Shown in pieces: positions 1 to 64,000 of a DNA stretch of 64,000 nucleotides. The stretch is from Aptenodytes patagonicus (taxonomy: Eukaryota; Chordata; Aves; Sphenisciformes; Spheniscidae): contig NC_134957.1 in NCBI RefSeq assembly GCF_965638725.1, forward strand, positions 20,112,101-20,176,100, read 5' to 3'. The translations under genes were made by a program, and so were the position numbers. The notes below the pieces were generated by a model. The model searched no databases. It was not told where the DNA came from and was given only the letters and a program-made list of their open reading frames with translations. The stretch's first letter is position 1; each line of letters begins with the position of its first letter.

Positions 1-449
1 TGCAACAAATCCAGCTACTCCATAAGCCGCAAAGCTCAGTTTTGTCCACTGAGATCTAGAAAGTGGGAAGAAATCATTCCCTTTCCTTGTCGCCGTTAAT
101 TTGAAGTGTTGGAGATTAATACTTAATTATTTGTGTTAGGTCCTAAAAAATACTTGATAAAACAGACTGCTCTGCCTCAGCACTTTCCTCAGCAGAGGCT
201 GTCTTCATTGCTGTCTGCAGGAGGGATGCTACAGCCCTGCAGGAGGGGGGATGCCAGACCAAGCCTGGGCAGGGGGACAGCTGCAAAATCAGGCTCCCCT
301 CTCCCCAGAATCAGTTTTTGCCTTGACCCATTGCTGCTCTGGGGTAAAACATCCCTGGTGCAAAAGCAAGGTGGCGGTGGCCAGGAGAGGCAGTGGGCCA
401 GGGTGAGTCAGAGCCGTTCCTCAGCTGGGGCCGTCCATTCCCATTGCAG
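1..449 (+). other. GAB3: GAB3 intron (3' part)
   Basis: Intron upstream of the first exon in the window. It ends in a pyrimidine-rich tract and AG at 449. No exon or repeat was recognised in it. Confidence 0.7.
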
Positions 450-666
450 GTTCAGTGGAGAGCCTGTCTCACACGACCTCGTCCCCGCAGCCATCGCCGG
501 CCGCCTCCACCCACGCCTCCCGCATCGCAGATCCCTCCTTCTCAGTTGACCACGCTGCTGCTGACGCATCTGCCGCAGAGGAGACCCCCAGCGAGTCAGA
601 GTCGGTCTTCCTCCCTGACTACCTCTTCCTCTCCAACTGCGAGTCGGGCAAGCTCAGCCACAACAG
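450..666 (+). CDS. GAB3: GAB3 exon (first in window), linker after the PH domain
   Basis: Acceptor ccattgcag ends at 449 and donor gtaggt starts at 667. The exon enters with two bases of a split codon and leaves with AG of an Arg codon. It encodes SVESLSHTTSSPQ, then a Ser/Ala-rich stretch, then the conserved DYLFLSNCESGKLSHNR segment. The GTG at 455 is an internal Val codon, not a start. Reading past the donor gives an immediate TAG. Confidence 0.88.
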
Positions 667-3600
667 GTAGGTGTGGGGTCTGCCAGATGCATCGGGCTGG
701 AGCCACCCTCTGCCTGCCCAGTGATGCCCTGGGAAACTGGGGCAAACTTGTCCTTGAGCCCTACCGCTCAGGATAGGCTCCCAAGCACAACAGGGGACCA
801 TCAGCTTAATCTAATTTGCAGGAGGCTTTTCATAGCGCAGATTAGCGGTCGAGTGTTGTATGTTGGTCCTGTCCCTTTCCAGGGTGAGTGGCTGGGGACC
901 TCACATACGGCCTCCCTCCAGATGCCCTTTCTACCTGCTGCTGCCCAGGGTGCTCCACAAAGTGCCCAATCCCCCAGCCCAGCTCAGGGGGCACCTTCTG
1001 CAGCCATAGGGAAGGGACAGATTTTGTCCCAAACTGTGGGGTTGGGGTTTTTTGCTGTGCGCTTGCTCAGTTGCAACCAGCAGAAAAGGAAAGCGCAGGT
1101 CCTGACCTCTGTCTCTGTGCAGGTGTGACAGCTGGTCGAATTCGGACAGATCTCTGGAGCAAACCTCATCAGACGATGTTTTTGTCGACTCCTTGCAGTC
1201 CCAGCCCTCCTTGTACCTTGTACAGCCGTCCAGCGCTGGCACTGTGCACCAGGATGGGGCCCCGTTGGCAAACCCCAGCACTGTGTCCAGGACCATAGAC
1301 ATTAACGGGCCACCCAGTGACTTTTCCTCCTCTTCTCCACTGCTGGGGACGCCGCTGACACCAACCTTTCAGATCGACAAGAGCCAAAACGTGCTGCCCT
1401 ACGGTGTAACCCAGCTGGACATCCTGTCCAACACACCCCCACCGCGGCCGCCCAAGCCAACCCACTTCTCAGACAGGAGAGGGGATGAGGTGGGCGGTGG
1501 GGCCCTCCAGAACGGGCACGCAGGGCTCTGCCGGGCTCAGGTCGCTCTGGTGCCCAGGAGGATCTCCTTGTCCAGCTTAGACAACGTGAGGAACTGGAAA
1601 GGTGAGTGCATTTCCGAGAGCCAGCAAAGCAGGGCAGGTGTGAGGGATGGAGCTGCACACCAGTGCAGAGCGGGTGCCCACCTCCAGTTGTGCCTCCCTG
1701 TCCTCCCCCCTGCGAAATCATATACCCCCCAAAGCAACCTGAAATGTTTGTTTCAAATTAGTTAGCGAGCAGGATTCAGACCTGTCCCTCACATTCATCT
1801 CCTGCTCTGTAAAAGCCCCTCAGTGTGTACACATGGGCAGCGATTTGGCTGTGATCTCTTCAGGGTGCCTCATGAATTGCTAGTTTTCCATGCCCGCTCC
1901 CTCTCCAAAAAAGAAAGCAGTAGAAAAACAAAAATGAAAAGCCAGCCGTTGAATCAGGCAATGCCAAACTCTTTAGTTATGCAGGTCAAAATGTGGGCTT
2001 GCACATGGGAAATGCCTTTGTAGCTGTGCTGCTTTGCTACATCCAGTCCTTTCCATAACAGCAGCATGTCTTTTCGCAGCTTAGAGTAAAGAACGGGAAG
2101 CCAGGGAGACGCTGGGGATGGGATGTAATCCTAGTTGAACCAGGGACTCCGTCCTTGAGCAAATCCCACTCTGACCTTGCACTTCAGTCAGGGTAGCCTG
2201 AAAACCCACTGCAGAGCAAGGCTCTGCTGCAAAGCAAGCTCTGCTCTGAGCTGAGGTGACTTTTCCACTTGTTCTTGAAACACCATCATCACAAACAAAA
2301 ATAACAGTCAAAACCCCAGAACATTAAGGTGTCAAAAACCAGCATACGCAGTATGAGAAAATCTTATTTTGTGGAGCCATGGAACAGAGGGATGCAGCTG
2401 GAATACCTGGCTGGAAATCATCAAGTATTTTGCAGTGATGCGTCATTTTTTTGAGGAAGAAAAAGTAGGTTTTTAAGAACTAGCGTCCTTTAGACTCCTG
2501 CAGTTTGAATGACCAACCAGTGTTTGGGGCCGTTAGATCTTGCTCTTAAAGCTCAGAAGCTAAAGCAAGGAGACCTCTGTCCAGGCTGTTTATCAGTGTA
2601 CAAACAATTCTTGGAAGGTTTCTGAAGAAACACCCATCAGTGGAACTGGTATTCTTAATTATCAGTTACATTCGGTTGCTCCCTGAAAGGTGCTGCTCTT
2701 GCTTCTGCACGTGTGCTGCTCTAACGATGCCACCGTGCTTGAGACAGTTAATGTTCCTCCAACTCAATTTATGACAAAATGTTTTTAAGAGGATTAAGTG
2801 GCCAAATGTCATGTTCTGCTACTGTGCTGCAAGGTTATCTCTGCCTGACAGGGGGCAGCAATGAATTAATAAGTGCTGCTATTTTTTCCTACCCTAAGTG
2901 CAGCTGAAACTGAAAGGTTAAACTCTGAATTAAAACGTGTTTAACAAGAAAGATTGGAAAAAGAAACAGGGAGAAAGCAGCTGTTCCTAACCAGCTCCCA
3001 AAGTGAGCCCACTCGAGTTATTTACTTCATTTTTTGCCCTTGGCAACCTGTAAAAGCTGAACAGATGTAGTTAACCCAGTGCAAAGGCAGCGTATGCTGG
3101 TTGCAGTGCCACGAAGGGGAACGAGCTGTACGTGTGTAAGGCACCTGTATCCTGGCATCTGCTGGAGTGTTGTGCCTGAATATCTTTTTGCCACAATAAT
3201 AAGTAAATGTAGGTGTCCCAGGACAGCGACTGTGTCTATCGGAATATATACACGCGCTAACAGTATTGCTTTGTTCTTGTTTAGCGCTTTTGCCTTTTAT
3301 GCTGGTACCACCACAGAGACCCCCACTTGCAGTGCAGTATTGACATCTCCGCTGTAAGAGCGGGGACTGGATTAACACGGTTGCAGGGTTTTAAGGCATT
3401 CCCACAGAAAAGCCATTTTCTGCACAGAAAATAATTTTCCAGAAAAGGATGGTAGCTGTAAGCATCTCCCGCTGCTAATCTTCTATGCACTGAATGCTGG
3501 ATTTCAATTTTTTTTGCCTTTTGCTTCAAAAGTAAAATTGACCTGCACCAAGACAAAGACCATCCTGCACAAGGGGGACACTGTGACTGGTGACTTTTTT

Positions 3601-6600
3601 TTTCTGGCTGTTTGTTCCCCATCAGCTTGAGCCACTTGCACCACATCAGCTTTTCTGGGTGACAAAGAAAAGCATTTCTCTCCTACCGTTAAGCTCCGCC
3701 ATGCACCCTCTGTACAATAACATGTGCTTCCCTGGCACCCTACATACGAGGCTCCCAAATAACTTCCCAAACAATAATGGATTAATATTTCCTACAATCC
3801 CTTTTCATATAATTTCCCCAGTTTGACAGACGGGGAAAATAGAGCGGGACTAGAGCAGGAGCTGGGTTTAAATTTTTGCTTGGTTACTTGCTCTCTACAC
3901 CACCCCAGTCTTTCTCCCCAACTGCTTGTGTTACAGGAAGCCCAAGCTACAGCTGGATTATACATGAACATGTTCCTTGATTTCATCATACTTAAAATAG
4001 ATGTAATAGCTCTTGAAATGCTACTGAGTTGGTTCTGGTCTTAAGTGTCGTTGGATTTCCTCATTTAGGATAAATACTAGGAGTTATGGAATCTTTATAA
4101 AGCTGTAATTATTTTAGAGCCATATGCTTTACTCCAGAATTATCTCCGTAAGGTTGTACTGCCTTATCACATTTTTAATCACTCTTTTCCCTTGCAGCAG
4201 ACATGGAAGGCAGTTCCTTAAGAAGTCGGGATAAGAGGCTTAGCTTGAATTTGGTAAGTACTCTGCTTGCATAAATTTAAAACACTGGCACATGACAAAC
4301 TTCAGAAAGTGAATCATTTCACATCCTGATATTCAATCATTCCTCTCCTGTGTTCAGCAGAAGAATTAAAAAAAAAATGGAAGAAGTACTTGGCTTTGGG
4401 CATCTTCTATGCTGCTTCTTTGCGGCCGCAGGAAGCCTTTGAGGGAGGGGGAGGCCACCACACTGAGCACCCTGTTTTTAAAGTAGGTGAAGCCAGGTCT
4501 GTTGTGAAAAAGGATACCAGTAGCCTCGAGAACTAAACTGTTGACAAAGAGCACCTGAGAAAACTGCTTATCTCTTGAAAAAAGGATCTAAAGAAGCCTA
4601 TCACTTCATGATCCTGAGGGATATCCCCTCTTTAGGACATAGAAAAGAGTTTGCTCTCAAAGCGCCTGTGATTCAGGGCTCTGTCAGTCCAAAGCTTCCT
4701 GACTCTGCCTTTGACAGACATGGTTGTATCATCACACATCACATAGCCAGTCTTCTGGCTGGCGCTGGACACTGTCTGCTGTGTGGGAGATCTTTTGCTG
4801 CTTGTATGTAAGTTCTGGTGGTGGGTGACTTATATTTTTCTCCCCATTGAAAGCTTGCAAGGCTTGTAATCAATCCCTCTCACCACTCAGCCAGCTCTAA
4901 CCTGCATGAAATGCATTTCTAGTGTTTATTCTCAGCTATCAGAAGTAACTTGTATGTCTGTGTGTCTGCTCTCTCAGCTTCCACATTTGCAAAAACCTAG
5001 TTCATCAGATGTTCTCCTTTCAGATGTGGTTTTTGTATGAAGGACCCTCCTTCGTTTTATAGGTCAGAATTACTGCTGGGAGAGTCAAGCACAGCCTCAC
5101 TGAAGTCGGAGGATTTAAACCTACTTAAGTGTCCAATAAGTTTGGTCCTCGTTTCCAGCAGTGACTTGCAAAGCTCAGAAGTGGTCCTCTCCAAAGCTGG
5201 AGTGTGCTTCTGAACTCATGCGTTTGTCTTGTGTCTTTCCAGCTTGCGCCTCTCAGGTCACGTCAGGACTCTCCTGGCCTGGAGCTCGGCTCAGATCTGT
5301 TGCCATCTCACAGCACCTCCTGGCTTGCAGGGGGTTAGCTATTCATTTATGGATCCATTTCTTTCTTTTCCTCCTTTGCTTCTGAAGCCCTGTCGGTTCT
5401 CCCCGCTCTACTCGACTGCTTCGGACAGCACGGAGGACAGCTACGTGCCCATGCGCCCCAGCACCTCTCCCTCTGCACCTGGCTCCGACTGTTCACCCGA
5501 CGGCTACATCCCCATGAGCCCCGGCTCAGCCACGTTTACCTTCCCTGTCGTCAGCACTGAAAAACTCACCAGCCCATTACCTGAGCTTCCCTCAGACCTG
5601 GAGCCCCCTCCGGTGAACCGAGACCTCAAGCCTCGTAGGAAATGTAAGCCCAGACCTAAAATGCAATCGGCAGCCAGGGGGTCCTGATAGCGGGGACATG
5701 GGTGACCTCTGATAGTGTCCTTGGTACATTTTTAAAGTGCTTCCCGCTCTAGAAGAGGGATTGAATTGCTGTATAAGTGGTTTATAGTACTGTAACGTAG
5801 GATGTGTCCACAGGGTGGTTTGTGAGCAGAGGAAGAGCGTCCGTGCCTACTTTTGCAGTCGGAGACCGGGTGGCTGCATTAGCATGGTGCATGGCTTCAG
5901 ATCCACTCTGACTGCAAATCACCAAATGGACGTAGCCTTGGAGAGACAGCAGACTAAATCCTGCAGCTCTGAAGTACGTGTACTGCTGTCTCACCAGCTC
6001 CCTGACCTTCCAGGAACAGGACATCCAAACACTCAAATACTCAAACTTGATGTGTGGGCTGTTGGTTAAACCTCTGTTGGGTAGGCGCAGCTGTCTTGGT
6101 TTAATTAGGAATTTCCTGCAGATGCTTTTACTGATGGTAATTTTCCACTCCTGCTTTTCATGGCATCTCCAAAATCTGGGTTGCACTTCCAGAGCTTATA
6201 CTGGGGACAAAATTCAGCTTTGCAGTGGAGAAATTGCCTAAGCCTAGCCTACGTTAAAGCTCTTTGGGCTGCAGAGCCACAGGGCTACTCAGAAATTGGT
6301 TCAGGAAATGCTACTGTGAAGTGCAGACAGAAACTTAGACCATTGCCAGGAAGTGAAGCAAGCTCAGGTCCTTTCTTAGGGGTTTTATGAGAACGGGGTA
6401 GAAAATGTACATGGACTGGTGAGAGGAATGATCTTGATCTCCACATGTAGGACCTTTTTGTTTAGAAGAGAGCCCAAAACCTGGTTTGACCTGTAGGCTG
6501 AACTGGCCTCTCCTCTTGAAGGCAGCATATGCAGAGCAGATCTGAGACAAGCACGTGGATCTTGTGGGGCATTTGCTCTCCTTATGCCCATTGTATTTAT

Positions 6601-9600
6601 TCTGTTATTTTAGGGTAAATGAGGGACTTTGCTTTCCAGCGCTGACTGAAGTGGTCATTTGTTACCGGTTTCTGCCTTGGTTATATCGTTATGTTCTGTG
6701 AAATACTCTGTTAGTTTCTTGCTGTTAATATAAAACTTCATTTTTTTCTAAACAGTCTGTACTTTTCATTAGCTCTGCTATTGGAAATGTAGTTCCTTTT
6801 GTATCTACTTGCAGCACGGCCACCTCCTCTGGACTTGAGGAACCTCTCCACAATCCGGGAGCATGCTGCCGTGACCAGGATGTGGACTGTGCCTTAGTAA
6901 GTCAACAAGAAACCTGTCCTTCCAATCTTTTAAGCATTAACATTGTGGAATGGAGTTAAAAATAACTTATCACATCCCACAAGAAACAGTTTCCTGGCAA
7001 AGTCCACAAACAAAAATTTCCCAGGGCTCCTTCCAGCATCCCCCAGGCTTTTGCTGTCTCTAAAAAGCAAGGCTCCCTTTCACGATGGGCAGCTCCAGTG
7101 CGTTCAGCATCACGCAGTGATGCTCAGTCTATTTTGAAGGTCCTTTTTGAAAAGGCTGGAGCTGGTCTGCACTCTGGTGTGACTGCTGCAATGGCTAAAA
7201 GCTGCACATGCCTTAATTATTTTTTTCAAAGTGATAGAGCCATTTTTGTTCCTGAAAATCAATATTGCAGAGGAGAACCAGATAAGATAAAGATCTGCCT
7301 GACTTGTAGCGTGGGTGTAGGCTTCCGCACTGCCACGCAGCAATTCAGACTGGATCTGTTGGTGTGACCTTTTGTCACTGGAAATTAGTTGTGGGGTAAA
7401 ACAAAGGCTTTTGGTCCCAAAGCCCAGGTAGTGTGAACAGGTGATACTGTTGGGCTCCAAGGGCAGTGAAAGACTCATCTTCAGGGAACTCGTGAGCAGG
7501 GGAGGACTGCAGCCTGCTGGCTGGGAGGATCTCGGCGCTACGGGGAAAGGCTGACAGGAGAGCCAGCTGTGCTGAAGTGTGCGTGCAAAAGCCAGGAATT
7601 CCCACCAACCTCCTCTGCGTACCCCGGGCACTCCGGAAAATGTGGTTTTTTTCACTAGTATCATTGCCAGACAGGACACTTCCACTCCCCCGTCTCAGGT
7701 AATCATTTGGAGGGCAAAAGGGACACGAGATGGGCAGTTTCTCAGTTGCAGACCCCTCTCTCAGCCGTACAGTCCAAAGCCGGTTAAGCCCTTCAGCGCT
7801 GCCTGCCGCGTGCTGCCTGTTAGGGAAACCCCAGTAGCCTGCCTCCCAAGCGTCCCTGCCAGAGCGCTGTGGTTAATTAGTGCTGACACAGTGCAGAGTC
7901 CTGAAGGATAACAAGGGAGTTCGCATGTTTTACATTAACAAAACTAAAAAAGAAGTATGCCCGGAACTAATAAAGCAAAGGGAATTATACTGTTCATGCC
8001 GCACAAAGCGGCCATCTAATTTCCTAATAACTAGCCCCATTGTGCTGGCCTGCAATAATTTACTCATGATATACCTCTGACAGTTACGTTAGTGGTAGAG
8101 ATTTCCTTGTACGAGGGCTGAGTCACAGCCATCTCCATAGCACAGGTAGCATGTGTTTGCACTGTGTTCAAAGCCAGGCAAGTTCCTCTGCATGCACCTC
8201 CAGTAGCCGATTAATTCGCATCAATCTCCAAAATGTGGATACCCACACAACTAAGTAACTGCCCTATCAGCACATATTACCCGGATGAATATCTGTCTCT
8301 GTGCCCCTTGTTGGAGAATTGCTCCAATGGTTTATGCTTTCTGTCATACCAGAGATGGCAAACTTTCATAAATCCCAGAGAAAAAAAAAAACCAACAAAA
8401 ACACTCATAGCAATATAGCACGCTTTTTCTAGAACTAAAGAGTGGTTTTGGACATCCTCTCCATAAAAGCTGCAGCGTTACTGTGAGTTTATTCACCATA
8501 TGGACTGTGTCAGGCTTTGGCTTCATTTCAGAGCATCTGTAAGATGCTTCCTTAACCTCTCCTGTGTTTTTCTTCATAGCAATCGAATGAGCTTTATCTC
8601 ACCAGAAAGAGACGGTATTAATTCAGCAAGAATATTTGCCAATTCAGTTTCCGGAGAAGAGGAAGAAAGTTACATTCATATGGTAATCTTCATTTTCACA
8701 CAGCCATCCTTTGCTTTATTCTGCTCTGTCACATTGATGGAGAATGCAGAAGTTTGTTTTCTAAGAAAAAATGTTGAGGAGGTTTGTCCTTTGCCTTCTG
8801 TTTTTTAAAAAAAATGATGAAACGGTTTTAAACCAAAGACACTGGGACCAATTTACAGAGAGATAAGGGAAGCCCTTCTTCTGCTCTGCAGAACTCAGCT
8901 GTTCGCCCACGAATGTTGCTGAGCAGTTCCAAGAGATCACAGGGATCAGCCATATTTACATGAGAACTCATTAAGGCAAAGGAAAATTAAATCTTTTCAC
9001 CTTTTAAAAGTGTGCCCTGCAAAATCTCCTAGGAAATGACAGAAAGCCGTTAGTGCACTTCCTAAAGAAACACACCAAATATTGTGCAGAAACAGAACTC
9101 CCATTAAAGTCTCTTATTGCTTCTGCTTTGGCTGGTGGCACTAACCCACTTCCCATCCCATGAAAGAAGAACATCTGGCTTTGTGGCTTCCTTTTCTTCA
9201 TTCACTCTTTAGCCATATCTTGCAAAAGACCAGAATCTCAGTTTCCTTTGAATTTTAGGTGGCAATGGATCTCAAATCCCTTGATCTGAGCCAATGTCTA
9301 CAGATTTGGCTCCATAGCCAAAGCCAAACGGCAGCGGCTCTAGAAATATATTGCAAAACTGACCACAATCTCCATGAAGCATAGTCTCAAATTTTAACCC
9401 ACATCTCTACTAGATCAAAATCCGCTCAGGAGGGCGGTTACAGTTGTAACTACTCCCCATTCGATTTTTCTAGTCAAATAAAACCTTCCATACGTTTATG
9501 GTCATCTGTGATTTTCCTGAGATTAATTTTCAGTTGCTAGATTTGAACAGAAGTATCACCATTTCTTCAAACTCACGGAACAATGATGGTTACGAGGGCA

Positions 9601-11169
9601 CCCCTGCAAATCTGAGCCTTCCAAGGGCTTGCGTTGAGAAGCTGGGCGCAATTCCTTCCTGATAGCACTGAATGAAAGTCAGCCCGGTTTGCTTGTTTTG
9701 CCATAATTACCAGGAGAAAAAGGCGCTCTGTTTCTTTATGCCATCCTGCAATTAATCAGTGTTATCCTGTTGCTAGTCACCAAATGCACCCATGGCATAG
9801 AAAATTATGCGGGTGCTGACCCTCGCACGCGTTCTGCCAGACAAGTCTCCCACCTCACAGTTACAGTCCTGCTTCCTTTTGGGATCATGTTTTAAGAGCG
9901 TTAAAAGTTTCTCTTCTTTCCCGACAGGAACAGAGACAGGCAACATCTCCATACAGTGGTGCTTTTCCATGGACAAGGAAATCTAACCTTGATTACTTAG
10001 CATTGGATTTTAATTCTGCTTCCCCATCCCCTGTACAGAAGGTATGAGTCATTTGCAAAACCCCACAGCCTCCTATCTTTTTGTTTGCTGGGAGGAAAAC
10101 AAGACCAAGAGTCAGGCTCTGCTAGGTGCCCTAAGTATCATCGTGAAGCCAGTCATGTTTCCAGCTGACTGCATTTGTGGCAGGCTCAAGATTAATGTAA
10201 TAAAAGCACTATAAGGGTGATGACAGGGTGTCCTCAGCGTGACTCATAGGGTTGCCATTAACACGAGCTCGGCAGAGGGCATGAGACTGCGCTGGGATGT
10301 GCAGCCATGAGGGCTTGTGAGCAAGCTTGTTGGTGCTTGCAGGATCTCTGCATGTTCTTTCATTTTCATCAAGTCTCCACAAACCCTTTCCTGCTAGTTT
10401 TCCCCCAAATCTCTTTGCGGTAACAAGTTTACAGCCCGTGATAAATTCACGGGGTAAAACTGTACCATCTCTTGTAACGTGGCAAAATGTGCATCTTTAT
10501 TCTTGCATTACCGAAAGCATTTCAATTTCCTTAGCAATGCTGAGAAAACCCATTCCTTGTTCCAAAGAGCTTATAACCTGCCCAGGCGGTGGGTAGGTAC
10601 CATTGCAGAGCAACGAACTGTTGTCAGTTTGGGCCACTTTATGTCCTGTGTATCATTTTCCCCATCAGCTAATACTCCTGGATGCAACAGACTCAAGACT
10701 CCTAAGCTTTCTTAAATTTAGACCCTTCCTTTAGTTAAAATGCAGTTAGGTTATCCCTGCAGCAGGATGACTTGGATGAGAAGGGAATGATTATCTGCAT
10801 GGAAATAGCCGGAACAGCACGTTTCCCTCGCTCACTGTGCTGGGCTGAGTGACAGGGTGACAGATGGATAATTATAGCTAAAGCAGGCTGTAAAGCAATG
10901 CTTTTGTCAGTTGATGTCACTGTGAGCTTCAAGGTGAAGTGAAGCAATCAAGGAACAAGGGAAAGCGAAAACAGAAAATCAAGCCAAGTTTCACTAGCAT
11001 CCCTTTTCAACTCTAAAATTAATATGTTGTTTTTTTCTTTTCTCTCCCACAGAAACCTTTTCTCTCTGAGGAGCAGAGAGTGGACTATGTCCAGGTAGAT
11101 GAACAGAAGACTCAAGCTTTACAGAACACTAAGCAGGAATGGACAGATGAGAGGCAATCGAAAGTCTAA
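450..11169 (+). CDS. GAB3: GAB3, GRB2-associated-binding protein 3 (3' eight coding exons; 5' part outside window)
   Basis: Docking adaptor that acts under the plasma membrane downstream of cytokine and growth-factor receptors, recruiting PI3K, SHP2 and GRB2 (family knowledge). Eight exons join in one frame: 450-666, 1123-1601, 4198-4253, 5388-5643, 6815-6896, 8580-8682, 9928-10041, 11053-11169. All inner junctions are GT-AG. They encode about 473 residues plus stop; human GAB3 is about 586 aa, so the missing ~115 residues match the N-terminal PH domain upstream of the window. Visible motifs in order: DYLFLSNCE, PPPRPPKPTH and PPVNRDLKP (GRB2 SH3 type), YVPM, YIPM and YIHM (YxxM, p85 SH2 type), DYLALDF, and DYVQV near the C-terminus (SHP2 SH2 type). 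The end VDYVQVDEQKTQAL...WTDERQSKV is GAB3-like rather than GAB1 or GAB2. No break was found. Confidence 0.93.
1123..1601 (+). CDS. GAB3: GAB3 exon with GRB2-SH3 binding proline motif
   Basis: Acceptor tctctgtgcag ends at 1122 and donor gtgagt starts at 1602. The longest exon of the gene here (479 nt). It encodes CDSWSNSDRSLEQ, a Ser/Pro-rich region with LLGTPLTP, then PPPRPPKPTH, an atypical GRB2 SH3-binding PxxxRxxKP motif, and ends with RRISLSSLDNVRNWK plus one base. The basic RRISLSS stretch is a plausible 14-3-3 or basophilic kinase site (inference). Confidence 0.92.
1602..4197 (+). other. GAB3: GAB3 intron, 2.6 kb
   Basis: Bounded by gtgagt and the cagcag acceptor. No repeat family or additional exon was recognised. 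Confidence 0.75.
4198..4253 (+). CDS. GAB3: GAB3 short exon
   Basis: A 56-nt exon between acceptor cccttgcag and donor gtaagt. With the preceding G it encodes ADMEGSSLRSRDKRLSLNL, a conserved basic/serine segment of GAB3. The acceptor is a NAGNAG tandem (cagcag): using the second AG would drop one alanine without changing the frame. Confidence 0.88.
4254..5387 (+). other. GAB3: GAB3 intron, 1.1 kb
   Basis: Bounded by gtaagt and ttctgaag. Nothing else was recognised. The other GAB3 introns are 667-1122, 5644-6814, 6897-8579, 8683-9927 and 10042-11052, and they are likewise without recognisable features. Confidence 0.75.
5388..5643 (+). CDS. GAB3: GAB3 exon with YVPM, YIPM and second GRB2-SH3 motif
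   Basis: Acceptor ttctgaag ends at 5387 and donor gtaagc starts at 5644. It encodes PCRFSPLYSTAS, then EDSYVPM and DGYIPM, two YxxM motifs expected to bind PI3K p85 once phosphorylated, then SSPLPELP-like sequence (here TSPLPELPSDL) and EPPPVNRDLKPRRK, the second GRB2-SH3 type motif. Translation through the donor stays open for 14 codons and then stops. Confidence 0.93.
6815..6896 (+). CDS. GAB3: GAB3 exon
   Basis: An 82-nt exon: acceptor tctacttgcag, donor gtaagt at 6897. It encodes SRPPPLDLRNLSTIREHAAVTRMWTVP and ends CCT TA, so the Tyr codon is completed by the C that opens the next exon. The TAG visible at 6895-6897 straddles the splice site and is not in the mRNA. Confidence 0.9.
8580..8682 (+). 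CDS. GAB3: GAB3 exon with YIHM motif
   Basis: Acceptor tttttcttcatag ends at 8579 and donor gtaatc starts at 8683. It encodes NRMSFISPERDGINSARIFA followed by an acidic EEEESYIHM. The YIHM at the 3' end is the third YxxM motif (YIEM in human, from memory). Confidence 0.92.
9928..10041 (+). CDS. GAB3: GAB3 exon with DYLALDF motif
   Basis: A 114-nt, phase 0-0 exon: acceptor tttcccgacag, donor gtatga at 10042. It encodes EQRQATSPYSGAFPWTRKS followed by NLDYLALDFNSASPSPVQK. The DYLALDF motif is shared by GAB-family C-terminal regions and is a tyrosine phosphorylation site in this family. Confidence 0.92.
11053..11169 (+). CDS. GAB3: GAB3 terminal coding exon
   Basis: Acceptor tctctcccacag ends at 11052 and TAA lies at 11167-11169. 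It encodes KPFLSEEQRVDYVQVDEQKT and on to the end ERQSKV. VDYVQV is the conserved C-terminal tyrosine motif, which in GAB1 and GAB2 binds SHP2. The terminus is the best single marker that this is GAB3. Confidence 0.95.
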   Translation, partial: KPFLSEEQRVDYVQVDEQKTQALQNTKQEWTDERQSKV

Positions 11170-11648
11170 AGGAAGAAGATTTGGGATCTGGAGGATTATT
11201 TTTTTTGCACTGGAACCACAATGTTAATGAAGCAGCTATCACAGTAGAGTTCAAAGGCAGAGAGAGTTGAAAGGTGCTTACAGTCTCTAGAGGAATGACG
11301 TTTTTAATAGAAACCTTTGACTTCAGCTGGACATAGTATGTTGAATGAGTGAGTGGTTCACTGATGATTAAAGTAATGCATTACCCTTTCTCCTGCCCTT
11401 ACCAGTAAGCTACATGGTACCATTTTCTGGCATGATTCTGTGACGAGTCACACACACATGTTAGCAAATCCACTACATGTTGCATTAATCTAGTTAGTCC
11501 TGCCTTCTCCCTCTGTTGCATAATCCCTAGTTGCTAAAGCTATTTTTTGATATTCCTACCAATACTGCGGGTGCTCAGAGTGCTTTTATGGCAGCGAGCA
11601 TCTGACAGGTATTGGTGACTAATCAACTAAGGGCTAAAATACTGAAAC

Positions 11649-11654
11649 AATAAA
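11649..11654 (+). terminator. Proximal polyadenylation signal AATAAA for GAB3
   Basis: Canonical AATAAA about 480 bases after the stop codon, in an A-rich context. It could give a short 3' UTR isoform. No clear GT-rich element is seen immediately downstream. Confidence 0.4.
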
Positions 11655-14600
11655 AAGAACTTTTTGAATATATAGTGCTTAAGCAAAGAGAATTTTGGAA
11701 AATATTTTTCCCCTGGGTTTAAAAGGTCTGACTCTGAGCTGATGCTGTCAGAAACTCAAAACACGACTATGTACCGATGGGACTGGAATGCACCGTCTTT
11801 GACCCTCTGGACGACGGTCGTCGTATTAAGCTTCTTCTCTCCATTGTGGCTCATACTTGTCGCCTTTCTGTCTGATTCCTACTGGTGTTTTCTTCCCTAT
11901 CTTGAGGAGTGTCTTCGGCACAGCACAGCACAGCTGCTCCTCTAGCAGGAGGCTGCAGGCACACAGCTCTTGGCTGGCCAAAAAATAGAACGGGAAGCTG
12001 TGAGCCTGTTTCTGCAAGTCTTGGGAGAACTGGCAAAGGATCAAGAATGCTTTCATCTGAACTGCAGAAGAAATGCTATTGGAATTGCTGGTAGCAGTCA
12101 TCAAACTGATTGTTTCACTAGACCCACCCCCCCAAAAAAAAGAGAATTAGGAAGTGCAGCGTGCTCCGAGAGAGGCTAGCAGGCCTGCCAAAATAAAACA
12201 ACAATGCGCTTACGTGGCGTGAGGACCTCTGGGTTCAGGAAGCTTATCTACCTTGGGACTTGTTACAGGCACTATCTCAGGATCACATATGTGTATAGTT
12301 TATAACATATTTAACTTTAAAAGCTTGGCTGCAACCTTTATTTTAAGGTGGCACACAGCCACTCGAATCATGGAAGTATGCAGTACCGCTGAGTGACCCA
12401 CACTGGATTTGATCTTGCAGGCTTTGCTCATGCAGGTAAGTCCCACGAGCCGTAAGAGCTCTGATCCTGTCAGCAAGGACAGCCAGCCAGCACCCTTACG
12501 AAAGATCTCCTCTTTGACAGTGCCAGGTCACTGGCCTCCCTTCGTGTGCCTGTTGCTACCACGCTGTATTACTGTAATCTGACATCCCAAAAATGCTGAT
12601 TTACCAAACAGAGGTCGTAGAAATGTCATTGCAGAAACCACTGGCATTTCAAGGGTCCTACTTATTGTCCTCCATGCACCCATTCTGCTTCAGCCATTTG
12701 GGCACTCTGGGAGGCTGAGAGACGTGGCCGAGTGGCACGTCGTGCTGGGAGAGGCAGCGTGGCTAACAGAAACACCATTTTTCTCCTACCTCAAGAGAGC
12801 TGAAGTGCTTGCAAGTCTCGCTGCTTCTTTAGAGCAAATACAAAGCTGGGGATCCGTGGTGACCAGGCTCTTATTAGCTTACCCTGCAAGAACGATGAGG
12901 TTCACCAGCGCCTTTATTGACTCTGGGGCAAACTGGGCACCCAGGCCTGCGGGCATAAAGTGTCCTGGACTAGAGCTGCTTGGAAAACTGGGGTTTATAC
13001 TGCAGATAGCTGACCTACTGTTTCCTCCTACTCTGCTCCCCCCCCTCCCCCAAGCTCTAAAATGCAAGTTAATGTTCATAAAAGTTTTGGAAAGAATTCA
13101 GACTTTTCTGTATAAATCTTGTCTGTCTGGTGTGAAATTTAGTTTGTTAAAACCCAGTTGTTTTGTCCTGAAACTGATTTAGGAGAGCTCTGAGCAACTG
13201 TGTCCTGGGTGTGGTATTGCTACAGGGGAAGTGGTTTTGGGGAGAGGTGGTGGAGATCTGCGCCTCCACAGAGGTGTTAGAGGGGTAAGCGAGGAAGGGC
13301 CACAGTTACAGAGACATTTGCCTTTCTGCTCAGAAGAATTGTCTGTCTTTCAAGGTGTACAAATAATACACGTCACGGAAAGCTTTTGGTGTATGCTGCA
13401 GTACTGGAAGAGTTAAAAGACCAGCTAAGACGTGTATTACAGCAGGGGACAGAAAACATCCACAAAGGGCAGGTAAAATTATGCTATGCTACTGCAGATC
13501 CCAAATTGCAGAGTGATGGCATGGCAGCCTCCAGTGGGGATTGCGATAGCATACAGATCAGCTCGTATTTGACTGGAGTGTTTCTTTTCGTGCTGTCAGA
13601 AAATCTTCCGAAATGGAAAACCACCAAGTTACTGGAGACAACTGACGTGCTTGTTATTCTAGTTTATTGCAAAAATATTTAAACTTCGACAAACCTGGCT
13701 AACAGATCATTCAGAAGTTTAGAAAAGAAAGAGCTCCTTTGGTATTTTTTTTTCCCCCTAAAAGGACATAAATATATAGCTTGGCGGGGACCGTCAGATG
13801 AGAATGGCCCCCTTTCAACTTCTGCGTGTCCCCTGCTTGCCCCCACCGCTCTCATATCTCGATCAAACGCTGCTCGCTGGTTTCTAACTTTCACTTTTTA
13901 ACTAAAAGCTAAGTTTGGGGGTTTATTCAGATTTTTCATTTAAGGTCTGTTTTTTCCCGCTGCTCCAGGGCCCGTGACGTGCATTCTTGCGTAAGCACAA
14001 CACGTGAAACGGGAGCGATTAAAAAAATACAAAAAAAAGTTTTAAAAGCAGAGCAGTCCTCCCCCAAGGCTTTTATTTTTTTGTTTTAGTCAAATTCCAC
14101 AATCCTCCAAAGAGGGTAAAGAGGAGGAAGATGGTGGGAGGATGGCAAAGGCCAAATCTGCTGCGGCCACCCCATCATTAAGGATTTCGGTGTGAACGGA
14201 GCCACAGCAGCCCCTGCTGTAGTACACGACTGACGACATACCTGTGGGCTGCCACGCTGCCAACCGCAGCAGCCCGGGGCCAGAGGACCTACTGGGGGGA
14301 GAGGAGGGATGTTACAGAGCAAAAAGGAGTCACTGTTTAATTAAGTCTGTTCTTAAATACTGATCCCTTGGCCAAAGAGGAAAAGAAAACCTGTGAAAGC
14401 ACCTGAAAACTGAGTCAGCTTTTGACAGTGTCATGTCTGAAATGTAGCCCAGCAAGAGCCCTTGGTTAGCACTGGCGCCCGGGTCAGCCAGGCACGTTCC
14501 TGGTAGCGTCTTGTTTTTTGCTGTGGGTCTGTTATATTGTTATTTGTATGTATTTCATTAAAAAGTATCACGAGAGCCGATGCAGAGAGAGGCTCTGCAC

Positions 14601-15823
14601 CTAAATGAGCATGGGGCGGCCAGCGGTCCCTTAGGAAACTCTTGTCTCCCGGGGGAACGGGCACTGCCCGGCTCAGGACCTGTAGTGCCTTCTCCAGCAC
14701 CGCTGGGGCTTCTCGTTTAAAATGGAGAGCAGTGCTAAACGAGCAAAATAGTTTTTGCTTAATTGGAAATGTTTCTCTGTGGCCTTGCCAGGTGAAGCTC
14801 GGTTGCAGGACGATGTGGAAAACAAACAAGCTAAAAGGTTTCAGTCCTGTGGTTATTGTCAGGGCGATCAGCTGGATTCCCCCCGCTGTTGGCGCGGCCG
14901 GTGCGTGAGCTGGTGTGCCAGCACGCCGGCACGGGAGGGAGGAGGTCGGAGATGAGATGGATCTCTTTTACTGAAATTGTCTGTGGCCACTGAATACAAA
15001 AATAGCCTGTGTCAAACGCCTGCTTGAAAGACATCCTAAAGAGTCATAAAGAAATCCTTCTGATCTGAACTTCTTTCCTGGGGCGAGCAGGATTTCAGTA
15101 CTTACAGAGAGTTACACGCGTTCCCAAGGTCTTTACTCAGTTCGGGTTTAATATCGCCTCATTCTGCAGTCTTTCAATGATCACGCATTTGAGCAAGGTG
15201 TAGCAGGATCCAAGACTCGTTTGCTTTTTGGACTAGACTGTATTTTCCGTTTATAATTCCTTTATTACAGGAGGCAGCATTAAATTCCTTACTGGCAGAT
15301 AGGAACGCTTTACCTGAGAAATGTCAACAGCCATTTAACTCAAGCCAGGTGTTTTCAGCCAGCTCACTTTTTGCCAACGGTAGCGCCCGCTCTCTTCCGA
15401 GTCACTAATTACATCATAGATGTAGATTTTGGAGTTGCATTCACTTGAAGCGATCCAGTGGTTTAGTAATTCAAAGACCATCAGATGCTGTGATGAGAAT
15501 GAAGCACAGGGCAATGCCTTTCCTTTGTTCCCCTGTTCCGCAAAACTTGCTCAGGTTTAAAAACAAAAAAAAGCCACCAAAATAGCAGACTTTTGCCATG
15601 TCAAAGCCAGAATATTTTTTGTTCAAACGAAAATAAACTTTTGTCTTGTGCAAATGAAGCATTATACTTTTTTTTGTATCTGTAAATCTGTGGGGAAGCA
15701 TTAAACAGTCATCTCTGTCACGAAGGAATTAGTCATTGATAGAGGGAAGGGGCTCGCCTTCCTGATGTTTCATTGTAATGTTTGTTGTATATATTTGCAC
15801 ATTAAACTGTGTATCTTTTTTCT

Positions 15824-15829
15824 AATAAA
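15824..15829 (+). terminator. Distal polyadenylation signal AATAAA for GAB3
   Basis: Canonical AATAAA after a run of T-rich sequence containing TTGTATATATTTGCACATT, with a GT-containing stretch (gtagctgtgatc) just after it. The arrangement looks like a genuine vertebrate 3' end. Confidence 0.5.
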
Positions 15830-15845
15830 TTAATATAAAACGTAG

Positions 15846-17867
15846 CTGTGATCTTTAATTATTTTGATATGCGAAGGTGCTCATGGGGATAACTTCCACA
15901 TTTTTCATTTAATGCTTTTTTCCATTTTTTAAATCTCTTACTAGGCTGTGACTTGTTCATATAAATTATTTGGATGCAAATTCAAACAAATTTGCAAACG
16001 AATTTCATACACCTGTGTATCAGGAAGATTATTTGCAGGTGACTTGAGAAACAAACAACGATGAAGTTGTGACCTGGGCTCATGGCTGCATCCTCCTGGG
16101 GCCTGGGTAAGTTGCAGCCCCCCAGCTCCAGCTCCTGCTCCTGCCCCTGCCGCAGCCGAGGGGGAGGAAGGGGCCGCGCTTACAGACCGATGATGTAGAC
16201 CGCAAGCACAGATTTGTTCAGCATATGCTCTGGGCTTGGATACAAAGAACAGTTGTTATTTAACCTGATCCTTTAATTGCTCTGTGCTGAGGAGCGTAGT
16301 TGCTGTTAATGTAATTTCCACACGCAGCAAGCTGGGGACGTGGGATCCTTTCACCCTGCACGTCTCGGGATTTCGAAGATGAAGCGAGGCGGTCCATGGG
16401 AGCAGAGCTGAGCAAACCTAGCTGCTAACAAGCAAGGTAGTTTGGGAAATAGCTTATTTATTGCTTCAGGCAAGTGTCACTTTTGGATCTGCGTGCTTTG
16501 TAATCCTGGCTGGATACCCAACTGTGGTGAATCGAGGGACTTGTAGCGCTTACAGAGCCATTGATGGAAACTTGGCTGCACGACTCGAGAAGCGCGGACA
16601 CGTGTAATTTAGATAAGCCTACGCCTGGGGGCTCGATACAAGGGAACTGCGTGACATTTTGTGTTCAGTCTTATAGGGAGGGCAGGTCGGATAAATAAAA
16701 GGTCAGATAAGGTCTGACTGCCGGTTCACAGGCTGCTTCCATGTCCTCTCTCCAGCGGAGATGGGAACGGCCCTTTCGGCGGGGAGCGCTCCCCAGGAAA
16801 GTGACCTCCCTCTCCCGCACCAGCTCCCAGACGCTCGGAGGGAAGCAAGCCGTGCTGAAGCCACCGCCGCCCCTGCCCCAATGGCCCGGCATGTCCCCTC
16901 CGTGAGGTACTTCCCAGAGCAGCAGAGGTGGTTGTCACGCAGGGTCCCGGCACCCAGAGCATCCCCACAGGCAGGGACAGCCGGGCCCGTGGGAGGGGAG
17001 CCAGTGCCCTCTGAGCTTGCGATCAAGAAATTGGGCTCTGCGAGTAGACGGTGCTGAAACGAAGCAGTATGAGGCTGCACAAAATTCAGGAAGCTCTCAG
17101 ACTTCTCGCGCCTCTGTGCAAAGTACTTTGGTGATTAGATAATAATAATAATAATAAGGGGGAAAAACTGATAGCAATAAGTATGACTGCGTAAGCACTT
17201 GGTAGATGTTAGCCCCTCTAATCACATCCGCAGTTTCAAACCACGTAAAACACTTCCCTGAAGCAAAAAGCTGCAGAGCAGCCAGCCAGTTACCAAACCC
17301 AGGTCATCTTCACGGGGCATGAAACACAAACCCCTCCAAAAAAAGCAGTAATTCCCTACCGCCCCAGTGCTTTTTGCCTTTTTAACTCTTTTGGTTAAGA
17401 GTGCAATTGCTTTGGTCTTTTTTAGTCTGAGATGCTCGATGGAGCACTACCTTAAAAATGGGCATTCCTGTATAACCGTGTCCACGCTGGGGACTGTATC
17501 AGTGCAAGGATACAGGTCTTGGGCCACAGTGGTGATACCCCATTTCTGTCCAGTAGATCTCCAAGAGCTTTGGCGAAGGGACCTGTACTTTATTTCTGAT
17601 TTTTCATGTGCGCTTTGAGGGACAGTGACTCCCCCAGGGCCGGTGGCAGCAGCAGAGGTGGCACCTGGGTCTGCGGAGTCTTAGTCCTGCCCTTTCGCCA
17701 GCGACTAATGCAGGCTGTGCGCTGTGTTTTTACGGGTCTTAAGATCTGCATCTCCCCATCAAACAGCATCTAAAAATCCTCTTCCAGTTGTTCAGGGCAG
17801 AGAGTGCAGAGGGACTTTGCTCTGCCGGTTATACTTATTTATAGGAGCGCACTGGGTGTCAGCAGCA
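15846..17867. other. Intergenic, 3' of GAB3
   Basis: No gene was recognised. It contains a GC-rich Ala/Pro-coding-looking patch near 16750-17000 with overlapping short ORFs on both strands (composition effect) and an (ATA)n microsatellite at 17139-17157. Confidence 0.6.
17139..17157. repeat. (ATA)n microsatellite
   Basis: About six tandem ATA/AAT units in intergenic DNA. Confidence 0.85.
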
Positions 17868-18150
17868 CCACGTAGAACCAGTTTGGGTTGGAAGGGACCT
17901 CTAAAGGTCATGTAGTCCCACCCCCCTGCCGTGGGCAGGGACATCTTCAACTAGATCAGGTTGCTCAGAGCCCCGTCCAACCTGACCTTGAATGCCCTCC
18001 CTGGGCAACCTGTTCCAGTGCTTCACCACCCTCAGTGTAAAAAATTTCTTCCTTATATCTAGTCTAAATCTGTCCCCCTTTAGTTTAAAGCCATTCCCCC
18101 TTGTCCTGTCGCAACAGGCCCTGCTAAAAAGTTTGCCGCCACGTCCAGCA
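17868..18150 (-). mobile_element. CR1 LINE 3' fragment
   Basis: Read on the minus strand, the segment translates to the C-terminal region of the CR1 reverse-transcriptase ORF ([20 protein letters not shown]) followed by the typical CR1 3' end. The plus strand starts with ggttggaagggacct and includes gtccaacctgaccttgaa, hallmarks of a reversed avian CR1 3' end. It is a 5'-truncated dead copy. The terminal ATTCTATG repeat is missing or degraded. Confidence 0.9.
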
Positions 18151-21100
18151 CTTAAACACAAAGGATGCGTCTGGCGGAGGCTCAGCCCCTTCCCACCTGG
18201 GGAACTGATCCCAGGCCCTGTTGTAATGCAGGAGTGAGCAGGGAGCGACCCAACCTTTCATTCATTGTGCTGTTTTGTTCTGCTTTGATATTTGATTTTC
18301 CTTTCACATCCGATTTTAGCATAAGCCCATTGTTATACAGCCCCAACATGCCCTGCTCTGACAGCTCGGGGATCTCAGCATTGGCAAATTCGTCACTGTG
18401 TAAGAGCCTGAAAAGCCCTTGCTCTGCTGGTGGGCTCTCATCGAGGGCTTTAAAGCTTAACACAGTTTGGGGGTGTTTTCCTTGCGTGTGTTTGTGGTGG
18501 TTGTTGTTGCAGTTTGGTTTGCTTCTTCATTCAAAAACGTTGAGTGCTTTGTCTGGCAGCTCAGCTACTTGGAAGTGCCTCCGACTATGCTGCTATCTAG
18601 AGATGCTTGGTTTTGCTACTGCTGCTGTTATTTCTTAGCTTCATTCCCCACATGAACAGCACAGAGCAATGGGGAAGACCTACTCTGTATTTTTCCCCAC
18701 AAGGAAAAAAACCCACAGATCCCTCACATGAAAGCAGCAGTTCCGCTGCCCACCCCAGGAAGACGCCGCTCTGCAAGCACCTCGGCCTTCTCTGGGAAGG
18801 CGCAGGGCGTTTTGTAGAGTTACGGGGCGATGGAAAAGGTGAAACATCAGATGAAGGCAGCGCCAGCGGGGGTCTGCCAGCACCGGAGGAGATGCTAGAA
18901 GGCAAACATAGCTTTTGCCTTTAGGTTTCCAGATCAAAGTTCAGGACAGCTTTCAGTGCGACCTTTTGTACAGCCTGAGAGAGACAATTCCTCTACAGAG
19001 AGAAATGGAAGATTGAGCAATAAAGGGATTCATAAAATCTCTGAGGTCTCGGTAACTCTTTGGTCTCCCAGTTTTGTATTAACGTAGCTTTTGGGAAGCA
19101 GCCAGGCTTGCCAGGCAAAGGGAGCCAAGGTTTCAAACTGGAGTCCAGGTGGGGTTTGGGTGCCTCCACCACTGGGGCATCCAGCTGAGATCCCCTTCAA
19201 CAGCCGGGGTTTCAGAGACGCTGAGCTGTTCCCCTTCAAAACCAAAGTGCCTTAGGATGTGCCCGACCAGGGGCTACGTTATCCCGCCGCGGCTGCGCCC
19301 TGGTGCCGGCAGCCCCAGGAGGGCTGCAGGGGTGGCCCGGCCCTCTCCTGCCTTCTTCTGCTGCTGCTTCTCCTCCTGCCGAGCAGCCTGACATCCCGCC
19401 AAACCCCACAGGGCTGCGCCCAGGCCCCTTGCGGCCCCAAAAATCCAGACTGGCAGAGGCTGAGAGATTTGCCCTTGGCCACGGGAGCAGGCAGCCCTCC
19501 GTCATTCACCCCTTAGGATATGTTCTTTCAGACTATGAACTATTTGTTTCAAAGCACTGAGCAAGCCCGACGAACTGATGCTGGCAAATGAAGCTCCCCA
19601 AAAAGGGTAAGGGCTTCGCAGCAGAAAACGTATCTGGCCTTTGGTGTATATTTTATCCACAAAGATGAGGCGGTCAGCAGGGTAGTAGGCAGGCTTTTCA
19701 CAGTTCAAAAATAAGAGATGTTATTTTTAAAGTTTTTTTAAAATAAAAAATGGAAGATTCATCATTTCTTTGGTTTGACTTCCTCCGCAGTTAGTCAGAA
19801 ATCATCAGGAAATGTGACTGAAGGAAATCCGTCCTGTTCTGCCTGGTCAGCACAAGGAATGTGCACACGCAGAGGAGGACGGCGAGGGAGGGCTCTGGCT
19901 CTTCCCAGGCAGAGCTGAGTGATGCAGCGGAGACAGCTCAAGAGCAAACTTGCATGACATGTAAAGTAAAAATGACAGGGAGGCAAAACAAAGATGGATT
20001 TCCACAATCAGCGCATCCAGAATCTGACTTTGGCACAAAACGAGAATTTGGAATCACTCCAGAAATGTCAGTAAATTTTTTTCCATGTTTATACATAGCA
20101 CAAAAGCACCTTTTACCATCCATACACTTCTTCAGACTTCGCTTTTCTCTAAACAGCTCTGACTGTTAAATGATACACAAGGCTCACCAAATAGTTTTAT
20201 TTCTCTTGCAGGCCTGCCCATTCCCCTGTGCTCCTCTCGCCGGTGACCACACCGTTACTCCCTCCACAACCTGCCGCTGGGCTGGCTCAAAAAGCGCTTG
20301 ACTGTTGTTATTTACCTCCAGCCTCTCTGAATCAAGTTGGGAGGAAGGGATGTTTTGGCGCTGTTCCATCAGGTATGGTAGCCTATACGCTTGTGGCTGC
20401 AGAAATGGAGACATCTAAGCGAAAGCACCATTTTTTTCCATTGGCAGCGTAATGTGAACCTTCCTAATGAGCTCTTGCTAACTCTGCTGACCGCAGCTGT
20501 TCATTCAAAAAGTGGAGGGAGGAGCGTGTAGAGTGGCTGGTCTATATTGGGAGGAGCTGTGAAACCGAGATCTGCAGGAGTTTGGAGCGGAGAGAAGAGC
20601 AGCTGTATCCATGAGGTTTGTTTCAATCCTCTAGATGAGACACTGCACAGAAAAGGTTATGCAGGTGAACAACCCCAAAACTCAGTTTTACAGGCTAGTA
20701 CAAAGTCTATATCTTTTCTAGAAACAGATGTTCTTATTCAGAACAGTATACCTGTATTGCGTTATTCTATGGCAGTGAGTAAAACGTGCCAGGTAAGGCA
20801 GCGAAGCATCGTTCATCAGCTCTTTGCATCACTCTTCAGCTCTCTGACTCGTGCTTCTCCGGAGGAGGCGGACGCAGCCAGGCTCACCCTCAGGGCCTCT
20901 TCAGCGTCCCAGAGAGCAAGAGCCCGACCCGTGCTGGCAGGTCCCCAAGCCGCTGCAAGACAGATAAGGAAAATAACCTTTACAGGCAGAAAAGCAGGTG
21001 TGTCCCAGCCCTGCAGATACCGTATCCAAAGAGCCTACAAGCAGAGAGAGGAAACGGCTCTGAATCACATCTCGTGTTTATCAGGGTTATTTTTCCTACG

Positions 21101-24100
21101 GGTGCCTTTGATCCCGCTTCCTGGGGAAGCGGCAGGTTCAAGGAGCTCCGTGGCATAAGGAAACTCCCGAGGTCCTTCTGCCGGGGAAAGGCTCGGCAGG
21201 TCTGGCCGTGTGGCGCCACGGAGCCCGTGCCTGGCCGTGGGGACGGCTCTGTGGGCCCGCCGGCTCTCGGTACAGGGGCATTGGCTTTGTTTGACAAATA
21301 TGTAAGCTGTCACTTCAGCTTGAAAGTCCTGTGCAAGCTCCTTTTGCTGCGTGGATCAAGAGGAAAACACACCCAGCTGCTTGCGCCTCCTCCCTTCCTA
21401 AGCACCCAGGGAAGAGTCTCTGCCTTGTACCTGGGGGAGGGAAACCTGCAGCCTCAGGAGGAGGCAGAAAAAAATCACGTTCAGCTGGAAGTCTTGCCTA
21501 CAAATACTGTATCTTAGCAGCAGTTGGGGTCTGCTTTCTCAGTATCCCCCGTGCAATTATGAATGGTCAGAAAAGACTTAAAAATAGGATTTCCCTGATA
21601 ACACTGACGCTTGCACCGCAGCCAAGCGGAGTCCTCTGCCTGGAAAACGTTGACGCAAAGGCTTCTCAGTGCTGCAGATCAGCGGTCAGCATGAGATGGG
21701 ATGAGTAACTCCGACCCAGGGTTAAGCAACCTGTCCGTCAAACCGCTATCTGGCCACTTCCCGGGGCGGTGCTCGCTTCCCCTCCGCACCAGCCGTCGCA
21801 GTACAAAGGGCCAAGGTCAGGGCAGGCGGGGGGAAACCCAGCGAGAAAAGCTACTAGGCACAGGGTGAGACGGCGCTGGGCAAAAGCAAGCCCTACCCTG
21901 CTGTGCCCAACACCTAGCTGCTGCTCCCACAGGGAAATTACAGCCCAGGAGCCTCCAGCACGTTCAAGCACACTTTTGTAGGAGGTTGGCAGAAGCTTTA
22001 GGATGTGCACAAGATGTCCAAAGACATCTGTAGCTGAGCGGGTGGGAGCTCAGGGGAATACAACTTCCACGTCCCAAAACATTACCTTTTATTTTGGCTT
22101 GAAAAGCACGCAGATAGCTGTCCTTCAAAAGGCCTAGCGCCTCTCCTTATCTGCTGTTCGCACTGTGCGTGGCCCCGCGGCTGTCACCCCAAACAGGAAG
22201 GGGGAAAAAAGGGAAACTACTCTGGTGAAAGAAGGCGCTCGGTGCCAGTGAACAGCCCCCATAAAGATTTCCAGTTGTCACGGGATCTACTTTGTGCCAT
22301 GATTGCTTTTTTTTTTAATAACCAGCCTCAGGAACTATCACGAGGCAAAGCCAGAGGGGAGAGCCAGTGCCAAGATCTGGGGCCACAGGTAACTTCGAAA
22401 CGAATCTCTGCTGCTGTCAAGGCGGAGAAGAGGAACCGCCACCGCTGCCTCCTTAAAGGCTGATCTTCCATCTCGACTTGTGAAACCTTTCAGGGGGAAG
22501 TGGTCAATCTCTAGCTGTTGTTTGGAGTCATCTTCATGGAAGTCTCCAAATAGATGTTATGCCTCAGTGCTGAAGAGGGCATTTTTTAGAAAAGTAAACA
22601 AAATGCTGTTGCCACAGACCACATTTTGTCTAGGATGGTACTGAAAGTGGACGAAGTTCAGCTGTATTCCTCTCGGTCTCCTGCTCACTTTCGCGTGTGC
22701 CCGCGGCAGAGGGAAACGAGCCCAGCAGTAACTCGTGCAGCCTAGTGCAAAGCAGAGGGGAAATCCAGGACTTAGACCCTCAAGTAAAAGCAATTCACCT
22801 GGATTTCTTTTCACAAAAGGGCATTTTTCATCAACTCATTGGTAATGAAATCAGTCCAAGTGCTGTTTTGGCTGATGCTAAATTGACTGAAGAAGTCGCT
22901 GCCGGTGGTTGCCAGTTCCCAGCCCCTGCAGTGACCACTGCTGAGGTCCACGAGGTCCGGTCCGCTTCTGCCAACACCAAACAACCCAGCTCTTGGATTT
23001 ACCAAAGTAATCCAGGATTTCTGTTGTGGATTGTTCTTCTGTAACACCGAGTTAGACACACAGGAGAGAGCTCGAGGATGGCCGGCAAGTAGGGCTCGCC
23101 TCCTCCTCCCCGGGACGCTGCCCCGTGCCTCGTGCTGCCAGATGCCTTCCCCACGTGCTTGTTCTTCACTTCACAACCCATCTGAAAAAGACTCCCAACC
23201 CCGAGGGGCTGCCAATGCAATAGTATGTACTGGAATTAAAAAACACACACACCTATATCTGTATAAAAACTATTTATATCTATATAGAGTGTATATATAC
23301 ATAGCTTGAGGACATATATATGTATATGTATATATTCTTGAGAAGCACAAGACATCTGTCTCTCGCGCTGGGACTCAGAGGTGTGTGAGGGCCGGCCTGG
23401 AGCCGCGCCGTTCCCACGGGGAGACCAGAGTTTCTATTTTGGTTTCCGCCTCGCTGCCCGGAGCCTGTTCTGCTGTGCCTGTGGGCACCAAAACCTGGGA
23501 GACTGTGCGCGGGCCAGCAGCTCTCGGTGCCGACAGAACGGGCAGGCTGGGGAAAGGGAGAGGAAAATGCATGTTTTCCCTGTCACCTCCTCCAGTGCGG
23601 GGCTGCCCTGTGGCAGTTGTGACCGCCACCGGCAGCGTGTGCTGTGACGGGGATGCTGCAAAACACACCCGGCCGCGGCGACTTCTGTTTTCAGCCGCAC
23701 AGGGGGCAACAGAAAACAACTTTCTATTTTGATATTTTTATTTTATTGCTATTGCAAACGTGCTCTCTCACGCTCTCGATATCTTGCAGGTCTGAGCCCA
23801 CGTTGTGTCTCCTGGCATTGGGGTTTAATGGTCCGGTAAGACAAAGCTGGCAGCGCAGCCTCCTGCTTCCAGCCGCATGACTACAGCCCTGCTGAAATCC
23901 CCGGCACGACAGGTGGGTCACCAAGGGCAGAATTGTCCCCACTCTCTGCATACCCCTTATGTAGACCCGTATCACTGTCTTCTTTGGAAGATTAAGGTGA
24001 GCTATGGGTTACAGAAGTCGGCAGTTGTGCTACCTGTAATGATTTTGCTTCTGTTCCCTAATCAGGTCAGTAGGTGACAGCGGCCAGACTTCACTCATAC

Positions 24101-26930
24101 CCCCTCACATGTTGCCTATGGGATTTATTGCAATATTGGTCGTCGGTTTTAGTTTGCCAGAAATGGGTACCAACATAGCGGTCGCTGCTGCGCTGGGACG
24201 GGAGCGGTGGCACCGGCCCTGCAGCTCCTTACCACAAGCAGTGCAGGTGCTGCCGTCCGAGCATTCAGGCATGCAGCAGGACAGAGGTGCGAGCGCTGGA
24301 TGGGCTGGAAACACGGGTCCGCCTTGGTACAAATATCTTCCTTCCAGTGCTCTGGGCTCCTTGTCCTGGGGAGATAACGCAGCCAGCGGTATCTGGCTGT
24401 GCCCAGGCGCGGGGCTGCTCTGCACTTGTGTGCATGAGCCACGCGGTGGGAACCCGCCAACACCCAGCACCTTTAAGGTGGAGGGGCTCGGAGCCGCGCC
24501 GCGGCCATCCGCTCCGAGACTCTGCTTCCCGTTCCTATTAGTTTTGCATGCAAGAGGCTTTGCAGTCCCTATTCTGGTTATTTTTACCACTTTTTACCTT
24601 CTGAAGCAGGCAGACAACTGTCCACGTTAATGCAGCTCTTTTCACACTGTGGTGCATGGACTTCTGCGGCCTTTGGACGGTTCCCCAGACACCCCGCGGA
24701 GGGTGGCGTTCCCGGGCACCAGACACGGTGATACCCATCGCCCCGGGAACACGGCGCCCATTGCAGCTAATCTTGGGCTGATGTTGGTTCGTTGCCCCCC
24801 ACTCCCAGCCCCGTGACCTGCTGCCTGTTGGGCACCAGCCCTTGACCCGCCCCGGTCCAGCGGCGGCTGGCACTGCCGCGGAGGACGGCTCAACCGATGG
24901 TGCCCGTGATAAGCACCCACCCCCGGCTGCTGCCCGGCAGCCTCTGCAGCCCTCCTGCAGCATTCTCAGCCGCCATCCGGAAGAGAAAGCGATGGTGTTT
25001 CCTTCGTGAGCTCATGAGCTTTGATTCACACGTAGCTGTGCCTGCACCGGCTGCTTTCCAGTGGGGTTTTGCTGCTCCCCCCACGCGGGGACACTGTGGC
25101 TTTCCCAGGGGTGAAAGAGAGGACTCAGGGACCACAAGACTCTGTCGTCTGGGCCAAATCAGCTGGAGTTTTCCATCACCTTCTCTGGTGCATCTTCTGC
25201 TGGCCACAGGGATACCTGCAGACGAGGACCCCCCCTTGCACAGCACTGCAGAGCCCAGTTTCCTTCAGTGCCTACGAGTGCATCGCCCTCTAATACCGAC
25301 CCCACCGCTGTGGGGGCTGTTCTGAGGAACAGAAACTTCATCCGTCAATAAGAAAGTATGTGCGCTTGCATATTAGATCACATACTTGCATAAAAACACT
25401 GTCAGAAGTGGGGATGCATTAGGGGTTGCCAGTACTCACTTTCCATTTTCACTGATTAATTTTATAGACAGAAGGGGAATTCTTGCAAAAACAGGACTGC
25501 AACTGTGGTGTGACATTTAAGGGCTAGGGATGGTGAGACCTACAGTAAGAGGCGATCGTGTTTAGTAGGCACGATGGTGTATCTGGAGAAAACAGCAAGC
25601 AGCTTCTCAGCACACAAATGTCTCTGACGTTGCCTGCACACTCCTTCAGCCTGCACAACTGTAATGCTTCAAAATAAAACAGGAGCCAAAGCAACTGATT
25701 GTAATGCAAGAGCCAATCCATAACTGGCCATAGTTAAGAGGTAAAGTAATAACATCATGAACAGCTAATGAAAGCTTTAGTTTTAACTTATCACAACGAA
25801 AGGTAAAACGAAACCATGTTTGCTGAGAGCGAGACGTGCGCGTGTGCTCGTGCTGTTAACATGTACTTGTTTCACACTGTGGAAATGTGTGTAAAAATCA
25901 GCCACGGGGCTTTCAGCAGCCAGAGCAACCTTGTACTGGCTGCCTACGGAGCACGGGGCACTGCCCTGTGTCCGGCGTACCTGTGCCCTAAAACGTTACT
26001 GTCTGGTAGAAAAGAACAGTTGTGATGGAAGAAGTATTGCTCTGTAACCTCTTAAAAACACTTACAGAGGAGTAAACAGCTCCTCCCTCCTCTGAGCTGG
26101 CCCTGAAGCCTTGCCATCATCTGCTGTCTAGTTCATTTGTTGTTGTTCTCCTTGGCTTTTCTCCAGCGCAATCAAAAGCAGGACCTGGCCTCCTGAGCCC
26201 GACGCCGTTATCGCCTGGCCAGGTGACGCTCCCGAGGCTGACAGCACACGCTTTCCAGTGACCTCATCTCGTCTCCAGCACACAGACGAGCGGCAATACC
26301 CCTCTGGTCTGCGCGGCCACGCACCCCAGGGAGCAGCCTCTGCTCCCCCCCCCTGCAACAGGGACCCCCAAAAAACCCCCGGAGGAGTTTGTGCAGGTTG
26401 TTTGCCATTTTTTTCCTCCCAGGCAGTGGAGTGGATAGCAAAACATCACCTCCGTAGCGATGCTAGTTAGTGAAACCAGTTATTTTACTGCTGATATTTT
26501 GTACGCCCCTTCTGACCTCTGGGATGACAACGGCTTGTGTAAAAAGAAGGCAAGAGCCCAGAAAAGAACGTGGCACTGTCTGCTTGGCCAACTTTCTAAA
26601 AATACCGTGCACGGCTCTGTCATCCGCACGGTAGGCACGGCAGCTTCTCCCGTCCCTGCCAGGCTGATGGGATCTGATCTTCAACTTGTTTTCCTGTAAG
26701 GTCACACTCCGTCCGTCCCCTCCCCAGTAATTCTTGAACCCGCTGCCCAACTTACTCTCAATTTTATGGGGGACTGAATGTCTGGAAACCGTTAAGGTCT
26801 TGCAAATTTTGTGAGAACAGGTAATTGGGCTGAGAAAAGAGAGACAGGCAACAGGATGAATTAAACCCTGGGAAAAACCTTAATGGGAGCCTGTGCCTTG
26901 TTAGACACCGGAAAATCCACTCTTTAGTTA
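18151..26930. other. Intergenic, no gene recognised
   Basis: About 8.8 kb of relatively GC-rich unique-looking sequence. Several 80-240 codon ORFs occur (for example near 20550-21520), but they overlap each other in different frames, lack splice-site context and resemble no family I know. The only clear simple repeat is the TA-rich tract at 23258-23335. Confidence 0.55.
23258..23335. repeat. TA-rich imperfect microsatellite
   Basis: Alternating tata/tatg/gtat units, including tatatatgtatatgtatata, over about 80 bases. Confidence 0.75.
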
Positions 26931-26934
26931 AGGT

Positions 26935-27042
26935 TTCTCTCTCACGTGGATTCACTGGTGTTTAATGACGTGTGAACTCCCATTAAAGCTTTTCCCGTGG
27001 CTAGGACATTCGCAGTGTGTGGCTTCTCTGATGTCTTATAAG
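26935..27042 (-). pseudogene. C2H2 zinc-finger gene relic
   Basis: On the minus strand, frame by frame, one reads LIRHQRSHT (end of one finger), then a frameshift, then ECPSHGKSFNGSSHVIKHQ, a stop, and IHVREKP. This is the pattern of a Kruppel-type finger and its H/C link: the linker is partly deleted, the second zinc-binding Cys is replaced by His, and HQ-stop-IH stands where HQRIH is usual (CGA to TGA). A more decayed finger may continue to about 26860. No flanking KRAB, SCAN or start was seen, so it is a non-functional fragment. Confidence 0.6.
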
Positions 27043-27228
27043 CAACAGAGTTGTGCTGCAGCCTTGGAGAACTCAGCCTGTCAGTCTCCAGGCACAAACC
27101 CACAGAGAGTTATTTACTAGATTATTTATTAGTTCTGTGGCACATGGGGCTGCTTGTCAGATCCAGCATTTTTCCATAAAAACAGACGAAAGGACAAGAA
27201 GAAAAGGCAGGCTGTGTACGGTGGGAGC

Positions 27229-27262
27229 CATCCCACCCCATCCCATCCCATCCCATCCCATC
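27229..27262. repeat. (CCCAT)n pentanucleotide microsatellite
   Basis: About six tandem CATCC/CCCAT units, one interrupted by an extra CC, in intergenic DNA next to the zinc-finger relic. Confidence 0.9.
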
Positions 27263-30200
27263 TTGCAGCACCCGCTGCGGCACCAGCTTGGGCTCCTTCG
27301 CGCACCATGACCAGCCCCTCATCTGTCTCTAGGTGTTCTCAGCTACCTCCGTGAACACCCCAGTTTTGGTTAAATTCTTAGTGTTGCCAGTATCTTGATT
27401 GGGTTCATTTTAGCTTGTATAAAAAAATTAGTCTTGTATAAAAAATTCCATCTCCTGGATTATTTTGAACCCACTGTGTTTCGATGGCATTGACTTAGTG
27501 CTTGTTCCATCGGCAGTGACAGGTGAATCAAATAAGCATTTCAGTTTCAAAACACTTGTAACTCTCTACTGTTTGCATCTACTTCCATTTCTCCCTTTCA
27601 GGATCAGCTTTTCAGAGGTTTGTGAGCACCTAATAATACAGCGAGATGCCTTGAGGGCATTTCACAAGTGCCTTAGCTCATTTGTCCATGTCTTTTTCTT
27701 GTTTTTTTTTTTTGCAAGTCTAGCTAAAAGGTATGTGCTGGTTTGCCCTTACCTTTTGTTTCACTGACACACTCAAGGAATTGTGTATGTTTTGAGATGG
27801 AAGATTTTCCTTTATAGACTTCTGCGGCTTTGTCCCTATTAATTCAAGCTTAGCCAAATGGCTCATGTTTATCATCACTTTTTGTTCCCATTCATTTATT
27901 TGGTATGAAACTAATGCCCACTGGGCTGTAATTTCCAGGGCTGCTTTAAGCTGATTTTAATACAAGATTGTTTTTCATTGGCAGTGTTATATGTTTTTGG
28001 AGGCTGTGCTGCTGGCTGCTTCCCCCCATGTGCCATGGCGCAGCCCCACAGCCCAGTCTGGGCCCCCGCCCCAAATCCTTCTTCCAAAACCCAGGTATGC
28101 TCCTCTTCCTTGGCGGGGACGCAAACATTGCGGATCCTCTTCAGTCCACAATTTGTATAATTTTATTAGGCTGATGATTTTAGCTTTCTTGCTTCTCCAG
28201 GGTTATTGAGTCTGTGGTTAAAATGATCAGCGTTAGAGCAGGGAACGGCTCTCCCGGTCCTGACCAAGGGTCCTCCAAGCTTCAAATCTTACCTCTGAGC
28301 ACAGCCAGAAAGCAAACAGGCACCCAAAATGCTGACATCGCTGGCCAAAATAAAAATCTTCCATCTACAGATTGCTTTAAGGCACAAATTGCATTTCTGC
28401 CCCTTTCTCTCCTGCTCTGGGGGAGCAACGTGAGTTGCTCTGCTCTGAAATTTGGACTTTTTCAAACCGGCTGTGCCCAACTTGCTGCGGGTGGCCAGGA
28501 GTCGTTCACAGCCCATGACAAACCAGGCTCTGCTCTCCTGCTTGGAAAGGTTTCCAGAACATCACTGGTTATGGCCAGCATCGCCAAATCAGCCCCAGGC
28601 GTACGGCTGCAGCATCGGCACCTGCCTGCCATCCTTGCGCCCAAGAGGTGCCCCAAAAAGCCTCTTGCAAAGAGGCCCCCTGAAATGGGTGCCAAGGTGA
28701 TGGAAACAGAATGGATTAATACATTGGTCAGCTGTCAACCCAAACCCTCGGAAACGTTTGGAGCAGGGCTAGCCATGCCATTTTCTCAGATGACAACTAC
28801 GTTTCATTAGGTGTCTGCTAACGCCAGCAGTGACTGTCCGTATCAAAACTGCTCAGATGTACGTACGCACGTGCGCGCACACACATACAGGGTTCTGGCA
28901 AACAAACAAGGCTTGTCCTGGGACAGTTCCAAAGCCAAAACAGAGCTCTGCCCACCCCCTTAAACCAAGACTAATCTTCCAAGCCTAAACGTCAGATCTT
29001 GAATTTGCATGAGATTCCTCAGTCAGCTCCTGCTTTTCAGAGCCTATGAGCCCTTATTAAATTCATAATGTAACAGACCAAACCCGAATAGGTTAAGGGA
29101 ATTCTATTACACTGATTGCATCATCTTGTAGTATTTATTTTGCTTTAACTTTTAAAAAATATTTAATTGGAACGTCAAGGAGAGAAGTCAAAGAAAGGGG
29201 ACTTGCATTAACCTTGGTTAAATGCTCAGCAGTAAGAATCAGAACAGCTTCTTCACCAAACAGAAACTCTTTTACAGGCAAGTATTTCAGAAATAATACA
29301 GAAATCTTCTCAAATATGTCATTATTGACAGCAATACACCTGCAGGGAATACAATTAGTCTAAGGGCAGGAGCGGCAGCCAGCTGCTCGCAGCGGGAGCT
29401 GTGGGGCTCCTGCCTTTCTGCCTCCCAGCACTTTTGCAACTCTGGCACAGTGCAACTCCAGATTGTTTTTTCCTTCCCCTTCTTTCTTTTCCTCTTTCTT
29501 TTCTCCCTTCTCTAGACAAAGTCAGCAATTTAAAAGTTCAAACTTCACCAGCAGTTTGAGAGGCAGAAGTTGGAGACGGCTGAGAGGCAGAGGGCTCCCG
29601 GCGCCGAGCCCTGCCCCAGGCCACCGCTCCTCAACAGGAGCTGGATGGCAGGAAGGGACATGGAGGCATGACTTACCCTCCTGTGACAGGAGATGAGAAA
29701 ACCAACGGCGACTCTTACCAGTCATACACTGTTGAGCACAAATTTCACGTCTGCAGGGCACTTGGAAAAGGGGCTTAAAGGCCCCAGAGATTGTCCCTGA
29801 TTTTGTGCATCGTGTGGGCTCCAAAACCAGCCCTGAAGCAAACCTGATCACAAGGCAGGGTCTCCTGATCGTCCTGGAGGAAAGGGCTTTATCTGGGATC
29901 AATACAGGATGAGTCTAGCAGGGCTTATGGCGTTCACAGGCCCTTGCACTGCACCCCTGCGCAGAGCTGAATCTCCCCCGGGAGCCGGGGCTGTTCCCGG
30001 GTGCAGGAGCGGGCTGGGGCAGCACAGTTACCGTTCTGGAAGAGCTGCGAGCTCCTCTTGGCATTGCCTCTCCAGCCGTGCAGTGTCTTCTGGTACCAAG
30101 CTTTTCAATGGAGGCAAGTTTTAGCTTTCTGAGCATTGGCCTGATTTCTGGAAGCAGAAATCCCCGCTCCTTTATTCCAGAAACCATACCAGACATTAGA

Positions 30201-31618
30201 CTACATGGAGAAAATGTAGTAAGAAAGTGCAGATAAAGTTCATTAAATATTTTTACTGCAGCCTTTTTTATGTCTTACTTGTTCCTTATGATGCATAATA
30301 TCAGTCATAAAACTTCTCGGAAAAACAAACGGTCCATTTTTTGTGTTAAGCACAATACACGGGCAGGCAGCTGCAGATGCAATTTTTTCTAAGACTAAAT
30401 TTCCTCCAACCGATTTCTCTCTCGCCATTTTCAGGCCAGATTTGTTTGCCACCCTGTACATTTCAGAGACGTTACTGATGTCAATGAAACCTAAAGGTAA
30501 GTGGATCTGTTCCAGATTCACCCAAAAATAAGTAAGCTCCGTTAAAAAAAGCAAACTTTTCTTTTCCCCCCATCTCTTTCATGATTCCCCTCTGTACATC
30601 ACTTCTGTCCTTCCACACAGAACGTGAGCCATGAACTCCACTCCTCGGCACTCATCTTCCTTTGCGTCTTCACTTTTTTTCCTTGTTTCATTATTTTTAC
30701 ACTACAGTTTTCTCTTAAATTATTCTTTTAAAGAGCTGCTTATTCAGGCCTGTCTCTCCCTGGAATTCTCTCTGATCCTGCACTAAAAACCCAACTCAGA
30801 CATAACGCCGAGTCTGAGTTTCAGCCAGGCAATCTCCAACAACAGACTCATGGTCTGATCTTTTCATATTTTGCAGTTATGCAAGGTTTGGATGATTTTA
30901 GCCGTAGAGAGTCACAGTTCTGGGGCTATACTTCTTATCCACATTTTACAACACAGACAGAGGGAAATGAAGATCTTTAAAAGAGACTGGCAGAATATGG
31001 TACCCATAAATCCAAGCTGGACAACAGTGTGTGGTTTGGTTTTTTTCTCTCACGGCTCCGCTGAGGTAAGAATTAGCGTTGAAACTCATTCTGGTTTTAG
31101 GCTTTTCAGGTGATGCTCATGTCTCATTTCTCTCCCAGAAACCTTCGCATCTGGTAGCCAATTTCAACCACATCTGACAGCAGTAAAGATCCCCAAAGAC
31201 GCTCTGCTTTGGCAAAAGTCATGGAAAACAGGGAGCCAGGCAGAAAAGAGTTCTCGGTGCCCCTGCAGGGAGAAAGGCCGGGGGAGGGGATCACCTCTTG
31301 TTGGGGACTGGAGCGCCGGGGAAGGAAATCAGCCTCGAGCCCCTGTCGCAGCACCCAGGAAACCCGGCTCTGCCGCCGCCGCCGCTGCTCAGAGTTGCGT
31401 TTCCTTCCCCTGCGGGCAGCCGTGGAAGCGAGGCGTTTCGCAGACACTTCAGCGCCCCAAACTGTGCGAGAACCAGCTTCGCTTACAGCTCACCCTTCCG
31501 TGGAGACGCCTTACTGTCCACCAGGAAAAAAGCTAATGGCAACAGTTTAATTCTCTCAGGTTTAAGCTGGGATTGAACAAGTCTGATTAAGTTTAGAGTT
31601 TTATAATTTTTAGATAAC
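27263..31618. other. Intergenic, no gene recognised
   Basis: Unique-looking sequence with short overlapping ORFs only; the longest, 198 codons at 28214, matches no family I know. It includes the alternating purine-pyrimidine tract at 28857-28889. Confidence 0.55.
28857..28889. repeat. 33-bp alternating purine-pyrimidine tract
   Basis: Every base alternates purine and pyrimidine, through tacgtacgcacgtgcgcgc and a short (CA)n. Such tracts are able to adopt Z-DNA in principle. Confidence 0.85.
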
Positions 31619-31875
31619 AATCATAGAATCATAGAATCACAGGATACCAGGTTGGAAGGGGCCTCAAGGATCGTCTGGTCCAACCTGTTTTAGCAAAAGC
31701 ACGGTCTAGACAAGATGGCCCAGCACCCTGTCCAGCCAGATCTTAAAAGTGTCCAACGTTGGAGAATCCACCACTTCCCCGGGGAGATTATTCCAACGGC
31801 TGATTGTTCTCACTGTGAAAAATTTTCCTCTTGTGTCCACTCGGAATCTCCCCAGGAGTAACTTGTACCCATTAC

Positions 31876-31912
<37 letters not shown>

Positions 31913-32195
31913 TCTTTTCCATGTGACTCCTTGTAAAAAGGGAGTCTCCACCTTCCGTGTAGCCACCCTTTAAATACTGGAACATGGTGATGAGGTCTCC
32001 CCTAAGCCACCTTTTCTCAAGGCTGAGCAAACCCAGTTCTCTCAGCCTTTCCTCATATGGCCGGCTTCCCAGTCCTTTGATCCTTTGTGGCCCTTCTCTG
32101 GACCCTCTCCAACCTGTCCACATCTTTTTTGCAGAGCGGGGACCAAAACTGCACACAGTATTCCAGGTGTGGCCTGACAAGCGCTGAGTAGTATC
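31619..32195 (-). mobile_element. CR1 LINE 3' fragment with complete 3' terminus
   Basis: The plus strand begins atcatagaatcatagaatca, the reverse complement of the avian CR1 3' terminal repeat. The minus strand encodes the CR1 ORF2 C-terminal region (ERLRELGLLSLEKRWLRGDL and, further on, VDTRGKFFTVRTISRWNNLP). It is 5' truncated and frame-broken. A 35-base poly-C run interrupts it at 31877-31911. Confidence 0.93.
31877..31911. repeat. (C)35 homopolymer inside CR1
   Basis: Uninterrupted run of 35 C on the plus strand, lying where CR1 copies normally have only a short C-rich stretch. It may be a true expansion or an assembly artefact. Confidence 0.85.
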
Positions 32196-33514
32196 AATCA
32201 CAGTATTCATAAAAAAAAAAATTTAGTAGTGATTTTTGTCTCACCTCTATCTAGCAAAACAACAGCCACCGGTAAGGTAGGTTCTGCAATATTTTGGCTT
32301 CAGTGCTGTTGAGCAGATGGTATTTATTGACAAACCTGCTGCTAAACTGTTTGCATACCCGGGGCTGTAGGTGCAGCCAGCCTGAAGCACGTTCACTACT
32401 CATTACTAAAATACTCATTTCCCTGGAAAACCATCTGTGTCATTCAGTCATGGCAGAAGCCCAGAAACGTCCCATTCCCTCCGCCGCCACCACCTCCCCA
32501 GCACTATTTATACGTGTCCATGCCTGGAATATGTTTCCTGTCTCCTTTCTGAAGCCCTCATCGCCCGCCCTACAGTAAACACAGCGCAGCAAGACGAATG
32601 AGATGTAAATTGTACATATCATGTCCAATTTTTCATCCTTACAAATACGAACTAAAGTGCATAGGTGCAGGAAGAGTGGCTAAAAGCAAGACTTGCTAAT
32701 GGAGCAACCTAAACTACATTGTATAATGTACTGCTTTCACATGAAAGGGATGAAGGAGAGAGAGACGGGCAAGGAGTATTACGAAGAGGTACTGACGCGG
32801 TGTGAACACCAGAACTGCCAGCTACCTCGTGTAAGATGTGCTGTCGTTCTGGCTGTAGTCTGCCAGAACCACAGAGGCAGCGACCAGCAGACGGGCTCGG
32901 ACGGCTCCTGCAGAAACACACAAAACCTCGTCTCACTCTGCCGTGCTGCAGGGGCGAGGGGAGGGAGAAACCTCAGCCCTAAAAACATCAACACTTCCTT
33001 GTCTCCTTGGGACCAATGACGCGCTTGGCATTGGGGAGCTGAGGGAGAGGTGGGTAAGGTATCGCTCCATCACTCCCTAGGAGCTATTTACATACCTCTC
33101 AATTAAATTTCTATGCAACAATTTGCATAGTTAATTGTGCATCTTTCATGGTGTCATGGCACAACCCTCTGTAAATGCATCTTTAATTTAGGATGATGAA
33201 TGCACCTTGCCACCCCACCCTAGGGGTTGGTAGCTTGTACTTCTTTGTCCTTATCTGACTCAAAAGGTGTAGAATTTCACTCTGACGCGCTGCGCTCTCT
33301 TGCTAAGAAAATGAAGTTCTGCATTGCATCAGAAATGTAGCTGTGTCTCTTAAGGTGGGTAGATGATGGCCCACTGATTTCCTCCTCTCTGTACTGACAA
33401 GAATTCCTTTCCCTTCACTAACAGATTCATAAGACATCAGATGTCTCACTAGTCTCATATCTGCATAAGTCTTGAAAAATGTGAACAATACCAGATTGAC
33501 AATGGCTATGAACA
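32196..33514. other. Intergenic, no gene recognised
   Basis: Unique-looking sequence without recognisable exons or repeats. Confidence 0.55.
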
Positions 33515-33690
33515 TAGAGGATGTCCAGAGAGGTTGGGGAATCTCCTTCCTTGGACATCTCCAGTGCTGTTCTGAACGGGGACCCGAGAGACCCGATCCA
33601 CCCTAGGCTAGCCCTGCTTTGAGGTCCAGCTGTACCACATGATCTCCAGCGGTCCGTCCCAAAATACATTTTCCTATGCTTCTATGACCA
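33515..33690 (+). mobile_element. Old CR1 LINE 3' fragment
   Basis: In plus orientation it reads gtccagagaggttggggaatctccttccttgga, then a diverged middle, then gatctccagcggtccgtccc and ttcctatgcttctatga, the order of a CR1 3' end. It is more diverged than the other two copies. Confidence 0.75.
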
Positions 33691-34637
33691 TGGCAAATGC
33701 ACCTATGGTACGTTTTGTGATTTGGAATAATTCTTTTGAGTATCCCATCCCAGCGTAATTTGTTGTCTGGAATAGAAATTACACAGGCGCTGTCTTTAAT
33801 TAATGAATTAAACCAAAAGGCGGCACACCTATAGAGCACTCCGCTGAGATGGCCTGAACGCCAATAAAAAACTGACTTGCATTTCCTACCATTTGGCTTT
33901 CAGGCTTTACAGGCTGTGCTCAGTTTGTTGCGCTAGCCTGGGCAGATGTTGGTGCTGCCGCGCACAGGACGGCTTGAACCTGGAGCAAGTCAATGCGCTG
34001 ACTGAAGAGGGACATTTGAACTCGTATTTGGGCCTGACTACCACATTGAGCAAAGACAGAGCCATAGCAATGGGAAACACTCAACTCAGGCACTTTTATG
34101 CAAAATTGAGGCTTTCTGAAACAGAATAAAACAAGAAAGTCTCTGCTGGGGGTGGAGGTAGCACAAAATAGCTGCTGTGCTTCAGCTCACACCCTCACTT
34201 ATTGCAAAATAGCTTCCCTGTTTAGACAAGCCCTAACAGTTGTAGACATTAATAATGCGTATTTAATCTTTCCATCTCTTCTTTTCTTACTGTTTTGATG
34301 TTTCCTCAGGCTTTGAAGATTCAAGATAATTTTTTTTCCAGAAACTACAAGTCTTAAGGCAAAAATAAGGCAGCTCGAAATTGCCTGCTGCCAGTCGGAC
34401 TAAAGAGTTTGTAACTTTTTCCAGCACAGGAAATGTTCAATACTTTAATAGCTGTGACCATGTTTTAATGCATTTATGCCCTTAGGGTTGCAGAAATCCT
34501 TCATTCACAACATTACTCACCCCAGATCATAGAAGCGCTAATATTTGTACGGTGCCATCGTGCTTTGCAATGGTATCGAAAGACAGACAGCTCCGCTTGG
34601 GAACCGTCCCTGCTCGCCTTTGTTCTGTTTCAACAGA
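33691..34637. other. Intergenic, no gene recognised
   Basis: No repeat family or coding exon was recognised up to the start of the provirus LTR. Confidence 0.5.
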
Positions 34638-35229
34638 ACATATTGGGTCTGGCTGGGATGGAGTTAGTTTTCCCCATAGCAGCCCTCATAGTGCTGTGCT
34701 TTGTATTGGTAGCTAGAAAGGTGTTGATAACACACCAGTGTTTTGGCTACTGCTGAGCAGCGCTCCACAGCATCAAGGCTGTCTCTCCAACATCCCCCCA
34801 AAGGCCAGTAGCCTGGGGGTGGGCAAGATCTTGGGAGGGGCACAGCCAGGACAGCTGACCCCAACTGACCAAAGGGATATTCCACACCATATGATGTCAT
34901 GCTCAGCAATAAAAGCTAAGAGAAAGGCAGTGGGGGGTGCATTCATTATTACCACATTTGTCTTCCAGAGCAACCGCTACGTGTACTGAAGCCCTACTTC
35001 CCGGGAAGTGGCTGGACATCGCCTGCTGATGGGAAGTAGAGAATAATCTTTTGTTTTCTTTTGCTTCCACGCACGGCCTTTGCTTTTGCTTTACTAACCT
35101 GCCTTTATCTTGACCCACAAGTTCTTTTCCATCTTATTTTCTCCCCCCCCCCCCGCTGCCCCACTGAGGAGGGGAGTGATAGAGCAGCTTGGTGGGCACC
35201 TGGCATCCACCCAAGGTCAACCCACCACA
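34638..35229 (+). mobile_element. ERVL-like 5' LTR
   Basis: About 590 bases. It begins near ttgggtctggctgggatgg, contains AATAAA at 34908-34913, and ends at cccaccaca. Its last ~165 bases recur at the other side of the pol fragment (37763-37951), which marks it as an LTR. Just after the end, TGGCGCCCAATGTG at 35238 looks like a tRNA primer-binding site (lysine-1,2 type, diverged). The left boundary is approximate. Confidence 0.75.
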
Positions 35230-35430
35230 GTCCTTTTTGGCGCCCAATGTGAAGCCTGAGACAACAGCAGTTTTGTATTAAGCGTGCTATAGTTACAGGA
35301 GTTATTAAGCGGCAAGCTTCTGCGTGGGTCACACAGTTTGTTGGCTGCACCGCTTATCTCTTTATTTTGCTGAGCTTGGGAATGAGCTCGACTGGGGGAA
35401 CCCAACTGCCCAAGAATCCTGGAAGAGATC
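35230..35430 (+). other. Provirus leader with primer-binding-site-like sequence
   Basis: Contains the TTGGCGCCCAA motif (35237-35247) near the LTR. The sequence then passes directly to RNase H, so gag, protease and most of reverse transcriptase are deleted or were never in this copy. Confidence 0.55.
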
Positions 35431-35895
35431 ATGGACTGGCCAGAAGGCAGAGATTTTGGAGCATTGCCTGAGGAGGTGGCTCGTGCCCAGGAGGCACCAC
35501 CATATAATGAGTTATCTGAAGATGAAAGGTGTTATGCTTTGTTTACTGATGGATCCTGTCATGTTGTAGGAAACTATCAGAAATGGAAAGCTGTGGTGTG
35601 GAGTCCCACACGACAAGTCACTGAAGCCACTGAAGGAGAATGTGAGTCAAGTCAGTTTGCGGAAGTGAAAGCCATCCAACCAGCCCTAGAGATTGCTGAA
35701 CAAGAAAAGTGGCCAGTACTCTGTCTCGATACTGACTCTTGGATGGTGGCTAATGCTCTATGGGGGCAGCTACAGCAGTGGAAGAAGACCAACTAGTAGC
35801 GCAGGGGCAAACCCACCTGGGCTGCTGCACTGTGGCAGGACAGCGCTGCCCGGGTAGAAAACATCACTCTAAAGGTACATCATGTAGATGCTCAC
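35431..35895 (+). pseudogene. Endogenous retrovirus RNase H region (pol fragment, broken)
   Basis: An open frame from 35431 to 35793 shows the retroviral RNase H pattern: FTDGSC with the first catalytic Asp, SSQFAEVKAIQ with the Glu, and LDTDSW with the second Asp. Two adjacent TAG stops follow. The same frame then continues past them through a His/Asp-containing HHVDAH segment into the integrase region. The ATG at 35431 is not a true start, because the natural pol reading frame begins far upstream and is missing. Confidence 0.85.
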
Positions 35896-36873
35896 ATGCC
35901 CAAAAGCTGTGCCACTGAAGAACGTGGAAACAATGAACAGGTAGACAAGGCTGTCAAAATTGAAGTAGCTCAGGTAGATCTGGACTGGGAGCGTAAGGGT
36001 GAGCTATTTGTAGCTCAATGGGCCCACAAAACATTGGGACATCTATGGAGAGATACAACATACAGATGGGCTCGTGATCGAGGGGTGGACCTGACCACGG
36101 AGGCCGTCACACAGGTCACTCATGAATGTGAAACGTGTGCTGCAATCAAGCGAGCCACACGGGTAGTCTCCCTGGAATAGAGGGCGGTGGCTGGGTTTTC
36201 GATATGGTGAGGCCTGGCAAATTGACTGTATTGGACCACTGCCACGAACACGCCAAGGCAAGCGCTACATACTCACCATGGTGGAAGCAACTACCGGTTA
36301 GCTAGAAACATACCTTGTAAACCATGCCACTGCCCAAAACACCATCTTAGGCCTTGAAAGGCAAATTTTGTGGTACAAATTTTTTGTGCCCCAGAAAGAG
36401 TTGAATCAGACAATGGGACTCATTTCTGAAATAACCTCATAAACTCCTGGGCTAAGAACCATGACATTGAGTGGGTGTATCACATCGCCTGTCACCCACA
36501 AGCCTCTGGAAAGACTGAGAGATATAAAGGACTGTTAAAGACCATGTTGAGAGCGTTGGGCAATGGGGCATGGAAGCACTGGGATATAAATTTAGCAGAA
36601 GCCACTTGGCTGGTTAACACCAGAGGATCTGCTAACTGTCCTTGTCCTGCCCAAACAAAACCCCTACATACTGTGGGAGGAGATAAGGTCCCTGTAGTGC
36701 ACATAGGGAAGTGGCTAGGGAAGACAGTGTGGATTGCTCCTCCCTTGGGAAAAGGCAAACCCATCCGTGGGATTTTTTTTGCTCAAGGACCTGGGTGTAC
36801 TTGGTGGGTAATGTGGAAGGATGGGGAGACCCGGTGTGTGCCTCAAGGAGATTCAACCTTGGGGGAAAAATAA
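35896..36873 (+). pseudogene. Endogenous retrovirus integrase region (broken)
   Basis: The N-terminal HHCC zinc-binding motif is visible in frame (two His in AQWAHKTLGH, Cys pair in CETCAAIK). A stop at 36178-36180 and a frame change follow. The catalytic-core Asp residues (WQID about 36218, and SDNGTHF about 36405) and the Glu (SGKTERYKG about 36505) are present but lie in different frames, with further in-frame stops. The C-terminal part is open from 36475 to 36873. The copy cannot make a working enzyme. The class looks ERVL-like (class III), by resemblance of pol and LTR. Confidence 0.82.
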
Positions 36874-37762
36874 TCTGTGATGTGAGTTGTACGTTGTAAG
36901 AAGTTATGTAGCAGGAACGACCTGAACCAACGAAGAGCGAGTTTTGCAAGGAACTGGGCGAGTGCAACGATGATCCAAACCAAGCCGGTGTTGGCGCCCA
37001 ACAATCGAACACGCTGCTTCTCCTGTCCTGAGCACCCATCTTGACAGATGGGGCCCAAGTCATAGCCTGTTCTTACAAACATTTGGAGGAGTGGAGGAAA
37101 CCCATGGAATGGGAGAATAAGATCTATCTGTTAAAGGACAGGGGACAGTAGTTAATGAGAATGTATAAATCTGTACATTGGGTATAAAGATGGCTTAAGT
37201 ATGTAGTGTAAGTTGTAAGTGTTGGTAAGAAGGGATTTCAGTAGTCCTCATTCCCTGTGGTCACCTAGTTAATAAATGCCCTCTGTGTTGTACAAATATT
37301 ATGAAAAGACAAGAAATTTTTATGTATTGGTGGAATATACAGTACTGTGGATGCAAACGTTTCCTGCTTTATTGCTTTAAATACGTGTAATGCAACAACA
37401 GACGGTTGGGTGTTTGGCAGTCTAGCACACACATTTATGGAGCATCTCACTTTAGGGATAATGTAAGCAATAAAGCTTTAATCAGCACCCTGAAATATGA
37501 GTTGACTGTCAGAAGCTGCTAGATTTTTGTTTATAACACTCGTATTCAACTGCCTCCTTATTACTCTCCTTACTTGTGTTTTTACTTCAAAGTTGTAACC
37601 TAAAATAACTATTGCTGTATTCGCCGATCTTCTATTCGTATGAGTGTTCACACTTACATTAAAGTACTACAAATGCAGAAGTTAAGTTAAAAAAATACTC
37701 TTCCATGAAATGGCATGGGAAAACCGAGCGTTCTGATTGAGTAGTTTGATGCTGCATTTTTT
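36874..37762 (+). other. Provirus 3' region, possibly with a second LTR-like piece
   Basis: No env-like ORF is visible. It contains a second TTGGCGCCCAA motif (36991-37001), TATAAA-like sequences near 37165 and 37185, and AATAAA near 37271. These are LTR-like features of uncertain origin. The rest is AT-rich and unrecognised. Confidence 0.35.
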
Positions 37763-37951
37763 TCCTTGTTTTCCTTTGCTTCCGTGCACGGCCTTTGCTT
37801 TTGCTTTATTAAACTGCCTTTATCTTGACCCATGGGTTCTTTTCCATCTTATTTCCGCCACACCCACACCCCCCCCACGTTCTGCTGAGGAGGGGGAGTG
37901 ATGGAGCGGCTTGGTGGGCACCTGGTGTCCAGCCAAGGTCAACCCACTACA
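37763..37951 (+). mobile_element. ERVL-like 3' LTR, 5'-truncated
   Basis: Matches the last part of the LTR at about 35053-35229 (shared tgcttttgctttattaa-like and gcttggtgggcacctgg segments) with roughly one difference in ten by eye, plus an unalignable C-rich patch. Only the end of the LTR remains. Confidence 0.75.
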
Positions 37952-38869
37952 AAACCTCTTTTGTATTTTTTGCCAAGTAATAAGCTGGTACGAAGACAGC
38001 CAGGCTAGGAGGACCAGGGGAGTTGCAGAGCCCATCGCTTCTAGGCCGTTTGTTTAACCCTGCCTGCGCGGTACCATTAATGCGACTGACGGCAGTTCTG
38101 AAACGTTTTCCTGGTAATGGTCCAGCTGCAACCGGCCAGTGTCCGTGTCGGAGAAACCGCTGTCACACCTGGCAAAAGCTGCGCCCCTGCTCCTGTCTGC
38201 TCTCCGGAAAATGGCAAACAAGTGAACACACACGTGCAGTGAACCACCGGTCCTCCCCCCCATTTTTGGCTGGACCCATCACCCGGTTCCTGTCCCGCCC
38301 GGTTCTTTGGTGTAATTTTAAACGACAAGACCCATCTCCTCCAAACCAGCTCAATGCCAGGCAGCCACCGCCGCTGCGGTTTAACAGGTTTTCAGCCGCC
38401 CTCCCGATGCGATCCGTTCCCCGCCGGAGGAGTTTCTCCTGAAGCTCTTCAGCAGCCTCACTCACGGAGGAGCGGGCACGCAACCCAGCCCAAGAAGGGT
38501 TCCGTTTCCTAAGGAGGAGACCCAACAGGCTCAGCCGGGCAGGTCGGGCTCTTTCTTTTTACGGATGTTGCTTCTGCAAATGAAGTCTGCAAGAGCAAAG
38601 TTTTCCGAGGAGCTTTTATTCTTCCTCCGCAACCTGCAAGAGAGGGAGTTTCCCCACAGCGCGCAGCAACGCTGGGAGGTCCTTCCACGCCTCTGCAACC
38701 CTGCGGACGCCGATGTCGCTGCCCGAGGCTCCATGGCAAAACTCGTCCCACCGAAGACTACCGATCGCAAGTCCCGTTAGACCATTTCCTCCACCGCTCT
38801 GACAGCGCGCGGCCGTGCTGGACCGCCGGCGGTACTTCTCTGACCGCAGGAAACGCAGTGACGACCGAC
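37952..38869. other. Intergenic upstream of the CpG island
   Basis: GC rises gradually towards 38870. No exon or repeat was recognised. Confidence 0.5.
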
Positions 38870-39262
38870 ACGTTTTTATTTCTTTCTTTTAAATCCGCCC
38901 AAAGAACAAAGAGCTGGTGGAGGAGGAGGTTCGGGCCGTGTGACCGAGAGCCCCCCTGCCCTGCCGGGGGGGGGGTTCCCCGCCGCCAGCGGGGACACCT
39001 GACGCCCCGGCGGGAGGGACGGCACCCGCTCCCAACCCGCCAGACGCCCACTGACGTCCCCTGTGACGGAAGAGCCCCGCGGGGCACGCGGCCGCACCGC
39101 GCGCGGCTTCCCGCCGCCCGCCGCGCGCGCCCGCCCCAGGGGCGACGGGGCGCGCCGCGCAGCGCCGGCCGACCCCTCCGGAGCGGGGCGGGCGCGCGGG
39201 GCGGGCGCGAGGGGCGGGGGCGAGGCGGGCGGTCACCTGACGCCGCCGCCGCCGCCGCGGCC

Positions 39263-39274
39263 GCCGCCATTTTG
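39263..39274 (-). promoter_or_regulatory. YY1-type motif
   Basis: GCCGCCATTTTG is the reverse complement of CAAAATGGCGGC, the classic YY1 core often found just after the start of transcription in TATA-less CpG-island promoters. Confidence 0.55.
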
Positions 39275-39619
39275 TCTGGGAGTGTAAATGTGAAAGGGAA
39301 AGCCGGAGCGCAGCCCGCGGGAGGAGGCAGAGGAGAGCGGGGCCGGGCGCGGCCAGCTGAGCCGGCGGGGCCGGGAGGCGAGGGGTCGCCGCCGCACCGC
39401 AGAGCAGCGCGGGGCTGTGGGAAGAGCCGCCGGTGAGGCGGAGCCCGGCGAGGACTCCCCGGTCGCCCTCGCCGGCGTCGCATCGGAGCGGGCTGCCGGC
39501 GCTCTTCGCCCGGGGAGGCTGCGCTCGTCCCTCGGCCGCGGGGGAGCCGCTGCCCCGGCCTTGCTGCCCGCCGCGGCGGGTCCGCGGGGGGAGCCGCTGC
39601 CGCCAGGGCCGCGCCGACG

Positions 39620-39749
39620 ATGTCGGGGCAGTCGATCACCGACCGCATCACGGCGGCGCAGCACAGTGTCACCGGTTCGGCCGTCGCCAAAGCCGTCTGC
39701 AAGGCGACGACCCACGAGGTGATGGGCCCCAAGAAGAAGCACCTGGACT
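39620..39749 (+). CDS. PICALM-like exon 1 (start of ANTH)
   Basis: ATG at 39620 in context gccgacgATGT (A at -3). It encodes [20 protein letters not shown] and continues to KKKHLD plus one base, with donor gtgagt. It carries helix 0 and the K28, K38-K40, H41 lipid-binding residues. The start is fixed by the family's invariant MSGQ N-terminus. Confidence 0.95.
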
Positions 39750-42700
39750 GTGAGTATGACCCCGCGGTGGCCGCCTGCGGCCTGCGCCCCGCGGCGGAGG
39801 CGGGGGGTGGCCGGGGCGGGCCCGCGGTTCGCCCGCCGGGCAGCCGCTTCGAGCCCCGGGGCAGCCGGTGCGGCCTCTTCCCTCCTGCTGCGGGCGGTGG
39901 GGGGCGGAGGGGAGGTGAGAGCCAGCGCGGCCGCTTGCACCTGGGAGGGGGGTTGTCGCGTAAAGCTGGGTGAACCTGACTGGTTTGCTCCTCAAAAGTT
40001 ATTTACACCTGGAGGGAGTGAGCTTTGTAACACCCTGTCGCGCCCGGGAAACAAAACTATTCCAACCTTGTGAACTCTTCCCTATGAGAGCTGCTTCGTT
40101 TATGTGCTCTGGATACAGCACTGCTTATTAATCTGGCACCTAGGGAAAAGGTGGGTTAAGTGGCGTGGTTTTGCTGTTGTGAGTGAGAAGTTAAATTTTT
40201 AAGCGCTCCTCTGTGCATCTGGTGGAGTGCAGCTGTTTAAGTATTTCTAACGTTTCCCAAAATATCATAGCTTTCTGTTTTATGGCTCTTGAAACGAGGT
40301 AAAAAGACTTGAAGCGAGGTAAAGGGAAGGGCAAAGGTGGACCAATATATCTCTCCAGAATGAGAGTATGTTGCCGCTGATATTTTTAAATTTAATATGT
40401 TAAAACTCCTTTCTGTATACCAAAAGATGCAGAAAGCTACCCTTGATATCTACAAAAGTATCAGTGGTGTTGCTTTGCTTCAGATTTTAGTAACTGGATA
40501 GCAATTGAAGTTACTGTTTGACTGCTCAAAAGTGCACTGAATGCTTCAAACCTCGTAGATGGTGAATAGGTGTACTGCACCACGTATTAAAAGTGAAGTA
40601 AGTGTGTGTGTTTCCATTAGGGAGAGGAAAGAAGACATGAAGCTTTATGCTGGTTTCTTCAAAGTCAACGGAGCATGCTGGTAGTTTTGCAGGACTCGTT
40701 CAAGTTGGTGGTGCTAAGGAGAGTCTGCAGTTCAAGCTCTCAGAAGAAGCGTACTGAGTTATACTGTTTGAGGATAGTTTGGCGCTCTGACGCTATGGCA
40801 CTCGTCTGTTAAAACAGATGACTTGCGTGAGAGCTTTTGGCATGGATCGAATAGTTAAAACTGACCAAATATATACCTCATTTGTTATTGATCTAAACGG
40901 GTGGAATCCAGCTACAGTAAGTGAATATTGCGGCTACTCTGTTGAAATTAAAAGCCTTAAAACTGGGTAACTGACAATTTCTTTTTTAAAGATACCTTTT
41001 AAAAGTTACCTTATTTTATCTTGTCTTGTGTTCTGCCTGTGGTAGAACAACTTAATGAGGTAACCTTTGAGTCCAGAAATGGCAACATAACAGGAAGCCA
41101 GAAAGTGGTGACAGCTTGCTCAATAGTTTGAAAGCTTTTGAAGCTTAAAAGAGGTAGTGTATTGTTTGAAAATATCCTTAAAATAATGTCATCTCCTATA
41201 AGTTACCCTCACAAAATAAGAAAATGGAAACTTGGAAAAACTCTTAACTTGAGAACAGGATAAACTGAGGTTGCCTTTTGAGTATCAAATTCCTTTGAAT
41301 ATTTTTTGATACAAACCTGTTTAGAGCTGTCAGTCTCCTGAAGGTCCCCTTCTGTGCCAGATGAGTTCTGTGTTTTGGTGTAATTCACTTTCTCAGACTT
41401 CAGTCTAAGACAAACTAAAAGCTTGCTGTTCTGACTTGGTATCTGAAATAGTGGAATGCTTTGGTGGGGTGGGGAAAAAAAGATGTGAAATACGGTACCA
41501 CAGATATCTCTGTAAGGGGTTAAAAAAAAATCCCAATGAACGTTCTCCAGTCTTCATTGAGCGTACCCAGGCGCTGCTTTTCAAACATCTGCAAGCCTTT
41601 GCGTGGCACTTCTTATTTTTTTTCACTTGTACACAAAACTTACTTGTATTACCTGCTTGCATTTAAGATACTAGTTTAAATACTGTAATCTCTGGAAAAA
41701 TCACACAATGTATTTTCAAAGATACAGTGCAAGTACCTTCCAATTTAAGTACTAAAGACAGTTTTAAGAAGGAAAACATAGCTTGGATTTAATGCAAAAC
41801 TCTGCTGGTTGCACCTTGGTCGCTACATGTGTGTGTCATTCAAAATGCTACACCATCTGGTATTACTTGTAATTGCTCAAGAAAAAGCTTCACCAAGAAC
41901 ATGTTTTTGAGAGTTGCTGTAGTTGTATCGGGGATCGTGGAGGAGTATCAGTTTGTGCACTCTATTCAGATTAATTCTTGAAATGCCCTTGTTGCCAAGT
42001 TTCCTCAGCAAGAAAAACTATAATAGCACAATATGGGTGTTTACAGGAAGATGTTACGCATGCAGTGTGTGAACTAGTATTTAAGAGTCTTGGGTTTTGT
42101 CTGGCTACTAACTGCTGAGTAGTATAGTCATATTTTTCTTGAAGAGCAAAAAAAGAAACACAAAAAAAACCCCAAACCTAAGCAGTGTCAATGGGAATAC
42201 TTGGGGTTTTCTCCTTTTAAAGTAGGTCACGGTGTCCTAAATAAGTCAGCAGATCTATTTCTGTAGTATTTTGTAATATTTTAGGATAACATAAAGTGTT
42301 ATAGAGAGGCTGATCTTTTCTTGTAGTGGAGCACCTGAAGATCTTGTCTCTTCTTCCCCAGGTTCTCTCACTTCCCCTCAGCCTCCTGAGTTTGGGTTGC
42401 AGTGGAGTGGGGCTAGATTATGCTTTTGGTGGCATATCTCTTGGCTAACTGTTGAAAAAAATAAATTAAAGCCGTAGCCAAGTTGGTAACTGGCAGAGTA
42501 GACTTGTGTATAGACCAAAATTTAGAAAAATACAAACCCCTAAATTCATTGCATCTTAAACTTTTAAATGAACACAGTAGTAAAGGAAAAAACAACTCCT
42601 ATTTAACTTGTATACAGCCCACTTAAGAAGCACAGGGGAGGGCAAAGTAGTTAACATTACTCATCAAAACTTAAAACTCCTATACATACACAAACTTTGG

Positions 42701-45700
42701 AAATCTTGTAAGAAGTGGTAACTCGGGTACTGTAAAATTGTATTATGTAACAGAATTAGGCTCTTAAGCCTTTTCCTTTAGGAGAAGGTTCATGTCTCCA
42801 CCAAATCATCGCAAACTTTGTTTTGCCAATAATATCACGTTATGACTATCACAGTTTTTGGTTGTTTTTCTATCTGCCCATTCTTACTTTTGGCAGCTAG
42901 AGCTCATGACTGTCGGGTGAATGCTGATGCGGTGTGGTTCTTGCAGAGATATGCAAGTTGTGGTACAGTATGAAGAAATACTCTTGAACTCTTCCACAGA
43001 CAGTAAGGTGGCTGTCTTTGATTTGAAGCTCTTTAGTAATCTGTGAAGCTCTTCAATACAGTAATTGAGGAAATTTGACTTGAACAAAAAAAAAAATAGT
43101 TAATATTTTTGTAATCTATAAATGTGGTTTTTATTTAGAAATTGCTTAAGGCTTTTAAAAAAAATTTATGGGCCATCTTGTATCCTTGTTTAGTGGGGGA
43201 GTGAGACAGAATAGCTGAATTGCTTTGCTTCTGATAAAGTAACTCTAAGTTCAGATTTAGCTATTATATAAATGAAACTTAAAGATTGCTATCAAATCTG
43301 CACTATCAGAGCACATGGGCATAAAAATATTTGTATCAGTCAGGTGCTATCTTTGAATTAAGTCTTCAAGCAAGAATTGTTGTGTTCCTTGGGCTACATT
43401 GAGAAAGTTTGCTGAAGTGGCTCTTCTGTTTTATGTTTTTGTAATCTATAGTTTATGGTGCAACTTCCAAAAAGAAAATGTAATTTTTTTTCAAGACTGC
43501 AAAGGTTAAGGAGACTGGTCTTCATTCTTGTATCTGCCTTAGAGCAGTTTCAGTCCTGTGACAAAGTGGAAGAAATACGGGACTATTAAACCATTATGGT
43601 TGTCTTTAACTTATGTATTTACAGTTCTCTTGAGAGAGGTATTCCTGAATCAAGAAAGTGATGACTGTTACTTGAAAGTTGAAAAGTATGTCAGTTTTTA
43701 TTGGTGCCTGGCTGAGAATTCTCCAAAAACCTGATTTTTTTAATATCTGGATTTATGCGTGCTGTTCTCCAAAGAGCTGTATGGTTTCATAGATGATGTG
43801 CTAGTATTTCAGATGAGCTGTGGAAGAGAAATCCTTGGTACTTTTCTAGGCAGTAAGATTTCCACAGCTCTTCCAGGCTGCTTGAAAACACCTATGGTAC
43901 TCTTCCGGTTTAAAGCAGTTTGACTTTTTTTTTCTTTTTTTCCTGTGTGATGTTAACATGTTTCTAAATTCCATTCTAGAAATAGCACCACAGTTTCACT
44001 TGCAGTTGAAACGATTCCTCTGGGTAATTGGCAAAATGCTTTGAGTTGTAAAGTGTTTATATAAGTAGTGCGATAAGAAAATGAGCATCACTTGCCCTAC
44101 ACATTTCATTCCAGTTTTTGCTGCCAACATCCACATTACAGTTGCCCAGCTGTCAGTCTCTCAGGTGCATGTGTTCCTTTATACTTCTAGATGTATGGTG
44201 TTAATAGCTTTTTCCTCCTTTGTTGCCAGCTGTAACAGATCCATACAGTTGTTTCTATGTAGATATTTCTGTTGCAGACTTAGAAGAATCATATTAGAGA
44301 AATGACACTTGCTTTTTTTGTTACGTATCGCAATTGCTAGAATTCAAATGTGATGCTAGCTTTATTATTACTAGTTGTAAAATAATAATAATAAAAAAAT
44401 TGCTCTGAGTAGCCTTATTAAAGAGTCTTTTTAAACTTACTTTTTTGTAATACGCTCTTAGGAAAGTCCAGTTTTGGCCTATAAAATGCACTGAGATTTT
44501 TTTTTCCACTGTTCATTCTTAGTTTAGTATTTTAGAGATGTTTTGTTTGCCTAAGCATGTATTCTTCAGTATTGGCAACTGTGGCTTATGTGTTTGTGCA
44601 TTCAAGGAGATTTTGAAACCAAAGACCACAATTGTGCTAAGTGCCCTCAATAAAAATTGTCTTCAGGGGAGTCAGTATGTGTTGCCTTCAGCACGTGTCT
44701 AAAGTGCATGGGGCTTGCAGCTCACTCAGGTCCTCTTAACCTCAAGCACAGCTTGAATTAGACTCTGAGTCCAATTAGCCCTACATATGTGAAATATTTC
44801 CTTTTGGTTGCCTTTTAAAATGGTCAGGTTCACATCTTACAGAAGCAAGTACCACATGCTGGAAAACCTTACTAGCGCTCTTACAGAATTACTGGAAACT
44901 GCACTTTTCAATCACACGGAACCACACTTGTGGAATAAAACGATAACATATGAGCTGCTCAAATGTACCAGAGGTCTATCAGCTTCCACTCTGTTACTGT
45001 CACTTGACAGAAGACTTCTTTTAGTCTTGTGTACCAAAGCAGAAGGCAGTTGCTCCCTTCTGAAGGTAGACATCTGGATGGCTTTTTGTGGTGATGCCTT
45101 TATGATGGCATGATAAGCCAAAACTTTTTTTATGGATGTGTGGCTTAAGGAGAGGTGATCGGTTACAGCATTTGATATAGTTGCTAACAGTAGGATTTCT
45201 GTCACATTGTGCCTGAGCAGCACTATAAGAACACGTTTGATATCAGTCTTAGACATAAGTGTATGCAAGGGATCTCCCAGGTGTTTCAGCATCATCTTAG
45301 GGTCTACTGGTACATCTGCTAGTAGACCTTAGCTTGAGGGAAGGTGACAAGATTGAAATCTCTGTGGAGAGTACTGGCAAAATATGAATGAAATTAGCTT
45401 GGCTAATTTGACTTGAGAGCAGAAACTTGTTTGTTTTTAACCTGGATCTTCCCTCCCAGTTTCATCTATTATTTAGTAAGCACTCTTAATATTGAAAATC
45501 TTCAGTGAAAAATTTGACTTGCTTAGTGGTCATGTGAAGAAGGACTTTGTGCAGAAATAATATTTTCAATAGGCTATCTGTGTGGTCTTTGACCTCAGCA
45601 GATCAATGGAATTTCTTTAACTGTTACCTAGTAGTAATGTTACAGGTATTGCTCTGTACAGAGTTTGTGGAGTTTTTGTTGATTGTTTTTTTGTTTGGTT

Positions 45701-48700
45701 GGTTTTTGTAAACTGAGAATAGGAAGTATGACTTGTAACAGCTCTGTAATGTTTCTGTGCTGGTTACAGATGCTTCAGTGACATGAAAAATACTGAGCAA
45801 GATCTAACAGATCTTCATAATGCTTGCTTATAAACTGATTGGATTTAGGAAGACTTATTTGCCTTAATGTCTTTTGAGAGAATTACTTAGAAATGTCATA
45901 ACAAAGTTCTCATTCAGTAGATGAGGCTGTTGAAATAAATTCAAGTTTTCTCTATGTATAAATTCTGGAATTGGGACTTGCTTCATTATATGGGGCAATA
46001 ATTGTCTATGAACTGTTTGGACTTCTAAAAATTTTAAAGTACTTCTTAATTTGACACAGCATCTGACGATGATACAGCTGTGAGTGGTGAGCAGCATCTA
46101 TCAAATGACTTGTGAAGATTCTCAAAAAACATTTGTAAATATTGAAATATTTTAATACTACTCAAAAATAAGGTTTTGATGTACAGCTTGCTTAAAACTT
46201 CTTTTCAGGGCTCTTCTTTTTGTGCAGGTATTTCAGCGTTTTTGTGTGTTACTAATAAGGATGAAAGTTTTCATCCCAAGTTATGTGTTTTGTACATATT
46301 TGGAAACCTTTGATATCAGACTGAAATTAGTAACTTATTAGAATTTGCATTTTATAGCTTTCTACCTCAACAAGATACTATCTAAAAATCTTTACTCTGT
46401 TAAAATTACTCTGGTTATTAAATTATTCTAAACAGTGATCCTTAATCAAAGGACTTTATGTTCTTAATACAGATCTTTAAGATACATCTGTAATATCTTC
46501 TGTGCACTAGAACAGATGTACATTCTAAGTGCGATATTTCTATGAAGTATTTTGTCCTAAACTATTGATATGTGATCTCTAAGTTCATGTTTAAATTGCT
46601 TATGATAATGTAGTCTGTCCTCTGCATACTGCTAATAAGACAATTAAGTTGGCCATTTCAGTGGTGCTGACACCTCAGTATTCAGTTGTTGCCCAGCTGC
46701 CCAAGCACCTACCCTTCTTCAGGTGCTTACACAGACTAACCACATAAACAGCAACGCTGCTCTGCAACCAACAGGCTGCTCACAGGCTTGGCTTAAGTGA
46801 GAGGCCACAAAGGAAGCTTTTCAAACTAGATGTTTGTTTTACGGGCCTTGCCCAGTCCTTAAGGTGTACTTTGATCACACCTGAGCCAAATTTAGCTCAG
46901 AGAGAATAAATGTCTAATGTGCATGTCTTGAGGGGTTTAGAATAGTCCTGGATTCAGTTCTTTGCTCTCTTCTCAGCACGTGCCTTCACTAGCATTCTCG
47001 GGCAGGTTTTTTTCCCATGTATCTGCTGGAGCCTGTTCTGGTTTTGTACCAATACTCGGACAGAGACTTGAAGCTCCCTGTCTCTGACCTCCCAAGTTAA
47101 TGTTCTACTATTGAGCTTGTAATCAGTCTTGGACACAAAGAGCTTTTTTTATACAAAAGCCTGAGGCCTGCCATGATCCACCACAAAATACTCAGAAGGT
47201 TGGTGATTAGGTTATTTTAGCTAAGTGGAAAGGTGTGTAGATGCAAATTCTTGCTCTTAATTCTTATCGAAAAGAGGCTTATAACAGGTTTGTAGCATCT
47301 CATTTGCTGTCATGTTTGTCAGTACTCAGGCTTAGGTTGGAGTTGCAGGGTACTTGCTGCCTGTTGATCTCATGAGGTATAGATGTCTCACTTTTTCGTG
47401 CTTCTTCGATTTTCATTTTTTTTGTTAGATTGAGTGGCTTCAGACACTGAGCATCCAGAAGGTCTACGCTGGCTTTCGGACAATAATTTGGGCATAGAGT
47501 TTCTACTGGAGCAGGTTATTTATTCATGAGATATTGGGACTCCATAAAACTATTGAAATGCCTTTGAAGTTCATACTTGGAGTCTTTAAGTAAAATGCAG
47601 TGAATTTGAGCAAGGAGTGTAAAAGAGCTCAATTATTTCTTAAATAAAGAACTGAAGTTAATGCTTCCGGTATGAATTCTTAATGTAAAACACAAAATAA
47701 CATGATGATCCTCTTTGAGCATATAACTCATTGTAATGCTTTGATTTTTTTTTCTTTAATGTAGATCTAATACAGTGCACAAATGAAATGAATGTGAATA
47801 TTCCGCAGTTGGCAGACACACTCTTTGAGAGAACTGCAAACAGTAGCTGGGTTGTAGTGTTCAAAGCTCTAATTACAACACACCACCTCATGATGTATGG
47901 AAACGAGGTAAGACATGATTAGTTCTGTTAAAGCCTCCTTGACAGTGTTTAAAAAAATTGTCTCAATCTATGAAGCATTAGATATGTACTTCAGTTTTTC
48001 AAAGGTCTTTGTTTTTCCACTGCTGATGGCTGTAAAGTACTTCTCCAGAGAAGAAAATATTCCTTCATTATTTCAATACCGAAATATATCAGTGTTTGCA
48101 ATTTACCTGCAGGTATCTGAGTTGGGCTGTGAGGGAATAATGAATGACCTTTCTAGAATAAAGACTTGAGAAACTTCTGATGAGCTTTACTTCATTAGGC
48201 TAGTGCTTTTATCAGTAAGAGCACAGCAAGAGAGTCTTGTTAGCACTCCATAAATGTGCAGCCAACCTATTAACAGATAAGAATACTTACTAAAGGGGGG
48301 AGGAATATGGTGACTAGAATATTTGATCTTGCCAATCATCTAATGGGCTATATCTTCATATGTCGTTGCCATTAACATTCCTCCGAAACAGGTTTCTATT
48401 GCATTTAGCTCACTTAAATTATTTCATCACTATTTATGAAAAGCTTCCCAGACAATAACATGACATTAGAAATGTAGCCTCTCTCGCACAGTCCTTCTGT
48501 TAACTTTGTCTTCGTCAGGTGATAGTTTAGTCCTGAACTTGTGTGTAGTCATTCTCTTAATAAATGACTGTTGACTACTGGTAATACTGAAATGATGATT
48601 CTTAAAGGTACTGCTTCCAGCCTTTAAACTGCTCTGAAAACTTAGTGTTGCCTCCTCTCTCCAAATCTCTGTGAACTTAATTGAAATGACCTGTAAAGCA

Positions 48701-51700
48701 TAGTGTGCTCTTTGTTAACGCTTCCTCGAGTTATTTATGTGCTTAAATTGTAGTTTCAATAGATAATAGGCTGAAATTACAGAATAATATGAAGTAAAAT
48801 TCACTGCTTGGAACTCACTACTTGTTCCAAGTATAAAGCTAAACTGAAGGCTGTAAATCAGTTTGTATATTTTATTCTCTCTTCTTCCAATACAGTTCAT
48901 ATCTACACACTGAAACTTGAAAGGAAAAAAAAAAGCAGACAACTGAACCATAGAAAAAAATCGAAACTTAAGAGTTGTGGGCTACCAGTCAGTATCTGTT
49001 TGCCCATACAGTGTTTTGTAGTGGCAGAAGAGTTGAATTTTTGTCTGTACCAAAACCGCTCCTCAGCTTTGAATGGGTGTATTTGAAACTTGAAAAAGAG
49101 TTCCTTTATACCTGCTGAGATGATGTGGCTGGAACACTAGTTCTGTAATTTCAGGTGGAACACGAGTGTACTCCTCGCTCCTCTAATACATTAAAAGAGA
49201 CCTTTTTCTTAAACAGTTAAAAAATGACCATATGTCGGACTTCTATTTTAAGTACAAGTAAATACAGCAGAAGGTCAAAATGTTGTCTGAGCAATCACTG
49301 TCTTGCAGTTTCTTGTGATGAAGTTTTGGGTGAAACAGGTTAAAACTCCTCTCACGTGTGCATTGTACAATGCAAGACCCCTGACATCTGGAGAGTGAGA
49401 GTTAGCCTTGGCCCCTTTTAAAATGAGATTCAGAACTGTAGCTAATTTTGAAATGTGTATAGACAGCTTTTGAACATCACTGTTCTGTTCCTGATCACGT
49501 TCCAACTGTTTTTCTTCTTCTGTATCTCTTTGAATGCAGTACTAAGATGTACAAAGACCAGATAAACCGGCTGGAAAACAGAATAAGAAGTTAAAACAGT
49601 GCCAGAACTGTTGGTAGGCAAGCTGCGTGTTGTAGACTTGAGTGAACTCCGTAGCTATAGGCTGAGAACACATACGAGTTACTGACGAGGTGGTACGTGA
49701 CAAGTTGGGGAATCATTTGGGCCCCTTGGAAGGTGAAAGTATTGCTTTCAGTTTAAATAGTACTTGTGAGAAGAATTTTCTTGTTGCTGTGCTAAGCCCT
49801 CATTACAGTTCCCAAAGAGCAGGTGCTATACTGAGCCTGACTGAAAAAATGCTGGTTTTGTGGAGTGCAATAGTCCAAACCTGGCAGACAGGTAGATTTC
49901 CACCATGAAGGGTGAAGGAACAGGCCCTGTGTGCTGTAGCAGCAGAGGGATTCAGATCAAAGATGTAGCAAGTCCCTTAAGCTGTACTGATCATAGTCGT
50001 CTTTTATGAACTAAAACACGTACAAAGAAGCAAGAAAGTCAAGAAATCACAATCATAGGAGGACTGTGTAGAACAGTGGCAGAGAAACTTTTAAAACTAC
50101 CTTGCTATCTGGATGTGCTTGTCTCTTACTCGTATGTTATTTATGGAGCTAGCTATTATTTGTCAAAACTTAAATGTTGCTTAGTCAGATCGCTGCATTA
50201 CAATGTATATAACATATATATAAAATTATAATCCCAGTGCTGCTGCTCACCACAGTTCCAGAAGCATTATTGTTACTAATTACTTTTAAATTTTGTAACT
50301 AAACCTGTCTCCCACTTCCACAGCAGCGGTAGAGCTATTGAAACCTCGGGAGCTTGGATAATGCGAGTGGTATTTTTGTTTTGTGTTTTCCAGCTTGTCT
50401 GTTCTAAAGTACAAAGTTAACCTAAGCAGCTTCCTCTAGGATTATTAGGCTTTTATTCATGGGCAGTGATGTCTTTTTTTATTTAGTTTAAATTTATATT
50501 TTTGCCAAATAGAGTTTTGGATTTCAGAGGCTTTGCTAATCAGTAGTTTCAAGTTTTCCTTTAAATTTTTCCCTTTTAACTAATTTCTATTGTTGATAGA
50601 GATTACTAGAAACAGTTACAAGGTAAGTGGAGTTTTCTTGTAATATGCTTAAATGTTTTGACTCTCACAACAATGATATTCTCAACTTTTTCTTCACCAA
50701 CAGCGCTTTATCCAGTATCTTGCATCCCGAAACACTTTGTTCAATTTAAATAACTACCTGGACAAAAGTGCCATGCAGGGTAAGGATCTTTCACTTGAAG
50801 AAAATAACTCTACTGCTTTTTTGCTCTGTGATAGTGCCTGTGTTGGTGCACTCTAGGAGACAAATGACATTTAAATGAAAGGGTATTATGATTTATATTG
50901 CATGAGGCACCAAAGAATGTCCAACTAAGAATGCAGACACAAGGAAAGTGAGATTCTGAGTTACCTAGCTGAGTGCTAGAAATTAGTCTGTAATATATGT
51001 ATCATGCATACGCAGCTGTAAATTTTAAAGAGTGAACTCTTAACGCTGACTAGAATAAACCTGATGAATATTAGCACAATGATCTATATTTGCTGTTGCA
51101 TTTTAGTGTCTCAGGAGTAAATGTTTACTGGTAAGGTGCATGGAATGGTAACTAGAATGTGCTGTATAGTGAGAACTCCCTCAAATCTCTGAGAAGTCTT
51201 TAATTACTTGCCAATGGTAGAAAACATTTCTCGGTCTTTGTGTGGTTTTTGAGGCATTGCAGAGAAGGTACTAAAGTCTTCAGCATTTTACTAGGAATAC
51301 ATTTTTAGTCTAATTTCAAGAACATCTTAAGAGCTGCTTGGTTCTTGCCTAATATTTTCCGCTTGGTTCTTGCCTAATATTTTAATGTGTTTAGGTGTTT
51401 ATTAGAAGTTTATGCTTTCCTAATCTTAGCAAGTTGGGAAGAAACTGTAACATTACATCTCAAGGTGAAAAATAGTGAATCTCAAGACTCTGGAAAGTGC
51501 CTATGAAGGGTTTTTTATGCAAGTTGATGTAAAATGGACTAGTAGGAGAATAGTTCTTGAAAAGAACTTAAAAGAAACTGTACCCCTTCAAAATGTCTAA
51601 ATTATAAATGCTTAACTTTTAGGCTATGATATGTCTACCTTCATTAGGCGATATAGCAGATACTTGAATGAAAAAGCACTTTCATATAGACTTGTAGCAG

Positions 51701-54700
51701 TTGACTTCACCAAAATGAAAAGAGGGTAAGACTGTTACTGCTTCTTTTGTTTGGTCTTTCATATTGGGGGGGAGGGAAATACCAGTTGTTCTTGAGCTTT
51801 TGGCCCTTTGAAGCAATATAGTATTATTGAAACAGCATAATATGCTGAGGTCTCTTGGTAACTTGTAAACGTGTCTTCTACTCTGTAGGATAGATGGAGT
51901 GATGAGAACCATGAATGCGGAAAAGCTTCTGAAAACCCTTCCAATTATACAGAACCAGCTTGATGCACTCCTTGATTTTGATGTAAGTACTTTAGGTAAC
52001 ACTCTCTCATTTTTAAGTGAGAGTTTCGTTATTTTATTAAATACTAATTTACTTTCTCATTGCTTTCTACACAGGCAAATCCAAATGAACTAACAAATGG
52101 TGTTATAAATGCTGCCTTTATGCTCCTCTTTAAAGATTCCATTAGACTTTTTGCAGCATACAATGAGGGGATTATTAATCTTTTAGGTATGTGAGAATTT
52201 TTTTAGCTTTTGAACTTTTGTGAAAGATATTGAGAGAACTAAAGAATATAGACAATTTCTGACTGCAATTTCGTAATAAATTCTCTGCTCTATTACCATT
52301 AAATTAAGCCTGCCTTAGTTTCAGTGGCAACTAGCATAGGCTTAAACATGTGCTTCTACCTTGAAGAATACATCTTGAAACAGAAATTGAGATGAGAGGG
52401 TGACTGGTGAGACTAAAACAAAGATACCGTAAATGTGCAGTGGATAATCTTTGGCAACTGAGCTGTGAAAGTATTTAGTGAGGTATCTGGTATTTTGAGT
52501 ATTTAGTATAGTCACAGTATGACTGGCTTCTGGTTTCCCATAATTTCTTTAGAGCCTGACTATTCACTTTTACCTGGTACCTGAATCTACATGAGCCTAG
52601 TAGATGACACGTAGGGTTTTTTGTTCAAGAGTGGTAAGCTCTTAGAAAAGCCTTATAATGACTATTCAAGCAAATTTCTGAATGAGAACATCTGATCAGT
52701 TTGCTCTGTTAATCCATTAGTTTTTACTCAATGAAAAATCCGTTAGTTTTTACTCAATGAAATATCTATAAGTATATAGGGCAAAACCATAAAAAGTGAA
52801 GGATGTGGTTGATACTCCTTTTGGTAGGTCAGTTCAGTATATGTACCGCTTCAGTAGCCGTTCTGATGTCTTTTGGATATGGAGCCCATTTACAAACATC
52901 AAAACATATTGATACAGGGTCTAAAAATGTAAATACATACCAGGAATATTTTCAAATGATAAAATAATTTGCCTCATTGCCAGCTAGTAAGCTGACTTCT
53001 TGAAAATATTCCCCCTAAATACCTAATTTAACAATTGCAGTGATTCACGTCCATGCTTAATAAAGCTTTGCATTATATTCTCATGTACTGAAATAGAAAA
53101 ATCAATGGTTTTCTATTGACTGACTTATTACAAAAGGTGTCAGGTATTAATGTAAACTTTAAAATCTGAATAGCTTTGAGTTACTCCTGTCTGTTCTCTC
53201 CCTGAAGCTTGTCTCGAATTAACTTTTATAATACTGTGTCACCTTCTTGCTGCGAAGGCTGTTATCTTACAAGAGTTTTATTTGCATCCTCAGAAAGATA
53301 TTTTGATATGAAGAAGAACCAGTGCAAAGAAGGCTTGGATATTTACAAAAAATTTCTAGCCAGAATGACCAAATTGTCAGAATTCCTCAAAGTAGCAGAG
53401 GTAAATAAATCTACGTCTATGGAAGGGATATCATTTAGCTGTCTGTACTGGTGCAGTGGTCTATATTCATAACAGCAACTTCACAAACAGATTAATATTT
53501 GCTTAACTTTGCTATAGAAGGAAGCATTCTACAGATTAGGTATTTTAAAGTTTGTATACGCTCATTAACATGAAGTGAGATTCTTGGGTATCCTTTTCAT
53601 TAGCCAGACAACATAGTAAACTTTCTGAAGTGTTGTTACATTTTGAACTGTTCATGAAATTTATATGAACTGAATGTTACAGTCTATTTACAGTGCTCCC
53701 CTTTACTGTAACTGCTCAAAGTGGAGTAGTTCCAGTAAGCAATGTGGGTGTTTCTCATGCTCCCCGTAAGCTTTTCTGCGTGGAAAAGTTAGGCTGGATG
53801 AAAAGTTGGGTTTGCTTTGAGATGCAATTTAATGCACTTGTGATTTCTAAGGTGTGTTCCTACTGAAAATCGTACCTGTTCAGAAAGTTATGAATATCCC
53901 TTTTGAATATGTTAGTTTCTATGTAACATTCAGACATCACTGGTTTTTATTTTCATTGCCACTGCATGTAGTAATGTACGGGTTTTTTTCTTCTTTTTTT
54001 GTAAACCCAGCAAGTTGGAATTGATCAGGGTGACATTCCAGATCTTACTCAGGTCAGTGTACATATCGTATTGATTAACCCAATTATTTTGTTCTTTGTG
54101 TTTTTAAAGGTTGGTGTGTATCGTAGTAATCATTCATCTCAAGAATGTATTCTCTTCTATGTCTTTATATATGGGAAATATGTACGGTGACTTTTCCCGT
54201 GGATTAAATGTACTCAGTATTCACACTTTGCAGCTCCTAATAAGATTTTTGGATTGTTTAAAGCAATAAAACTCAAAATATTTTTCAAGAACTTCTGGTT
54301 TTTATCACAGAAGATTCACTGACATATAAGCTACAAGCATCTTGCCATGCCTTCAGGAAAACCTTCCATTTCACTGTAATTTAATGTCTTCCAACACACT
54401 TAAAGATTACAGTTAGCTAGTTCGGTCTAGAATTTTTTCTTTCCCCTGAGGTCTGAATAGATTTGATGTTTCTATATCAGCACTTAACGCAGGCTTCGAT
54501 ATTACTCAGTAATATGAGGGACATGTGCAATACAGGTTGTGCACTGGAACACTTAGCCTAAAAGGTGGAATGCAGGGGAATACCTTCTAAGTGAGGATAA
54601 ATTGAGGGGCAGAAAGGAGGTGAGAAAGATGGTTTGACCTGGTGAACAGGAAACACTGATAGCCCACAGAAGGGCACAAAGTTATTCTTTGCAAGTTCCT

Positions 54701-57700
54701 TCAGTTCACAGGGACATTGTATTCCTAACCTAGGACCAACCCAACAGGACAGAGGTATTTGGTGTTCTTTCTGTAGCACAGAGTAACCTGATGGGTAGAA
54801 TAAATGGCAGTCTGTCAGGAGACTCGGACAATAAACTGGAATGCCTTCGAGGTCTAGAGTACTCAAGCTGTTTAAGTAGAGTCAGTGTGAAACAGTTAAA
54901 ATCTAATGTGTAAACTTTGAACAGTGACATCTAATCCTACACCGCCTTCACAAAATTAAATTTCATGGGTTAATCATGTAAAAATGTATCTACTGTGAAG
55001 ATTTGCCTAAACTTCATCGGTGTCTTTTTAATATGGAAATCAAATCTAAACCACAAACTTCCATTGTCAGTGTTGTTCATTACTGCCTACATTATGATCT
55101 CCATCTGAAATCATACATGTTTCGAAGTACAAACCTCTAATACTTGCAGTCCTGGCAATTAATATTAACCCCTTTAAGAACTTCTAGGCCTTTGTGGTAG
55201 GAAAAGAAATATGACTGTAACCAGCAGGGTAAGAGCAGGTAATGAGTGAAAGCAGTAGTTTGTTTTCTGTTGGTGTTTGATCTTAGCATCTTACTCTCTT
55301 TTGATTAGTACTGCAGTATTCAGCTGGTCTGCATTATGCTAATCAAATTATGCTCAAGTCTGAAGTTATACTTCACTGGGTTTGTGTGTACTTGTCCAGT
55401 TAATTGGGTCATTATAAGGCTCTTCAAAGCAGGGTTTTTTTAATTTACTGAGACTAGGGGATTTAACTTTGTTTTGCTGTTCTCTATATCTGAAACTTTC
55501 AGTGAGCAAACCCTTTTATATCTACTGTTCTCACAACATTTTTTTCTAATAGCTCAGCTATTTTGTTTTAAGTGCACTTAGACATGAAAGGCAACTCTGA
55601 ACTGTGGTGATAGATGTCAGCATCCTGTGTATTTTGGCAACTTCAGTGCCACTGTTAAGCATTCCACTTCCATAGTAGATTTCATGGCATTTGATAAGAG
55701 TTGAGTAATTATACATGAATTCAGTGCCACATTAAAAGAATTTGTTAAAATTTCTTAATACTAGACTTTCACAAAAAATTAATTTTCGGTGTGCTTGTGT
55801 TTCTGAAATAAGTTCTGACAGGGTCATGTCTTTTGTCTCTATTCTGGTCTACCATATTTAACTTTTTTCCAAATGCTTTGTTTACGTTTCTGGTGTATAT
55901 TCTGTTCTGGGATATGCACGTTTCAGAGTTTCCTTAAGCTGTTCCTGACAACAATGGTTTTATCTCTTCAGAGGTTTATTAATTCCTGCTGCTGTATAAG
56001 TGTGTTTATTCCTTGATTCTAATGTTCACATTACTGCTACTGTTGCCAGTTCCTATAAAGAAAATACTTTCCTTTGTAGGTGCCCTGTTTCACAATGATG
56101 TTGCTTACTTTCTGTTTACAGCTGTTACTGTATTGCATGAATGCAAGTGGGTCACTTTCCTCTGTATGGATGTTAGTCTGTCAGATGTCTTTGGGTGAGA
56201 GGAGGGAGGCTGAGTCATCAAATACAGCCTTTTTCAAGTCAACATCTGTATTAGCCCAGGCATCTTTTCTGACGTAAAACTGCTAAGATCTGTTCACTCA
56301 AAATTTCATCTCTGATGTTTTGTTGGATGTCTGCAGCAGTGAGAAAGTTCAGAGAAGTTACTGGTTTGTTGGTTTTAGGTTTTATGGTTGAGGGGGTTGT
56401 TTAGAGGGTTTTAGAAACAGTAAGTATAGAATATGCTTTTCCATACAGATAAGTTTTAGAGTGGTCTTGAAAAAACAATGAAGACTTAGGAAAAACTTTC
56501 TGGAATTAGGGTATAATCGCCTAGTATTAAGATTATCTATCTAGCTGTGTCACGCAATGTCTTTTGCAAACTATTGTTCCTCCTGAAAGGTAAAAGTCTG
56601 GGTCTTTTGGTTTGATTCTTCTTTTTTTTTTTTTTTTTTTTTGTCCCTGATACCTTTCCAGAAGAGTATTTCAAAATGTTCCCCCTTGGGGTTTAGCTGT
56701 CTAGTTCAAACGCTGAATTTATTTATGACCAGTTGTTGAGGTAACTACACTGTCTTAGCTTACCAAGCTCTATTCATAGAAAGAAATATCAACTCAGGCC
56801 TTAACTTTAAGACAGGCAGTTCTACAGGATTATTCTAATTGCTTTTCTTTGCATCTCCTGTACCTTGAATTGGCCTTCATTGAATGTGGGAAGCTAGAAT
56901 TGTGCTCAGTATTTCAGAGCGGAACTTGCCAAAGCCTTGTGTGATTAGTATTTTTCCTCTTTCCAGGAAATACTTCGGTCTAACTTTTGGTACAGAAGGG
57001 CTAGCAAGGGCAAGCTTGTTTTTTCTTCCAAACAATGCCTATCATGTCTGTTCTACCTACTGAAAGTTGGCAAGTGGTAAGAGAGGCTTAATGTCTCTGA
57101 AACCGTGCCAGATGAGGAGGACTGAGCTGGCAAGCAGATTAAAACTTTAGAGGTCTATTCCCTTCATCTGAATCTGCAGTAGGATTTACTTCGCTTGTTT
57201 TATGGAATATGGACTATGTAGTTAAAAGCCACGAGAGCAAGGCGGCTAGAATAGCAAGGCAGTGAACTCTTCCAAAAGTGCCAGCCTAATTATTTTGCTT
57301 GATGGAGGTTGTTTTTGTAGGGTGATTTGGGGAGATCTTACTTCCTGCTATGACTGTGTAATCAGGATGAGTTCAAATTTATTCTGAGATTTGAAGCTGT
57401 TTCCTTTGGTATGGAAGAAATATTTCTGTAGTGGATACAAGTATATGGCAGAAAGAAGGCAGGTTATGATGGGCACTTTTTTCTTATTTTCTGTAGGAAC
57501 CAAAGCAGCTCTGGTGTGCCTTAGTCTGTATATTTTAAACTTGTTCTTTTCTGTTACCTATCGGTTAAAATCTTTGTCTCAGGTACTGAATGGCTGTGCT
57601 CTCAAAAGTTTTGGTAAGCTTATGAGTATTGGTCACCTAAAACTCATTTAAGGTGTCTAGTGTCTGACTTCCTGCTGGATTTAAGTGGCGAGAAACCTGG

Positions 57701-60700
57701 GGTTTTTTAATCTTCTTCATCGCTTTAAATAAAAACAGCTTAATGTTTAAAACTTCTCATGGGTAACACTTTTCCAGGGGAGGGATGGGGACAGAAGGGA
57801 TGGAGATGGAATCCGCAAAAAAACCCAAAAACTTTATTTGAGGTGATGTTGCTAGTTTCTAATGTTTTAGGCTACCAAAGGCTTTGGAGTAATTGAGTTG
57901 GTTTATTGTGTAGTCATGTGTTGAATAGCTACTCCGTCTGCAATGGTATTGTTGGGATTAGGTTGAATTTGATTGCTTTTTTTAATCAAACCTAACATTC
58001 TGCTGTAGTCAAGTGTTTCTAATGCAAGCCTTTGACTGTAAATATTTGAATGGAAAATGATTGGCTTTTTATTGTTACAGGGGAAAGGGGGTCAAAAATG
58101 CAAAGGCTTCATTTTGGTACTTCTGCGAGTTTAAGGGAGTACTGCTTAATCAGCTGTGATTACTGGATTAATCTTAACATAGCAAATACTGTTGCCAAAA
58201 ACAAGAATGTGACTTGCTACACAGAAGCAGACCTACTCTGGGGGAATCCTTACTTCATGGCTCTGTGGTGCCACTCCTTTTAAAGAACCACAACTGGGTA
58301 GATAGAATTCAGGTATGCAGGATGGCAGCAAAACCCAAAGGCACAATTACTGATGTGTGGGGTTTTGTTGTTAGTGGATGAGGAAACTAATCTGTGTACT
58401 AAACAAGGATGTGTTGTCTAGAAGCAGTGTTTTATAAATACTTTAACTTTAGGCACCCAGCAGCTTGCTTGAAGCACTGGAACAGCATTTGGCTTCTGTG
58501 GAGGGAAAGAAAACAAAAGAAGTCTCCGCTGCCAGCAGGTGAGCACCCAATGAATTATAACGATGCCTATACTTAGGATTTGTCATCTTCATACTGAGAA
58601 TTTTCAGGATTCAGTCATTTGGTGTTCTCCTTGAATTTTATTCACTTCCAAATATATCTTCCTAGAAGTATAAATGAAGCATCTAGTGACTAGTAGTCTG
58701 ATAGCTTAGTCACATTTGAAATCTAGGTATGTCTGCCTGTGTCTCTGACAGACTTCTTATTCTGCTGTAATAAACCACTGAGCTGAGACCTTGTATATTA
58801 TTCTTTTTAGTTTTTAGTTGTTTGAAGTCCTTTGGCTTATAAGACTTCTAAGTTATTTGGGTTTTGAGGCTCTTTTTACCCAAGATAGGATGGTATTTAT
58901 CTTGGTCAATTACCTACTTCTCGGACCGTGAATTTATCTTAACCTGCTTATAAAAGTTCTTCAGTCCCTTCTCAGAACAGCCAAATTAGCTTAGATGCTT
59001 TGTGCTGGCAGGAATTGTGTTACTCTTTGTATCGATACATATGAGCAGTACTTCTGACTTAAGAGTGAGAGATATCTTTTGGCATAGGCATTCTCCCCCC
59101 GAAACTTGGTAAATACTGATAAATGTATCAGTGTAAGGTATATTCCTGAGTTGCTGTCTTGCTCCTCAGATTTTTTTTTTGCAAGTATCTGAGGATTCAC
59201 TACTACAGTATTCTGCTAAAAAGTATACTATATAAAGAATAACTTCTGTGCTTTGTTTACTGTTATATATATAATATGTACAAATAAGCTTTTTGTGCCT
59301 CTGCCACTTGAATGGAATAGAATTCCAGTCTAGTCTATGTGACCTTAAAGAAAAACAACTGGTGTGTTCTGCGTTTTCCAGTTCCTACCCGCTGAAACTT
59401 GAGGGAGTAGTCCTCTGTACTCATGCTGCTTTTTCACCAAACCCCCTCATTATTGGGGTGTCTGCGTTTCTGTACCAGAGAGAAAAGACTGGAGTGGAGG
59501 GGGAATGGCACACAACTAGATAAGGCACTTGATGATTATGTGATGTATACCTGGCTGTTTTTTGTAATAAAACTTTTTTTAATTATTACTGTTTTTAGAG
59601 CTAGTGCCCTATCCAGTGCTGTTTCCACACTTGCCAATACAGGAATGTCATTTAGCAGGATGGATGAGAAAGAAAAGCAGCAGGCATTGGAGGAGGAACA
59701 AGCTAGACTGCAGGCACTTAAGGTACTGTATTTTTTACAAGTTTGTATTCTGAGATTTTTTTTTTTAAGTGGTACAGGTGAAAACCAGGGTTGGCTTAGA
59801 ATAGCGTATGGTGGGGGAACTCTCATCTTAAGAGAGGTCAAGGCATGATTCTGTAGGATGCAGGTGTGATGGCTGCCAATATGTGGTGACCCTTCTACCA
59901 GGAGTATGATTTGAATAGCAGACAGCTGATATAAATCACTTATATTCTTCCTTATAAGAGATCGTTATTTATCTCAAAGATTCCCAAAATGAGTATACAA
60001 CATTTCTAGGTTACATCTCAGCAGCTGAACATACAGCATTGCTATTGTAAGACTGATGATTGGTAGGAGGGGAATTATTTTTCCCCATGATGTATGGAAT
60101 GTGGCTTTAGTGTGATTCTTCACTCATGTTGCTCATAATGAGAATACACACTACAGTTCTGTCCACGTTTAACTGCTCTTACTTATAATTCTATAATTTA
60201 GCTTGAAAAACTGTTTGAAATCGTATGTATTTAGGTTTAATTTATGGACTTTGAATAATAATACATTTGAAAGAAAATCAGCGTGTTCTCTCTTGGTTCC
60301 TTAATGTGCTTTCCTTTGCTCATTGGTACTTGTTGAGTAGTCCTCTTAGTAACATCCCTCTCAAGGCCTGAATCCTGGTCCTTCGGGTCCTTTTAACCTG
60401 TTTATAACACTGTTTCCTGAGAACATATACAGTATAAAATCTCGAACAAGGCAAGACGCTTCTCTTGCTGAAAGCTAAACCTGTAGTTCTGTCATGTCCC
60501 AGGCACACGCAAGTGGGGCAGTTGGGGAATTTTTCTTCTGTTGCTTTAACATCTCTAGACACACCTAAACGATGGAGCAAGTCTCGAGGCCACGTTACAA
60601 GAGCCTTAAAACTATTTGGAGTGTGAAAGTAAACTTTGACAGTAATGCAGAGTTGAGTTTCGTCTCTGGAGTTAGAGGTCTATTGAAGATTCTTCACTTT

Positions 60701-63700
60701 CCTGACTTGGTGTAAGGCATATTTTTCAAATCAATGTGAAGCAGGTTTCCTGCTATTAGACTACAATCTTAGTGTGCCTTGCTGCCTGCTGCCGAACTGC
60801 TTCACTTGAATCTCAGCAAGTGTTGTGGTGGTGATGTTGTTTGGTTTTTTTGGTTGGGGTTTTTCTTTTTTGTTTTCAGGAGTTGCATCAGATGTCTCCC
60901 TCTTCACTGTCCCACTTTGGCTAGAATAGGACTTGTAGCTGCTGTAACTGAATAATTAAATCAGCTGATAGAAATCTTCATCTGGGGGCAGGGAAGCTTG
61001 CAAGCTCACTCAATGTTTTACTTGAGGAATGTAAGCAGTGTAAAACATACACCTGTGCTATATAAATGCAGTGGGCATATCTAGAAGTAACGAGGGATGT
61101 AAACCTAAAATTAACAATGTAAACTAGATTTTTATTTTGCCAGTTTAAGAGCAACACCACATGGATATTATTAGGATGCACATTGTTAGTCTGACTTCTG
61201 AGCATCTGAATTGAACTATGAAGAGATCCTAACAGTAGAGAGAGATGGGTCTTCCTGAACAAAGGTCCATTGACCTGTTTCTCTGAGTGACTGTGAAGGG
61301 AGCTTAGAATGTGTAGCTTGATTAGAAGTGTTTTACTTCTAGGCACTTATAGATAGTTTAAAAAAATAATTATTTAAAACCTCAAGTCCCACCTTGATTT
61401 TTATAAAGGCTTTCTTAAAACAAATACTCCTATCTCTAATTTCAATCATCTTTCTGTTTTCAGGACTTTACAGGAGAATGACTCATTTATTAGGACCATA
61501 ATTAAAATGTCTTCTTGGAAAAGGTCTTCAGGACTGAAGGGTTAATAAATTAATAAAACTAAGATGCAAACTGTCTATCTCATCTTTCAGGAGCAGCGAT
61601 TAAGAGAGATTTCTGTAGTATCAAATTCCACTTCCACATCAGCATCCCCAAGCACCTTATCAGGAAAAAGTGTGAATACCACTGTAGCTGTTGACCTCTT
61701 TGCAGTACCAGCACCCACAACAAATAGGTGAGAGAGACTTACTTTGCTTTCTGAAGCAAGCAGAAATTACTGCATTGGCCTGTAGCTCCACAGTCAATTG
61801 CAAAGCACTGATCCTGGTTACTTTTCAAGAATAACCTTTTGCTGATGTTTTCCTGGTGTATTCACAAGAATTTTGGTATTGGTCAATAAGTGCTTAATTA
61901 CTAGTTTTGTTTTGTACCACTATTATTGATGGGCTACTAGTGAACAAGAGAAAGTGAGATTGGTATGGGTGTTTGTATAACACAAGAATACAAGCCTGTT
62001 GCGTATTTTCACGTTTCTCTCTCTCTCTCTTTTCTTATTCAGCATGCCCAACCTTTCTAGTGATCTTTTTGATCTTCAGCCTGCATTTGTTCCAACTGTG
62101 CAGAGTACTCCAGCTATATCAACATCAGCAAGCAGTGCTTGGGGAGGTGAGCTGATACGATGATTTGACTGTCTAAATGATGGGTGTATTCTCAGAATAC
62201 AAGAATAAAATACAGATTCATACTTAATTGAATCTACATCTTAAACCTTAATTACTTTGTATTTAAACATCTCTATCCTTGACAGAATATAAAATAAGTC
62301 ATCTGAAAGCTCTGGCAAACTGTTATAGAAAAGTTACTTTTTTTTTTAACGCATAGCAGTAGCGTCAATGTGCAGTAGATGGAAGGAAGGAGCTATTCAA
62401 TAAAGGGGCCAGGTAGAAGAAACGTAACTAAAAATCAAAGTTTAAAAATGCTGGGAAATATAAACTAAGCAGATGTAACTGAGAAGATGCTGGACTAGTA
62501 TTTCCATTCCATTAAGTGATATTAATTAATACACTTCTCATTTAAAAGGTGTTGGTGACTTCAAAGTTCTTATAATAAAGCTGTCGTTCCCAGTTTCTTG
62601 GGCACAGCATTCTCCATACCCTCACCCATTCCTCCAAAGAATAATCAGGGTAGATGTCAAAGAAATGTCTTAAATGCTGAAATAAGGCAATGTTAACACC
62701 ACTGTAAGTGTTGGTATTTTAATAGGTGTAATTGATACCCTTATGTGCTATTTAAAAGGTAGATTCTTGAAGCCAAAAATGTAGTATCTAACTTTTTTGA
62801 CTGATTAATGTTCTGTCACTCTCCTCCTCCCACCCAATGGCAACACTAGAATTATTTTCTCTAGAGAGAGCTGTTAGGATTTTTATCTGAAACTAAGAAT
62901 TTGTATCTTTAATGGGCTGAGCACTAGGTGGAATATTTACAGTATGATTTTGTCTAGAGATTCTCATATGCAGTCATTTCAGTCTGGTTTTCTTTTCCAT
63001 TATTTGTACTCTGTATTCTTTCCTTCACTTCTGCATCTGAAAGGTCCTTTCTCGTCCTCAAATGGTTGTGTTGGTTCTCCACCTCATCTGGACATCTTTG
63101 ACATGAAGCCAGTTGAAGAAGCTGTAAAATCTACCACCCCTTTCATCATTTCTACTTTTTCCTCCAAACAAACGGTGGAACTGTTTAGTGGTAAACAAAC
63201 AAACAAAACCCATGTAATTTCTTTGCAACTGGAGATGATAATGCTAATAAACTGGGCCATGTAATCTTTTTGTGGTTTGGACCAATCTTCACTTTTTATT
63301 AACAAGTGAAAATGGTGCATTAATTCCAGATGTAGTCAATTACATGTTTCCTTAAAGTTTTATTTCTACAGTTGAAATAACTCATTATTTTGTTAAGCTT
63401 GCCCAACCTAGACATCCTAAGACTTGCAATTTTGCTGGAATTTTTGCTGATTTCTTTCAAACTGCAATCTCCTTTCTCTTTTGTAATGGGGAATGCAGGA
63501 GTTACTTGAGCTTTTCAAATTTGTTAAATTAAAAAAATCCTTTTTATTACTAAAAATTCTTAATTTTTAACTGCAGACTTAATTTTTAGGTCCCCTCTCC
63601 CTTTTTCTCTTTTAAACTGATCTTATTTTCTTCTCTCTTTTTATGAAGATGACTTTAGTGGTCATAAACCTACATATGCTTCTGTGTATCATCCTCTGAC

Positions 63701-63913
63701 TGTTGATGGTAATTTGATTATTTTTTTGTAAACTTTCTGGTTTCACTGTAATGAGTGGTATTACTCCATGGGTGTATTGATTACTCTAAATTTTTTTTTC
63801 AGGTTTTCCTCTTCATTCAGCTCCTCCAAGTACCACCTCTTCAACAATTAATGTGGACTTTGATGCTGTTTTTGGAGGAAAATCTACAGCACCAGAGTAC
63901 AGGACTACAAGTG
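39620..63913 (+). CDS. PICALM-like clathrin assembly protein (CALM/AP180 family), first 15 coding exons; 3' end outside window
   Basis: Endocytic adaptor of the ANTH family: binds PI(4,5)P2 at the plasma membrane and recruits clathrin and AP-2 (family knowledge). Fifteen exons join in frame for 525 codons plus one base; every junction is GT-AG and exon borders correspond to those of PICALM. Residues 5-18 form the amphipathic helix-0 segment ([14 protein letters not shown]). Phosphoinositide ligands K28, K38, K40 and H41 are visible. The ANTH domain runs to about residue 285. The tail has [36 protein letters not shown] and VDFDAVFGG, motifs of the DLF and FxxF kind used for clathrin/AP-2 binding. 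Many ANTH positions differ from PICALM (for example [25 protein letters not shown]), and PICALM is otherwise nearly invariant among vertebrates, so I call it a paralogue. The C-terminal part is missing only because the window ends. Confidence 0.88.
39750..47764 (+). other. PICALM-like intron 1, 8.0 kb
   Basis: GC falls sharply after the CpG island, to AT-rich DNA. No repeat family or coding exon was recognised. It contains two short inverted repeats (43815-43870 and 45301-45328). Confidence 0.7.
47765..47907 (+). CDS. PICALM-like exon 2
   Basis: Acceptor tttaatgtag, donor gtaaga. It encodes [20 protein letters not shown] then [20 protein letters not shown] and LMMYGNE, a core ANTH helix set with the conserved SSWVVVFK and TTHHLM stretches. 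Confidence 0.95.
47908..50703 (+). other. PICALM-like intron 2, 2.8 kb
   Basis: AT-rich; no repeat or exon recognised apart from an alternating AT stretch near 50205-50230. Confidence 0.7.
50704..50779 (+). CDS. PICALM-like exon 3
   Basis: Acceptor ttcaccaacag, donor gtaagg. It encodes [20 protein letters not shown] and KSAMQ. The NLNNYLD replaces the NLSNFLD common to PICALM and SNAP91. Confidence 0.95.
50780..51622 (+). other. PICALM-like intron 3
   Basis: Holds a 25-base tandem duplication at 51336-51383; otherwise unremarkable. Confidence 0.7.
51336..51383. repeat. 25-bp tandem duplication
   Basis: The 23 bases starting gcttggttcttgcctaatat occur twice without mismatch, 25 bases apart. 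Confidence 0.92.
51623..51725 (+). CDS. PICALM-like exon 4
   Basis: Acceptor aacttttag, donor gtaaga. It encodes [20 protein letters not shown] and [14 protein letters not shown]. The first half is invariant in the family; YRLVAVDF diverges from YRQVAFDF. Confidence 0.95.
51889..51982 (+). CDS. PICALM-like exon 5
   Basis: Acceptor cttctactctgtag, donor gtaagt. It encodes [20 protein letters not shown] and [11 protein letters not shown]. The intron before it is only 163 bases and the one after it 92 bases. Confidence 0.95.
52075..52186 (+). CDS. PICALM-like exon 6
   Basis: Acceptor tttctacacag, donor gtatgt. It encodes [20 protein letters not shown] and [17 protein letters not shown], closely matching the family. 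Confidence 0.95.
52187..53293 (+). other. PICALM-like intron 6, 1.1 kb
   Basis: Holds a 26-base tandem duplication at 52711-52762; nothing else was recognised. Confidence 0.7.
52711..52762. repeat. 26-bp tandem duplication
   Basis: Two adjacent 26-base copies, each ending tttttactcaatgaaa, that differ at one base (aatccattag versus aatccgttag). Confidence 0.92.
53294..53400 (+). CDS. PICALM-like exon 7
   Basis: Acceptor tgcatcctcag, donor gtaaat. It encodes [20 protein letters not shown] and [16 protein letters not shown]. The Arg in ERYF replaces the usual Lys. Confidence 0.95.
54011..54052 (+). CDS. PICALM-like exon 8 (42-nt small exon)
   Basis: Acceptor gtaaacccag, donor gtcagt. It encodes [18 protein letters not shown] agrees with SNAP91, where PICALM has DLSQ. 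Too short to be found as an ORF; identified from the family sequence and intact splice sites. Confidence 0.93.
54053..58452 (+). other. PICALM-like intron 8, 4.4 kb
   Basis: AT-rich, with a 21-base T run at 56622-56642. No repeat family or exon was recognised. The remaining introns over 300 bases (53401-54010, 58539-59598, 59723-61590, 61728-62042, 62147-63043, 63191-63648) likewise show nothing else. Confidence 0.7.
58453..58538 (+). CDS. PICALM-like exon 9 (end of ANTH)
   Basis: Acceptor aactttag, donor gtgagc. It encodes [20 protein letters not shown] and TKEVSAAS plus two bases of an Arg codon, with the conserved LEQHLASxEGKK closing the ANTH domain. Confidence 0.94.
59599..59722 (+). 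CDS. PICALM-like exon 10
   Basis: Acceptor actgtttttag, donor gtactg. It encodes [20 protein letters not shown] followed by [20 protein letters not shown] and K. The charged helical end EEEQARLxALK is typical of PICALM and absent from the matching place in most SNAP91 forms. Confidence 0.94.
61591..61727 (+). CDS. PICALM-like exon 11 (tail, DLF motif)
   Basis: Acceptor tcatctttcag, donor gtgaga. It encodes [10 protein letters not shown], a Ser/Thr-rich stretch, and [12 protein letters not shown]. The VDLF is a clathrin/AP-2 binding type motif. Confidence 0.92.
62043..62146 (+). CDS. PICALM-like exon 12 (tail, DLF motif)
   Basis: Preceded by a (CT)n polypyrimidine tract and cttattcag; donor gtgagc. 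It encodes [20 protein letters not shown] and [15 protein letters not shown], comparable to the NDLLDLQ...STWG section of PICALM. Confidence 0.92.
63044..63190 (+). CDS. PICALM-like exon 13 (tail, AP180-like DIFDMKP)
   Basis: Acceptor gcatctgaaag, donor gtaaac. It encodes [33 protein letters not shown] and TVELFS. The [10 protein letters not shown] segment resembles LDLFAMKP of SNAP91 more than the corresponding PICALM exon. Frame and phase fit both neighbours. Confidence 0.85.
63649..63708 (+). CDS. PICALM-like exon 14 (60-nt small exon)
   Basis: Acceptor ttttatgaag, donor gtaatt. It encodes [20 protein letters not shown], joining in frame to ELFS before it. Possibly alternatively spliced, as tail exons of this family are; its length is a multiple of three. 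Confidence 0.82.
63803..63913 (+). CDS. PICALM-like exon 15 (last in window)
   Basis: Acceptor tttttttttcag, donor gtaaaa. It encodes [20 protein letters not shown] and [16 protein letters not shown]. The NVDFxxVFGxKST block is a clear PICALM-family landmark. Confidence 0.92.
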
Positions 63914-64000
63914 GTAAAAACTAGTTTATGACTAACTTACACCCTACAGGCAACAGTTGCTTAACAATTTAGCGTAACTGCTATTGCAGTTCAAAATTTA

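Follow-up and report, generated by a model that had tools for sequence, protein, structure and literature searches.

Among the leading risk genes for Alzheimer's disease is PICALM, whose product is a standard endocytic adaptor. Its family, CALM/AP180, is commonly taken to comprise two genes, a count based on mammals. Humans are not known to have a third CALM gene besides PICALM and SNAP91 (AP180). Human PICALM lies on 11q14, as does GAB2. We analyzed 64,000 nucleotides of DNA of a bird, Aptenodytes patagonicus (G000:C9:20112101-20176100; hereafter the window, G000 being the window's own genome and C9 its contig), in which an initial annotation had placed GAB3 beside a PICALM-like gene. This second gene, here designated CALM3, adds a new member to an established family and has no proper name in birds.

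CALM3 resembles PICALM in its ANTH domain, its exon phases, the residues of the PIP2 and SNARE sites, the clathrin/AP2-type motifs of the tail, and the C-terminal IQFM. It differs in full-length sequence, five CALM3 relatives being 61-63% identical to human PICALM, and in position, as CALM3 adjoins GAB3, outside the TENM4-GAB2 block. With SNAP91 it has in common the ANTH family, the exon phases, and DLF-type motifs, whereas ANTH identity to the SNAP91 of the same genome is 79.9%, and SNAP91 has its own clade (support, 100/98) and its own locus, on contig C3 near a malic enzyme gene. Compared with the GAB2-PICALM region (human 11q14), the locus is alike in that a GAB, a CALM, and a teneurin gene occupy one chromosome stretch in G000; unlike the window locus, the GAB2-PICALM region of G000 has its two genes 2.5 Mb apart and on opposite strands, with a teneurin gene between them.

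RESULTS

GAB3 and CALM3 lie head-to-tail

Of GAB3, the window contains the 3' portion (450-11169); the CALM/AP180 gene (39620-63913) starts 28.5 kb downstream of the GAB3 end. Both genes are on the + strand and extend past the window, so that neither is whole inside it. The head-to-tail arrangement given by the initial annotation was confirmed, and the two limits that it gave, 450 and 63913, coincide exactly with exon edges. GAB3 is represented by eight coding exons on the + strand, with AG acceptors throughout, GT donors except in the last, and a single open frame running to a stop. These are 450-666 (the first inside the window; 56% identity to human GAB3 by tblastn), 1123-1601 (53% identity), 4198-4253, 5388-5643, 6815-6896 (78% identity), 8580-8682, 9928-10041, and 11053-11169 (the last, with the stop; 88% identity); the four exons listed without a percentage were placed by a match to human GAB3 together with splice sites and open frame. 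Wherever both human GAB3 and human GAB2 matched, the GAB exons of the window scored higher with GAB3 than with GAB2 (for 1123-1601, 172 versus 40 bits by tblastn). Upstream of the window, matches to the PH-domain exon and the first exon of GAB3 were found at C9:20105373 and C9:20058574, respectively. Elsewhere in G000, a GAB2-like gene occupies a separate locus on C1 and a GAB1-like gene one on C4. Judged by similarity, the CALM family alone having been treed, the GAB gene of the window is GAB3, nearer to GAB3 than to GAB2.

That no gene lies between GAB3 and CALM3, as had been annotated, agreed with a + strand scan, not exhaustive, in which none of 10 open reading frames located between 12.5 and 39.5 kb matched Pfam at an E value of 0.1, including the one with the best-scoring exon candidate of that stretch (28201-28696). 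An Rfam scan of the whole window gave no match.

CALM3 is an intact, intron-containing gene

A CpG-rich stretch at 38001-40000 (GC of 0.59 in its first kilobase and 0.78 in its second; CpG observed/expected of 0.83 and 1.02, respectively) covers the CALM3 start codon. Base composition shifts sharply at this stretch, from a GC content per kilobase of 0.38-0.60 in 1-38000 to 0.34-0.42 in 41001-64000. Within the window, CALM3 has 15 coding exons on the + strand, with AG acceptors (the start exon excepted) and GT donors, and its reading frame is open over 525 codons plus one base. Exon 1 (39620-39749; donor GTGAGT) carries the start codon, the N-terminal helix, and the PIP2-site lysines and is 91% identical to human PICALM. 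Exons 2 to 12 were placed by protein match and splice sites, at 47765-47907, 50704-50779, 51623-51725, 51889-51982, 52075-52186, 53294-53400, 54011-54052, 58453-58538 (exon 9, in which the ANTH domain ends), 59599-59722, 61591-61727 (exon 11, with a DLF motif), and 62043-62146 (exon 12, with a DLFDLQ motif). Exon 13 (63044-63190) is present in bird relatives, e.g., P0001 and P0029, and missing from some isoforms of relatives; exon 14 (63649-63708) follows, with an FSDDF motif at the exon 13/14 junction, and exon 15 (63803-63913) is the last inside the window, from which coding runs on beyond it. Some turtle, tuatara, lizard, and alligator isoforms lack exons 13 and 14 (63044-63708). The final coding exon starts at 68857 (window numbering), 4.9 kb beyond the window end, and coding ends at about 68870.

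Over the ANTH exons, the splice phases of the window gene agree with those of both PICALM and SNAP91 of the same genome. CALM3 is therefore no retrocopy, an origin ruled out by the introns that it has in common with these two genes.

PICALM and SNAP91 have separate loci in the same genome

A search of G000 with the window protein gave at least 33 matches, of which 30 had E values of 3e-4 or below and fell without exception at three loci, one each on C9, C1, and C3; the remaining three, on C3, C1, and C5, were weak (E values from 0.29 to 6.1). On C1 lies an orthodox PICALM. Apart from split or partial hits, identity of its ANTH exons to human PICALM is 97-100%, and that of its ANTH domain as a whole is 99.3%. 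The gene on C3 is SNAP91-like. The ANTH domain of the window gene is 88.9% identical to that of its own PICALM, 95.0% identical to that of Callorhinchus CALM3 (over 238 positions), and 98.3% identical to that of echidna CALM3. A standard PICALM separate from the window gene, for which the initial annotation had asked, is thus present in this genome.

The names PICALM, SNAP91, GAB1/2, TENM1-4, and ME1/3 in G000 were assigned from similarity and human gene positions, only CALM having been treed. Beyond the three CALM loci, further ANTH-domain matches occur at G000:C17:678120, C15:6503532, and C13:6872108; these are perhaps HIP1/HIP1R-like.

The CALM3 clade predates the jawed-vertebrate crown

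The gene tree comprised 44 rows, i.e., 38 fetched proteins, the window protein, PICALM and SNAP91 of the same genome and of human, and Drosophila LAP. The 38 proteins were hand-picked from 305 fetched to spread over lineages, and mis-spliced or redundant models (e.g., P0274, P0280, and P0281) were excluded; PICALM and SNAP91 were sampled from bird and human only. In the full-length tree, the window gene fell in a 39-row CALM3 clade (support, 99/98), apart from PICALM (99/95) and SNAP91 (100/98). PICALM was sister to CALM3 (97/89 jointly), with SNAP91 outside both. The CALM3 clade held chimaera, bony fishes, coelacanth, lungfish, amphibians, reptiles, birds, and echidna; chimaera branched first and ray-finned fishes next, followed by coelacanth, lungfish, amphibians, and amniotes. 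The echidna was placed, with weak support, within reptiles (85/66) though expected to be basal, and a basal position was not rejected (AU P = 0.317). A tree of the ANTH domain recovered the same three clades (CALM3, 99/97), with less order within CALM3. Both trees thus unite the window gene with its counterparts in other vertebrates and separate it from PICALM and SNAP91, which bears out the phylogenetic expectation of the initial annotation. The CALM3 clade predates the jawed-vertebrate crown.

In AU tests on full-length sequences, a bird-specific duplication (P = 0.00137), a tetrapod-specific duplication (P = 0.00213), and a grouping of chimaera with PICALM (P = 0.00486) were all rejected. 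With the ANTH domain only, the grouping of chimaera with PICALM was again rejected (P = 0.0085); a bird-specific duplication was not (P = 0.102), a result that counts against the antiquity of CALM3.

CALM3 is carried from chimaera to echidna under other names

The first protein search gave 7,997 hits, of which the best 120 were 119 birds and one crocodile. Shorter pieces served as queries for two more searches, and among the matches listed (best 120 of each) were geckos, other lizards, snakes, tuatara, turtles, and crocodilians; frogs (Xenopus laevis), caecilians, and a salamander; and lungfish, coelacanth, gar, bowfin, many teleosts, and the chimaera Callorhinchus. CALM3 was also found in a monotreme, the echidna (Tachyglossus; P0258). 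The initial annotation had suggested that the gene may have been kept in birds and lost from the mammalian GAB3 locus. It is indeed kept in birds but is not specific to them, being present in chimaera, bony fishes, amphibians, and reptiles as well, and the loss does not extend to mammals at large: since the echidna has CALM3, any mammalian loss is therian rather than mammal-wide. No therian was among the named rows of the three best-120 lists, which come from length-limited searches, include a few unnamed rows, and are no proof of absence. CALM3 is probably absent from all therians. For the marsupial Antechinus, Table 3 of one study gives 70.9% identity to human PICALM for the "PICALM" gene model and 87.4% for its transcript (PMC9631953). 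Going by these tabulated values, the model could be a poor one or another CALM gene; for comparison, the five CALM3 relatives are at 61-63%.

In databases, CALM3 is named PICALM-like, "picalm like" (Xenopus), LOC772071 (chicken), or Si:ch211-200p22.4 (Callorhinchus) or is merged with prefoldin 3. By sequence and tree, the Xenopus, Gallus, and Callorhinchus entries are the same gene as that of the window; they differ from the present description in that database entries for CALM3 are unnamed or merged with prefoldin subunit 3, and we saw no statement of origin in them. Public databases thus have a labeling problem, with 12 of 120 listed CALM3 records named prefoldin subunit 3 and many named plain PICALM. 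Among the papers listed in searches of open-access literature, a scope in which absence is weak evidence, none described a third CALM gene in its title or abstract start; these papers included ones naming picalma/picalmb, PICALML, or "PICALM like."

CALM, GAB, and teneurin genes recur together

Gene order was compared within G000 only, and the teneurin and malic enzyme families were picked beforehand from the human 11q, Xq, and 6q regions. The order on C1 is ME3-like (219.6 Mb), PICALM (221.2 Mb), TENM4-like (223.3-223.4 Mb), and GAB2 (223.8-223.9 Mb); that on C9 is TENM1-like (18.8-18.9 Mb), GAB3 (20.06-20.12 Mb), and CALM3 (20.15-20.18 Mb). On C3, ME1-like (41.1 Mb) and SNAP91 (41.3 Mb) lie within 41.1-41.4 Mb. 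GAB1 and a TENM3-like gene are on C4, where the search with the window protein found no CALM match, and a TENM2-like gene is on C12. Three families (CALM, GAB, and teneurin) are thus together on both C1 and C9, and the pair of CALM and malic enzyme genes is found on both C1 and C3. Random placement produced two disjoint CALM-GAB pairs, each within 2.7 Mb, in 115 of 400,000 trials, a rough, post hoc figure that ignores gene clustering. The argument of the initial annotation, that two gene families paired in two places point to an ancient segment duplication, was extended by the third family, the teneurins, with the correction that PICALM and GAB2 are not neighbors in G000 (2.5 Mb apart on C1, on opposite strands and with the teneurin gene in between). 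Malic enzyme exons with identical scores were also seen at G000:C33:2878665 and C34:2874190, perhaps reflecting two haplotypes or a recent duplication.

CALM3 is predicted to be a PIP2-binding clathrin adaptor

The ANTH domain (residues 1-289) matches PDB 1hf8 ("clathrin assembly protein short form") with an E value of 2e-173, CALM3 ANTH domain identity to the solved ones is 89%, and PF07651 is precomputed for close relatives. In the KATTHEIMGPKKKH stretch, K28, K38, K39, K40, and H41, which we take to form the PIP2-binding site, are identical to those of human PICALM, as are L219 and M244, presumably the contact residues for VAMP8 (SNARE). The start helix is kept, with L6 replaced by I. As far as it lies in the window, the tail has three D[LI][LF] motifs and one FxDxF motif, all of them motif matches only, and neither DPF nor NPF. 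Of the 39 CALM3 rows, 37 lack the DPF found in human PICALM, the exceptions being Callorhinchus_b and Engraulis, and FSDDF (FxDxF-type) is found in 4 of 39, from birds and crocodile; several other rows are isoforms without exons 13 and 14.

Since the PIP2 site, the VAMP8 site, and the start helix are kept and the tail has DLF-type motifs, we expect CALM3 to act in the same way as PICALM. Its ANTH domain would bind PI(4,5)P2 as well as small R-SNAREs, the latter by their helix, and the DLF-type and FxDxF motifs of the tail would recruit clathrin and AP2; CALM3 would in this way sort SNAREs and help set the size of coated vesicles, like PICALM. On its sequence, we infer that CALM3 is a PIP2-binding clathrin adaptor, perhaps with AP2 and clathrin binding shifted relative to PICALM.

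Splice sites of CALM3 and its neighbor VBP1 are in phase

VBP1 (prefoldin subunit 3) lies downstream of CALM3 on the same strand, past the window. Both an ANTH and a prefoldin domain (PF02996) occur in 6 of the 120 listed relatives, from duck to songbirds (P0012, P0014, P0017, P0019, P0021, and P0022). In G000, the CALM3 exon ending in SETQ stops at 68271 (window numbering; G000:C9:20180371) at the donor GTGAAC, and VBP1 exon 2, which begins with EDVDSF, starts at 79554 (window numbering; G000:C9:20191654) in the same phase as that donor. The SETQ-EDVDSF junction is the one found in the starling protein P0012, and the junction of the duck protein P0019 differs. CALM3's own last exon (IQFM and stop), at 68857, is 0.6 kb beyond the SETQ donor. 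Farther on, at about 74.5-75.5 kb, sequence rich in GC and CpG points to a promoter of VBP1's own. With splice sites in phase in G000, a CALM3-VBP1 fusion is possible.

DISCUSSION

We consider it highly probable that CALM3 is the third vertebrate CALM/AP180 gene, most likely of 2R origin with the GAB-teneurin block, located beside GAB3 and retained throughout the jawed vertebrates, a monotreme among them, and that humans, and probably all therians, lack it. The early vertebrate 2R duplications would have given rise to PICALM, SNAP91, and CALM3, in a block with GAB and teneurin genes. The recurrence of CALM, GAB, and teneurin genes on C1 and C9 is the pattern expected of 2R blocks, and CALM3 is most likely a 2R paralogue. 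Of the other origins considered, the one with the best prospects, though still improbable, is a third CALM gene as old as the jawed vertebrates or older that arose by a single-gene or segmental duplication instead of 2R: Drosophila LAP is the sole pre-2R outgroup in the tree, and the CALM and GAB genes of C1 are separated by 2.5 Mb, but against such an origin stands the recurrence of the three families on C1 and C9, together with that of the CALM-malic enzyme pair on C1 and C3.

A lineage-specific duplication of PICALM, in birds, sauropsids, or tetrapods, that landed beside GAB3 is very unlikely; the ANTH-only AU test (P = 0.102) does not reject a bird-specific origin, and opposed to a lineage-specific origin are the full-length tests (P = 0.0014 for birds and P = 0.0021 for tetrapods) and the fact that chimaera, gar, bowfin, teleosts, coelacanth, and lungfish have orthologues. 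Bird- and tetrapod-specific duplications were set aside on the full-length tests, the ANTH-only result for birds counting against this step. There is next to no chance that the window gene is the ordinary PICALM of the bird, diverged or misassembled, as the many database records labeling it PICALM, with no "like," would have it; this reading is refuted by the second, orthodox PICALM on C1 of the same assembly, with its ANTH domain at 99.3% identity to human PICALM versus 88.9% between the window gene and that PICALM. A scenario that goes further than the 2R origin of CALM3 is unlikely: vertebrates would have inherited three CALM genes, therians alone would have dropped the GAB3-side copy, and birds would also splice CALM3 in frame into VBP1, making an ANTH-prefoldin fusion besides CALM3.

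For the family, these results mean that CALM3 has been kept since before the split of chimaera and bony fishes and that CALM, GAB, and teneurin genes are a fresh three-family marker of the 11q-Xq duplicated block. In chicken, frog, and fish, the database "PICALM" is at times CALM3, and work on PICALM in these animals has a background of a similar adaptor that is missing in humans.
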